Virus record (IMG/VR): IMGVR_UViG_3300042362_000136
Location: 1-43,505 of that record
DNA from: a virus
Direction: 5' to 3' (one strand)
Length of the DNA: 43,505 bases
Below, piece after piece: positions 1-43,505 of this stretch. The notes under the pieces were generated by a model. The model was not told where the DNA came from. It made no database searches and saw only the letters and a program-made list of their open reading frames with translations. Positions within the stretch are counted from its first letter, which is position 1; every line of letters begins with the position of its first letter. The position numbers were made by a program, and so were the translations under genes.

Positions 1-21
1 AATTCTGAACCTACATCTAAC

Positions 22-234
22 ATGAATAAACCCACATACGCGCAAGCCATGGAACAAAGGGAACGTCGCCTATACAAAGAGAACAAGCGGCAGTTCCTGC
101 TATCTCGTCTCGCTTCACTGGCGAGCGAATCGCGGGAACTGTCCGGCGATTCCGCAATCACGATTGCCTACCTCATGCAAGCTACGTTGTCCGAGTTAAT
201 GGCTGTCACTGATTGGCTTTTCGCGTGCGATTGA
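22..234 (+). CDS. Small hypothetical protein (70 aa)
   Basis: A 70-residue charged protein, rich in Arg, Glu and Leu and probably mostly helical (for example ERRLYKENKRQFLLSRLASL). I recognise no family. It has an ATG start with no clear Shine-Dalgarno site; only 21 bases precede it, so its promoter and operon partners may lie outside the window. The gene is followed 23 bp later by a strong intrinsic terminator, which supports it as the last gene of a rightward unit separate from the packaging genes. Amino-acid composition looks coding, but there is no functional clue. Confidence 0.6.
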   Translation: MNKPTYAQAMEQRERRLYKENKRQFLLSRLASLASESRELSGDSAITIAYLMQATLSELMAVTDWLFACD

Positions 235-257
235 CGCTTCGAAATCAGGCCGGAAAG

Positions 258-291
258 GCGCGCCATGGGAAACCATGGCGCGCTTTTTTTT
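258..291 (+). terminator. Rho-independent terminator, GAAA tetraloop
   Basis: A perfect 11-bp stem (GCGCGCCATGG at 258-268 with CCATGGCGCGC at 273-283) closes a GAAA tetraloop and is followed by eight T residues (284-291). It ends the transcript of the small gene upstream and insulates the packaging operon. The terminator after the capsid gene has the same GAAA loop. Confidence 0.93.
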
Positions 292-543
292 GTGCCATTG
301 CGCACCAGGTCTTACTGTTTACTTGAACACTAGGGGGGGGACGTCGAAATTCCGTGGGAAGCGCGAGCCTAGATGAACTTCAACACCCCGTATGTATTGA
401 TGGAAAAAAACGGTTTGGGCAATGGAGGGGGGGGGTGGTGTTGAAAATAATCGGGGGCGAAGTTTTGGAATCAGGATTCGCGTGTGTGTAAATTTGGAAA
501 AAATTGGGTTTGCACGAGCGTGCAAAGTTGACGAAGGTTAGTG
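292..543. other. Non-coding leader with G-tracts before the packaging operon
   Basis: About 250 bp with no credible gene on either strand. It holds a run of eight G (333-340), a run of nine G (427-435), A/T-rich stretches and, at its right end, one copy of the dispersed palindrome (510-525). A non-coding block immediately upstream of ParB-like and terminase genes is a common place for packaging (cos or pac) signals and for the operon promoter, but I could not identify a convincing promoter or a cos-like element here, so that role is inference. Confidence 0.55.
510..525. promoter_or_regulatory. Dispersed palindrome, copy 1
   Basis: TTGCACGAGCGTGCAA; with flanking T509 and A526 the arms are 8 bp around a 2-bp centre. 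It lies 18 bp upstream of the ParB-like start codon in the gap that leads the packaging genes. Confidence 0.85.
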
Positions 544-1050
544 ATGCAAGTCAGAAAACGAAGCCAACGTGCAAAAGAAGCGTCGATGAAGGTTGAAAAC
601 GTGCCGCTTGAAGACCTCATGCCGTATGCGAACAACCCGAGAAAGAACGACCATGCCGTTGATGACATGGTGAAGGTCATTGAAGCGGTTGGGTTTCGCG
701 TCCCGCTTCTGGTGAAGGGGAATGAGATTGTCGATGGGCATTTGCGTGCCAAAGCCGCGAAGAAGATGGGTTTGACCGAGGTTCCGGTGGTAAGATGCGA
801 CGACATGGATGACAAGAGTGTTCGCCTTCTCCGATTGATGGTCAACAAGGCTGCGGAATTTGCGGATTGGGATTTTGACTTGCTTGCCGGGGAATTTGAG
901 GACTTGGAGGATGCCGGGGTGGACTTCGGTGAGTATGATTTTGAGTGGTTTCCGAAGAAAAGGGCTGCGAGGAAGTCTGCTGCGCCGAGGGAGTTGCTGG
1001 AGGTGGAGGAATATAACGAGTGTCCGAGGTGTGGGCATACGTGGGGTTGA
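544..1050 (+). CDS. ParB-like (ParB/sulfiredoxin fold) nuclease-domain protein
   Basis: A 168-aa protein whose first ~100 residues match the ParB N-terminal fold common in phages beside terminase genes. It reads PLEDLMPYANNPRKND (residues 21-36), then a hydrophobic strand, then the GHLR motif at 65-68 followed by AKAAKKMG and a VPVV strand. The tail ends in a CPxCGH half zinc-knuckle (160-165). Such proteins are thought to bind or nick DNA; the role in packaging or replication is not settled. ATG 544 is preferred over GTG 541 because GAAGG at 533-537 gives a 6-bp spacing; ATG 586 is also possible. The small terminase follows after 29 bp, suggesting one operon. Confidence 0.8.
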   Translation: MQVRKRSQRAKEASMKVENVPLEDLMPYANNPRKNDHAVDDMVKVIEAVGFRVPLLVKGNEIVDGHLRAKAAKKMGLTEVPVVRCDDMDDKSVRLLRLMVNKAAEFADWDFDLLAGEFEDLEDAGVDFGEYDFEWFPKKRAARKSAAPRELLEVEEYNECPRCGHTWG

Positions 1051-1079
1051 TCTTTCCGATGGTTGGAGCACAGTCTTGT

Positions 1080-1640
1080 ATGGCAAAGCTACCCGTAGTA
1101 AAAGTTCGCTCCAGAGGGAGGAAGGAGTCCCCGAGTGTGGGGGAATTGCCTGTCAAGGTGAAGGAACGCATGGCCGAGCAGAAGGAGTTGATGCTCTTTC
1201 ACTTGTCGAGGTCGAATGGCAACGTCGTGTATGCGTGCAAGAAGGTTGGCGTGAGCCGCATGACGCATTACAGGTGGCTGGCTTCGGATGCGGTTTATGC
1301 GGAGTCGGTCAACGACATAGCCGAAGCGGTTGTGGACAACATGGAGGCGTTGTTCATACGAACGACGGTGGAGGAGAAGGACTTGCGGTCGATGCGATGG
1401 TTTTTGGAGAGGCGGGGCAAGGACAGGGGATACGGCAAGCCCACGGTCATGGCATTGGACGCTGATGGCAATCCGATTGGGTATGGCTCGGTGCAGAATA
1501 ATGTCCAAATCAATTTCAAGTCGGATGTTCCGGCGGATTCGTTGCGATTGGCGTTGTCCGATCTGCTGAAGCAGAATCCAATGCTGTTGGAGTCCTCGGA
1601 GAAGTCGGCAAACGTCATTGAGGTGGAGGAGGAGGAGTGA
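1080..1640 (+). CDS. Terminase small subunit (probable)
   Basis: A 186-aa protein with a helix-turn-helix at about residues 45-69 (NGNVVYACKKVGVSRMTHYRW), the layout expected of a DNA-recognising small terminase: N-terminal HTH, a central helical oligomerisation region and an acidic C-terminus (ends EVEEEE). It would bind the packaging site and hand DNA to the large subunit encoded 3 bp downstream. ATG 1080 starts a plausible N-terminus (MAKLPVVKV); in-frame ATGs at 1020 and 1059 exist, but 1020 lies inside the upstream gene. Assignment rests on the HTH plus position directly before the large terminase. Confidence 0.78.
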   Translation: MAKLPVVKVRSRGRKESPSVGELPVKVKERMAEQKELMLFHLSRSNGNVVYACKKVGVSRMTHYRWLASDAVYAESVNDIAEAVVDNMEALFIRTTVEEKDLRSMRWFLERRGKDRGYGKPTVMALDADGNPIGYGSVQNNVQINFKSDVPADSLRLALSDLLKQNPMLLESSEKSANVIEVEEEE

Positions 1641-1643
1641 GCC

Positions 1644-3293
1644 ATGGGTAGAAAGCCGAAAGTGGTGCTTCCGACGAAGCTGGTGAGCAAGAAAGCCCCG
1701 GACCCGATGGAGTCCGCTTCTCCCGTGGAGAGGGCGCAACACGCCATACGGACGGGTGCGGTGGCAGTTCCGCATGGAATGTCTGATTCGGAGTATGTCC
1801 TGCTGCTTTCAACGCTGGTGGAGTTGGCTAGGGAGAATTTCCTCGCCTACTACCACTTGTTCAACCCTCAGGGGCATTCGCAGTTTGTGCTTGGGGGTGT
1901 CCACAGATATTTGATTTCGTTGGTTCAGCAGATTGTGGGGAATGAATTGCCGCCGAACACGGCAGTGTCGATGCCTCCACAGCACGGGAAGAGTTCTATG
2001 CTGTCGGTGGAGGCTCCGTCGTGGGTGCTGGGGAGGTTTCCCTCTTATAATGTGGCGATCACGGGTTTCTCGCACACGTTGGTGACGAAGTTCTCCAAGG
2101 CGATACGCGCACGAATGGAAAGCCCGTTGTATCAGTTGGTGTTTCCCGGCATACATCCGGTGAGGGGCAGCAACAAGTCTGATGAGTGGGTGACGACGAA
2201 GGGTGGAGGGGTTGTGGCGAAGTCCTCCGGGTCGAAGCTGACGGGTAGGCGGGTTGATCTCCTCATCATGGATGACGTTCACGCGGGTCGTGCCGAGGCT
2301 GAGTCCGAGGTTTTGCGTGAGAAAGTGATCCAGTGGTATTTCGGGGATTGCTTCACGCGCCTTCACCCATCCGCGAAGCAGTTCATCATCGGAACACGAT
2401 GGCATCCAGACGATTTGATCGGAAAGCTCACCAGTGACGAGCACGTAAACCAGTTGATAGCGGAGGGTAGGCCGGATCAGCAGTTCAACTACATCAACAT
2501 TCCGGCAATCCTTGAGGAGGGGGAGACGGATGTGCTCAACAGGGGGGCGAATGAAGCGTTATTCCCAGAAGAACGTCCGCTTTCCTATCTCCAAGGCATC
2601 AAGGCGACGATTCCAGCCTATGAGTGGGACAGTCAGTATCGCGGAAAGCCGCGTTCTGTGAGCAGCAGCATAACGGACTTGTCCAATCTGAAGTATGTCA
2701 GAATGTCGGACGTTCCGTGGGACAATATAGATGAAATAGTGCGCGGTTGGGATACCGCGTTGAGCGAGGAGCAGACAGCTGACTACACGGCTGGTGCTCT
2801 TCTTGGCTATGACAGGAAGTCGAAGACGCTTTACGTCCTTAACATGGTGAGGAGGCGTCTCGCGTGGGCAAAGATGCGGTCCCTCATCACTCTTCAAGCA
2901 GAAGTCGATCTTCGCGGATACCCACAAGCAGGAACGATAGCTACGGAGAGTGGCGAGGAGCCTTCGATACGCGTGCTTCGCATGGGTATGGAAGGTGTCG
3001 GCGGGTTCAAGGGCGTGGTTGAGGATGTGCGTGATGCTCTCATAGGCAGGGTGAAGGTCGAGTTGAAGAACCCCCCGAAGCGTTCCGAGGGTGGTGGCTC
3101 AAAGTTGCTTCGCGCACAGTCTTGGCTTAACAAGGTTGAGGCTGGGCAGGTCGTTGTGGTTCAAGCAGAATGGACGAAGGATTTCATTGACGAGCTTGAC
3201 ACGTTCCCTGACGGAAAGCATGATGACCAGATGGATGCCGTGAGCGTTGCGTGGGAAATGCTTGAAAAGCGCGGCAAGTTGCTTTTGGCCTAA
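1644..3293 (+). CDS. Terminase large subunit
   Basis: A 549-aa packaging motor and nuclease. The ATPase half shows Walker A PPQHGKSS (111-118), Walker B LLIMDD (206-211) and a coupling-type motif IIGTRWHPDDL (248-258). The RNase-H-like nuclease half starts at VRGWDTA (366-372) and ends with the characteristic FPDGKHDDQMDAV segment (acidic residues at about 527-531). This layout matches the large-terminase family with the Mu gp28-type C-terminal nuclease. Length is normal. A strong GGAGGAGGAG Shine-Dalgarno sits 7-8 bp before the ATG, unlike many other genes here. It would dock on the portal (6017-7486) and translocate DNA into proheads. Confidence 0.97.
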   Translation: MGRKPKVVLPTKLVSKKAPDPMESASPVERAQHAIRTGAVAVPHGMSDSEYVLLLSTLVELARENFLAYYHLFNPQGHSQFVLGGVHRYLISLVQQIVGNELPPNTAVSMPPQHGKSSMLSVEAPSWVLGRFPSYNVAITGFSHTLVTKFSKAIRARMESPLYQLVFPGIHPVRGSNKSDEWVTTKGGGVVAKSSGSKLTGRRVDLLIMDDVHAGRAEAESEVLREKVIQWYFGDCFTRLHPSAKQFIIGTRWHPDDLIGKLTSDEHVNQLIAEGRPDQQFNYINIPAILEEGETDVLNRGANEALFPEERPLSYLQGIKATIPAYEWDSQYRGKPRSVSSSITDLSNLKYVRMSDVPWDNIDEIVRGWDTALSEEQTADYTAGALLGYDRKSKTLYVLNMVRRRLAWAKMRSLITLQAEVDLRGYPQAGTIATESGEEPSIRVLRMGMEGVGGFKGVVEDVRDALIGRVKVELKNPPKRSEGGGSKLLRAQSWLNKVEAGQVVVVQAEWTKDFIDELDTFPDGKHDDQMDAVSVAWEMLEKRGKLLLA

Positions 3294-3307
3294 CAAAACA
3301 ATAAAAC

Positions 3308-3580
3308 ATGAGTGCCGTGGACAATGAGTTGGACAATTTCGTGGAACAATTCACGGACGAGCCGCTTATCAAAATGGATGGATACGACGATTGTGTCGTC
3401 GGAGTTGTCGAGCAATACGGGAGACCTCCCATTTTGTGCTACGACAAGGACAAGGTGATAGCGAGGCTGGTTGAGCAGGGAATGGAGAATGATGAGGAAG
3501 CCTTGGAGTTCTGGGCATTCAACCAACTCGGTGCGTGGGTAGGAGAATATACGCCTTGCTTCGTAACGCTTAAAAGCTAA
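3308..3580 (+). CDS. Conserved small phage protein, function unknown
   Basis: A 90-aa acidic protein. The pattern MDGYDDCVVGVVEQYGRPP, then CYDKDKVIARLVEQGM, then EALEFWAFNQLGAWVGE-TPCF is one I recognise from many phage and plasmid small proteins of unknown function, with the invariant GAWVGEGTP-like ending. It has no enzymatic motif. It starts 14 bp after the large terminase stop and so is probably in the same transcript. The conserved ending argues that it is a real gene and not a random open frame. Confidence 0.75.
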   Translation: MSAVDNELDNFVEQFTDEPLIKMDGYDDCVVGVVEQYGRPPILCYDKDKVIARLVEQGMENDEEALEFWAFNQLGAWVGEYTPCFVTLKS

Positions 3581-3583
3581 TCT

Positions 3584-4183
3584 ATGCTCACTATGAGCAT
3601 GGCTAGCACGTTCTTCAAGTATCCGCCGCAAAACCCGGACGAGTTTGAGGCACTTTGCCAGCACGTTCGCGAGCTTCGTCCCAAAGCAATCATGGAGATC
3701 GGGTCGAGGCACGGTCGGTCCTTGATTCGTCTCGCGGAAGCATCGATGCCCTCGCTAGAACGTGTCATCATTGTTGACCTACCCGGATCGTTGTGGGGCA
3801 AGGACAACTCCGAGCAAGCTCTTCGCGATTGCGCCAAGCACCTGTCTGATCGAGGAATCGAGGTTGAGCTACACCTGATTGACTCGCATAGCCGCGAAGC
3901 CCACGCTCTTGCACAACGGGAGCGTGGCAATATCGACTTCCTCTTCATCGACGGAGACCATACCTACAGGGGAGTTTCCAATGACTATATCTGGTTCGGC
4001 CCGTGCGTTCGGTCAGGCGGGACGGTGGCGTTTCACGATGTCTGCGCCCCGGATGGCATCGGGTCAAAGGGTCATCTCGTGGAAGTTCCAAAGTTCTGGA
4101 ATGAAATCAAGACGACACAAGACACAACGCTCCATAGCAACGGGTCAGTGTATGGAATCGGGATCAAACTGATCAATTATTGA
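3584..4183 (+). CDS. Class I SAM-dependent methyltransferase (Methyltransf_24-like)
   Basis: A 199-aa Rossmann-type methyltransferase. Motif I is EIGSRHG (38-44), an acidic strand end VIIVDLPG (61-68) would hold the SAM ribose, and FIDGDHTY (121-128) with GGTVAFHD (145-152) match the small-molecule or sugar methyltransferase group that includes cephalosporin-hydroxylase-like proteins. The substrate is unknown; with a sulfotransferase and glycosyltransferases elsewhere in the genome a sugar is plausible (inference). In-frame ATGs at 3593 and 3599 are alternative starts; a TTGCTT-16-TAATCT promoter-like pair at 3556-3583 would favour them. It starts 3 bp after the previous gene. Confidence 0.8.
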   Translation: MLTMSMASTFFKYPPQNPDEFEALCQHVRELRPKAIMEIGSRHGRSLIRLAEASMPSLERVIIVDLPGSLWGKDNSEQALRDCAKHLSDRGIEVELHLIDSHSREAHALAQRERGNIDFLFIDGDHTYRGVSNDYIWFGPCVRSGGTVAFHDVCAPDGIGSKGHLVEVPKFWNEIKTTQDTTLHSNGSVYGIGIKLINY

Positions 4184-4189
4184 TATGGC

Positions 4190-5116
4190 ATGGATAATCA
4201 GCAGGGCACTGATGGAGAGCTTAGAGAACTCGCCCTCTTCGCGGGGGCTGGTGGCGGAATCCTCGCCGGAAAACTCCTCGGATGGAAAACGGTCTGTACC
4301 GTCGAAATCGACCCTTATGCCGCAAGTGTTCTTGTCGCTAGGCAAAATGACGGAATTCTCGCACCTTTCCCAATCTGGGATGACATCAGAACATTTACGG
4401 CAAAAGCGTATAGAGGAATTGTTGATGTCGTATCTGGAGGTTTTCCGTGTCAGGACTTGTCGAAAACGTGGAAAGGCGCGGGTCTCAAGGGAAAACGAAG
4501 CGGGTTGTGGTTTGAGATGTGCAGAGTCGTTGACGAAGCGTGTCCACGATTCGTCTTTATCGAAAACGTCCAAAGTCTCAGGTCAGACGGCATCAAGGAG
4601 GTCTGGAAATCACTCGCTCAGATCGGATACAGTTGCAGAAGCGGGGACTTCTATGCGTCGGATGTCGGAGCACCGCATCTACGCAAGCGAACATTCATTC
4701 TCGCGTTTAGGGAGTGGTCGCCATTGGACGAGGAGGGTAACTACCAGCAGTTCACGAATGGTGGAGCAACAGGCAGCAAGAATTGCCGAGTCGGTGGTTC
4801 ACGATGCGATTGCGTTAGGGCACATTCCAAGGACGGCTGGCGTATTGTTGACGAAAGTTGGGGAACTGTTGCCTACCCCGACAGTGCAGGACTCAGAGAA
4901 CAACGCAGGACGAGCACAGTATCTCAGGAACACATATCCATTGAATGTAATAGCTGGTGGAGCAATGAACCCTCAATGGTCAGAGTGGATCATGGGGTTT
5001 CCAATAGGGTGGACAGGCTTAGAACCCTTGGAAATGCACAAGTTCCAGCAGTGGCTAGACTTGCATGGGAAGTCCTCTATTCGTCGTTAGACAAGTCCCG
5101 GCTACCTACTTATTGA
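4190..5116 (+). CDS. DNA (cytosine-5) methyltransferase
   Basis: A 308-aa C5-cytosine methylase. Motif I is FAGAGGG (17-23), motif II VEIDPYA (38-44), motif IV GGFPCQDLS with the catalytic Cys87, motif VI ENV (125-127), motif VIII-like PHLRKRTFILA (residues ~163-173) and motif X GNAQVP (281-286). The variable region between ~175 and ~265 is the target-recognition domain. The protein is complete, so it should methylate DNA, probably protecting the phage from host restriction or marking its own DNA. It overlaps a 301-codon open frame in another frame whose last ~76 residues also look like a methyltransferase C-terminus (separate entry). No Shine-Dalgarno is obvious. Confidence 0.93.
   Translation: MDNQQGTDGELRELALFAGAGGGILAGKLLGWKTVCTVEIDPYAASVLVARQNDGILAPFPIWDDIRTFTAKAYRGIVDVVSGGFPCQDLSKTWKGAGLKGKRSGLWFEMCRVVDEACPRFVFIENVQSLRSDGIKEVWKSLAQIGYSCRSGDFYASDVGAPHLRKRTFILAFREWSPLDEEGNYQQFTNGGATGSKNCRVGGSRCDCVRAHSKDGWRIVDESWGTVAYPDSAGLREQRRTSTVSQEHISIECNSWWSNEPSMVRVDHGVSNRVDRLRTLGNAQVPAVARLAWEVLYSSLDKSRLPTY
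4860..5090 (+). other. Alternate-frame segment resembling a second C5-methyltransferase C-terminus
   Basis: Within the methylase gene, one base further along, an open frame runs from ATG 4185 to the stop at 5088-5090. Its last ~76 residues read GELLPTPTVQDSENN, then NPQWSEWIMGFPIGWTGLEP and KFQQWLDLHG. The pattern LPTPT...NPxWxEWxMGFPxGWT is a familiar C-terminal signature of other phage cytosine methylases. The same DNA (about 4970-5060) encodes the RVDRLRTLGNAQVP motif of the main frame. Expression by internal initiation or +1 frameshifting is unproven, and the N-terminal ~200 codons of this frame show nothing I recognise with certainty. Confidence 0.4.
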
Positions 5117-5145
5117 TTGCCGTCAGGCATTATCTCCAGTATACT
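5117..5145 (+). promoter_or_regulatory. Promoter before the sulfotransferase-like gene
   Basis: TTGCCG (5117-5122), 17-bp spacer, TATACT (5140-5145). The ATG at 5152 is only 6 bp after the -10 box, so the transcript would be leaderless. Confidence 0.5.
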
Positions 5146-5151
5146 TTTCCA

Positions 5152-5988
5152 ATGAGAACCAATAAGGACCGCTCTGTTGTGCTCATCGAAAACCCGTTGA
5201 CCGGGAATGATGCATTCGCTTCTGCTCTCGGCCTTACTGAGAGCATCGGCGCGGAAAAGCACATTAGCCCCAATGAGGCTAGGAGCATTTACGGAAGGGA
5301 TGCTTGGAGTTCGGCTCAGAAGGTGATTCTGATCCGAGACCCGAGGGAGCGGTTTGAGAGTGCAATGATACTTGCTTTTTTGAACAAGGGTTCTGAGCAA
5401 TTCACGGACGAATTCAACCTCCACCTAATCGAAAACGAGAGCAAAAAGCCACAAGAAAGGGCGACTGAACTCATCGCTTTCGTGAGGGATAACATCGGCC
5501 TTGTGCCTCAGTTCTTTCTGCCTCAGACCCATTGGCTTACTGCCAAGTTCGACTTGATTCTGGCTAGTCGTGACATAGCTGAATACTTCAACAAGGTCAT
5601 CGGTAAGTGCTGCTTGAAAAAGAACTCACTGCGCTCAAACCCGCAGTATCGTTCGTTCCGGGGGAAATCGGACCTCTCTCTTGTAAAGGAGGTCTACGCC
5701 GAAGACTACGAACTCTTTTCCAGACTAAAGGTTTGGTCTCCTGACCCAATGTCGGTTCGTCTGGTAGAAGGCTACTGCAAGCGTTGCATGGCTAACGAGG
5801 GAAAGTTTTCGGAACTCATCAGTGGAGTCGAGCTTACGGACACCAACGAAGCTATCGAGGCAAGCAGCAATTCTGAAAATAGCGCAGAAGAACCTATATT
5901 GCACGTTCGTGCAAAGAGGAAACGCTCCAAGAAGTCCACTATTGACTCTGAGCTTACCGTGATTGACACAGATAGTGTGGAGGAGTAA
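5152..5988 (+). CDS. Sulfotransferase-like protein
   Basis: A 278-aa protein. VVLIENPLTGNDAFASAL (9-26) followed by KVILIRDPRERFESAMI (57-73) matches the 3'-phosphate-binding RDPRERF segment of PAPS-dependent sulfotransferases, and FFLPQTHWLTAKFDLILASRD (about 121-141) fits the later conserved part. The N-terminal PSB loop is not canonical, so activity is uncertain. The C-terminal ~60 residues are acidic then basic low complexity (RAKRKRSKKS). ATG 5152 is chosen because a promoter lies 6 bp upstream and the in-frame extension to 5065 overlaps the methylase. A palindrome copy (5899-5914) is embedded near its 3' end, upstream of the portal promoter. Confidence 0.6.
   Translation: MRTNKDRSVVLIENPLTGNDAFASALGLTESIGAEKHISPNEARSIYGRDAWSSAQKVILIRDPRERFESAMILAFLNKGSEQFTDEFNLHLIENESKKPQERATELIAFVRDNIGLVPQFFLPQTHWLTAKFDLILASRDIAEYFNKVIGKCCLKKNSLRSNPQYRSFRGKSDLSLVKEVYAEDYELFSRLKVWSPDPMSVRLVEGYCKRCMANEGKFSELISGVELTDTNEAIEASSNSENSAEEPILHVRAKRKRSKKSTIDSELTVIDTDSVEE
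5899..5914. promoter_or_regulatory. Dispersed palindrome, copy 2 (inside a gene)
   Basis: TTGCACGTTCGTGCAA, the only full copy lying well inside a coding sequence (it encodes LHVRAK in the sulfotransferase-like gene). It is 48 bp upstream of the -35 box of the portal promoter. Confidence 0.8.
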
Positions 5989-5991
5989 ACT
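5963..5991 (+). promoter_or_regulatory. Strong promoter for the portal/head genes
   Basis: TTGACA (5963-5968, consensus), 17-bp spacer, TAAACT (5986-5991). Predicted start near 5998, giving a leader of roughly 19 nt before ATG 6017. It overlaps the end of the preceding gene. Confidence 0.65.
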
Positions 5992-6016
5992 GACCGAAGC
6001 CACCCGCTTCACAGTC

Positions 6017-7486
6017 ATGCCAAGCCTTCTTAGCCTTCTTGGATTTTCGAGAAAGTCGAAAGTCACCTCGATTACTCCTGCGGAAGCGGCGATGCTGTCG
6101 CGGCTTCCAGATGAAAAAACACGGGAGTTCATCGAATACCGAATCGGTGTTCCGATTCACAAGTTCACTGACTACTCCAGCTACGTAAACGCCGGGGCAA
6201 AGAAGGTCTGGGCTGCGATGCGAGCAGTCAGGCTAATTTCAGCTACTGCCATCTCAGCGAACTTCAAAATCATTGACACTACTGCGGCAGACGATTCGCT
6301 TACCGTCCCGATCAACCCGCGTGACCCGGACACCGTGTCATTCGGCAGGGGAAGATTCCTGACTAAGCCCAACCCATACGATACTTGGGAAGAGCTTATC
6401 GACATGACGGTGGCACATCTGGAGTTCACCGGAAACGCCTATTGGCTAAAGGACGAGCCTGACCTGCTTGGTCGCCCATCGGCTTTGTTCCCACTTTTGC
6501 CGCAAAACGTGAAGTGGATTCCCTCGCTTACGGAAAAGATTTCGGCCTTTGTTTATACAGTGAACGGCAAGGAACTTCGATTTGAACCGGAGCAAATCAT
6601 CCATTTCCGATACACCAACCCTTCCGACCTCATTGCTGGTCTCGGTAGCCTTGAGGCTGCGGAAGACCTCTACCGGGACGCGATGGCGCAAACAGAGATT
6701 CGCCTCAAATTCAAGGAGAATGGAGCGCAGCCTTCCGGCGTAATGACGTTGGATGATGGTTCCGTTTCAGACGAAGTAGAGTGGGAAAAACTTCGCCGCA
6801 AGTTCCACGCTGAATACGCTGGTAAGAAGAACTCTGGCAAGGTTGCGTTCCTAAACGGGAAGTGGTCCTATCACAAACTCGGCCTAACGATGTCTGAGAT
6901 GCAGTCGCTGGAAGAGTCGAAGTGGACTGTAGAGCAGATTTTCCTCAACCACGGTGTTCCTCTTTCCATCGCTGGGGTTCAAGGCGCGGCTAACTATGCT
7001 ACGGCTAGGCAGGACGAGATAAACTTCCGCCGCTACAAGATCGTTCCTCTGATTGACATCATTGTGGGTAAGATTAACGCGGACGGGTTCATCCAGAAGA
7101 TTAACCCCAACTTCAAGCTCACATACGAACTCTACGGGGTCATCGACACGGAGCAGATCACCAAAGCCCACCTTCCTCTGCTTCGTGAGGGGGTTATCAC
7201 GCGCAACGAATTTCGAGAGTTGATCGGATTCCGTCGCATCGACAATCCGCTTCTGGATCAAATCATGGTCATGGTCAACACCATCCCCATTGAACTTGCT
7301 GGTCTAGCCAATCTGTCAAACGCGGATATGCTTCGGGCCTACGGTGAAACAGTTGGCGGTGACGTTGAAGACATCACAGGACAGATCGAGGAAGACAGCA
7401 GTGATGATTCTCAGCGAAGTGTGACCGTGCGATCCGTCACGCCAAGCAAAACCTACCCAGCCAAGCCCAAGAAGCGGAAGCGTTGA
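6017..7486 (+). CDS. Portal protein (HK97 family)
   Basis: A 489-aa portal. Family-typical stretches are VWAAMRAVRLISATAISANF near the N-terminus, the clip/wing region LIDMTVAHLEFTGNAYWLK, EQIIHFRYTNPSD...GLGSLEAAEDLYRDAMA, and the tail region LEESKWTVEQIFLNHGVPLSIAG...NYATARQDEINFRRYKIVPLID. The C-terminus is acidic then Lys/Arg-rich. Twelve copies would form the DNA-entry ring that binds terminase and connectors. ATG 6017 is preferred to the in-frame TTG at 5963 because a consensus promoter occupies 5963-5991. There is no Shine-Dalgarno. It is followed by the morphogenesis gene after 2 bp. Confidence 0.93.
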   Translation: MPSLLSLLGFSRKSKVTSITPAEAAMLSRLPDEKTREFIEYRIGVPIHKFTDYSSYVNAGAKKVWAAMRAVRLISATAISANFKIIDTTAADDSLTVPINPRDPDTVSFGRGRFLTKPNPYDTWEELIDMTVAHLEFTGNAYWLKDEPDLLGRPSALFPLLPQNVKWIPSLTEKISAFVYTVNGKELRFEPEQIIHFRYTNPSDLIAGLGSLEAAEDLYRDAMAQTEIRLKFKENGAQPSGVMTLDDGSVSDEVEWEKLRRKFHAEYAGKKNSGKVAFLNGKWSYHKLGLTMSEMQSLEESKWTVEQIFLNHGVPLSIAGVQGAANYATARQDEINFRRYKIVPLIDIIVGKINADGFIQKINPNFKLTYELYGVIDTEQITKAHLPLLREGVITRNEFRELIGFRRIDNPLLDQIMVMVNTIPIELAGLANLSNADMLRAYGETVGGDVEDITGQIEEDSSDDSQRSVTVRSVTPSKTYPAKPKKRKR

Positions 7487-7488
7487 CC

Positions 7489-8424
7489 ATGACCTCACCG
7501 GGGAGTCTTGTTTCTTCTAGGCTGGTTAAAGCTGGCGCAGACCCAGACGCAGTGGCGTATGCCGTCGTTAGACGGTATCAGCAACGTGGCAAGTCACTTC
7601 GTTTACAGGAAGCGAACGAGTCCCTGAGAATGCTACAACTGATCTATCGTCAGGAGGCGATGCGCGGAGTGATTTCACCCGTTGAGCGGGTTCTTGAAAG
7701 TTATGTTCTGGAAGTCTGCAACTCAGTAGAGAGAACATATCGGGCGATCTACGGGGCGAGACAGCTTGGGAAAGCCCACGAATCGCATCATATTCCGCCG
7801 GAAGCCGCACGCGCATTGTGGGAGAGTGCTCTGGAATCGAACGAACGCGGGGCTAGGTTGGAGAACGCGCTTCACCTACAGTCTATGCACAACGAGGTAA
7901 GCGAACGCGCCTATCGTGCTGCTGCGGAAATTATGCAGGTTGATGTGAGACCATCGTTGGTTTCTGAAGTCGCGGCTCGGTCATCCTCGCATACACCGTT
8001 GATCGCTGGAATCTTGGAAACGACCAAAAACGCCGTGAGAACTGCGGTTGAGGCTGCTATCAAGGCGAAGAAGGGTTTCACTGAGATGGTCAGAGATGTT
8101 CGGCAGAAAGCAGTTCAGATCGCCAAAGGTCGAAGCGGAGTGATTGCCAGAACAGAATCCGTCAGGGCTACCAACGTCGGTGTAGGCATGGCAGCAAAGC
8201 ACAGTTGGCAAGTTTCCCATATCAGCGTAGTTGGTTGCACGGTTGTTGAATGGCAAGGACCGCATCGCTATCGCGGTTTGCCAACCTGCAATATCCAGAA
8301 TGTTCCGGCCAGTGACGCTGATTCGTTGGATTTTCACCCAAATCACACAGGCTTCTATGCAATCAGCGGAACCGTAAATAGCGATGGTGTTGCGCCAAAT
8401 TTGCCGCTAATGGCTGGAAGTTGA
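7489..8424 (+). CDS. Head morphogenesis protein (Mu gpF / SPP1 gp7-like minor capsid)
   Basis: A 311-aa protein. The C-terminal third carries the Mu-F signature: a helix VIARTESVRATNVGVGMAA, then VVEWQGPHRYRGLPTCN, and DSLDFHPNHTGF with the conserved His-Pro-Asn-His segment near the end. The N-terminal two thirds are long helices with many Arg and Glu. Members are minor head proteins that accompany portal and DNA ejection. It starts at the ATG 2 bp past the portal stop; the TTG at 7483 is in frame but overlaps that stop. Three bases after its stop comes palindrome copy 3. Confidence 0.85.
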   Translation: MTSPGSLVSSRLVKAGADPDAVAYAVVRRYQQRGKSLRLQEANESLRMLQLIYRQEAMRGVISPVERVLESYVLEVCNSVERTYRAIYGARQLGKAHESHHIPPEAARALWESALESNERGARLENALHLQSMHNEVSERAYRAAAEIMQVDVRPSLVSEVAARSSSHTPLIAGILETTKNAVRTAVEAAIKAKKGFTEMVRDVRQKAVQIAKGRSGVIARTESVRATNVGVGMAAKHSWQVSHISVVGCTVVEWQGPHRYRGLPTCNIQNVPASDADSLDFHPNHTGFYAISGTVNSDGVAPNLPLMAGS

Positions 8425-8427
8425 GAT

Positions 8428-8443
8428 TTGCACGAGTGTGCAA
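8428..8443. promoter_or_regulatory. Dispersed palindrome, copy 3
   Basis: TTGCACGAGTGTGCAA (TTTGCAC...GTGCAAA with flanks). It lies 3 bp after a stop codon and 7 bp upstream of the -35 box of the prohead-protease promoter, centred about 50 bp before the predicted transcription start. Confidence 0.85.
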
Positions 8444-8450
8444 AATTATG

Positions 8451-8478
8451 TTGCGTGAGTTTTCACGAATGGTAGAAT
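8451..8478 (+). promoter_or_regulatory. Promoter for the prohead protease gene
   Basis: TTGCGT (8451-8456), 16-bp spacer, TAGAAT (8473-8478), then 6 bp to ATG 8485, predicting a leaderless mRNA. The weak -35 lies just downstream of a palindrome copy. Confidence 0.5.
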
Positions 8479-8484
8479 TGCGAT

Positions 8485-9750
8485 ATGCCTAAATTGGTCA
8501 AAATCAAAAGGGCGGGGAGCGTCGTTGTTCCCAAGGCTCCGAAGCAAGAACCTGCCCCTTCGATTGTAGGCAAGACCGTTCGCTATAGGATCGGCTCTGG
8601 TAACGACATGGTTGATGTCATTGGGCTGGTTAAATCCGTCAATGGTGGAACGGCTATTGTGTCTCCCACCATCCCCAATCCAGACGGTGTTCTCTATGTA
8701 GCGAAGGACGTTTCTTTCTGCCTACCCACCGATCTCTTGGACGTAATCGACGTTCGTTGCAGGGCTGACCGCAACGTGAAAGCATTTGAAACCCGTGATC
8801 CGCTTGATACTACCAAAGCGGCTAGGGAGGTAAAGGCCGATGGTATCATCGTGGACTATCAAGATGTGACCTTTGAGGGCTACGGCTCCACGTTCAAGAA
8901 TGTCACCCCGGAAGATCGTGACGGTGACTACATCATGCAGGGGGCGTTTGACCGCACGCTTCGTCAGTTCATGGAGAACCCTGTGATGCTTACGGATCAC
9001 ACCCGTTCTGTTAGGAACTTGATGGGCAAGTATGACAAGATTTCCGTCAACAACCGTGGCTTGGCACTTCGCGGAGTGGTAACGAACTCTCCTCACCCGG
9101 ATGCAGTTCATGTCCGCTTTCAGATCATGGAGAAAGCGTTGAAGACCCTGAGCATTGGTGGGTTCTTCTACTACATGGATGACTACAAAGGTATCGAGGA
9201 GATCGAGCTTCACGAAACCAGCCTAGTGGTTATTCCGGCTAACCCAGACGCTAATTTCAGCATCCGTTCCATCACAGAGGATGTTACGGCAAAAGCATTT
9301 GAGCGATACAGGTCTTTGAACGGCGGAGAATTGAGGCAATCCGCAAAGACCAGTGTTACCGAGAAAGCACCGTCTCTGATTGCCCCGTCTTTTATGGCGG
9401 CTTCCGCAGAGCGTGGGATTCGTCTTCACGAAGAAGGCTACTCGGGTGATGGGCTGAAGCCGGAAACTGTGGCAGATGCTCGTAAAATGGCGAACGGGGA
9501 AGCTCTCAGCGAATACAAGTGGCGAAAGATCGGGCCTTGGATCGCTAGGCATATTGGCGACCTTGATGCTGTGCAGGGTGACGAGATTACCCCCGGACTT
9601 GTCGCTATGCTCTTGTGGGGTGGCGGTTCCTCAAAAGAAAATGCTCGTCGCGCCCAGTCTTATGCTGAACGACTTGTTGAGCGTATTGATGCCGACAAGG
9701 GCAGTGACGAAACGCATACCGTCCAAGATGACTTGGATGAAGATGCTTGA
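8485..9750 (+). CDS. Prohead protease (HK97/S78 type) with extra N- and C-terminal domains
   Basis: A 421-aa protein. The central serine protease (about 120-262) has GYGSTF, the catalytic His in LTDHTRS (His172), the catalytic Ser in LSIGG (Ser223) and the family ending IEEIELHETSLVVIPANPDA. It would mature the capsid by trimming scaffold and capsid delta domains. Two additions are unusual in size: a ~90-residue N-terminal beta-rich module (VGKTVRYRIGSGNDM...VLYVAKDV) and a C-terminal module (about 308-400, HEEGYSGDGLKPETVADARKMA...WIARHIGDLDA...ITPGLVAMLLWGGG) that I recall from other phage structural or protease proteins, function unknown. It is transcribed from its own leaderless promoter. 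Confidence 0.9.
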   Translation: MPKLVKIKRAGSVVVPKAPKQEPAPSIVGKTVRYRIGSGNDMVDVIGLVKSVNGGTAIVSPTIPNPDGVLYVAKDVSFCLPTDLLDVIDVRCRADRNVKAFETRDPLDTTKAAREVKADGIIVDYQDVTFEGYGSTFKNVTPEDRDGDYIMQGAFDRTLRQFMENPVMLTDHTRSVRNLMGKYDKISVNNRGLALRGVVTNSPHPDAVHVRFQIMEKALKTLSIGGFFYYMDDYKGIEEIELHETSLVVIPANPDANFSIRSITEDVTAKAFERYRSLNGGELRQSAKTSVTEKAPSLIAPSFMAASAERGIRLHEEGYSGDGLKPETVADARKMANGEALSEYKWRKIGPWIARHIGDLDAVQGDEITPGLVAMLLWGGGSSKENARRAQSYAERLVERIDADKGSDETHTVQDDLDEDA

Positions 9751-9775
9751 CGATTAGGCATTTCACTCATATTTT
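9747..9775 (+). promoter_or_regulatory. Major capsid promoter
   Basis: TTGACG (9747-9752), 17-bp spacer, TATTTT (9770-9775), predicted start near 9782. The same TTGACG / 17 / TA-TTT pattern precedes the tail-tube candidate, as expected for two highly expressed virion genes. Confidence 0.55.
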
Positions 9776-9865
9776 TTTTCAAATCAATTTTTCTCCTAAA
9801 GTGTCATGCCAATAATCGGCATGGTCGATCAGCAGAAGCCCAACCAAATACCAAAGACAATACCC

Positions 9866-11611
9866 ATGAAACTGACCCTCAAGGAAAAACTCCGGTTGGC
9901 ACATCTGAAGTCGATCAGTGCCGACAAGCTCACGGACATTGAAAAGTCCGAACTGGTTGCCCTCGAAACGAAGGCAAAGAACGCGAACGAGAACATCGAG
10001 GAAATCGTCAAGAACTACACCCCCGATGGCGAAGGTGAGTCCGACGAAGGTGATGGCGAAAGCTCCATCACCCCCGAAGAGCTTGCCAACATCGTCAGCA
10101 AAGCGGTGAAGGAGGCGACCTCCGATGCTGGCATCGACTCCAAGAAGCTTGTCGAAGACATCACTGCTTCGATCAAGTCTCAGAAGACCATCACGGTCGA
10201 TGAAGTCGAAGCTGTCATCACCAAGCACCTCGGTGGCAACGGCATCGACAAGGAAGCCCTCGTCAAGACCATCCGCGATACCATCACTGCCCAACGCAGT
10301 GAGGGTTCCATCACGGAGAAGCAATTCGAGAAACTTCTCGACAAGTTCGCCGCTTCGATCAAGGCTCCGCGTGCCAACCAGTTCCCCGAAAGCGGAAAGG
10401 GTTCTCGCCCCATCGAGCACCGTTCCGGCAACCTTTCGGTCGCTGAGAAGCAACTCCTCAACATCTGTCTGATGAACGTCAGCGAAGATGCCAAGTCCTC
10501 GACCATCAAGTCCGGTGGCTCGATCCCGACCAGCATCAACGACGGCATCACCGCAGAGCAACTGAGCAACGCTCAGAATCGCGGCTCGGCTCGTCTCAAG
10601 AGTCTTCGTGATTCCGTCGTTCTCGGCGGCAAGACCATCACCACTGGCGGGTCCGGTGAGGGTGCGGAACTGGTCTTCACTGACCTTTCCTCGCTTCTCC
10701 AAGAACGTCTGTATCTGAATTCCGATCTCGCCATGGAAATGATGGCTTCGGAAATCGCGATGCCGACTGATCCGTTCAAGTTCCCGATGACCACCACGCG
10801 CCCCACCTTCAAGGTTGGCGCGGAGAATCCCGGCAGCAACCCCACCGCGAGCAACCCCGGAACGGCGAATATCACCCTCGACGCCAAGAAGCTGATCGGT
10901 ATGTCCGATTACAGCTACGAAGCGGACGAGGACTCTATCGTCGCCGTTCTTCCGATGCTCACCGAAGGTCTGTCCGCTGGTGCTGCTGATGCTTTCGAGA
11001 GTGCCCTCATCGAGGGTGACACGACTGCTACCCACCAGCACTCGGATTACCACGCCGTGACCAACCACCACGCGAAGCTCTTCAAGGGCTTCCGCAAGTA
11101 TGCGCTTGCTGGGTCCATCACCAAAGACCTTAGCACGGGCAACATCAACGCCTCCAACATCAAGGCGATGCGGAAGCTGATGAAGAAGTATGGTGTGCGT
11201 CCCCGCGACCTGCTCCTCATCTGCGGCCCTATGGGATACAACGATCTCGTCGGTCTGGATGAAACCCTCACCTTTGAGAAGGTCGGTTCCGCTGCTGCGG
11301 CCCGTATCCTCACTGGCGAAGCGGCTTCCATCTTCGGCATCCGCATCGTGGTTTCCGCGCAACTCCGCGAAGACCTCAATGCCTCGGGTGTCTACGACGG
11401 TTCCACCACCACCAAGGGTTCGCTTCTGCTCGTTCACCGTCCTTCGTGGATGGTGGGTGTCCGTCGCGGCTTCACTCTTGAGGTGGACGTTGACAAGATG
11501 CAGCAGGTCAACTACGTCATCGCGAGCTTCCGCCGCGCCTTCACTCCGATGGAGACGCCCAGCACCTCGATCCCGAGCGTGTGCCTCGGCTACAACAACA
11601 CCGCCGCGTGA
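9866..11611 (+). CDS. Major capsid protein (HK97 fold) with long N-terminal scaffold-like region
   Basis: A 582-aa protein. The first ~200 residues are charged and helical (KLTLKEKLRLAHLKSISADKL...), a delta/scaffold domain that the upstream protease should remove. The remainder reads as an HK97-fold shell protein: ELVFTDLSSLLQERLYLNSDLAMEMMASEI, PFKFPMTTTRPTFKVG, the E-loop/P-domain stretch LDAKKLIGMSDYSYEADEDSIVAVLP, and SLLLVHRPSWMVGVRRGFTLEVD near the end. ATG 9866 begins the convincing coiled-coil; in-frame ATG 9806 would add 20 less convincing residues and sits in a small inverted repeat (ATGCC...GGCAT). The gene is bracketed by its own promoter and a terminator, consistent with high, separate expression. 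Confidence 0.88.
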   Translation: MKLTLKEKLRLAHLKSISADKLTDIEKSELVALETKAKNANENIEEIVKNYTPDGEGESDEGDGESSITPEELANIVSKAVKEATSDAGIDSKKLVEDITASIKSQKTITVDEVEAVITKHLGGNGIDKEALVKTIRDTITAQRSEGSITEKQFEKLLDKFAASIKAPRANQFPESGKGSRPIEHRSGNLSVAEKQLLNICLMNVSEDAKSSTIKSGGSIPTSINDGITAEQLSNAQNRGSARLKSLRDSVVLGGKTITTGGSGEGAELVFTDLSSLLQERLYLNSDLAMEMMASEIAMPTDPFKFPMTTTRPTFKVGAENPGSNPTASNPGTANITLDAKKLIGMSDYSYEADEDSIVAVLPMLTEGLSAGAADAFESALIEGDTTATHQHSDYHAVTNHHAKLFKGFRKYALAGSITKDLSTGNINASNIKAMRKLMKKYGVRPRDLLLICGPMGYNDLVGLDETLTFEKVGSAAAARILTGEAASIFGIRIVVSAQLREDLNASGVYDGSTTTKGSLLLVHRPSWMVGVRRGFTLEVDVDKMQQVNYVIASFRRAFTPMETPSTSIPSVCLGYNNTAA

Positions 11612-11672
11612 TCGTTGTAGTTCACATTTCTCGTCAGTAGGTGTTTGCCAACCTTGCTGATGCGGATAGCAG

Positions 11673-11709
11673 AACCACCACTCCGAAAGGGGTGGTGGTT
11701 TTTGTTTTT
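11673..11709 (+). terminator. Rho-independent terminator after the capsid gene
   Basis: A 12-bp stem (AACCACCACTCC at 11673-11684 with GGGGTGGTGGTT at 11689-11700, one G-T wobble), GAAA loop, then a T-rich tract (TTTGTTTTTG). It partly overlaps the -35 of the next promoter. Confidence 0.92.
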
Positions 11710-11735
11710 GTGCCTAGCTCGATGGCTGCTATAGT
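11708..11735 (+). promoter_or_regulatory. Promoter for the glycosyltransferase-like gene
   Basis: TTGTGC (11708-11713), 16-bp spacer, TATAGT (11730-11735), 6 bp to ATG 11742: another predicted leaderless start, directly after the capsid terminator. Confidence 0.5.
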
Positions 11736-11741
11736 TAGTTC

Positions 11742-12614
11742 ATGGCAAACACCGAACGTCCTGTTGAAGTTATCCTCTGCGACCAGTATTATCCCCAATC
11801 TACAGAACTACGAGATTGGCGTATGTCACTGTGGGAGGAAGGCATACGAAATTACGGGGACACAGCTATCCGCGTATCAGCAAACCCATACCAATACGGA
11901 GACGTATGTATAACATGGGGTCCAAGGACACCAGATGTAGCACATCTGCACGCCGCTCACCATCTAGTGATGGAATGCGGATTCTTGGGTGATCGACTCA
12001 ACAACTTCTACGTTGGGTTCTCCGGGTTGAACGGAATGGGGAAACCTGCTGGCCCAATATTGGAAGGAGCCGGGGAGGAGTGGTATTCAGAACTCAAACC
12101 GTTGCCGCGAAGACGCGAACACAAGAACGTGGTCATTTTGGGGCAGGTGGCCAAGGATGCCAATCTGCTCCCCTTACACCACTCAGACGATGAAAGACCG
12201 TTGGTGTATGCAGAATATTTGAGAAAGCTCGCTTACTTTCTTGAGCGTAGGGGGTGTGCTGTTGGATTTCGAGGGCATCCAATGGATTCAGCTTGGACTA
12301 ATATGGTAGCACCTGATGTCTTCCTCTTTGACAAGGAGGGCTGGAGTAAGGAGAAGATTTTCGAGTGGGCTGACTTGGCAGTTTCATTCTCATCAAACTC
12401 TTTGGTGGAAGCATTCATGCACGGAGTGGATGTCATGCCAGCACACCCCGGAAGTATGTGCTGGAGTGTGAGGAGCACGGTGGATCGGCAAGCCTATTTT
12501 CACGAGCATGAGCGGAGGGCATGGCTTGATTACGTTGCGTCTTCGCAGTTTTCCGCAGAGTCGATTAAGTCTGGGTTGGCGTGGAGTCGCATACGCCCGT
12601 CTTTTGCACGCTAG
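11742..12614 (+). CDS. Glycosyltransferase-like (GT-B / capsule-export-like) protein
   Basis: A 290-aa protein. The second half has a GT-B-like layout: a strand HKNVVILGQVAKDANL opening the donor-side Rossmann fold, CAVGFRGHPMDSAW, and DLAVSFSSNSLVEAFMHGVDVMPAHPGS, which parallels the sugar-nucleotide-binding region of capsule polysaccharide and related transferases. No metal-binding DxD is needed for this fold. It stands alone between capsid and connector genes, with its own promoter, so it may modify a virion protein or interfere with host surface sugars (inference). Its stop codon lies inside palindrome copy 4. The family call is by pattern only. Confidence 0.55.
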   Translation: MANTERPVEVILCDQYYPQSTELRDWRMSLWEEGIRNYGDTAIRVSANPYQYGDVCITWGPRTPDVAHLHAAHHLVMECGFLGDRLNNFYVGFSGLNGMGKPAGPILEGAGEEWYSELKPLPRRREHKNVVILGQVAKDANLLPLHHSDDERPLVYAEYLRKLAYFLERRGCAVGFRGHPMDSAWTNMVAPDVFLFDKEGWSKEKIFEWADLAVSFSSNSLVEAFMHGVDVMPAHPGSMCWSVRSTVDRQAYFHEHERRAWLDYVASSQFSAESIKSGLAWSRIRPSFAR

Positions 12615-12619
12615 TGCAA
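12604..12619. promoter_or_regulatory. Dispersed palindrome, copy 4
   Basis: TTGCACGCTAGTGCAA. It contains the TAG stop of the upstream gene and ends 7 bp before the -35 box at 12627, the same geometry as copy 3. Confidence 0.82.
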
Positions 12620-12626
12620 TCTATAG

Positions 12627-12655
12627 TTGCGGGAACGCAGGACTCCTGTTATCCT
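12627..12655 (+). promoter_or_regulatory. Promoter for the connector-region genes
   Basis: TTGCGG (12627-12632), 17-bp spacer, TATCCT (12650-12655); predicted start near 12662, short leader to ATG 12679 without a Shine-Dalgarno. Confidence 0.45.
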
Positions 12656-12678
12656 TTATTCGCTATCAGCATCCATAT

Positions 12679-13362
12679 ATGAGAACAGTAAAATACGTCG
12701 GTGAACCGAAGAACATTGGTCGATTCGGTGATGTGAAGAAGGGTCAAGAGCTTGTTTTGACCGAAGGAGAGTGGGACTGCGTATCGCTTGATCCGTCTTA
12801 CAAGCTAATCGACGGTGACGTTACCGATGAAGCCATGCGACTCGCTGCTGGAATTCTTCCAATCGGAACTCCGATTTTTGATCTTCGCACTGTTCCGTGG
12901 GAAAACCCGAACGTATTCAATCGACTCACTGCGCGTGCCAGCAGGAACCAACTCAGGGGCATGATCGAAGCCATGCGACTTGCTGGTGCAGTGGTGACGG
13001 AACCTGACTATGATGGTGAGAAATTGTTCGTGGTTGATGCAATCATTTCCGCGTCCAAGAATATGCGATGGGATTGCTACACCGAGCAACAACGTATGCG
13101 GATGCCTCGACTTGAGGACGACGGGACTGGCAACCTCGTTCTCCGACATCAAGAAGAGGGGGCGGTCTACACTCCTCTCATCTACGGTGACGCTCCAGCC
13201 CCACGTTTCAGTAAGGAAGGCGAAGAGTTGACCGAGACCGTCGCCGTTGCTGCTCAACAAGACGAGGAGGAGCAGCAGCAGTCTTCTAAGAAGTCCTCCC
13301 GAAAGTTGAAAACCGTTTCGGCGTTTCGTAAACGATCAAAGCGTCAACCTGCCCTCACATGA
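12679..13362 (+). CDS. Hypothetical virion-region protein
   Basis: A 227-aa protein with an N-terminal compact part (MRTVKYVGEPKNIGRFGDVKKGQELVLTE), a central helical part and a disordered, Gln/Glu- then Lys/Arg-rich tail (EEEQQQSSKKSSRK). I recognise no family. ATG 12679 is chosen because it follows a promoter and palindrome; in-frame codons upstream lie in the preceding gene. Position between major capsid and head-tail connector suggests a head decoration, head-completion or connector-associated role (inference). Its stop overlaps the next start (ATGA). Confidence 0.7.
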   Translation: MRTVKYVGEPKNIGRFGDVKKGQELVLTEGEWDCVSLDPSYKLIDGDVTDEAMRLAAGILPIGTPIFDLRTVPWENPNVFNRLTARASRNQLRGMIEAMRLAGAVVTEPDYDGEKLFVVDAIISASKNMRWDCYTEQQRMRMPRLEDDGTGNLVLRHQEEGAVYTPLIYGDAPAPRFSKEGEELTETVAVAAQQDEEEQQQSSKKSSRKLKTVSAFRKRSKRQPALT

Positions 13363-13559
13363 ACACCAAGGCTACCTACTGCCGTCTCGTAAACTCTTCT
13401 CGTCATCTTTCTCCCGGTGAGAAGGCTGAACACATCATTCGGTTCAACAGTCTCAAAACGGTTGAAGAGCAGGACCGTGCGCTGACGGAATTTCGTAGGT
13501 CGATTCCGCAGGACAAGTCGTTTCAAACCAAGGTGGCTAAAGGACCGCATACTGCCTGA
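13359..13559 (+). CDS. Small hypothetical protein (66 aa)
   Basis: A 66-aa basic protein beginning MNTKATYCRLVNSSRHLSPGEKAEHII. Its ATG overlaps the stop of the preceding gene (ATGA), indicating translational coupling, and the next gene starts 5 bp after it. No family recognised. Existence is supported by the coupling and by the absence of any other gene in this interval. Confidence 0.65.
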   Translation: MNTKATYCRLVNSSRHLSPGEKAEHIIRFNSLKTVEEQDRALTEFRRSIPQDKSFQTKVAKGPHTA

Positions 13560-13564
13560 CTCCT

Positions 13565-14269
13565 ATGAGTGTGACGCTGGAAAAACCCTACTGCTCCCTT
13601 CTCGATGTCCAGAAGGAAACCAAGAATTCTGGACCCGAGCTTACCGATTGGTATCATTCCTGTATCAATCTGGCGTCACGATGGGTTGAAGAGCACTGCC
13701 GTCGTGATTTTCGTTTCCACGACCACTCCGAGGGAGAAGACCCTCTTGTTGTTCGGCGCACATGGGTCATGGAGGACACTGTGTATCTCCCTTGGCCCAT
13801 CATCACACTGACGAAGCTGTGGGTCTACAACGACCGTGTGGTTGGAAAAACCAACGACGATTTGTGGAACCCGGAAGACTACTACTTTGAGAACGATGAC
13901 ACCAAACAGATTGGAAAGATCACGGCAGAGAGTCGAGTGATGTTTCGTGAGAACCCGTTCACCTACCGCAGCCCTACCATTTTCGGGGAATACCCGTTTG
14001 TCCGAAACATGGTCATCGAGGGGACGTTCGGATACCCGAACGATGTTGGCGAGGATGAGGAACCGGAGGTAGGTGACACGAGAATGCCTATCGGTCTTCC
14101 TGCAAGTGTTCGCAAAGCCACCGCAATCATCGCAGCCACCTACAGCTTGGAACGACGTTTGGAGCAAACAAATCTTGAAGGTAACAGGATCGAGCTTATC
14201 GAACTGAATATCCCCGGAGATGTTTATAAGTTGCTCAACAAGTTCCGTAACTTTTCCCATATGCTCTGA
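13565..14269 (+). CDS. Head-tail connector protein (HK97 gp6-like, probable)
   Basis: A 234-aa protein. The N-terminus (CSLLDVQKETKNSGPELTDWYHSCINLASRWVEEHCRRDF) has the helical start typical of phage gp6-like connectors, where a short helix precedes a residue-rich ASxWVExxCxRxF segment, followed by beta strands (WVMEDTVYLPWPIITLTKLWVYND) and a final helix (ASVRKATAIIAATYSLERRL). Such proteins form the ring beneath the portal. The call also relies on position, after the capsid and directly before a gp10-like gene whose ATG overlaps this gene's stop (TGATG). Confidence 0.68.
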   Translation: MSVTLEKPYCSLLDVQKETKNSGPELTDWYHSCINLASRWVEEHCRRDFRFHDHSEGEDPLVVRRTWVMEDTVYLPWPIITLTKLWVYNDRVVGKTNDDLWNPEDYYFENDDTKQIGKITAESRVMFRENPFTYRSPTIFGEYPFVRNMVIEGTFGYPNDVGEDEEPEVGDTRMPIGLPASVRKATAIIAATYSLERRLEQTNLEGNRIELIELNIPGDVYKLLNKFRNFSHML

Positions 14270-14772
14270 TGGCTGGTAGGCAAATAGCGATACGGGTAAA
14301 CGCTAAGACATTGGCTGCGGCTATCAAAAAAACGCAGAAGCAGCTAAGTCGTGCTCACGTAAAAGTCGAACTGAAAAAAATTGCGGACAAGGCTAAAGCT
14401 GAAGCAGTAACTAAGACACCAAAAAGGTTCACAGGCAATACTAAGAAGGGGTGGAAAGTGGTCTCAGGTCGTGGGGTTGCTTGGATTGTCAAGAATGATT
14501 ATAGGGCGATGCGCTATCTCGAAACTGGAACAAAGGAGCACGGACCTAAGCGAGCTAACTTGATGTTCATACCGTTAAACAAGCGTGCCAGAAATGCTGG
14601 TCCAAGAGGGGTTTTTAGAAATCGCAAGAACTTCAAGTTCGGAAAGGATTACATCCTCTCCAAGAGAGTTAGAGGAATCACGGCGCATTATATCATACGT
14701 GATACTGCAATAACGTATTCCGAGGTAACTGAACGAACATTCGATAGGCTTGTAGCTACCAGCATACGATGA
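14269..14772 (+). CDS. HK97 gp10-like neck/tail-completion protein
   Basis: A 167-aa very basic protein. TPKRFTGNTKKGWKVVSGRG...YRAMRYLETGTKEHGPKRANLMFIPL (about 50-105) is the HK97 gp10-like pattern, where a helix and TG-x-hydrophobic strand precede a Y-x-x-xLExGT motif. Members sit at the head-tail interface. It overlaps its neighbours at both ends (1 bp and 4 bp), consistent with a coupled connector operon. Confidence 0.75.
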   Translation: MAGRQIAIRVNAKTLAAAIKKTQKQLSRAHVKVELKKIADKAKAEAVTKTPKRFTGNTKKGWKVVSGRGVAWIVKNDYRAMRYLETGTKEHGPKRANLMFIPLNKRARNAGPRGVFRNRKNFKFGKDYILSKRVRGITAHYIIRDTAITYSEVTERTFDRLVATSIR

Positions 14773-15323
14773 ATCCTACTGTAAACGACGTATATCGCTT
14801 CTGTGCCCCAGCTTGGGAAATTAACGAGCGTTTGATCTATCACTCGCAGCCGGGACGTATGCTGGCTGGACTGAAGTATGACCCCGAGGGCACAAAACAA
14901 TCCATGGGCGAGGACAGTTACCCTGCCATGCAGTTCGACACATTTCAGTTGACCGAGAATATCTCAGCAGGTGCGCCTAGAACCGCAGATCATTCCAAGA
15001 AGAATTCTCCGGTAGCCCCGCAGCAAATTCTTAGGTATCGCTGCTCATTCTCTAGGCAGAAAGGGTTGTTTCGCAGAGACCCGACAGAACCATCGTCCCC
15101 CAAAGGGGCTATGGATTGGTTGACTTTAATCATTGATGCTATCGAGATTAGTAGGGATGGGGAGGACACGGTGGACACAAGCCTTGGGGGTTCGGTTATT
15201 CAACCTACTCGTGTTGTCGTGGAAGAGAATGAGAACACCGAAAACGCATTTCACTTTTTCCTTGAAATCACCCTGTATCCACAGCATCATTGCCGTGGAG
15301 AAAGGCAAACTACGTTGGCATAA
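14769..15323 (+). CDS. Putative tail terminator / completion protein
   Basis: A 184-aa protein, alpha-beta in appearance, with a helix near MDWLTLIIDAIEIS (about 116-129) and a final beta segment HFFLEITLYPQ. I do not recognise the sequence. In HK97-like tail modules the gene after gp10 normally encodes the tail terminator, and the size is suitable, so the call is positional. Start ATG 14769 overlaps the previous stop (ATGA). The next gene has its own promoter immediately after this stop. Confidence 0.45.
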   Translation: MNPTVNDVYRFCAPAWEINERLIYHSQPGRMLAGLKYDPEGTKQSMGEDSYPAMQFDTFQLTENISAGAPRTADHSKKNSPVAPQQILRYRCSFSRQKGLFRRDPTEPSSPKGAMDWLTLIIDAIEISRDGEDTVDTSLGGSVIQPTRVVVEENENTENAFHFFLEITLYPQHHCRGERQTTLA

Positions 15324-15329
15324 TCACTG

Positions 15330-15358
15330 TTGACGCTTTGCGATTGGAGTGGTAATTT
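15330..15358 (+). promoter_or_regulatory. Promoter for the tail-tube candidate
   Basis: TTGACG (15330-15335), 17-bp spacer, TAATTT (15353-15358); predicted start near 15365 and a leader of about 19 nt to ATG 15384. Closely parallels the capsid promoter. Confidence 0.55.
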
Positions 15359-15383
15359 TTACACAACTAACCCATCTATTGCC

Positions 15384-15728
15384 ATGCCCTGCGGAACCAT
15401 TGTCGGAGAAGAACTTGAATTCGGAATCGAACAAGACGAGGCGAGCCTTGTCACGCAGTCGGTGTCCGTCACGAACAAAATGGACAAGAAGGAGGCGCGT
15501 AACAACTGTGGAGACATTGTTACGGTTGCTTACTACAACCCGACCTCTGAAGTTCAGATCGAAGGTCTCGGAACTGCTAGCAACACTATCGGTTCGGCCT
15601 TGTCGCTCGCCGGAACGTATATCACCCTCGCTGGTGATACGTTTGTTGACGAAGTCTCTGTTGAGAAGGCGAACGAAGAGTTCGTCAAGTCTTCGATCAA
15701 AGCGACCAGCTACGGCGGCATCAGCTAA
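15384..15728 (+). CDS. Putative tail tube (major tail) protein
   Basis: A 114-aa protein, mostly predicted beta strand, starting MPCGTIVGEELEFGIEQDEASLVTQSVS and ending VKSSIKATSYGGIS. No family match by eye. Evidence for tail tube is its position between the tail-terminator candidate and the tail chaperones, and a dedicated promoter of the same type as the capsid gene, as would suit an abundant protein. It is small for a tube protein but within range for a minimal one. An in-frame TTG at 15330 overlaps the promoter, so ATG 15384 is used. Confidence 0.5.
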   Translation: MPCGTIVGEELEFGIEQDEASLVTQSVSVTNKMDKKEARNNCGDIVTVAYYNPTSEVQIEGLGTASNTIGSALSLAGTYITLAGDTFVDEVSVEKANEEFVKSSIKATSYGGIS

Positions 15729-15834
15729 CGACTTACTGACAGTTTGCGGATGCGGGTAACGAGGTCTGCACAGTCAGCCCAAAGAAACCCGAATACGGAC
15801 TCTTTCAGTTGTTGACGCGATTGGTCGAGTCGAA

Positions 15835-15850
15835 TTGCACGCAAGTGCAA
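15835..15850. promoter_or_regulatory. Dispersed palindrome, copy 5
   Basis: TTGCACGCAAGTGCAA followed by a run of A. It lies in the 167-bp gap 15729-15895, 45 bp before ATG 15896. A TTGTCT hexamer 8 bp downstream mimics the -35 geometry of copies 3, 4 and 9, but no convincing -10 follows. The rest of the gap shows no gene. Confidence 0.8.
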
Positions 15851-15895
15851 AAAAAAAATTGTCTCCGAGGACATTGAGCCGAGGGGAATTTCCAG

Positions 15896-16393
15896 ATGGA
15901 AGACAACAAAGCCAAGGCCGATAGGTTGCTCGAAAAGGCGAAAAGCCCCGGAGCAATTTCCAACAACACCGCCATTGTCAGGGTCACTGATCTTGACTTG
16001 GCGGTTGCGTTGTTTTCAGTCGGAGTGCCTCTTCGCCAAGACCCGCCCTACACTGCGGCTAGGCTGAAGAGCGGGGAGATTCGGTGGGTTTTTAATTTCT
16101 TCCCGACCACTTCTGATAAGAAGAAGAAGACGATGGACCTCGTAAGAGCTTACGCAGAGTCCGACAAATACATCGCCGAACATCCGGTTGACATTTTTAC
16201 AGGAGCTATGTGCGCTCTTCGTAATAAGTCCATGTTCATTGAGAGGTTGGCCAAGGTTCGCCCTTGGATTTCGTTTCGATCACCTACAGGTCAGTCAACT
16301 ATTCAGTGTATCGAGGGTTCTAAGCGGCACGAAAACTACATCAAGAAAGGATGGGTTCGTTGCGACCCGTTTGAGGAGCAAAAAAGGAGATAA
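15896..16393 (+). CDS. Hypothetical tail-region protein
   Basis: A 165-aa basic protein; ATG 15896 has a GAGGGG Shine-Dalgarno-like stretch about 8 bp upstream. The N-terminus MEDNKAKADRLLEKAKS is helical and VRVTDLDLAVALFSVGVPLRQDPPYT reads as a small folded domain; the C-terminus contains CIEGSKRHENYIKKGWVRCDPF. I recognise no family. It sits between the tail-tube candidate and the chaperone pair and shares a transcript with the latter (2-bp gap). Confidence 0.65.
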   Translation: MEDNKAKADRLLEKAKSPGAISNNTAIVRVTDLDLAVALFSVGVPLRQDPPYTAARLKSGEIRWVFNFFPTTSDKKKKTMDLVRAYAESDKYIAEHPVDIFTGAMCALRNKSMFIERLAKVRPWISFRSPTGQSTIQCIEGSKRHENYIKKGWVRCDPFEEQKRR

Positions 16394-16395
16394 CT

Positions 16396-16848
16396 ATGAG
16401 CAGTGACATCGTAAACGAACTTGAGGCTATTAGTAGTGAGGACCGCATCATGGAAGCGGTTCAAGATGATCTCCTCGGGGTAAAGCCGAACATCCTCGGC
16501 AGAAAACTTCGACCAGTTAAGCTGGCTAGTATTGCCCTTCTTCAAAAAACTAAGAACGAGATCATTTCTGGAAAGCCGATTGAGGACTGCGCGAACCTCA
16601 TCCTTGATTCTTGCAAGTTCGTAGTCCTTCAGTCCGTGCCGCTTCGTGAGGCTATCAAGTTGGCGGATAACATGACTGAGTTGGAAATGCGAGCATACGA
16701 GTTGGCAGATCAGATTGCGCCATCCGAAATGCCCGAGTTTCAGCAGGTCGTTATCGACCTCATTCAAGGAGCGCAGGAGACTAGGGTTGAGCCTGTTGAT
16801 ACTACTACGGCTAGGGAGAAGCTGAGTGTTGAAGCGTTGGGGGAGTGA
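16396..16848 (+). CDS. Putative tail assembly chaperone, upstream frame (gpG-like)
   Basis: A 150-aa acidic helical protein located directly before the tape measure, the conserved site of tail assembly chaperones. It starts at an ATG with a good AAGGAG Shine-Dalgarno 6-7 bp upstream. No sequence family is obvious; size and helicity fit. At its 3' end a G5 run precedes the stop and an overlapping -1 frame continues for 63 codons, the arrangement of lambda G/GT-type programmed frameshifting. The chaperone would coat the tape measure during tail assembly. Confidence 0.6.
   Translation: MSSDIVNELEAISSEDRIMEAVQDDLLGVKPNILGRKLRPVKLASIALLQKTKNEIISGKPIEDCANLILDSCKFVVLQSVPLREAIKLADNMTELEMRAYELADQIAPSEMPEFQQVVIDLIQGAQETRVEPVDTTTAREKLSVEALGE
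16839..16845 (+). promoter_or_regulatory. Possible -1 frameshift slippery site
   Basis: GGGGGAG, read as G-GGG-GAG in the zero frame two codons before the TGA stop. P-site re-pairing (GGG to GGG) is perfect; A-site pairing after slippage is poorer. A -1 slip here joins the 150-aa frame to the 63-codon frame. Confidence 0.4.
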
Positions 16849-17036
16849 TTGCCCCTAACTGGATGCTTCGGCTATGTTGTGTAGTTCATCTGGTGACGGG
16901 GTATCAGCCGTCATACATTTTCAAGAAAATGCCGCTTCGTCTGGTCTTCGCTTACGAACACATTTTCTATTTACGTGAGGGCTACAAAATTCGTAGACCG
17001 AATCAAAGGATTGAAAATATCCTTGAAGAAGTGTAG
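16845..17036 (+). CDS. Downstream frame of the tail chaperone (gpT-like extension)
   Basis: 63 codons from GTG 16845, overlapping the stop of the previous gene by 3 bp, in the -1 frame relative to it. Sequence: MIAPNWMLRLCCVVHL..., ending in a basic stretch (YKIRRPNQRIENILEEV). It lacks a good independent start and its hydrophobic beginning is unusual, so it is more likely translated as the C-terminus of a frameshift fusion of about 213 residues. The tape-measure promoter overlaps its last codons. Confidence 0.5.
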   Translation: MIAPNWMLRLCCVVHLVTGYQPSYIFKKMPLRLVFAYEHIFYLREGYKIRRPNQRIENILEEV

Positions 17037-17039
17037 TAT
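17011..17039 (+). promoter_or_regulatory. Tape measure promoter
   Basis: TTGAAA (17011-17016), 17-bp spacer, TAGTAT (17034-17039), 5 bp to ATG 17045: predicted leaderless transcript. Confidence 0.5.
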
Positions 17040-17044
17040 CAGAC

Positions 17045-19594
17045 ATGGCCAAGCACACCGTCTCGATAAACTTCCTTGCAAATGCGGGTCAGGCGCAGAA
17101 TGCACTGAACAATCTTACAAAAAGCTTGACGGGGCTTAGTGGGTCCATTGGGGCTAGTTCACCAATGTTGGGTGCGATGGTCGGCGGATTGGCTGCGGTA
17201 TCTGGACCTGCTGCGTTAGTAGCAGGTGGTTTTGCTGCTATTGGCTTTGCTTTACGAACACTTGGCGATGGTATTAGGACGCTATCTGAATTTGAGACTG
17301 TGATGGCAAGACTCAAAGCTGTTGTTCAAGAGGATGGTGGGGATGTTGCTGCCAACATGGAATATCTTGAGTATGTCGCTAGGAGGACAGCAAAGAATAC
17401 TCGATTCTCGATGGCTCAAGCCGCACAAGGTTTGGAAGAATTGGCAAAGGCTGGTAGAACTGCACGTCAGGCTGGCGACTCGCTGGAGGGCACTCTTAAC
17501 CTCGCGCAACTTAGCGGAATGGAGTTAGGGGAGACTGCGGAAAAGCTTGCGGATATTATGACTTCCTTTGGAAAGTCGTCTAAGGAGACGAATCACGTTG
17601 TTGACGTAATGGCGATTGTAGCAGCGAAGTCTACTACAGGATTCGCTGAACTGACTGAGGCATTCAAGTATGTGGGCTTGGCGGGTGCTGGCATGGGACA
17701 AACCTTTGAAGAAATCGCAGCAGCCATGGGTGCCCTATCGGGTGCTGGCGTAAAAGCTAGTATGGCCGGAACTGCTATTCGCGGGGTTTTGGTTCAGTTA
17801 GCTGATAAGAGTTCTTCAGCACATAAAGAGCTACTTGCCCTTGGGCTTACGAGCGAGCAGATAACTCCCGGTCCATACAACCAACTAAGCCAGATTATGA
17901 AGACTCTGGCTGACAAGGGCGTGGACGCGAATACTGCCTTTGCAATTTTTGGGCAACGTGCGGGTATTGCAGGAACGGCATTTACCACGATGTATGACCA
18001 GCTATTGAAGTTCAACGGTATCATCGCGAATTCAGACGGTGCTGCTAGGCGGATGGCTATTACGATGGATGATACCCTTGAGGTTTCTGTAATTAAGGTC
18101 AAGAACGCATGGAACGAACTGTTGGCGGTGTTTAACGAAAGCACTTCGCTCATGTCTGGACTCAAGAAAATTATGCAGGCTATTCGTGTGGCTATTCTTC
18201 AGGTTGCACTTGGTGTTCAAATAATGAATAACGCAGCCAAGAATGACGAGCTTCTTACACTAATGCTCAATGTTTTCAAGTATCTAGCTGCAAGCGTTGG
18301 AAACTATATCTACAATAGCTTGGTGCTTGCTTTTCAAGCAGTGGCTGCTGTAGCTACCGGTCTCTTCACCATGCTTGCGAGTCCAGTGTTTTGGAGTGGG
18401 GTATATCAGGTATTTATGGCAGCAACTTACCTATTCGCCTCTAAGATAGCCGAGGGCATGGCTATGCTAGTCGCTGGCTCCACACAGTTTCTAGTTCCAA
18501 TCCTAACAGGTATCTTTTATGTCAGAGACATCCTTGTAGGTTCTGCGATGATGGCTGGTGGAGTTATCTACGGATACTTTGAACTAGCTATGAATTACTT
18601 GCGTCAGAATTTTGCGTGGGCATTTGCATTGTGGTCTATGCTACCTACTATCGCTCGTATTGTGATGAACCTCTTTACTGTTCAACTCAGCGCGTGGATA
18701 GCTCAGTTCACATCAATGCTAACAGGGTTTGTAACAGGGGCAATTCAACATCTGAGTGCGTTCATCTCAAGTGTAACGACATTCTTTACGATGTTGTTTA
18801 ATATGCTGACCGAGAAACTAGCTGGTATCATAGCAATATTTGTAACCTCGATCACTAGCTTGCTGGGATTCATAATGCCCTATCTAGAAGCAATCGGAAA
18901 TTTCTTCGTCGGAATCGCAGATACGATTATCGGGAAGTTCAACAGCTTTCTAGATGATGCTAAAGCAGTGATGTCGTTTATTGGTGGAATGTTCAGATCA
19001 AAAGTAGAGGAGGCGAAGGAAGGAGCCACCACTGCTGGTGCCGCTGCAACAAAGGCTGGAGCAGAAAAGGTGTCTGGTGCTGGTGGGGCTGCAAAGAGCG
19101 AGGCTGAGGCTATGATGAAGGGTCTGCGCGATGCTTTGTCTGGTGCGGCTGGAATTCTAGGCGATAAGGCAGAGGAAGCCGGGGTTGTCGGCGCTTCCGA
19201 GATTGGCGATGCATTCGGCAGTAATGTGGAAGACCCGCTTGCCGCTCTTCTAGCTGGTTTCAAGTCAGAGGATATGTTTGGTCAGGGTGATGCTTGGAAG
19301 AAGATTCAAGAGATTGTGTGGCGTAATATGCCAAAAGCTCCAACTGCACCGGAAGGCCCAGATGACGGACGTAATCTTGGAGGTGGTAGTGGTTTGGGCG
19401 AGGGTGGTCTCGGAATGGCTGGAGTCAACCGTCAAGCAACCAACCTTATCATGGGACGCACCATTAACGAGGTGATTGCTCAAATCGCTCAGAAGCAGCT
19501 CGATAAGACAGAGGAGAGCGTTGAGCAGCAGAAAGCTACTAACGACAAGTTAGACGAAATCAAAAAACAGGGAGGGGTTTCGACCTTTAAGTAA
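17045..19594 (+). CDS. Tail tape measure protein
   Basis: An 849-aa protein that sets tail length and travels in the tail lumen. The conserved TP901-type core spans about 90-260: MARLKAVVQ...NTRFSMAQAAQGLEELAKAG, LNLAQLSGMELGETAEKLADIMTSFGKSS, and AIVAAKSTTGFAELTEAFKYVG. Several strongly hydrophobic segments (about 400-620) follow, possible membrane-spanning parts used at DNA ejection. The end is Ala/Gly/Glu-rich and coiled. The length would suit a long, siphovirus-type tail. The ATG is 5 bp after a -10 box; its stop overlaps the next start by one base. Confidence 0.93.
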   Translation: MAKHTVSINFLANAGQAQNALNNLTKSLTGLSGSIGASSPMLGAMVGGLAAVSGPAALVAGGFAAIGFALRTLGDGIRTLSEFETVMARLKAVVQEDGGDVAANMEYLEYVARRTAKNTRFSMAQAAQGLEELAKAGRTARQAGDSLEGTLNLAQLSGMELGETAEKLADIMTSFGKSSKETNHVVDVMAIVAAKSTTGFAELTEAFKYVGLAGAGMGQTFEEIAAAMGALSGAGVKASMAGTAIRGVLVQLADKSSSAHKELLALGLTSEQITPGPYNQLSQIMKTLADKGVDANTAFAIFGQRAGIAGTAFTTMYDQLLKFNGIIANSDGAARRMAITMDDTLEVSVIKVKNAWNELLAVFNESTSLMSGLKKIMQAIRVAILQVALGVQIMNNAAKNDELLTLMLNVFKYLAASVGNYIYNSLVLAFQAVAAVATGLFTMLASPVFWSGVYQVFMAATYLFASKIAEGMAMLVAGSTQFLVPILTGIFYVRDILVGSAMMAGGVIYGYFELAMNYLRQNFAWAFALWSMLPTIARIVMNLFTVQLSAWIAQFTSMLTGFVTGAIQHLSAFISSVTTFFTMLFNMLTEKLAGIIAIFVTSITSLLGFIMPYLEAIGNFFVGIADTIIGKFNSFLDDAKAVMSFIGGMFRSKVEEAKEGATTAGAAATKAGAEKVSGAGGAAKSEAEAMMKGLRDALSGAAGILGDKAEEAGVVGASEIGDAFGSNVEDPLAALLAGFKSEDMFGQGDAWKKIQEIVWRNMPKAPTAPEGPDDGRNLGGGSGLGEGGLGMAGVNRQATNLIMGRTINEVIAQIAQKQLDKTEESVEQQKATNDKLDEIKKQGGVSTFK

Positions 19595-20397
19595 TGCCAT
19601 CAATAATTGTAGGTAATCAAAGTCCGTATCTTAGCGGTTTGTCCTCTGGAAGCCGTGATGCTGTAACTGGCGAGGTAACGGTATCATACACGTATATAGT
19701 TCCTCAAGAGTCTGATGTTCTTACTGTTGGTCAAAGTAGTCTTGGTAATCTTCGTGAAGTTAGCCGTTCATGGAATCAGATTGAAGGATGCCTAGGCTAT
19801 GAAGTAACGATTAAGTATGAGGGCAAGCCTGAGACTGACGTTCAGCAGTTTGAGCTAGACGTATCTTTTTCTGAAGAACCGTTGCCGTCTCATCCTAACT
19901 GGAAGAAAATCAAAAAAGATTATAAGGGAACAGTTACCGACGAGGAGGTCTCATTCGATGAATTCATCACACCACCAAAGGGTTATACGGGTGTTACCAC
20001 CGACGACGGGAAGATCAAGAATCCTATGTATGGGATGAAAACTTGGCTCGCTCTAAAAGCCGTTGTTAGGCATACGTTTGAGTCAACGCAGCGTCCTAGC
20101 CTAAGCATGATTGGGCGCATCACTAAAAGAGCACCGGGGGGTTACGAGACGCCGGATAACCACGACTGGCTGGTTATGCCGCCAAAATGTCGTAAGAAGT
20201 ATGGTGGCGTGAACCCAGAACAGGAGCTTTTTGAAATTACGGTTGAGTATTTGCTCTCACCGCTTGGTGGATGGCCGAAGGGTGTCTACGAGATTATGGA
20301 AGGCAAGTTCTCTCCCGAAGAGCAGAGTGAGCGTGAGTTCAACGCGCCCAGACTAGGCGATAAGCCGTTTATGCCAGCTACAGGATGGAACCTATAA
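19594..20397 (+). CDS. Hypothetical tail protein (distal tail region)
   Basis: A 267-aa protein. The N-terminal half is predicted beta (GSRDAVTGEVTVSYTYIVPQESDVLTVG...NQIEGCLGYEVTIKYEG) and the C-terminal part begins LKAVVRHTFESTQRPS. It follows the tape measure with a one-base overlap (TAATG), the position of distal tail or tail-tip proteins, but I cannot assign a family. Palindrome copy 6 overlaps its stop codon. Confidence 0.6.
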   Translation: MPSIIVGNQSPYLSGLSSGSRDAVTGEVTVSYTYIVPQESDVLTVGQSSLGNLREVSRSWNQIEGCLGYEVTIKYEGKPETDVQQFELDVSFSEEPLPSHPNWKKIKKDYKGTVTDEEVSFDEFITPPKGYTGVTTDDGKIKNPMYGMKTWLALKAVVRHTFESTQRPSLSMIGRITKRAPGGYETPDNHDWLVMPPKCRKKYGGVNPEQELFEITVEYLLSPLGGWPKGVYEIMEGKFSPEEQSEREFNAPRLGDKPFMPATGWNL

Positions 20398-20411
20398 TGC
20401 ACATCGTGCAA
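20397..20411. promoter_or_regulatory. Dispersed palindrome, variant copy 6
   Basis: ATGCACATCGTGCAA: arms TGCAC/GTGCA with a 3-bp instead of 4-bp centre. It overlaps the stop codon of the preceding gene and a perfect TATAAT (20393-20398), and lies 8 bp before ATG 20419. No good -35 is visible for that TATAAT. Confidence 0.55.
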
Positions 20412-20418
20412 ACGCAGG

Positions 20419-21060
20419 ATGAACGATTGGTCTTCAATACGAGCAAAACGCGGGGACAGAATCCTCCCCAAGTGGAATAAGCTGATTAACAAAGCAGAGG
20501 AGGCTTACGTCACTGCTGGAAAGCACACAAAAGTCAGGCGTCTACCCAACGGTAAGATACTTGTCACGGGGGAACCACCCGTGAGAATAGCTCCACATCC
20601 TTGGAGGGTAAGCTCCCTAGACGAAGAGCAGCGAGTGAGGATCACTGAAGGGACTGTAGCTGGTCGTTTTCCGTGGATTACGGAGGAAGCTAGATTAGGG
20701 CAGGAGACCGAGGATGGTGAAATCATAGGTCTGAAGTTAAAACCAAAATCTGAGGGATATTCTTACGTTGCCGTAGGCGTAAATGTGTCTGCCAGCGAAA
20801 GTGGCCTAGCGGAAATTGATGCAAACGGTGCAGACACATGGGAACAACTACGCTTGCAAGAGATAGACGAACTTCCAAAAGGTTTCGGAACTGGGGGTGT
20901 TCTTCCTGACGGTGCGGGGTGGGCATGGTATCCTCTCGTTCGGCTAGAATGGTCGCAAAAATCCGTGCAGAGAAAGTTTCAGATTGTAAGACACAACTTG
21001 GGTCATCTAGTTTTAAAGGGTGACAACAATGAGGCGCGTCACTTCTTTCCTCCGCTATGA
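20419..21060 (+). CDS. Hypothetical tail-region protein
   Basis: A 213-aa protein, basic N-terminus (MNDWSSIRAKRGDRILPKWNKL), then beta-rich with Pro/Gly turns (PPVRIAPHPWRVSSL, GTGGVLPDGAGWAWYPL). No family recognised. Its stop overlaps the next start (ATGA), and the following two genes are coupled in the same way, so 20419-22477 looks like one unit specifying tail-tip or baseplate components. Confidence 0.6.
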   Translation: MNDWSSIRAKRGDRILPKWNKLINKAEEAYVTAGKHTKVRRLPNGKILVTGEPPVRIAPHPWRVSSLDEEQRVRITEGTVAGRFPWITEEARLGQETEDGEIIGLKLKPKSEGYSYVAVGVNVSASESGLAEIDANGADTWEQLRLQEIDELPKGFGTGGVLPDGAGWAWYPLVRLEWSQKSVQRKFQIVRHNLGHLVLKGDNNEARHFFPPL

Positions 21061-22148
21061 GTGCAAATTATGGAGGACCAAAGATTTTCACTAGAAGTTC
21101 CAAGGATGAGCCGTTTCACTTGGATCATAGGGATTGGAATGCGGTTACAGATTTTTTGCGATCCTATCTAGGTTGGACGGCTCAAGGAGACCCTACTGGC
21201 GAGGAGCTTAGGCACGCATGGAAAATGCAGGTAACTTGGAACTCCGATATATCTAGATGGACTATATCGGTTAATCCGGGGTTTGTTCGTGGGCATGAAG
21301 TTTTCGTAACGACAGCTCCAACGCTAGTGCCCGAGGAATCTAGAAAGCGATTAGGCATTGAGATGCAGTCAGAGACTGACATAAAGACAAAAGTGGAGGT
21401 CTCTCTTCTCGATAACCCGCTGATGTTTGTTCCAACAAAAATGTGGAGACCTGTCGCCACGGATGCTCCAACTCTAGATACGGTAGCCACTAAGGTAGTT
21501 CCTAGGTCCATCAGAGAACGGTATAACACGATTGTATCGGGTAAAATCAAGGCTGGTGAGGGACAGGTAGAATCCGGTGTTGTAACCGATTCGTCTGCGT
21601 CACTTGAGCAAGATAGAGAGACTGCTCGACTCGCTTATTGTGTTGAGGTAGTTCTACGTCAGCCTAGGTTCAGCGTGCAATTTGCCCCGCCAACGGAATC
21701 TTTGGACAGGAATTATCTGGAGTTGATTGTTGAGAAGGTAAACCCCAAGAACAACCCACCCTACCTTGAGCTTACCCGACAGTCACCGATAGAGATTGAG
21801 GCAAGTGAGAATGTAACTGTTCAAACAGCACTAGACGGTGTAGACCCCGGATACGATACCTTGCCTATCGCTACAGTGTGGATGCTCGGACCAATGGGTG
21901 AGCTTGAGCTTGACGAAGTCAACGAAAGTTGGTCGCCAGTGGTTCAATACCACACGTTCTATAACGTGGATCACACTGTGGAGATCGACATTAATAAGAT
22001 TCCTCCGTATCGCCAGTTGAACCCCGCCGCAGGACTTCTTAGCGGCATTGTTGTTCAAGCAGCCGTTGAAATTGTGAATGAGTTGAACCGAGTAGCCGAA
22101 CAAGCCTTTCAGTCTATTTCAATCAAGGGAAAGTTTTGGACCGTATGA
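21057..22148 (+). CDS. Hypothetical tail-tip protein
   Basis: A 363-aa mostly beta protein (WKMQVTWNSDISRWTISVNPGFVRGHEVFVTT near the N-terminus, then VEVSLLDNPLMFVP). No family recognised. It starts with an ATGA overlap with the preceding gene and ends with an ATGA overlap with the next. Location between tape measure and fibres suggests a tail-tip or baseplate part (inference). Confidence 0.62.
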   Translation: MSANYGGPKIFTRSSKDEPFHLDHRDWNAVTDFLRSYLGWTAQGDPTGEELRHAWKMQVTWNSDISRWTISVNPGFVRGHEVFVTTAPTLVPEESRKRLGIEMQSETDIKTKVEVSLLDNPLMFVPTKMWRPVATDAPTLDTVATKVVPRSIRERYNTIVSGKIKAGEGQVESGVVTDSSASLEQDRETARLAYCVEVVLRQPRFSVQFAPPTESLDRNYLELIVEKVNPKNNPPYLELTRQSPIEIEASENVTVQTALDGVDPGYDTLPIATVWMLGPMGELELDEVNESWSPVVQYHTFYNVDHTVEIDINKIPPYRQLNPAAGLLSGIVVQAAVEIVNELNRVAEQAFQSISIKGKFWTV

Positions 22149-22477
22149 GTCTGCGAGTTAAAGATAGCGATGTGGTCTGTCGAATGGAGCCAGTTACCGA
22201 TAACCTCGGTAATCAGTTATTTGTCCCTGTCTGCGAGAAGCTCAAAAAGTCTATTTCAAACAAAGCAAGTTCCGGCTCCAGTATCTCCAATTCTGCGTCT
22301 AGCCAACCTAGCGCGGGTAAGGAAAGCGAGGGTGAAGGTGAGGATGAGCCTATTGGTTTACTCCCGCCAGTCAACGAGCCTTATCCATTCAAAATGATCC
22401 CGTTCCCGTATGCCCTTGTAGGTGCGGCAAGAAACCCGCCAAATAAGGAAGGTCTGCGATTGCGCGGCATTGACTAA
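22145..22477 (+). CDS. Small Ser-rich hypothetical protein
   Basis: A 110-aa protein from ATG 22145 (ATGA overlap with the preceding stop). Residues ~35-70 are Ser/Gly/Glu-rich and disordered (ASSGSSISNSASSQPSAGKESEGEGEDE) between two short folded parts; the end LVGAARNPPNKEGLRLRGID is basic. No family recognised. An in-frame TTG at 22136 is possible but unnecessary. A new promoter begins just before its stop. Confidence 0.6.
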   Translation: MSLRVKDSDVVCRMEPVTDNLGNQLFVPVCEKLKKSISNKASSGSSISNSASSQPSAGKESEGEGEDEPIGLLPPVNEPYPFKMIPFPYALVGAARNPPNKEGLRLRGID

Positions 22478-22497
22478 AATCTCCAAAATGGTAAACT
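22470..22497 (+). promoter_or_regulatory. Promoter for the large tail protein
   Basis: TTGACT (22470-22475), 16-bp spacer, TAAACT (22492-22497), 8 bp to ATG 22506. The -10 hexamer is identical to that of the portal promoter. Predicted near-leaderless. Confidence 0.55.
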
Positions 22498-22505
22498 AAT
22501 CAGAC

Positions 22506-25220
22506 ATGGACATCTCCGGTTACTACGACATAGCCACTAAGCGGTTCACCTCCTCCTTGGAGGACAGTTCTTCAATCGCTATCCCAACGCTCGTTGCCGG
22601 GGAGGACATTACTCTTCGCGTAAAATTCAAACAGACTCGGGAGGGTGTGTCCGAGGAGATTCGTCCTACGGTTACTGCGATGAAAGCGGTGTTGGGAGAA
22701 GTCGATCTTCGTCCTATCTCCGGTGATCTGAAGATTGACATCGACGGTGACGAAACTGCGGTCTTCACGTTCGACCCTTCTACCGAAGATGCAGAAGCAC
22801 CGTCTACTCTATTTGAGAACATCCTCAAGGATGCAATCGAAGACTTGGCATCCATCACGGAGGTCTCGGTTGAGAAGCGATTCGACTCCTACATCGTGTG
22901 CTTCTTGGATGACCCAGCTATTCAGCGTGTCATCGAGGTCACGCACAACACCATCTTCCCCGGATCGTTTCTCCGCATCCGCGAGTATCTTCGCGGAGGC
23001 AAGTATTACTACGAGTTTCGGTTGGTCAAGGCTCCGGTCGGCTACACTAATACCTTTGAACTTGGAACTGGTCCGATCCCAAAAATTACCACTCTCCGCA
23101 ACGGTGGAGAAGTTGACGAAGTCAAATGGTCCGAAATCCAAAAACTGTTCGTCCCACCCTCCTTTACTGGGACGTTTCGCCTTAAGAGGGGTGAAATCCG
23201 AACCGATCCTCTCAGCAAGGATTCAACATTGGAGGATGTCGCTGCCGCGATTGATGTGCTGAAAGACCCCGGAGGCACATTCACAGTCACCCTGCCTATC
23301 GACAACAACATCTACATCTATTTCGAGGGTGATATGCTTGGTATCGACCAAGACGAGATCGAGGTCGAAATCTTCGATGCTCCACCGAATGAGCACATCG
23401 TCAGCTTCACGACCAAGACTCGCGGAATGGCTGAACTGATGATGGAAGCCAACCAAGTCATCTTGGTGCTTGAAGCGTATGCTTATTTGGAGGATTTGGA
23501 AGACGAGTCGGTATCTCGTTGGCACTGCGTCCTCCGTCAACAAGTTGGCTTCCGCGAAGCAGTTGAGTGGGACGAGCTTGCTGTCGCACCCGAGGTGGAT
23601 TGGCTCAACCCTCCTACGCTTGTTCACTACAACGTGTTCTCACCGAACCAAGTCAGCAACGGTCAAATCCACTACTCCACGACTATCGGGAACGGAGCCG
23701 CTACCACGTTCACAATCACTCACGGATTGGATACTGCATTTGTGGATGTCATCATTCTGGAGAACACCACTCCCGGTGACAAGATGGTCGAAGGGACCAA
23801 CTATACTTGGGAGCGAACCAGCGCAAATCAGGTAACTATCACATGGCTGACAGGAACTCCTACGAGTGCTCAATATACGGTGACTGTCCTAGGGCTGGCA
23901 CAGACAAGTTTCTTTGACGAGCACGGTCATGTCATCTCTGACGTTGAAGGTTTGCAAGAATGGATTGATAGCGTCGAGGAACGGCTTGCCCGACTTGAGG
24001 CAAATACTGGTGGAGGATTTCCGAAGGATGCCACTGATTCCGGCATTGAAGCCGCACGCTGGCAACTTCCGCTGGTTTGGGAGCTTTACCCGTCTCGCGT
24101 TCAACCTACTAGACCGGATAGCGGACTCATCAGCGAGGTCGATCTCATGGAACGAGACGAGAACGAAAAGCTTATCATCAATCGTGGTCGTGGGCTTTTC
24201 CCTGCTGTTCACGATGCCACGATTTCTGCGCTGCCTAACCCGCTTCCCGATCCGGGTCCAGCCTACGTAGGTAGCGTTTACCAGAACCAAACAGGGAACG
24301 ATGTGATCCTTCCCGGTGGCTATGGGAATAGAGCCGTCACCATCAAGGACGATGAATATGCGGCTTGCGATGGTCGCGCATGGTATCCGGTTACTCCACA
24401 CGCAAGGTATAGCGGGTATGTCGTTACGCTGAACAGCACGGATGACACGCTGACGTTCTCCAGTAACTTGGCCGAACCGTTTGAGGCTGGTCAAGCTATC
24501 GAGTTTGAAACTACCGGAGCGTTGCCGTCTGGTCTGTCCACTGGAACGACCTACTACGTTGTCAACCCAGATTACCCGAACAAGAAGTTTCAAGTCAGCA
24601 CCAGCGTTGGCGGAAGCATTGTAAACTTCAGTGCTGGTGGGTCTGGAGTGCATACCGCAGTTGTGCCTGACGAGATCACTTACTATCCGACGCACTTTGA
24701 GCGCACGCTGTTCACTCTTCATGTGAATGACAAGCAACTGCGTGCGAAGAAGAACTTCTTCCTCGCGTTCTCTTTTGAGGCTGCGTTGTTGAAAAACAAT
24801 GTCGATGCGGTCTGGCACGTTGCCCTTGAACTGGGTGAAGCGCGTGGCGTGAACACGACAGGAAGCGAGGGATCGAACCTTGATGAGATCGTGTGGCGGA
24901 AACTACCCTTCCTTGAGCAACCGATCCATCTCAGTAGTATCTCCACGACTCATGTCTTCGGGGCGCAGATTAGCCGAAGGCTTATCAACGGGATCGAGAA
25001 GTTCTCGGCATCGAGATACATATACGGTGCTTTGGAGGATGGTGCTGCTCCTCCGCGAACGGCAAACTTCTCGATTCGTGCTGTGCTTCGTCGCTTTGAT
25101 ACAAGCGACGGAGTGTCCGACAGCAAGGGCTTGTTGATGTTGAGTGGGCTGAACGTGACCAGAGAAGAAGCCTCTAGTTCTGGGTCGAACTTTGAGCTTG
25201 GCTTCGCGACAGTCAAGTAA
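22506..25220 (+). CDS. Large tail-tip / baseplate-type structural protein
   Basis: A 904-aa protein, the largest in the window. The N-terminal ~370 residues are mixed beta with acidic loops (LVAGEDITLRVKFKQTREGVSEEIRPTVT). A middle domain (about 390-455; TTFTITHGLDTAFVDVIILENTT...YTVTVLG) resembles beta modules common in phage tail proteins. A short coiled segment LQEWIDSVEERLARLEA follows (about 475-490). A further beta module (VTLNSTDDTLTFSSN...ALPSGLSTGTTYYVVN) resembles a repeat found in many phage fibre proteins. The end is beta-rich. Exact role unknown; probably part of the tail tip carrying receptor-binding proteins. A palindrome begins one base after its stop. Confidence 0.72.
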   Translation: MDISGYYDIATKRFTSSLEDSSSIAIPTLVAGEDITLRVKFKQTREGVSEEIRPTVTAMKAVLGEVDLRPISGDLKIDIDGDETAVFTFDPSTEDAEAPSTLFENILKDAIEDLASITEVSVEKRFDSYIVCFLDDPAIQRVIEVTHNTIFPGSFLRIREYLRGGKYYYEFRLVKAPVGYTNTFELGTGPIPKITTLRNGGEVDEVKWSEIQKLFVPPSFTGTFRLKRGEIRTDPLSKDSTLEDVAAAIDVLKDPGGTFTVTLPIDNNIYIYFEGDMLGIDQDEIEVEIFDAPPNEHIVSFTTKTRGMAELMMEANQVILVLEAYAYLEDLEDESVSRWHCVLRQQVGFREAVEWDELAVAPEVDWLNPPTLVHYNVFSPNQVSNGQIHYSTTIGNGAATTFTITHGLDTAFVDVIILENTTPGDKMVEGTNYTWERTSANQVTITWLTGTPTSAQYTVTVLGLAQTSFFDEHGHVISDVEGLQEWIDSVEERLARLEANTGGGFPKDATDSGIEAARWQLPLVWELYPSRVQPTRPDSGLISEVDLMERDENEKLIINRGRGLFPAVHDATISALPNPLPDPGPAYVGSVYQNQTGNDVILPGGYGNRAVTIKDDEYAACDGRAWYPVTPHARYSGYVVTLNSTDDTLTFSSNLAEPFEAGQAIEFETTGALPSGLSTGTTYYVVNPDYPNKKFQVSTSVGGSIVNFSAGGSGVHTAVVPDEITYYPTHFERTLFTLHVNDKQLRAKKNFFLAFSFEAALLKNNVDAVWHVALELGEARGVNTTGSEGSNLDEIVWRKLPFLEQPIHLSSISTTHVFGAQISRRLINGIEKFSASRYIYGALEDGAAPPRTANFSIRAVLRRFDTSDGVSDSKGLLMLSGLNVTREEASSSGSNFELGFATVK

Positions 25221-25236
25221 TTGCACGTTCGTGCAA
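25221..25236. promoter_or_regulatory. Dispersed palindrome, copy 7
   Basis: TTGCACGTTCGTGCAA, starting immediately after the TAA stop of the preceding gene and ending 15 bp before ATG 25252. No convincing promoter lies between it and the gene. Confidence 0.85.
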
Positions 25237-25251
25237 AACCAATACTAGGCC

Positions 25252-25986
25252 ATGCCAAAACCCGTAGTAACACAACCAGCAACTCCGAGAACGGTGGCGC
25301 GTGGAGTAGCCATCCCTTCGCTGCAAATTGTCGCGTCTAACACGCCAACAAGCTACGCAGCCTCTCCGCTTCCTGATGGGTTGTCTATCAATACGACAAC
25401 TGGAGTGATTACAGGCACTCCGGTTGGCGAGGGATTGACTACGACAAGCATCACCGCAACAAACGCAGACGGAACCAGTGATGCCGTTCAGTTGGTGTGG
25501 AACGTGCAAGCAGCGGCAGTTGGCGGCGGGAACTGGTCAGACCTTGAACTGGACATCGACTTTCATACTCGTCAGGTAAGCATCCCCGGAGTTGAACTCC
25601 CAGATGACGGAGCCGTCTTTAGGGTAGGCAAGGGGGACAGGTTCTATCTGCTTGTCGGTGTCACGAAATACGGTGTGCTGCAAGACTTGAAACCCGCCTC
25701 TCAGGTAGTGACAGTGCGATGCGCGTTGAAGGAGTTTGAGCCTGAGTCGATCATTCAGCTAGCGAGCGGATCACCGACTACGAAGGTTGGGTCTAGCGAC
25801 ACTACGCGCTTCCGCATCGCGATTGAGTTTACGCCGGAAAACTGGCAGGGTGTTCTCAGTAACTACGAAGACGACGAGCGCACCAGTGTTTATGCCAATA
25901 CCGAAATTGAGGTGACGGTCGATACTCTTCGGCTGACCACGGTTCCCTTCAAGGTTGAGGTCATTAGAGATCAAGTCCCCGACTGA
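25252..25986 (+). CDS. Ig-like (He_PIG) tail protein, short paralogue
   Basis: A 244-aa virion-type protein. Residues ~5-85 form a putative immunoglobulin-like module of the He_PIG class (PTSYAASPLPDGLSINTTTGVITGTPVGEG), common in surface adhesins. The second part (WSDLELDIDFHTRQVSIPGVE ... LKEFEPESIIQLA ... NYEDDERTSVYA) is shared, by inspection, with the next gene, so the two arose by tandem duplication. Probably a tail-tip adsorption component. It ends one base before the next start. No Shine-Dalgarno is obvious. Confidence 0.72.
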   Translation: MPKPVVTQPATPRTVARGVAIPSLQIVASNTPTSYAASPLPDGLSINTTTGVITGTPVGEGLTTTSITATNADGTSDAVQLVWNVQAAAVGGGNWSDLELDIDFHTRQVSIPGVELPDDGAVFRVGKGDRFYLLVGVTKYGVLQDLKPASQVVTVRCALKEFEPESIIQLASGSPTTKVGSSDTTRFRIAIEFTPENWQGVLSNYEDDERTSVYANTEIEVTVDTLRLTTVPFKVEVIRDQVPD

Positions 25987-25987
25987 T

Positions 25988-27847
25988 ATGCCTGTTCCAG
26001 TAATATCTCAGCCTGTTAGTCCTAGGGTCATCGCAACGGGTCGTCCTATTCCGTTGTTGGCTATTTCCGCCAGCAACTCACCCACAAGCTATGCGGCTAC
26101 TCCGCTTCCGGCAGGGTTGAGTATCAACACGGTTACCGGTCACATCACCGGGACTCCAACAGAAGGCGGGACTATTACAACGCAGATCACTGCGACTAAT
26201 GGGTCTGGAACTTCCGCTGCAAAAACTGTAGTCTGGCAAGTCCAAGAGGGTGCGGTAGGCATCGGTGAATGGAGTGATCTTGAGTTGGATTTTGATCTAG
26301 TTACCCGCGAGGTCACAATCCCAGAAGTTGATAAGCAGGAGAACGATGTGGTGATTACCCTTCTAACCCGTGACTCTATCAACCTTCTGGTTGGATTCAA
26401 AAAGTGGGGTCAGCTTCAAGAAGTCGATGTCGATGCTGACCAAGCTCGCGTGTCTTTCTCTCTGAAGGAATTTGAGCCAGAGCAAGTCATCACGCTGGCG
26501 CAAGAAGACGTTGTAGTTGTCGGTGAGGGGGCGACATCCCGCTATCGAGTTCCTCTTTCGATCTCTAGGCAGCAGTGGAACCTGCTATCCTCCTACGAGG
26601 ATGATGAGCAGACTTCTGTAAGAGCAGTTGGAAGCATCGAGCTTGAGATCGGATATACCGGATACAACGATACAGAAACTGCGTCCATCGCTAGTGTCAA
26701 TGCTGGTATTGGGGCCGGGGAGATGACGGGCACGCTGGTGTTCACTGGCATGGACACTGCGGAATCCCCGATGAACTTCGACCTGACGCTTCGCGTCAAT
26801 GTCTCGGGTAGGCCGAACCAAACTGTTGAATTGAGCCGAACATTCGTTGCTACTTGGAGTGGTTCAGCGTGGGGCATTTCTTCGTTGGCTGGAACCTCCT
26901 CTGGTTCCGGCACTTTGGAAAGCCCTTGGCAGATCACGCTATCGAATACAGGCGTGACCGGAGATTCCAACTCAATCGACGTTGCCTACCAAATCACCAC
27001 GAGTGGTGAAGAGGGCAGTGGTAAAGAATGGGCTTTCGATATTACTTCATGGGGAATTACTGGGCTTGATCTACAAGACCCGAACGGTAGCTTCACGTAT
27101 GTGCCAACTGGGTATATTGCGTTGTTTGATTACAGTGAGCCGACACCTGCTAATCTAATAGTAGGCTACGCTTCGTATAGCGGTTCCACCGTTTCAGATT
27201 TTTTTGATTGGATAGCGGACGCTTTCTTGGTAGCGGACTCTGATCCAGTTATGATTTCAGCAACTGGATTGGCTACGTTTAAAATAGTGTCAACCTACCC
27301 CTATAGCTTGGTAAACATGGTCCAGCTTTCGGACACGCATTTTGTGTATCCCGGCCCAATAACAAACCCGGAAGGCGCGTCTCCTGCGACAGTTACCGCT
27401 ATTCTGGATAGTCCACCAGATGTGCCTCCGCTTCGATTCACCTCGCAGCCATTCTTCACTCGCGTAGTTCGTGATTGGCTTAATGATGCTGGCATCGAGC
27501 CATCAGTAAGCACTGACCCAAGCACTTCTGCCAGCACGAGTCCAAGCACTTCTGCGAGCACGAATCCAACGATTAGCACGAATCCAACGATTAGCACGCT
27601 TCCTACGATCAGCTACTCACCGTCGCCTAGCACTAACCCTAGTGTCTCACCGTCGCCTAGCACTAACCCAACAGTGAGCACCAATCCTACCATGTCGCCT
27701 TCGGTTAGCACTAATCCTAGCTTGTCTCCTTCGGTCAGCACGAATCCTACGATTAGCACTAATCCTACGATTTCACCGGTAAGTTTGTCTCCCTCTGTAA
27801 GCACTAATCCAACTGTCTCGCCAGCAAGCCTGTCTCCTTCAGTATGA
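25988..27847 (+). CDS. Ig-like (He_PIG) tail protein with mucin-like Ser/Thr-Asn-Pro tail
   Basis: A 619-aa paralogue of the preceding gene: He_PIG module (PTSYAATPLPAGLSINTVTGHITGTP), then the shared domain (WSDLELDFDLVTREVTIP ... LKEFEPEQVITLA ... YEDDEQTSVRA). It adds a beta-rich region (about 225-500) and a 115-residue C-terminal tract (505-619) of STNPT/S repeats, with nine STNP units. Such tracts are extended and typical substrates for O-glycosylation. The stop overlaps the start of a glycosyltransferase-like gene (ATGA), and a GT8-like gene is coupled after that, suggesting the tail is their substrate (inference). ATG 25988 is used; the in-frame upstream start at 25955 overlaps the previous gene. 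Confidence 0.75.
   Translation: MPVPVISQPVSPRVIATGRPIPLLAISASNSPTSYAATPLPAGLSINTVTGHITGTPTEGGTITTQITATNGSGTSAAKTVVWQVQEGAVGIGEWSDLELDFDLVTREVTIPEVDKQENDVVITLLTRDSINLLVGFKKWGQLQEVDVDADQARVSFSLKEFEPEQVITLAQEDVVVVGEGATSRYRVPLSISRQQWNLLSSYEDDEQTSVRAVGSIELEIGYTGYNDTETASIASVNAGIGAGEMTGTLVFTGMDTAESPMNFDLTLRVNVSGRPNQTVELSRTFVATWSGSAWGISSLAGTSSGSGTLESPWQITLSNTGVTGDSNSIDVAYQITTSGEEGSGKEWAFDITSWGITGLDLQDPNGSFTYVPTGYIALFDYSEPTPANLIVGYASYSGSTVSDFFDWIADAFLVADSDPVMISATGLATFKIVSTYPYSLVNMVQLSDTHFVYPGPITNPEGASPATVTAILDSPPDVPPLRFTSQPFFTRVVRDWLNDAGIEPSVSTDPSTSASTSPSTSASTNPTISTNPTISTLPTISYSPSPSTNPSVSPSPSTNPTVSTNPTMSPSVSTNPSLSPSVSTNPTISTNPTISPVSLSPSVSTNPTVSPASLSPSV
27500..27844 (+). repeat. Degenerate Ser/Thr-Asn-Pro coding repeat
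   Basis: 345 bp encoding 115 residues of Ser, Thr, Pro and Asn with little else. Units such as AGCACGAATCCAACGATT recur, in places identical and in others with third-position changes, so the array is old enough to have diverged but constrained in amino-acid sequence. Confidence 0.9.
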
Positions 27848-28845
27848 AGTTCTTGATAGTAAACTCCAAGGAGCAGTATGCGGGTAAGTTGGCTTTATTG
27901 AAGGAACAATGTAACGCGGCTGGACTCACTGTAGATTTGTGGGATGCAGAAAATAAGGACTCAGTAGTTGACTACGCTAGAAGCAACGGCTACTCCGCGT
28001 TAATCCACAGAAACGAGCACGGTCGTCTCTTTGCGGATGGCAGTTTCAAGTGGGCAAAGCAAGCCGTCACAAGTGGGTTTCCGGTGATGTCTGTAGACTT
28101 CGGATACCTAGACCACTACAAGACGTTCATGTTCGACTACTATCGTAGTCCTAGTCTAAGTTCCGGCATTCACGATGAGTGGGCTACCCTTCCAGACAAG
28201 ATTGATTGGCGACTTGCCCCAAAGTATGTTCGACAGTTCAGAGCAGACGTTCTTGAACGAGTAGCTAAAGCCGACAACAACAAGTATTCTGGCAAGGTTG
28301 GTGTTTGGATGCAATGGAACACAGACCTCATTCGACCGGAACTTGGTAAGATCAAACAGTGGGAGTGGGTCAATCTGGTTTGCAGAAAAGTCGCGGATTT
28401 GGGTCTTGAGCCAGTTGTCAAAATGGGGATCGTTGACCACTCGGAAATCTACAAGCAGACCGTCCCTAACATAGATCCGTGGATAACTCTGATTTGCGAC
28501 AGGAACAATGTTTCAAAGTCTAACCAACGAGCGATCTTGGACAAGCAAGCGAACTGGCGCATGGTGGCTGGATGCTCTTACCACATCATCCTGTGCTCTT
28601 CAGTTTCTCACGCTATGGCGTTGACCGACAAACCAGTCATCGCCACTGGCCAATCGTGGTTCAACGCACTGGGAATCTTTCAAGAACCAGTGGAGTGGAA
28701 TTCGCCCTTGGTGAGACCTGCGGTTGATCTTGCTGCGAGAGCTAAATGGATGAACTGGTGGCTGAAGCATCAGTGCGAATTCAAGGATAGTGCCAAGCGA
28801 TTGGTAGAGGTCTATGAACTGGCGAAAAAGCATTTCAACTTATGA
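27844..28845 (+). CDS. Glycosyltransferase-like protein (GT-B-type pattern)
   Basis: A 333-aa protein starting MKFLIVNSKEQYAGKLALLKEQC and containing KVGVWMQWNTDLIRPELG, VKMGIVDHSEIYK and GCSYHIILCSSVSHAMALTDKPVIATGQSWFNALG. This SSVSHAMAL...KPVIATG stretch recalls the donor-binding end of capsule-polysaccharide-type GT-B enzymes, where a hit on a nucleotide-sugar is followed by a Gly-rich turn. It shares a general plan, not close identity, with the gene at 11742. It is translationally coupled at both ends (ATGA) between the Ser/Thr-Pro tail protein and the GT8-like gene. Confidence 0.52.
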   Translation: MKFLIVNSKEQYAGKLALLKEQCNAAGLTVDLWDAENKDSVVDYARSNGYSALIHRNEHGRLFADGSFKWAKQAVTSGFPVMSVDFGYLDHYKTFMFDYYRSPSLSSGIHDEWATLPDKIDWRLAPKYVRQFRADVLERVAKADNNKYSGKVGVWMQWNTDLIRPELGKIKQWEWVNLVCRKVADLGLEPVVKMGIVDHSEIYKQTVPNIDPWITLICDRNNVSKSNQRAILDKQANWRMVAGCSYHIILCSSVSHAMALTDKPVIATGQSWFNALGIFQEPVEWNSPLVRPAVDLAARAKWMNWWLKHQCEFKDSAKRLVEVYELAKKHFNL

Positions 28846-29576
28846 ACACGATCAAAATCTTCGTGGGGAGTGAGTCTGGAAACCAAGACGCAGAGATCGC
28901 CTTGGAATACAGCATCCGAAAAACAACTTCCGGTCCTTATATCATCACATGGATGTCTGACGGAATACCGTGTAGCTTGTGGCAGCATTGGAACAAAGGC
29001 AGGTCGTGGCGCAAACAGAATAGCGGGACAGGGTGGAAGACGAACTTCTCCGCTTTCCGATGGGCGATTCCAGCCCTCTGCAATTTCAAAGGACGAGCGA
29101 TCTACCTAGACGTAGACCAAATCGTCCTCAAAGACATTAGGCAAATGTGGGAGTTGAAGATGGGCGGATGCTCCTACCTTGGCATTCGACCGGATAGAAC
29201 GGATGTTATGCTGATGGATTGTTCCAAGTTCAAGGGGGATTGGTGGCCAGACCTGTCCACGATGAAAGCATCTGGGTGGTTGCAGAAACATTACCAAAAA
29301 CTTGTAGAGCAGAACACCGAGGTAGGAAAACTGGACGAAATTTACAACTGCCTCGACGGTCATGGGTATTGCGAACAAACGCGGCTGGTTCACTATACCG
29401 AGATGAAGACTCAACCATGGAAGCCCTTCCCAGAGTCAATCAACTACAGGCAGCATCCGCATACGGAGATGCTTCAAATCTGGAATGATACGTTCGCCAA
29501 GGCACTTGACGATCACATCCGAGGTTCATCACTGCAAAAGTGCGCCCAAGCAGGAGGATCGAGAAAAGCAAATTGA
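28842..29576 (+). CDS. GT8-like (GT-A) glycosyltransferase
   Basis: A 244-aa protein. GRAIYLDVDQIVLKDIRQMWEL contains the DVD metal/nucleotide-sugar motif (residues 90-92) in the context usual for GT8/glycogenin-like enzymes; KTNFSAFRWAIPALC precedes it, GWLQKHYQKLVEQ follows in the middle and RLVHYTEMKTQPWKPF near the end is the conserved HYT/S...KPW segment. It should transfer a hexose from UDP- or GDP-sugar. The start overlaps the previous stop (ATGA). Likely substrate is the Ser/Thr-rich tail protein upstream (inference). Confidence 0.8.
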   Translation: MNTIKIFVGSESGNQDAEIALEYSIRKTTSGPYIITWMSDGIPCSLWQHWNKGRSWRKQNSGTGWKTNFSAFRWAIPALCNFKGRAIYLDVDQIVLKDIRQMWELKMGGCSYLGIRPDRTDVMLMDCSKFKGDWWPDLSTMKASGWLQKHYQKLVEQNTEVGKLDEIYNCLDGHGYCEQTRLVHYTEMKTQPWKPFPESINYRQHPHTEMLQIWNDTFAKALDDHIRGSSLQKCAQAGGSRKAN

Positions 29577-29588
29577 GGGAATGGATTC

Positions 29589-29617
29589 TTGACGTAAATG
29601 AGGTGCTGAGTTACGAT
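29589..29617 (+). promoter_or_regulatory. Promoter for the small membrane protein gene
   Basis: TTGACG (29589-29594), 17-bp spacer, TACGAT (29612-29617), 5 bp to ATG 29623: predicted leaderless. Confidence 0.5.
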
Positions 29618-29622
29618 TGTGC

Positions 29623-30009
29623 ATGGATAAGCTCAAATCTCGATTCATCGGTCTCTTCTTTGGAGATAAGTTCGTCAAGAAGATTTCCACCACCATTGCG
29701 GCAGTTCTGTTCTCCCTAGTCGCGTCCTACATCCCCGGAGCACCGGAGGTTGTCAAACTCGCCCTTGCTGCTCTATTCGACCTGCCCCCCGGCACGGTTC
29801 TTACCGAAGCTGGATTCGTGGCGGCAGTTGCTCCGTTCATCGCCATCATCCTCGACTTCCTTATCAAGGGGGTCATCGCCAAGGACAACAATACCGCACT
29901 TGCCATTCTCAAGGATCAGGGAGTCTACAACGGTTCCCTCGATGCGTGGGTTGGGCCGAAGGCGCAAGACGCCATCGGAAAGCTGGGTGATCTTTTGGTC
30001 AAGAACTAA
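29623..30009 (+). CDS. Membrane protein, holin-like hydrophobicity
   Basis: A 128-aa protein with two or three hydrophobic segments (about 21-38, 43-55 and 63-84) separated by short loops and followed by a soluble ~40-residue tail (KDNNTALAILKDQGVYNGSLDAWVGPKAQDAIGKLG). It has the size of a holin, but it stands 4 kb before the amidase and a separate LydA-like holin lies beside that enzyme. It could be a second holin/antiholin or a membrane protein serving DNA entry. ATG 29623 is used because the promoter ends 5 bp before it; TTG 29617 overlaps the -10. A palindrome begins one base after its stop. Confidence 0.68.
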   Translation: MDKLKSRFIGLFFGDKFVKKISTTIAAVLFSLVASYIPGAPEVVKLALAALFDLPPGTVLTEAGFVAAVAPFIAIILDFLIKGVIAKDNNTALAILKDQGVYNGSLDAWVGPKAQDAIGKLGDLLVKN

Positions 30010-30025
30010 TTGCACGAACGTGCAA
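30010..30025. promoter_or_regulatory. Dispersed palindrome, copy 8
   Basis: TTGCACGAACGTGCAA, fully symmetric including the centre. It occupies the 17-bp gap between a TAA stop and ATG 30027, exactly where a ribosome-binding site would be expected. Confidence 0.87.
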
Positions 30026-30026
30026 A

Positions 30027-30338
30027 ATGCCAACTCCCGCACAATCCATCTATCTTCACGTCGGTGAGACGGAGCATTTCCTCTTCACCGATGAGGACTC
30101 GTTTTCTGGGCATGAAGTCCATTACAAAGTTGGGAAGCGAATCTCCCCATCTGAGTATCAGGAGGTATTGGATTGGGAGCTGGACGTAGACGGGGACAAT
30201 GCTGAAGGATACATCGAAATCGACCCGGAGATCTTTAGTCCGGGAAGGTATGAAACTCAGCTAGTAGTCACCGAAATTTCCAGTGGTCGCGTGAGCATCA
30301 TCGACGGTCCTGTGTGGGTGATTCAACCATCCGTGTAA
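30027..30338 (+). CDS. Small beta-rich virion-type protein
   Basis: A 103-aa acidic protein (IYLHVGETEHFLFTDEDSF...GYIEIDPEIFSPGRYETQLVVTEISSGRVS), a likely single beta-sandwich domain of the kind used as an attachment module before fibres. No family assigned. The start codon is one base after the palindrome; there is no Shine-Dalgarno. The fibre gene follows one base after its stop, so the two are probably co-expressed. Confidence 0.65.
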   Translation: MPTPAQSIYLHVGETEHFLFTDEDSFSGHEVHYKVGKRISPSEYQEVLDWELDVDGDNAEGYIEIDPEIFSPGRYETQLVVTEISSGRVSIIDGPVWVIQPSV

Positions 30339-30339
30339 A

Positions 30340-32859
30340 ATGCCTAACCTGACGCTCACTGTTCAAGGACGGTTGATAACACTCACTGTTCAAAACAGGG
30401 AGATTGTTCTGGAGACTGGTCGTGGAAAATCAGCGTATCAATCCTACCGCGACACAACGGACGATGATCCGCCTCTTTCGGAGGCATCGTGGGTGGATTC
30501 GCTAAAAGGCGAAGCCGGGGAGCCGGGGGAACCTGGCGAAGCCGGACCTCCGGGAACGAACGCCACCCCAATCGTCAGTATAGAGGATGATGGTGATGGA
30601 AATCTCACGATTGAAACAGAGGATGACACCTTTGGTCCATTTGCGTTGAAGGGGGCTACCGGAAAATCGGCCTATCAATCCTACTTGGACACCACGACCG
30701 ACGATCCAGTTCTCACTGAAGAAGAATGGTCTCAAGGTGGTGGTGGTGGCGGCGATTACCTCCCGCTTGCGGGTGGCGTGATGGACACGGGGGCGGAGAT
30801 CGCCTTCGATAATTACGCCAGAATTCGTCAGACGCCGAACGACTACGGGCTTGATCAGGTCTGCTCTGTTGACTATGTGCATCGTTGGAAGAACGGGTCG
30901 CTTTACATTTTGGATCAGAGTGAGGGCATCCGTTCCGTCCAATACGGTCTCACATCTCCGACTGAGTATTTTGACAGCAGCCAAGGTTACCTTGTCGGGT
31001 GTCGATTTACCCTAGACGATGGAACCGTCTTTGAATGCACAGACAACACCGAGGGTGCTGCTGTGTGGGTGGACGTTACTCCAGTTGAACCGGACGACTC
31101 GCGCCTGTCGGACGCTCGCACGCCAACCAGTCACAGCCACGCGATCAGCGACGTGACGAGTCTCCAGACCACGCTCGACGGTAAAGCCTCGACGAGTCAC
31201 AGCCACGGTAATTTGACTAACGCCGGGGCTATTGGATCGACCTCGGGATTGCCGATCAAGACCGGGACGAGCGGTGTTCTTGAGGCGGGGGCTTTTGGTT
31301 CCTCGGCGGGACAATTCGCGGAAGGCAACCACACGCATAGCAATGCGACGACAGGATCTGCCGGATTCCTTTCCGCCTCCGATAAGAGTAAGCTGGACGG
31401 CATCGCTAGCGGCGCGGAAGTCAACGTCAATGCGGATTGGAATGCCGAGAGCGGGGACTCTCAAATCCTCAACAAGCCTACCCTTGGCGGGGCCGCCGCG
31501 CTCAATGTCGGAACCACCGCCGGAACCGTCGCGGCTGGCGATCACAGCCACGCCCAACTTCACGACGCGGTCACGGTTTCCGATTCAAGCAGCATCGACC
31601 TAACGCTGACAGGGCAGCAAATTTCAGCCTCCGCCATTTTCGGAACGACTAGCGGCACGATCTGCCAAGGGAACGACTCACGCCTAAGCGATGCACGCAC
31701 TCCAACGGCGCACACACATTCTGGCGATACTCTTGGGGCACTTGAGAAACTCACCTTCGACACAACCCCCGCTGGCACTTTATCGGCGGCTGGGGAAATG
31801 CAGTGGAATCCCGATTTTGAAACGATTGATGTTCAACTCAATGGATTCATTCTGCACACAGGACAGCATGTCGTTTACCACGTCAAAAACAGCACAGCCA
31901 GCACCATCGCGAAGGGTGTTCCGGTCATGTTCGCCGGAACCACTGGCAACAGTGGAAAGCTCAATATCAAGCCGTGGGATGGAATTGGACCTGCTACCTA
32001 TTTCATGGGGTTGACCGCGGAATCGCTTACAACTGGAAGCGAGGGTTTCGTCATTGCGTTTGGAAAGCTGACCGGGATTCAGACCAACGGCGGGAACTAT
32101 AGCGAATCGTGGGTTGACGGGGAAATCATTTACGCCGGGGCTTCGGCAGGGACTCTTACGAAAACCGCACCTGCGTTTACAAGCCCGTTCGTCCAAGTGC
32201 TTGCCGTTGTCAATGCTCACGCAAGCAATGGGATTATTTTCGTCCGTCCGAATTATTACCAGCAACACAGCCACGGTAATTTGACCAACGCCGGGGCGAT
32301 TGGCTCAACATCTGGACTCCCAATTAAAACTGGAACCAGCGGAGTTTTGGAGGCTGGAGCTTTCGGAACTAACGCAGGGCAGTTTTCAGAAGGTAACCAT
32401 GCCCATGGAAATGTCACCAGCGCGGGAGCAATCGGGACAACGGCGAACCGCCCGGTCAAAACCGGAACAAGTGGCGTTTTGGAGGCTGGATCTGCAATGC
32501 TTGGATCGCTTGGCCTCGTCATCGACGGAGCAGGGTCCGCGATAACGACTGGCGTCAAAGGATACCTGCGAGTGCCATATTCCTGCACGATCAATTCCGT
32601 CGAGATCGTCGCCGATCAATCCGGCAGCATCGTGATTGATATCTGGCGGGACACCTATGCGAACTTTCCGCCAACCGTTTCGGATACCATTGTCGCCTCG
32701 GCGAAACCAACTCTGTCCTCTGCTCAAAAGAATCAAGACACGACACTGACGGGGTGGGCAACCTTGCTTCCCGAAGGTGACTACCTCGCTTTCAATGTCG
32801 ATTCCTCGGCGACTGTAACACGCGTCGCACTAACCATCAAAGTGACTCGGACGCTATGA
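30340..32859 (+). CDS. Tail fibre protein with collagen-like and His-x-His repeat modules
   Basis: An 839-aa fibre. Order: N-terminal head with LTVQGR/LTVQNR strands; a module GKSAYQSYRDTTDDDP; a collagen-like stretch GEAGEPGEPGEAGPPG (about 57-72); a second GKSAYQSYLDTTTDDP module; a poly-Gly linker; then repeated SDARTPTSHSH and SHGNLTNAGAIGS modules, with HxH motifs that in T4 gp37-like fibres bind metal along the trimer. DNA copies at 31201-31299 and 32269-32367 encode the same 33 residues. The C-terminal ~120 residues form a distinct tip (likely receptor-binding). Its stop overlaps the next start. Confidence 0.85.
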   Translation: MPNLTLTVQGRLITLTVQNREIVLETGRGKSAYQSYRDTTDDDPPLSEASWVDSLKGEAGEPGEPGEAGPPGTNATPIVSIEDDGDGNLTIETEDDTFGPFALKGATGKSAYQSYLDTTTDDPVLTEEEWSQGGGGGGDYLPLAGGVMDTGAEIAFDNYARIRQTPNDYGLDQVCSVDYVHRWKNGSLYILDQSEGIRSVQYGLTSPTEYFDSSQGYLVGCRFTLDDGTVFECTDNTEGAAVWVDVTPVEPDDSRLSDARTPTSHSHAISDVTSLQTTLDGKASTSHSHGNLTNAGAIGSTSGLPIKTGTSGVLEAGAFGSSAGQFAEGNHTHSNATTGSAGFLSASDKSKLDGIASGAEVNVNADWNAESGDSQILNKPTLGGAAALNVGTTAGTVAAGDHSHAQLHDAVTVSDSSSIDLTLTGQQISASAIFGTTSGTICQGNDSRLSDARTPTAHTHSGDTLGALEKLTFDTTPAGTLSAAGEMQWNPDFETIDVQLNGFILHTGQHVVYHVKNSTASTIAKGVPVMFAGTTGNSGKLNIKPWDGIGPATYFMGLTAESLTTGSEGFVIAFGKLTGIQTNGGNYSESWVDGEIIYAGASAGTLTKTAPAFTSPFVQVLAVVNAHASNGIIFVRPNYYQQHSHGNLTNAGAIGSTSGLPIKTGTSGVLEAGAFGTNAGQFSEGNHAHGNVTSAGAIGTTANRPVKTGTSGVLEAGSAMLGSLGLVIDGAGSAITTGVKGYLRVPYSCTINSVEIVADQSGSIVIDIWRDTYANFPPTVSDTIVASAKPTLSSAQKNQDTTLTGWATLLPEGDYLAFNVDSSATVTRVALTIKVTRTL
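31201..31299 (+). repeat. Fibre module repeat, copy A
   Basis: 99 bp (33 codons: SHGNLTNAGAIG...VLEAGAFG). The second copy is at 32269-32367, with identical amino acids but many synonymous differences. Confidence 0.88.
32269..32367 (+). repeat. Fibre module repeat, copy B
   Basis: 99 bp, partner of 31201-31299. Synonymous divergence from copy A shows the amino-acid sequence is conserved by selection or that the copies are old. Confidence 0.88.
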
Positions 32860-33179
32860 CCATCGAAGAAAAAAGAACCGAGCTGGCAATCGCATGGCAA
32901 GACTGCCCTGCGCTTTTCCGCGATTCGTTCCAGCCTATCTTCGAAGCGGTCGTCCTCCTCCTCGACGAGGGGCAAGAGGAACTGGCACGCGATGCGGTCG
33001 CGGCGATTCCGACTCCGTTGGATTTCGACGCGGAAAGCCAAGCGCAATTTGAGGAAACGAAAGCGGCATTTGTGGCGGGCCTTGACGAGCTAATCGCGAT
33101 TCGCGATGCCGAAGATCCAACCAAGTCACCCGAATATATCGCCGCCTACTTGACCGCTCAGGAAAATCGATTGAAATGA
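32856..33179 (+). CDS. Small protein after the tail fibre (possible fibre assembly factor)
   Basis: A 107-aa acidic helical protein (EKRTELAIAWQDCPALFRDSFQPIFEAVVLLLDEGQEELARDAVAAI). Small helical genes coupled directly to fibre genes are often chaperones for fibre trimerisation; that is the inference here, no family is recognised. Overlaps both neighbours by 4 bp (ATGA). Confidence 0.62.
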   Translation: MTIEEKRTELAIAWQDCPALFRDSFQPIFEAVVLLLDEGQEELARDAVAAIPTPLDFDAESQAQFEETKAAFVAGLDELIAIRDAEDPTKSPEYIAAYLTAQENRLK

Positions 33180-34228
33180 TTGTTTCCGTTCCAACCATGT
33201 CCCTTCCGGCGTTTCCAAACAACGCGAGCGCCGCTCCCGCGATTGCCTCGGGAACCAACTTCGATTTGAATGCGGCGGGGGCATCCGTTGCGTATATCGG
33301 ACAGATGCCTTCGACGCAAACAATTAGTCGCGTCTTTTTTCGTGTGGCATCAGCAACGCAGGGCTGCACTGTGTTGGTCAGGCTTGAGGAAGTAGGAACT
33401 GGAGACGGGTTGCCAAATAGCACACTCATCCACGCCAACGCATCCGCAAGCATCACTATCGCTAACGGGGCGGGGAACTACGAAGTGTCTTATACTCCGT
33501 TCCCAGTTAATCGGGGGAAACTTTTTGCGCTTGTCATCCAGCATGATTTGAGTTTGCCTAACCCGATAGCAATTCGATTCGGAAACTTCCTGGACGACAA
33601 TCACGGTTCCGGTCTTCCCTATTTCCTTGATTCGGGGACGCACGTTGCGACTCTCGCTCCATGCTTTGGGATTGGGACTTCCGGTTCTGCGGTGCCGTTG
33701 CGTCATATGTGGCCAATCATCGACGCGGGACTCGAGACCTTCAATTCTGGAAGCACTCCCGACACTCGGGGTAACAAAATCACGATCAATGCGAAGGTGC
33801 GCGTTTGCGGATTGCGCGTTTGGGCAGATTTGGACGCGACCGCAAAGGCAATTCTCTATGGTTCCAACGGATCAACAATTCTTGCTAGCGCGAACCTGTT
33901 TGCTAACATACCTCCAGATACTGCCGCATTCCCGAACGATGCGCTTTTTACCTCGGCGGTAGAATTGAATCCCGGCACCTATTACATTGCTGTGGAGGCG
34001 ACATCGGGAACCAATATCGGTCTTGGGGTCTTGACTTTTTACGACTCAACTTGGCGACCAGGTTCTCCGTTCGGAGGGGCGGATGTTGTATACGCGACCT
34101 GCACACAGACGCCATCATCCACAAGTAGCTGGAACGACACCGCTACCAACAAGCAAGCCATGATATCCCTTCTTATCGACGGAATCGACAACGGAGCTAG
34201 TGAGACCTCCTACACTTTCGCAAGCTAA
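33176..34228 (+). CDS. Putative receptor-binding / adsorption protein
   Basis: A 350-aa protein with a beta-sandwich appearance, two repeated halves of similar plan (strand SRVFFRVASATQGCTVLVRLEEVG, and later VCGLRVWADLDATAKAILYG; both then carry a NRGKLFALVI- or NPGTYYIAVE-type strand). Such modules resemble carbohydrate-binding domains of tail-tip proteins. The first ~10 residues (MIVSVPTMSLP) may not be translated. No specific family is named. It is the last gene of the tail block, coupled to the small helical gene upstream, and is followed by the lysis promoter. Confidence 0.62.
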   Translation: MIVSVPTMSLPAFPNNASAAPAIASGTNFDLNAAGASVAYIGQMPSTQTISRVFFRVASATQGCTVLVRLEEVGTGDGLPNSTLIHANASASITIANGAGNYEVSYTPFPVNRGKLFALVIQHDLSLPNPIAIRFGNFLDDNHGSGLPYFLDSGTHVATLAPCFGIGTSGSAVPLRHMWPIIDAGLETFNSGSTPDTRGNKITINAKVRVCGLRVWADLDATAKAILYGSNGSTILASANLFANIPPDTAAFPNDALFTSAVELNPGTYYIAVEATSGTNIGLGVLTFYDSTWRPGSPFGGADVVYATCTQTPSSTSSWNDTATNKQAMISLLIDGIDNGASETSYTFAS

Positions 34229-34249
34229 GGGTTTACTTATCTGACAGGA

Positions 34250-34278
34250 TTGACTTACTAATTTACGGGAAATTTAAT
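34250..34278 (+). promoter_or_regulatory. Lysis cassette promoter
   Basis: TTGACT (34250-34255), 17-bp spacer, TTTAAT (34273-34278), 3 bp to ATG 34282; alternative -10 TTAATA with an 18-bp spacer. Leaderless either way. Confidence 0.5.
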
Positions 34279-34281
34279 AGT

Positions 34282-35241
34282 ATGGAAAACACAATTGTAG
34301 CGCATGATCGTTCCGCGTTGTTCACCCATCTTTGGTATCTTGCTCAAAAAGATTCCAATGAGTTTGTCTACTTTAAAGGGTTGACCGATGAGGAACGCCA
34401 GAATGTGATGAATCTCATCACGGACGTTCTTGACGTGGAACGCCGCCAGATTGTCGGTGAACGACTCAAACCCGTCATATCTGAACCTATTCCGACTACT
34501 CAGCAAGTTCCGGTGGTCCCCGCGTCCACGACGCTCCCACTTCACGACCCTTCGCAGTATTCTTTCGGGAAGGGCGAGCTTTGGATTCCTTGGGCGCAAC
34601 GCTTTGCCGCAGGACCGAAACGCGGAGAATATCCCCGCAAGTATCCTTCCGGTCTCATCGTTCATTGGACGGCTGGACATCGCAACGGACTGAAAGCCGG
34701 GATGGATTTCATGCGGACAAGTGGGATGCTTTACCTGATGATTGACAAGGACGGCAACCTCGGTCAAAGCGATCCCCTCAACTTCCATGGCTACCACGCT
34801 GGGAACTCTTCGCACCCATCGGTCAAGGGCTACGTTTCGGATGACTTCGCCGGGGTGGAGCTTCAAGCCGCGGGCAATCTCCGCGCAAACGGCGGGCACT
34901 ACTACCCGTGGTGGGACAACGGAAAGCTCGACCCGAAAAATCGAATCCCGCACGAAGAGGTCATCACGGTCAGCGCACGCGATAATATCTCGGCGGGGCA
35001 CTATCACCTCTACACGCTTCCACAAATGCTCGCGCTTCGGAAGCTCGTCGCGTGGCTTCACCTCAACAACCCTGACGTGTTCTCAATCGACCGGGTTCTT
35101 GGACATGACGAAGTGAGTCCCGGTAGGAAGAGTGATCCGGGTGGCGCATTGAACTTGGAGGGAGACAGTCTCACAATGAAGGAGTTTCGTGCCGTGTGCT
35201 TTGCAGACGTTGCGAAAATCAAAGCAGCCGCAAAAGGTTGA
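34282..35241 (+). CDS. Endolysin: N-acetylmuramoyl-L-alanine amidase
   Basis: A 319-aa zinc amidase of the amidase_2/PGRP type. It cuts the bond between MurNAc and L-Ala in peptidoglycan. Putative zinc ligands are His128 (GLIVHWTAG), His275 (VLGHDEVSPGRK) and Asp285 (KSDPGGAL), in the usual order; Lys283 fits the family's catalytic Lys. Residues 1-95 form an extra N-terminal region containing a helical part and a Pro-rich linker (EPIPTTQQVPVVPASTT), possibly for substrate or wall binding. No signal peptide is seen, so release depends on the holin gene 5 bp downstream. Confidence 0.92.
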   Translation: MENTIVAHDRSALFTHLWYLAQKDSNEFVYFKGLTDEERQNVMNLITDVLDVERRQIVGERLKPVISEPIPTTQQVPVVPASTTLPLHDPSQYSFGKGELWIPWAQRFAAGPKRGEYPRKYPSGLIVHWTAGHRNGLKAGMDFMRTSGMLYLMIDKDGNLGQSDPLNFHGYHAGNSSHPSVKGYVSDDFAGVELQAAGNLRANGGHYYPWWDNGKLDPKNRIPHEEVITVSARDNISAGHYHLYTLPQMLALRKLVAWLHLNNPDVFSIDRVLGHDEVSPGRKSDPGGALNLEGDSLTMKEFRAVCFADVAKIKAAAKG

Positions 35242-35246
35242 CGCCC

Positions 35247-35588
35247 ATGCAAACTGTTCCAAAACCAATGGAGCCAATCAACCCGCTTTCTGCTGACTTG
35301 AAAATCGCTAGCTATCTCGCTGGAGCGGCCATGCTTGGGTTGCTTAGTGCGCTGGCATCAGTCCTTGGCAACGAATCGAAAGCCCTCACTGTTCGAGTGA
35401 TTTGTGCCTATCTTCTTGCTGGTGCGTTGGTGTCTGCCGGAATTACCTTCCTTCTGGTCCAACACTATGGGTTCTCCTACTTTCTTCTCGGCGTTGCCAT
35501 TTTCGCTGGATACAAAGCATTCGATACTCTCGCGTTGATCGGTATCGCCATCAGCAACCTAGTCAAACGCTTCCTCGCGAAGAAATGA
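35247..35588 (+). CDS. Holin (LydA-like, three transmembrane segments)
   Basis: A 113-aa protein with about three transmembrane helices (near 22-40, 48-66 and 70-100), a short soluble N-terminus and a Lys/Arg end (VKRFLAKK). SAGITFLLVQHYGFSYFLLGVAIFAGYKAFDTL resembles the P1 LydA-type holin family (GxxxGxxxFxxL helix). It would permeabilise the inner membrane at the set time. ATG 35247 follows the amidase stop by 5 bp; the next gene overlaps its stop (ATGA), forming a coupled lysis unit. Confidence 0.85.
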   Translation: MQTVPKPMEPINPLSADLKIASYLAGAAMLGLLSALASVLGNESKALTVRVICAYLLAGALVSAGITFLLVQHYGFSYFLLGVAIFAGYKAFDTLALIGIAISNLVKRFLAKK

Positions 35589-36175
35589 AAACGCTGCGCC
35601 AACGAATCTCCGGGTATCTTCACACCATCTTGATTGTTTTAGGTGGTTTGAGCATTCCAATTTACCTTGCGGAGCGTTGCAGCTACAGTAATGAGCGAGA
35701 GAAGTTTTCCCTCTCACTTCATGCAGCGGACGCTGGCAGGTGGTATTGGAATCTTGAAACCAACGAACTTTTTTGGGACGATCAGATGTTCATCCTGTTT
35801 GGTCGTATCAAAGAACACTGGACTCCAAACTACGGAGGGTTTGAAGCCGCGATCTACCCGGAGGATAGGGATCGAGTAACTGCTCGCGTTCTCAAAGCAA
35901 TTGATGAGCGTGGAGGGTATCAAGACATTTTCAGAATCGTCACTGCCTCTGGTGAAGTTCGTGAAATTCGTGCCGCCGCGATGGTGAGCAAGGACGGTAA
36001 ACACATGACGGGTATCAATCTGCCAGCCATCCATCGCAACGGTAACTTCAAGACAGGGCTGAAGCCTAGGAGTGTGGAAGCACCACCGAACTCTGGCCCG
36101 TCTCCAGTCATGCCGGATTTCGATGAGGCTACCGACTTAGACCGTGTTGCTGGCCGTGTTGGCACGGGGGGCTGA
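35585..36175 (+). CDS. Membrane-anchored PAS-domain protein
   Basis: A 196-aa protein. Residues 11-29 form one hydrophobic segment (YLHTILIVLGGLSIPIYLA); residues ~41-145 read as a PAS fold of the PAS_3 class: DAGRWYWNLETNELFWDDQMFILFG, then AAIYPEDRDRVTARVLKAIDERGGYQDIFRIVTASGEVREIRAAA and MTGIN. The C-terminal ~50 residues are Pro-rich and disordered. There is no kinase, cyclase or HTH domain. It overlaps the holin gene by 4 bp, so it is a lysis-cassette member where spanins normally lie; one N-terminal TM with a soluble domain would be compatible with sensing or lysis control. No lipobox was seen. Confidence 0.78.
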   Translation: MKTLRQRISGYLHTILIVLGGLSIPIYLAERCSYSNEREKFSLSLHAADAGRWYWNLETNELFWDDQMFILFGRIKEHWTPNYGGFEAAIYPEDRDRVTARVLKAIDERGGYQDIFRIVTASGEVREIRAAAMVSKDGKHMTGINLPAIHRNGNFKTGLKPRSVEAPPNSGPSPVMPDFDEATDLDRVAGRVGTGG

Positions 36176-36184
36176 AATTTTTAC

Positions 36185-36212
36185 TTGCAAAGAAAAACGG
36201 CTAAGGTAGAGT
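36185..36212 (+). promoter_or_regulatory. Right-arm promoter A (CTTGCAAAGAAAA type)
   Basis: TTGCAA (36185-36190) in the extended element CTTGCAAAGAAAA, 16-bp spacer, TAGAGT (36207-36212), 8 bp to ATG 36221. The same extended element is at 36548 and 38966. Confidence 0.55.
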
Positions 36213-36220
36213 CGGGGTCA

Positions 36221-36523
36221 ATGAGAACCCTACTACCAAAGCCGCGCAAAGCGTATCAGCCTCCGCAAGTCGTTACCGTTGATCTTGAGTCCGCTCGTTA
36301 CTGGGCGAAGTTTGCTGCCGGGGAAACTCGCGCCTCGCTCTGGACGGATGTGGTGAAGAAACTGGAACGCGCCGAACGCGAGGGGCGAGATGTTGAGTGC
36401 CGCTGGCATTCCGTCAAGTCTCGGAGACATCCCGGCTTTCCAAGTCACGGGCTACTGGAAGTTGCCCCAGCCCCTGCCCCGCCAAAGCTGAAGTTCCGTT
36501 CTAGAAGGAGACCGGGGGAATAA
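36221..36523 (+). CDS. Hypothetical basic protein
   Basis: A 100-aa Arg/Pro-rich protein (MRTLLPKPRKAYQPPQVVTVDLES...EGRDVECRWHSVKSRRHPGF... ending RSRRRPGE). No family recognised; the composition suggests nucleic-acid binding but no motif is visible. ATG 36221 is used because a promoter occupies 36185-36212. It is the first gene of the right arm and is followed by a palindrome and a second promoter of the same type. Confidence 0.62.
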   Translation: MRTLLPKPRKAYQPPQVVTVDLESARYWAKFAAGETRASLWTDVVKKLERAEREGRDVECRWHSVKSRRHPGFPSHGLLEVAPAPAPPKLKFRSRRRPGE

Positions 36524-36524
36524 T

Positions 36525-36540
36525 TTGCACGAAAGTGCAA
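36525..36540. promoter_or_regulatory. Dispersed palindrome, copy 9
   Basis: TTGCACGAAAGTGCAA (TTT/AAA flanks complete an 18-bp frame). One base after a stop codon and 8 bp upstream of the -35 box at 36549. Confidence 0.85.
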
Positions 36541-36548
36541 AAAACCGC

Positions 36549-36576
36549 TTGCAAAGAAAAAAAGACACTTTAGAGT
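36549..36576 (+). promoter_or_regulatory. Right-arm promoter B (CTTGCAAAGAAAA type)
   Basis: TTGCAA (36549-36554) in CTTGCAAAGAAAA, 16-bp spacer, TAGAGT (36571-36576); predicted start near 36583, leader of about 26 nt to ATG 36609. Confidence 0.55.
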
Positions 36577-36608
36577 TACCTTGCTCACAGTAGAAGAGCA
36601 TCATACGA

Positions 36609-38270
36609 ATGAACACTAGCGATCAATACAAGAAGGAACTCGGCATTCTGAGCAAGTCAGGATGCGGAGTCATGTTCACCCGGACGCGGGAACCCTACCG
36701 CGCAATGGAAGCGGTCAAAGAAATGGCTTTCTCGGAAGCCGTTCCTTTCGGGCAGTGGGATGCCGTCAATGGGTGGCGCGTCTATCGTCCGTCTGACGCA
36801 CCGGGAACCAAGCCGCACAATCAGAAGACGCTTGATCCGCTCGCCGCGATGAAGTGGTTGATGAACGTGGACGGTGGATGGGAACCGGAGGGTTGGCAAG
36901 CCCCCGGATACTTCGTCATGCACGCTATCCATCCGTGGCTGGAGAAAGCCCCGGCGATGGTCGAGCTTCTTCGCCAATACGTTCGTGTGTTCCCGACCAT
37001 GAGCAAGAAAATGCGGATGGTTGTTGTGGTCCCAGAACACGTTAGTCTTCCAGACGAGATTCAGCACGACATCCCCACGGTGGACTTCGACCTCCCCTCA
37101 ATCGAGGAGATGAGTTCACTCTTCCACTACATCGTGGAAAGCTCAGTGCCGGAAGGTCAAGTCGTCCCCGAAATCTACACTAAGGGTGAGCGCGAAACCA
37201 TCGCGGCTGCGGCTGGCGGGTTGACGCAGATGGAGGCAGAACTCGCCTTCTCCCGAGCAATCATTGAGAATAAGAACCCGGAGGATTCCGTAGATGAGAT
37301 TCCTTTCGAGAAGTTCAACGGAACCGTCCTTGATGCCAAGACCGAAGTGGTCAAGCAGTCTGAGGTTCTGGAACTCATGGAACCCGTTGACATGAGTGAA
37401 GTCGGTGGGCTGGATGCACTGAAGGAGTGGATCAATAACGCTGCCGTCGCGTTCACTGAAGAGGCTCGTAATTTCGGTGTGGATGCTCCTGCTGGAATCG
37501 CGGCAGTTGGTCCTCCGGGGACCGGAAAGACTCTCATTGGAAAAGCTATCGCAACTACCCTCGGTCAACCTTTGGTCAAGTTCGATGTGTCCAAGTGCTT
37601 CGGTTCGCTGGTAGGTCAGTCGGAAAGCCGCGTTCGTTCTGCCTTGAAGCAACTGGAAGCGATGGGGCGAGTCACCGTCCTCTTCGATGAAATCGACAAG
37701 TCCCTCGGTGGTTCCCATCAAAGTGGCGGCGACTCCGGTGTTTCCCGCCGCGTCCTCGGAGCCATCCTGACATTCATGCAGGAAACCAAGGCTCCGATCT
37801 TCCCGATCTATACCGCCAACCGAACCGACTCGCTTCCACCGGAACTGCTCCGCAAGGGTCGTCTCGATGAGGTGTTCGCAGTGATGCCGCCGAACAGGGA
37901 GGAACGCGAAGCCATCCTTCGCATCCACCTCAAGAAGCGCAAGCAGAACGTCCGAAAGATCAAAGACCTTGACGTTGCTGTTCGCGCCTCTCGCGGATAC
38001 GTCTCCGCTGAGTTGGAGGCTGCGGTTAAGGAAGCAGTGAAGGTCGCGTTCGTCCGCAAGGAGGACGTTAGCGGCAAGCTCATCGCAGAGATGCTTGGTG
38101 AGATGCGTCCGCTTGCGGAAGCGTTCCCAGAAGATTTCGCCCGTATGAGTGAGTGGGCTAAGAACAACGCCCGTCTCGCCTCTACTCCCTCGGAGGAGGA
38201 CGAAGCTAATGAGGACGCTCCCTCACTTGCGGAAGTCCCTGCCCCCCGTCGTCGCCGCATCGGTCAATAA
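36609..38270 (+). CDS. AAA+ ATPase (Ycf46/FtsH-class)
   Basis: A 553-aa ATPase. The N-terminal ~260 residues (ILSKSGCGVMFTRTREPYRAMEAVKEMA...) parallel the non-ATPase half of Ycf46-type proteins. The AAA+ module has Walker A GPPGTGKT (301-308), Walker B VLFDEID (357-363), sensor-1-like TANR (402-405) and the PPELLRKGRLDE arginine-finger region (410-421). The C-terminus is an Arg/Pro-rich tail (PAPRRRRIGQ). It would act as a hexameric remodelling motor; the substrate is unknown. With the DUF1257 and DUF2997 genes downstream it forms a conserved grouping I associate with Ycf46-like ATPases in cyanobacteria and some phages. Confidence 0.85.
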   Translation: MNTSDQYKKELGILSKSGCGVMFTRTREPYRAMEAVKEMAFSEAVPFGQWDAVNGWRVYRPSDAPGTKPHNQKTLDPLAAMKWLMNVDGGWEPEGWQAPGYFVMHAIHPWLEKAPAMVELLRQYVRVFPTMSKKMRMVVVVPEHVSLPDEIQHDIPTVDFDLPSIEEMSSLFHYIVESSVPEGQVVPEIYTKGERETIAAAAGGLTQMEAELAFSRAIIENKNPEDSVDEIPFEKFNGTVLDAKTEVVKQSEVLELMEPVDMSEVGGLDALKEWINNAAVAFTEEARNFGVDAPAGIAAVGPPGTGKTLIGKAIATTLGQPLVKFDVSKCFGSLVGQSESRVRSALKQLEAMGRVTVLFDEIDKSLGGSHQSGGDSGVSRRVLGAILTFMQETKAPIFPIYTANRTDSLPPELLRKGRLDEVFAVMPPNREEREAILRIHLKKRKQNVRKIKDLDVAVRASRGYVSAELEAAVKEAVKVAFVRKEDVSGKLIAEMLGEMRPLAEAFPEDFARMSEWAKNNARLASTPSEEDEANEDAPSLAEVPAPRRRRIGQ

Positions 38271-38288
38271 TCAACCAGCAACACTGCC

Positions 38289-38936
38289 ATGCCACTTATC
38301 AAACTCACTACTGGAAACATCGTCCTTCGTAATCAGTCCGGCCAAGTCCGAGCCTTCCACTCCCCTCGACGGGGAGGAAAAGGAAACAAGGAAGTATTTC
38401 TCGATGCCGCAGCCAAATCCGGTCCCACCGTTGGAGTCGTCAATCGAGTCGGAACTCCGCACATCTTCCCGTCTGTTCCGGGTCTGAACCCAAAAGTTGT
38501 TGGTCAGGCTTGCACGCAGATGTTTGAGATCGCGGAAGGTGAGATCATCAAGCTGTTCGTTGACGCAAGAAACAACTACGGTCGTCGCCCTACTCGCGCA
38601 TCGGTGTATCTCCGAATTCGTGGAGGAGCAGCACTTCGCTCGATCACTTTCAAGATCACCGACCACGCTAGTGCCGCGTTCAATCAAGGTGAGGTCGAGG
38701 GCAACTTCGACATCCTCACTCTCGATGAGGTTGAGGCGGAAGGGGTGAAGGTTCTTCCGCAGTTCAAGCACTTCTGCTCCGATTCAGCAGTCAGTAAGGC
38801 GATCACTTCGCAGACCGAGCTTTCCCCGGAGGCTACCCCTGCCACTAAGGTGAAGAAGATTGAAGTCTCGGATGAGAAGGGGGAGAAGCGGGAGGTATTC
38901 GTGGCGGCAAGGCCGAAGCGAGTGCTCGGCGCATAA
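38289..38936 (+). CDS. Hypothetical protein within the AAA+/DUF1257 operon
   Basis: A 215-aa protein: N-terminal LRNQSGQVRAFHSPRRGGKGNKEVFLDAA, a central ASVYLRIRGGAALRSITFKITDHA, and a charged C-terminus. No family is recognised. It starts 18 bp after the ATPase stop without an obvious Shine-Dalgarno and ends one base before palindrome copy 10. Operon position suggests it is a partner or substrate of the ATPase system (inference). Confidence 0.65.
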   Translation: MPLIKLTTGNIVLRNQSGQVRAFHSPRRGGKGNKEVFLDAAAKSGPTVGVVNRVGTPHIFPSVPGLNPKVVGQACTQMFEIAEGEIIKLFVDARNNYGRRPTRASVYLRIRGGAALRSITFKITDHASAAFNQGEVEGNFDILTLDEVEAEGVKVLPQFKHFCSDSAVSKAITSQTELSPEATPATKVKKIEVSDEKGEKREVFVAARPKRVLGA

Positions 38937-38952
38937 TTGCACGAACGTGCAA
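38937..38952. promoter_or_regulatory. Dispersed palindrome, copy 10
   Basis: TTGCACGAACGTGCAA, identical to copy 8, placed directly after a TAA stop and 14 bp before the -35 box at 38967. Confidence 0.87.
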
Positions 38953-38966
38953 ATCAAAAAAACTAC

Positions 38967-38995
38967 TTGCAAAGAAAACGGGTTTAGTTTATACT
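38967..38995 (+). promoter_or_regulatory. Right-arm promoter C (CTTGCAAAGAAAA type)
   Basis: TTGCAA (38967-38972) in CTTGCAAAGAAAA, 17-bp spacer, TATACT (38990-38995), 15 bp to ATG 39011. Confidence 0.58.
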
Positions 38996-39010
38996 TCAAT
39001 ACAATCCACT

Positions 39011-39607
39011 ATGTCACACACAACGTCTATCAAAAGCACGCCGATCAAGAGCATCACTGCTCTTCAGACGGCAATCACAATCCTGCAATCGCAGGGCATC
39101 AACATCACTCTTGAGCGCAACGCAGTCCCACGTATGTATTACGCGGACCAGATTGCAAAGCACGTTAAGTCCAAGCAGGACACGGCTCAACGTGCTGGCC
39201 AGCCGCATGAGGGTCTGAGGTTTCACGAGAACCCGGAGGAGTGCGATTATGTCATCAAGGTGGCAGACGCCTACTATGACATCGGACTCATCTACAATCA
39301 GCACGGCGAACTGGTTCCCTTCTTCGATGACTACCAGTATCCCAGCATCGCAGAGTCGATGGCGAAGGGGTTCTCTACTGAGGAGAAGCCGATTCGCAAG
39401 TTCCTTGGAGCGCAGTTCGCTGGGGCAGTGGAGCATTGGTCTGGTGAGCGTGAGGCAGGTGAGCAGCAACTCCACTCTGTTGGAAAACTGATGCAGCAGT
39501 ATTCCATTGCTGCGGCGTGTGAACAGGCTGCGGCTGAAGGCTACATCATTTCGAGCAGTAGCTTGGACGAGCATGGGAACATCCACCTTACTATCGACAT
39601 CAACTGA
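39011..39607 (+). CDS. DUF1257 / Ycf35-like protein
   Basis: A 198-aa protein. The start MSHTTSIKSTPIKSITALQTAITILQSQGI matches the MSHF-x-IKT-type opening of DUF1257 (Ycf35). Further on, YYDIGLIYNQHGELVPFFDDYQYP and LMQQYSIAAACEQAAAEGYIISSSSLDEHGNIHLTI match its GYDIGF...YELVxD and QRYAY...GFxV...DGxIxL segments. The biochemical function of DUF1257 is not known to me. Transcribed from right-arm promoter C. It is followed after 2 bp by a DUF2997-like gene, the usual companion. Confidence 0.78.
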   Translation: MSHTTSIKSTPIKSITALQTAITILQSQGINITLERNAVPRMYYADQIAKHVKSKQDTAQRAGQPHEGLRFHENPEECDYVIKVADAYYDIGLIYNQHGELVPFFDDYQYPSIAESMAKGFSTEEKPIRKFLGAQFAGAVEHWSGEREAGEQQLHSVGKLMQQYSIAAACEQAAAEGYIISSSSLDEHGNIHLTIDIN

Positions 39608-39609
39608 GT

Positions 39610-39816
39610 ATGAAACAAATCGTTATCACCATCGACAAGGTGGGTCGCGCAAAGGTGGAAGCCGTCGGCTTCGCTGGATGCGGATGCACCGAAGCCACCA
39701 AGGGAATCATCAACGCGCTTTCCAGCAACGCCAAGCCGAACGAAGTATCGGTCGTGGAGAAGCCGGAAATCCACATGATCGAAACCGAAGACAACCACGA
39801 AACCCTCTACAACTGA
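39610..39816 (+). CDS. DUF2997-like small protein
   Basis: A 68-aa protein, MKQIVITIDKVGRAKVEAVGFAGCGCTEATKGIINALS..., matching the DUF2997 plan: short beta strand, GRxxVExxGFxGxxCxExT, then a helix ending in a short acidic tail. The CxC at residues 24-26 (GCGC) is notable, since the family usually keeps at least one Cys here. Function unknown; it typically sits beside DUF1257. The stop overlaps the next start (TGATG). Confidence 0.75.
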   Translation: MKQIVITIDKVGRAKVEAVGFAGCGCTEATKGIINALSSNAKPNEVSVVEKPEIHMIETEDNHETLYN

Positions 39817-40190
39817 TGCCCACTCAAGTCATCACGGTTCGACCGGACGGGTCCATTTTCGGACTGCAACACAAACGAGGGCAAGGGATTGACCTTCGCA
39901 AGTTTGGGCACGCCGAAGTCAAACGTGCCACCATCATTGAGTGGGACCAGCATAATCAGGAGTGGTTCATTCGCTGGGTGAGCGAAGACGCTCTTCTGCA
40001 TGGGTTGTCGTGGGATTACGACACGTTCAAGAACGCGCAGGTCAACTACGAGGACTTTCAAGGTCAGGCCGTCGCGGAGTTATCAGACGACGAGGGAGAC
40101 TTCGTGGTCTACTTCCAAGACTACGAAGATGCGGTTGCCGCAGAAGTCGCAGTGATCCAAGCGATGCAAGTTGCTGGAGAGATCGGCTGA
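39816..40190 (+). CDS. Conserved hypothetical protein
   Basis: A 124-aa acidic protein. It has short VITVRPDGSI and IDLRKFGHAEVKRATIIEWDQHNQEWFIRWV segments, with a helix EDAVAAEVAVIQAM at the end. The arrangement (RR/KRAxxIEWD...W...A-EVxxI) is one I have seen in small phage proteins of unknown function. ATG 39816 overlaps the previous stop. The true start is not upstream, since that reading frame extends through the DUF2997 gene. Confidence 0.65.
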   Translation: MPTQVITVRPDGSIFGLQHKRGQGIDLRKFGHAEVKRATIIEWDQHNQEWFIRWVSEDALLHGLSWDYDTFKNAQVNYEDFQGQAVAELSDDEGDFVVYFQDYEDAVAAEVAVIQAMQVAGEIG

Positions 40191-40198
40191 AAAACAGA

Positions 40199-40236
40199 CC
40201 CCCCGGCTCCGAGCGATCAAAAACGGAACCGGGGGG
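40199..40236. terminator. GC-rich hairpin; possible (bidirectional) terminator
   Basis: CCCCCCGG (40199-40206) pairs with CCGGGGGG (40229-40236), and TCCG (40208-40211) with CGGA (40224-40227), separated by one mismatch; the loop is 12 nt. No T run follows on the + strand; on the - strand a TCTGTTTTTC tract comes straight after it. Could end leftward transcripts or act as an mRNA-stabilising stem. Confidence 0.5.
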
Positions 40237-40259
40237 CAAATCCACAAACACAAGAAAAT

Positions 40260-40275
40260 ATGCACGAGCGTGCAA
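40260..40275. promoter_or_regulatory. Dispersed palindrome, copy 11
   Basis: ATGCACGAGCGTGCAA: the first T of the consensus is A. It contains the ATG of the longest reading of the replication gene, so that start codon could be occluded by a bound protein. Confidence 0.75.
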
Positions 40276-41462
40276 ATTGTGCAACTAAAATTAGCGATTG
40301 GCAGTTCATACATGAGGTTCAACGAAAGATGCTCAGAGAATGGTTTCGATACCTCACTGCCTTGCAACGCCTCGCCCTACTATTCATCTTCGACCGAACA
40401 CTCGGCTGGGGAAAGGAGTGGGAGCGTATCACGATGGACCACTGTTCTCAGGGCATCGTGGGGTCTGACGGTGTGTTCTATGCAGCACCGTTTACCTCTT
40501 GTCGCAAGCGTGCCGCCGAAGTCGTTCACTCGCTTGTTGAACTCGGGCTTGTTCGTGTTGAGTCACGTAAACATGACAGAGCAAAGCGATACGCATTGAA
40601 CTTTGATTGGACCCCCAAGCCTATGCAACTACCAAAACGACTCAAGCAAGGGGGCGAAAACGCCCCGCTCATGGGGGCGAAAACGCCCCCCTTCTTAGGG
40701 GCGAAAACGCCCCGATTAAGAGAAGAGAATAAAGAGGGTAAACCAAAGGAAGAGACTACGGACGCAAGCGTCCGTGGTCGCAAGGGTATCGAAGAGATTG
40801 TATTGAACGTCAAGGTCCGTTCTAGGAAGCGTGCCGCGTTGCGGCAAGCCGACGGTCGTCCGCTTCGACAAGACAAGTCCGGCTTCCTCCCCTCCCGTTC
40901 CGCCCTCATCATTACATGGCGAGAACTGTGGCTCCGCTTTTTCCCTGACATTCCGCTGGAGCCTTTGCCGAAGACCAGTGTGTCCATCCTTCACACCTAT
41001 TGGAAGAACTGGGTGCAAGCTCGAAACGAGGGTGAGTTTTACGACTACCTTGAATGGTTGTTCGATAACTGGAATGCCTTGCGAGTTGGAACCTTCTCAT
41101 GGATGACCGGATACCCAAAAGCCCCTGCACTTCGCATGATCGTGAGCAGCAAGCTCCGCGCCTACTACGAGGAGGCATACCGAGAGAAGCAAGCCATCGC
41201 AGTCTGGCGCAAGCTGGAGCCACATGAACGTCGTATTCGTGAGTTGGTCGAGAACGGCATGGACCCGGAGAAGGCGCAACAGATGGTTGAGCGAGAGTTC
41301 GCCACCAAGAAGGAACTTGCTGAGTTGTCGAAGGCTAGACAACGATTGAGCGTGATGATGGAGACGTTCAACCGTCGTGAGGACGCGAGCAACGCAATCA
41401 CTCCGAGAAAGCGCACCCCGTTGCCCTCAAAAACCAACTTCAAAAAATGGGAGGACAAGTGA
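40260..41462 (+). CDS. Replication initiator (lambda O-like, winged-helix)
   Basis: A 400-aa protein. Residues ~25-115 form a winged-helix region of the phage replication-protein type (REWFRYLTALQRLALLFIFDRTLGWGKEWERITMDHC...FTSCRKRAAEVVHSLVELGLVRVESRKHD). Residues 131-152 are the translation of DNA iterons. The C-terminal part is basic and helical, with DPEKAQQMVEREFATKKELAELSKARQRL. It would bind its own gene's iterons and recruit the helicase encoded 0.7 kb downstream. The exact start is uncertain: ATG 40260 sits in a palindrome and no Shine-Dalgarno is seen; the next in-frame ATG is 40329. Confidence 0.75.
   Translation: MHERANCATKISDWQFIHEVQRKMLREWFRYLTALQRLALLFIFDRTLGWGKEWERITMDHCSQGIVGSDGVFYAAPFTSCRKRAAEVVHSLVELGLVRVESRKHDRAKRYALNFDWTPKPMQLPKRLKQGGENAPLMGAKTPPFLGAKTPRLREENKEGKPKEETTDASVRGRKGIEEIVLNVKVRSRKRAALRQADGRPLRQDKSGFLPSRSALIITWRELWLRFFPDIPLEPLPKTSVSILHTYWKNWVQARNEGEFYDYLEWLFDNWNALRVGTFSWMTGYPKAPALRMIVSSKLRAYYEEAYREKQAIAVWRKLEPHERRIRELVENGMDPEKAQQMVEREFATKKELAELSKARQRLSVMMETFNRREDASNAITPRKRTPLPSKTNFKKWEDK
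40651..40713. other. Putative origin of replication: three palindromic iterons
   Basis: Three copies of GGGGCGAAAACGCCCC start at 40651, 40674 and 40698 (23-24 bp period, about two helical turns); the middle one extends to a perfect 18-bp inverted repeat. They lie inside the initiator gene between its DNA-binding and C-terminal parts and are followed by a purine- and A/T-rich stretch (40714-40755). This is the arrangement of the lambda origin inside gene O. Confidence 0.78.
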
Positions 41463-41463
41463 T

Positions 41464-41601
41464 ATGAAACTCAATGATAAATCAGATGACCAACTGATTG
41501 TGGCTGCTGGATGCGGATGCTTCATTCTGATCCTGCTAATCAGCGTTCTTGTATCAGTAGTGTCCATTGCAATCAAGCTGGCAATCTGGGCTACGGAATA
41601 A
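41464..41601 (+). CDS. Small single-pass membrane protein (45 aa)
   Basis: A 45-aa protein: charged start MKLNDKSDDQLI, one long hydrophobic helix (about 12-40, with a GCGC pair) and an end IWATE. ATG 41464 is 1 bp past the initiator stop. No Shine-Dalgarno is evident other than GGAGG at 41450-41454. It is too small to classify; possibly a membrane-linked replication or host-takeover factor. Confidence 0.6.
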   Translation: MKLNDKSDDQLIVAAGCGCFILILLISVLVSVVSIAIKLAIWATE

Positions 41602-41605
41602 CACC

Positions 41606-42145
41606 ATGGAAATTCAAGACAAGGAACTGAAGAAGATGCTCGGCCTAGCCGGGATTCCGAAAAGCTATCAGCGGGAAGATGCGTCACTCAGCAAGTGCGG
41701 AAAGTTTGGTGAAGCTGTTCTCGACTGGCTTTCTTCTGGAGGCTACGCAGAGCTACGAAAAGGTAGTTCCGTCATCGAGATCGTTTCTGACAAGCCCGAA
41801 GCTACAGATGCTTTCTATTGCATGGCGAGAGCAGCCATCCTGCATGGTATTCCTGTTCAAGCCTACCATGTGCTCGATATGCTTAACGAGTCACAACTCA
41901 ACGAGGAGGTATGGGAGGACACCAACGGTGTTCATGCGTTGTTCATAGAAGGATTCTCTGGTGAGCGCAATGACCAGACTACATCAGCGCAGGACGGCAT
42001 CTTGGAATGGTTCCTTTCCCGATGGCTGATGGATGGCAAGTCCATCGTGTTTTTGCACGACGTTCAAATTGCTCAGGGATCACTCACTAAGCGGTTCAAA
42101 AAGCGAATCGCCCTTCACCACAAAGTCACGCTGACCAATCTCTAA
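41606..42145 (+). CDS. Possible helicase-loader-like protein, degenerate
   Basis: A 179-aa protein placed directly before the DnaB-type helicase, the usual position of a DnaC-like loader. VHALFIEGFSGE (about 109-120) looks like a Walker-B-type strand and GKSIVFLHDVQIAQGSLTKRFKKRIALHHKVTL (143-175) resembles the C-terminal end of an AAA+ core, but no Walker A is visible. It may be a degenerate AAA+ adaptor or an unrelated protein; the assignment is mainly positional. Start ATG 41606 is 4 bp after the previous stop. Confidence 0.45.
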   Translation: MEIQDKELKKMLGLAGIPKSYQREDASLSKCGKFGEAVLDWLSSGGYAELRKGSSVIEIVSDKPEATDAFYCMARAAILHGIPVQAYHVLDMLNESQLNEEVWEDTNGVHALFIEGFSGERNDQTTSAQDGILEWFLSRWLMDGKSIVFLHDVQIAQGSLTKRFKKRIALHHKVTLTNL

Positions 42146-42148
42146 CCT

Positions 42149-43426
42149 ATGTCTACCGGATTCAGTTTTCTACACGCTACGATAGGTAGCAACGATTGGC
42201 GTCTTCTTCGTCGCGCAAAAGATGAGATGTTCACTGAGGAGGAACTCCCAGCCTTTGCGTTCATCCGAGATTACTTTGAGCGTTACAAGGAGATGCCGAC
42301 GATTGATGTCGTCGCACAAGAAGGGTTTCAGCTTCCTCGCCCACGCCGCAGTGCTTCATCGGAGTATTGGCTCGACACGTTGAAGCGGAGGTTTGCTTAT
42401 ACGCGGGTGGACGAAAAGCACCCGCGTCTTGTGCAAGCCATGAGCAGTCAGAATACTGACGAGATGCTTGCTGTTCTTCGCGAGATGGTGGCAGAGGCTT
42501 CGTTGGTGGTAGGCTCAGAACGCTACACCACGCTTCGCGATGAAGTATCTGCCGTGCGTGACGACTATCTGTGGGCTAGGTCTAATCCCGGTCTTCGCGG
42601 AATCCCATCCGGCTGGCCTACGCTTGACCTCGCTACTATGGGGTTCATGGGCGGCGATGTCATCGTGCTGGCTGGTCGTCCCTCAATGGGTAAAAGCTAC
42701 CTGCTGCTGGAGATGGTCAACTCTGCCTATCTCGATGGCAACCCTGCTGCGCTGGTCTCAATGGAGATGACCACCACGCAGATGGTCCGCAGATGGGTTG
42801 GCAGACGGTCAGGGTTCAATCCGAACTTGATCCGCGATGGTGGGCTGACCACCTATTCCCACGAGCATCTTCTCTCCGTGATTGATGATATGGAGAACAA
42901 TGAAACGCCAATCTATATGCTCGCCGGGGACATGAGAAAAAGCGTGTCAGGGATCGAGGCAATGGTAATGGAGTTCTCGCCAAAGATTCTCTTCGTTGAC
43001 GCAGCCTACCTGTTGACTCCATCTGGTCGTAGGCAGGGGCACATCAGTAAATGGGAGTCTATCAGCGAAGTCATCTGCGAGTTAAAGCAACTAGCCATTC
43101 GCTACGACATCCCTGTCGTCATCAGCGTCCAGTTTAATCGAAACCAGAAGAGCAAGGGTAAGAAGGAACTAGACCTCGGGGACATCGCAGGAAGCGATAG
43201 CATTCCGCAAGACGCCAGCGTTGTATTGGGTATCCGTCAGGGTCCAGCCCCCTATCAGCGATCACAACGAATCGTTGAGGTGATGAAGAACCGGGAGGGT
43301 GACACGCCAAGATTCGCCACTGCCTTTTCATTCAGCCCTGTCAGCATGATTGAGGTTCCCTTAGTTGAGGAAGGTGATGACGATGACGGTGAGTCAACTG
43401 TAGTGAACACAGGTTGGATGATTTGA
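42149..43426 (+). CDS. Replicative DNA helicase (DnaB-type)
   Basis: A 425-aa protein. Residues 1-120 are an N-terminal helical domain. The RecA-like core begins near 150 with GIPSGWPTLD; it has Walker A GRPSMGKS (176-183), SMEMTTTQM (about 204-212), a Walker B-like KILFVDAAYLL (279-289) and a later SVQFNRNQKS region equivalent to the family's SQLNR motif. An acidic tail ends the protein. It should unwind DNA ahead of the fork as a hexamer, loaded by the upstream proteins. The palindrome copy 12 overlaps its stop codon. Confidence 0.93.
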   Translation: MSTGFSFLHATIGSNDWRLLRRAKDEMFTEEELPAFAFIRDYFERYKEMPTIDVVAQEGFQLPRPRRSASSEYWLDTLKRRFAYTRVDEKHPRLVQAMSSQNTDEMLAVLREMVAEASLVVGSERYTTLRDEVSAVRDDYLWARSNPGLRGIPSGWPTLDLATMGFMGGDVIVLAGRPSMGKSYLLLEMVNSAYLDGNPAALVSMEMTTTQMVRRWVGRRSGFNPNLIRDGGLTTYSHEHLLSVIDDMENNETPIYMLAGDMRKSVSGIEAMVMEFSPKILFVDAAYLLTPSGRRQGHISKWESISEVICELKQLAIRYDIPVVISVQFNRNQKSKGKKELDLGDIAGSDSIPQDASVVLGIRQGPAPYQRSQRIVEVMKNREGDTPRFATAFSFSPVSMIEVPLVEEGDDDDGESTVVNTGWMI

Positions 43427-43438
43427 ACGAGCGTGCAA
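43423..43438. promoter_or_regulatory. Dispersed palindrome, variant copy 12
   Basis: TTGAACGAGCGTGCAA, one mismatch in the left arm. It covers the helicase stop codon and ends directly before ATG 43439, like copy 8. Confidence 0.7.
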
Positions 43439-43505
43439 ATGAAGAAGCAGAACAGTCAGAATTTGAACATACAGGTTGGTCGAAACGCCACCATCCTTGT
43501 CGTGA
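43439..43505 (+). CDS. Start of another gene, cut by the window end
   Basis: 22 codons are visible from ATG 43439 (MKKQNSQNLNIQVGRNATILVV), open to the last base. It begins directly at the edge of palindrome copy 12, with no Shine-Dalgarno. Product unknown; the position after the helicase suggests a replication or recombination gene. Confidence 0.45.
   Translation, partial: MKKQNSQNLNIQVGRNATILVV

Follow-up and report, generated by a model that had tools for sequence, protein, structure and literature searches.

The Noc sites of Bacillus are dispersed palindromes. Among phages, the closest published precedent for such sites is the 17-bp repeat family of the Cluster O mycobacteriophages (Corndog; Cresawn 2015, PMC4351075), with more than 30 dispersed palindromes showing invariant arms, a variable centre and no consistent orientation. 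The stoperators of the Cluster A mycobacteriophage L5 are likewise many repressor sites dispersed between genes, and they are asymmetric and oriented with transcription (PMC4351075). On plasmid RK2, about a dozen palindromic sites are used by KorB, which regulates transcription globally and whose DNA-binding domain is of the ParB type (PMC11790492).

An array of this kind was analysed in the window, the whole 43,505-nucleotide stretch of the IMG/VR virus record IMGVR_UViG_3300042362_000136. Its palindromes are probably bound by a phage-made regulator and not by a host DNA-damage repressor. There is about an even chance that they serve as DNA binding sites of a dimeric regulator that the phage lineage encodes, with the phrog_17202 protein as the likeliest binder and global silencing of the KorB kind as its action.

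Palindromes in the window

The exact palindrome TGCACNNNNGTGCA (TGCAC-N4-GTGCA) was found 10 times in the window, against a mean of 0.05 and a maximum of 1 in 100 shuffles, and near variants add to these, for a density of about one site per 4,000 bases. The dispersed repeats and coordinates given in the original prediction were thus real. Against the gene list made in this analysis, 9 of 12 sites were at least half intergenic, while random placement would give 0.4 of 12, because gaps make up 3.4% of the window. The earlier figure of 11 of 12 was slightly overstated, since there is overlap with a stop codon at 12604 and 43423 and with a start codon at 40260, and the site at 5899 lies within a gene. 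The same gene list confirmed that eight sites touch a stop codon or lie within 3 bp of one. The orientation of the centres was mixed.

No strand was assigned to the palindromes; the window genes and promoter-like elements given below with coordinates are on the + strand. Site A (510..525, TTGCACGAGCGTGCAA) lies 15 nt upstream of a gene for a 168-aa ParB N-domain-like protein (544..1050; phrog_620, 4e-36), and its ortholog in the relative G2 is at 76. Site B (5899..5914, TTGCACGTTCGTGCAA) falls within the 3' end of a gene and has orthologs in G2 (one mismatch), G4 and G5; a promoter-like TTGACA-N17-TAAACT (5963..5991) lies 48 nt past it. Site C (8428..8443, TTGCACGAGTGTGCAA) has a stop codon 3 bp before it and, just 3' of it, TTGCGT-N16-TAGAAT (8451..8478), of which TTGCG is kept in G2 and G4. 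Site D (12604..12619, TTGCACGCTAGTGCAA) holds a TAG stop and has TTGCGG-N17-TATCCT (12627..12655) 3' of it, and site E (15835..15850, TTGCACGCAAGTGCAA) has orthologs in G2 and G4. Site O (20397..20411, ATGCACATCGTGCAA), listed earlier as a variant, is present as ATGCAC-ATC-GTGCAA and belongs to a 3-base-spacer class that had gone unrecognised; its G2 counterpart at 21308 is TTGCACGCCGTGCAA.

Site F (25221..25236) abuts the preceding TAA, with the next ATG 15 nt downstream, and site G (30010..30025) is flanked by TAA and ATG. Site H (36525..36540) is upstream of the putative promoter (TTGCAA-N16-TAGAGT, 36549..36576) of an AAA+ ATPase gene (36609..38270), which is common to other palindrome-bearing phages. 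Site I (38937..38952) abuts the preceding TAA and has a promoter-like TTGCAA-N17-TATACT (38967..38995) downstream; the G2 orthologs of both H and I have 3-base spacers. Sites J and K had been described as carrying one mismatch each. Site J (40260..40275, ATGCACGAGCGTGCAA) matches the core exactly and opens with the following gene's ATG. Site K (43423..43438, TTGAACGAGCGTGCAA) does differ at one arm position (TGAAC), and this difference gives dnaB (DnaB-type helicase, 42149..43426) its TGA stop; the site adjoins the next ATG, and the same change is found at G2 45848. A weaker thirteenth site, TTGCACGACGTTCAA (42053..42067), lies towards the 3' end of a gene and is kept in one relative, being identical at G2 44477.

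Conservation and recurrence in other phages

The positions of the palindromes were kept in close relatives of the window phage. Across 13 orthologous site pairs the arms were identical at 155 of 156 positions (99%), the centres at 69% and the ungapped flanks at 54%. Neither of the outcomes that the original prediction named as refuting was seen, as counts were far above shuffles and the palindromes persisted in close relatives. The spacers found were of 3 or 4 bases only, a mixture that is unusual for a rigid dimer.

A site network of this architecture with shifting letters recurs across many distantly related phages. Cultured phages of Rhizobium, Agrobacterium, Rhodobacter, Aeromonas, Pseudomonas, Stenotrophomonas and Vibrio hosts contained 6-24 TGCA-N6-TGCA palindromes per ~40-50 kb, and their TGCA/TGCA enrichment was limited to the N6 spacing. 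The syntenic genome G058 (88 kb) contained 19 TTGACC-N3-GGTCAA palindromes and zero TGCA-N6-TGCA sites. Some of these TTGACC sites precede the two genes that follow sites C and D in the window; orthologs of both genes are preceded by sites in the window, G2, G4, M32 and G058. Such phages may supply natural pairs with switched specificity. Separately, contig G023, in which blast showed no similarity to the window group, contained 12 identical copies of TTGCACGCGCGTGCAA.

Candidate binding protein

The most likely binder of the palindromes is the unannotated phrog_17202 protein, which was chosen after a search for conserved proteins among related phages that are not independent. It was detected in 11 of the 11 Gram-negative-type phages scanned. 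Its absence from the window probably reflects only the early end of the contig: in G2 the remainder of the replication module, together with the candidate gene (58145-59179), sits past the position matching the window end. The phage's own palindrome was found upstream of the phrog_17202 gene in 12 of 19 copies, these being 12 of 12 from phages with many sites; no such palindrome precedes the gene in TM16, SIO-2 and five contigs where local sites are few. No other gene was so consistently preceded by the palindrome across the divergent phages compared.

Foldseek searches with two AlphaFold models of the protein gave the Noc-NBS DNA-binding domain as the best credible PDB match, at weak scores (prob 0.87 and 0.54, E 1.1 and 3.1). 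There was no match to Pfam ParB, HTH_ParB or PF17762, and a CTPase domain was not detected. The putative recognition helix contains ADY in G2 and M32, which have TTGCAC sites, and AHS in G058, which has TTGACC sites.

Spacing, promoters and proposed mechanism

Gaps between sites had a coefficient of variation (CV) of 0.37 in the window, 0.38 in G2, 0.39 in RcZahn and 0.47 in both G058 and DLP_5; random gene junctions gave values of about 0.85-0.94 (combined P for even spacing, about 1e-11). Spacing was uneven in HJ05, TM16 and Firecracker. Simple repression does not predict even spacing. Sigma70-like promoter elements were found downstream of 35 of 190 sites versus 3 of 190 in the opposite direction, and a clear promoter was absent at most sites. 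Within the window group, 6 to 48 nt separate a site from the -35 element; in L338C the site-to-promoter distances clustered at 7-9 nt.

In the proposed mechanism, a dimeric regulator encoded by the phage lineage would bind palindromes that recur at intervals of about 4 kb, in most cases where two genes meet, ahead of promoters or near start codons. The phrog_17202 protein would autoregulate through the palindrome upstream of its own gene and, as a global transcription regulator like plasmid KorB, would silence and insulate the phage transcription units during an extrachromosomal or unstable lysogen state, possibly also organising the genome. We infer binding by this protein, repression and any spreading. 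Silencing of the KorB kind is the leading mechanism because some member phages have been described as extrachromosomal or unstable lysogens. DLP5 was recovered in phagemid form and DLP3 establishes lysogens (PMC7326821), and VHS1 and R21Y show unstable or pseudo-lysogeny (PMC10671443); the RcF phages, with no evidence of lysogeny (PMC8601537), count against it. The palindrome system may help explain how large siphophages that have no integrase are maintained in the form of phagemids or unstable lysogens. A fuller picture is put forward tentatively: a widespread siphophage lineage would carry a genome-wide, evenly spaced array of loading sites for a putative, hitherto unrecognised Noc/ParB-like protein, which would silence and organise the genome in a plasmid-like state, and the whole array would be rewritten in step with the recognition helix.

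The even spacing in five phages and the many sites without a promoter also suit a mainly architectural role, in which the same protein would use the sites as loading points to coat, compact, partition or protect the genome, as Noc/ParB do, with promoter effects secondary. We consider this rather unlikely, as the promoter-like elements lie in one direction only, with the 7-9 nt cluster in L338C, the three unevenly spaced phages do not fit, and even spacing could simply reflect one site per similar-sized operon.

Other candidate binders

It is similarly doubtful that the binder is another phage protein, such as the HTH_17/phrog_19880 regulator encoded close to recA, the product of the replication initiator-like gene J or a protein outside all compared contigs. 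G2 53485-54042 does match the phrog_19880 'transcriptional regulator' (1.6e-6) with an HTH_17-like sequence, and the Cluster O phages have similar palindromes with no phrog_17202 detectable in the stretch searched. However, no member of the HTH_17/phrog_19880 family was detected in JP1 or in the DLP_5 stretch searched, and its gene had no upstream palindrome in the 3 phages where blast found it; the RcZahn and TM16 rows of its alignment are unrelated small proteins, so matches there were not counted.

Far less probable is a host regulator such as LexA, by which the phage would join the SOS regulon, a suggestion that came from the likeness of the architecture to the Fibrobacter LexA box. The same architecture with shifting letters occurs in phages of several Alpha- and Gammaproteobacteria, the palindromes spread throughout the structural genes, and the arms change from TTGCAC to TTGACC throughout syntenic G058, although G058 may have a different host. 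A capsid-based search of genome contigs found no relative. NtrC-type boxes are TGCAC-N7-GTGCA, a spacing that differs from that of the window palindromes.

An RNA hairpin at mRNA ends, also suggested originally, is equally hard to sustain. Spacers of 3 or 4 bases are hairpin-loop sizes, the palindromes adjoin stop codons and those of the window have folding energies of -6 to -7 kcal/mol, but no variant showed compensatory arm changes, a terminator-like hairpin precedes and a promoter follows some of the sites, and TGCAATTAATTGCA reaches just -2.5 kcal/mol on folding. Intrinsic terminators (A runs, not T runs, follow the palindromes), N4-type hairpin promoters (the ORFs inspected include no giant virion polymerase) and a classical fixed-distance activator (variable -35 distance in the window group, despite the L338C mode) were set aside. 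The earlier suggestion of recombination boundaries is made less likely by the conserved positions and the link to promoters.

Comparison with known systems

Of the roles first listed, that of operators or stoperators fared best in that sites for a phage regulator fit the data, but true stoperators such as those of L5 are asymmetric and oriented and the window sites are palindromic with mixed centres. Of the credible fold matches to the core of phrog_17202, Noc is the best, at a weak score, with no sequence-level match and different site letters. KorB has a CTPase domain, unlike phrog_17202 as far as was detected, and its OB site holds TTTAGCGGCTAAA, unlike the window sites; the likeness lies in the number of palindromic sites per replicon and in the proposed role of a global regulator. 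The Cluster O repeats have another sequence (TGTTCGG-N3-CCGAACA), many lie inside genes, those of Firecracker are uneven, and the replication genes differ. The window array nevertheless resembles them in its many copies, invariant arms and variable centre, and the AAA ATPase is common to both at about 30% identity, so that an oddity hitherto unexplained, in Cluster O mycobacteriophages as well, may become a testable regulator-operator system in cultured phages with laboratory hosts, with a candidate protein.

Repeated palindromes in the window and its close relatives

The repeated palindrome of the original prediction proved to be real, with 10 exact copies of TGCACNNNNGTGCA in the window, an IMG/VR phage record, against 0.05 expected; a site with a 3-base spacer lies at position 20397 and one with a single mismatch at 43423. 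A bias towards intergenic gaps, which make up 3.4% of the window, was upheld (9 of 12 sites at least half within gaps against 0.4 at random), whereas the earlier figure of 11 of 12 was slightly too high; 8 sites, as first described, are in contact with a stop codon or no more than 3 bp away from one. The recognisable genes (terminase, portal, capsid, tape measure, AAA ATPase and DnaB) are all on the + strand.

The palindromes are kept in close relatives, contigs G001-G005 having the same ones at matching junctions. Across 13 orthologous pairs, identity was 155/156 positions in the arms, 69% in the centres and 54% in flanks compared without gaps. With the outermost arm base allowed to be A or T and spacers of 0 to 12 examined, TTGCAC/GTGCAA arms in this group were separated by 4 (30 sites) or 3 (7 sites) bases and by no other spacer in that range; sites H (36525) and I (38937) have a spacer of 4 in the window and 3 in the close relative G2. 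Compensatory changes in the arms were not seen.

Neighbouring features were also recorded. A GC-rich hairpin (CCCCCCGGCTCCG...CGGAACCGGGGGG) at about 40200-40245, immediately 5' of site J (40260), is present in G2 too. The gene at 35585-36175 encodes a phage protein that has a PAS_3 domain (3.4e-10) and had no match among cultured phages. An AAA+ ATPase (36609-38270), similar to an ATPase of Cluster O mycobacteriophages, lies near a DUF1257-like protein (39011-39607; E 0.00096, below Pfam's cut-off), an arrangement reminiscent of the plastid pair Ycf46/Ycf35. The G2 DNA polymerase (45864-49703, reverse-complement coordinates of IMGVR_UViG_3300032227_000277) has an apparent intein-like insertion starting near CLHADVLIDTYEG and ending near FHHN.

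Distant relatives and cultured phages

A pattern scan of viral contigs found G032 (M32), a 74-kb relative (capsid 58%, AAA 53% identity) with 9 exact sites, 8 of them with a spacer of 3. TGCA-Nk-TGCA counts were in excess at k=6 and at no other spacing, except that the excess fell at k=5 in G032 and at both k=5 and k=6 in G2; Poisson P per member genome was about 1e-6 to 1e-27; YuA and T1 were flat, with no such enrichment. Cultured siphophages reached through the AAA and DnaB proteins have dispersed palindromes of their own: TGCAAC-N2 in L338C (23), TGCAAT-N2 in RcTiptonus (15), DLP_5 (14) and RcZahn (4), TGCAA-N4 in SM1 (14), TTGCAA-N4 in JP1 (16), GTTCGG-N3 in Firecracker (29) and 8 palindromes in HJ05, against a maximum of 3 in Markov nulls for six-base arms. 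Separately, a 30-kb contig (L095-L096, IMGVR_UViG_3300015371_000131) without blast similarity to the window group contains 12 identical TTGCACGCGCGTGCAA, several within genes.

The 88-kb phage G058 shares its gene order with G2, the proteins of the two being about 28-57% identical. It lacks TGCA-N6-TGCA and contains 19 TTGACC-N3-GGTCAA sites, the spacer invariably 3, some 5' of the same two genes as window sites C (8428) and D (12604). Such an arm switch over syntenic genes is the trace expected from a trans-acting factor of altered specificity, and the palindromes are very probably bound as DNA by some phage-encoded factor.

Candidate site-binding protein

The phrog_17202 protein, found in 11/11 Gram-negative-type phages scanned, is the favoured candidate for this putative factor, with appreciable room for doubt. 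The phage's own palindrome lies 5' of its gene in G2, G058 (a TTGACC-N3-GGTCAA site), G032, L338C, HJ05, JP1, RcZahn, RcTiptonus, SM1, DLP_5 and contigs L111 and L115; none was found there in TM16, SIO-2 or contigs L112, L113, L114, L116 and L117. No other gene had upstream palindromes so consistently across divergent phages. The carrier L112 has 3 copies of TGACAT-N2-ATGTCA in 20 kb, perhaps a further site specificity. In its putative recognition helix the phrog_17202 protein of G058 departs from those of G2/G032, in parallel with the difference between their sites. Noc/ParB DNA-binding domains were the most credible PDB matches of the AlphaFold models, with weak scores, and ParB profiles gave no match; the protein is therefore likened to KorB or Noc, as which it may act, and is not assigned to that family.

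Spacing, promoters and role of the sites

KorB-like silencing is tentatively proposed as the putative main role, somewhat short of an even chance (all likelihoods here are our own estimates), and its main rival is a role in genome architecture. The sites are spaced more evenly than gene junctions picked at random (CV 0.37 and P 0.003 for the window; for 13 genomes, not all of them independent, the combined P was about 1e-11), and HJ05, TM16 and Firecracker did not show this. Promoter-like sequences lie downstream of 35/190 sites against 3/190 in the opposite direction, and in L338C 10/12 such sites are located 7-9 nt before the -35; some remaining sites are immediately 5' of ribosome-binding sites or start codons. 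An RNA role is opposed by G016, a fellow contig of G032, where sites have a terminator-like hairpin on one side and a TTGCAA promoter on the other, an order that argues for a role in DNA. A promoter-like block beginning TTGCAAAGAAA, with -10 TAGAGT or TATACT, is repeated at 36185, 36549 and 38967; G058 and L338C have similar -35 blocks (TTGCAAAGG, TTGACAAAGG).

Lifestyle and comparison with known systems

DLP5 was a phagemid when isolated and DLP3 forms lysogens (PMC7326821). VHS1 lysogens are unstable, and R21Y gave lysogens or pseudo-lysogens, which it was not possible to passage (PMC10671443); both phages have the phrog_17202 candidate gene. The RcF phages are apparently virulent (PMC8601537). 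A text search with several palindrome sequences, of partial literature coverage and thus no proof of novelty, returned such networks for Cluster O only, the published precedent for dispersed sites (PMC4351075). For silencing, the comparison is with KorB of plasmid RK2, which slides away from its operators and shuts down promoters at distances of up to 1.5 kb (PMC11790492).
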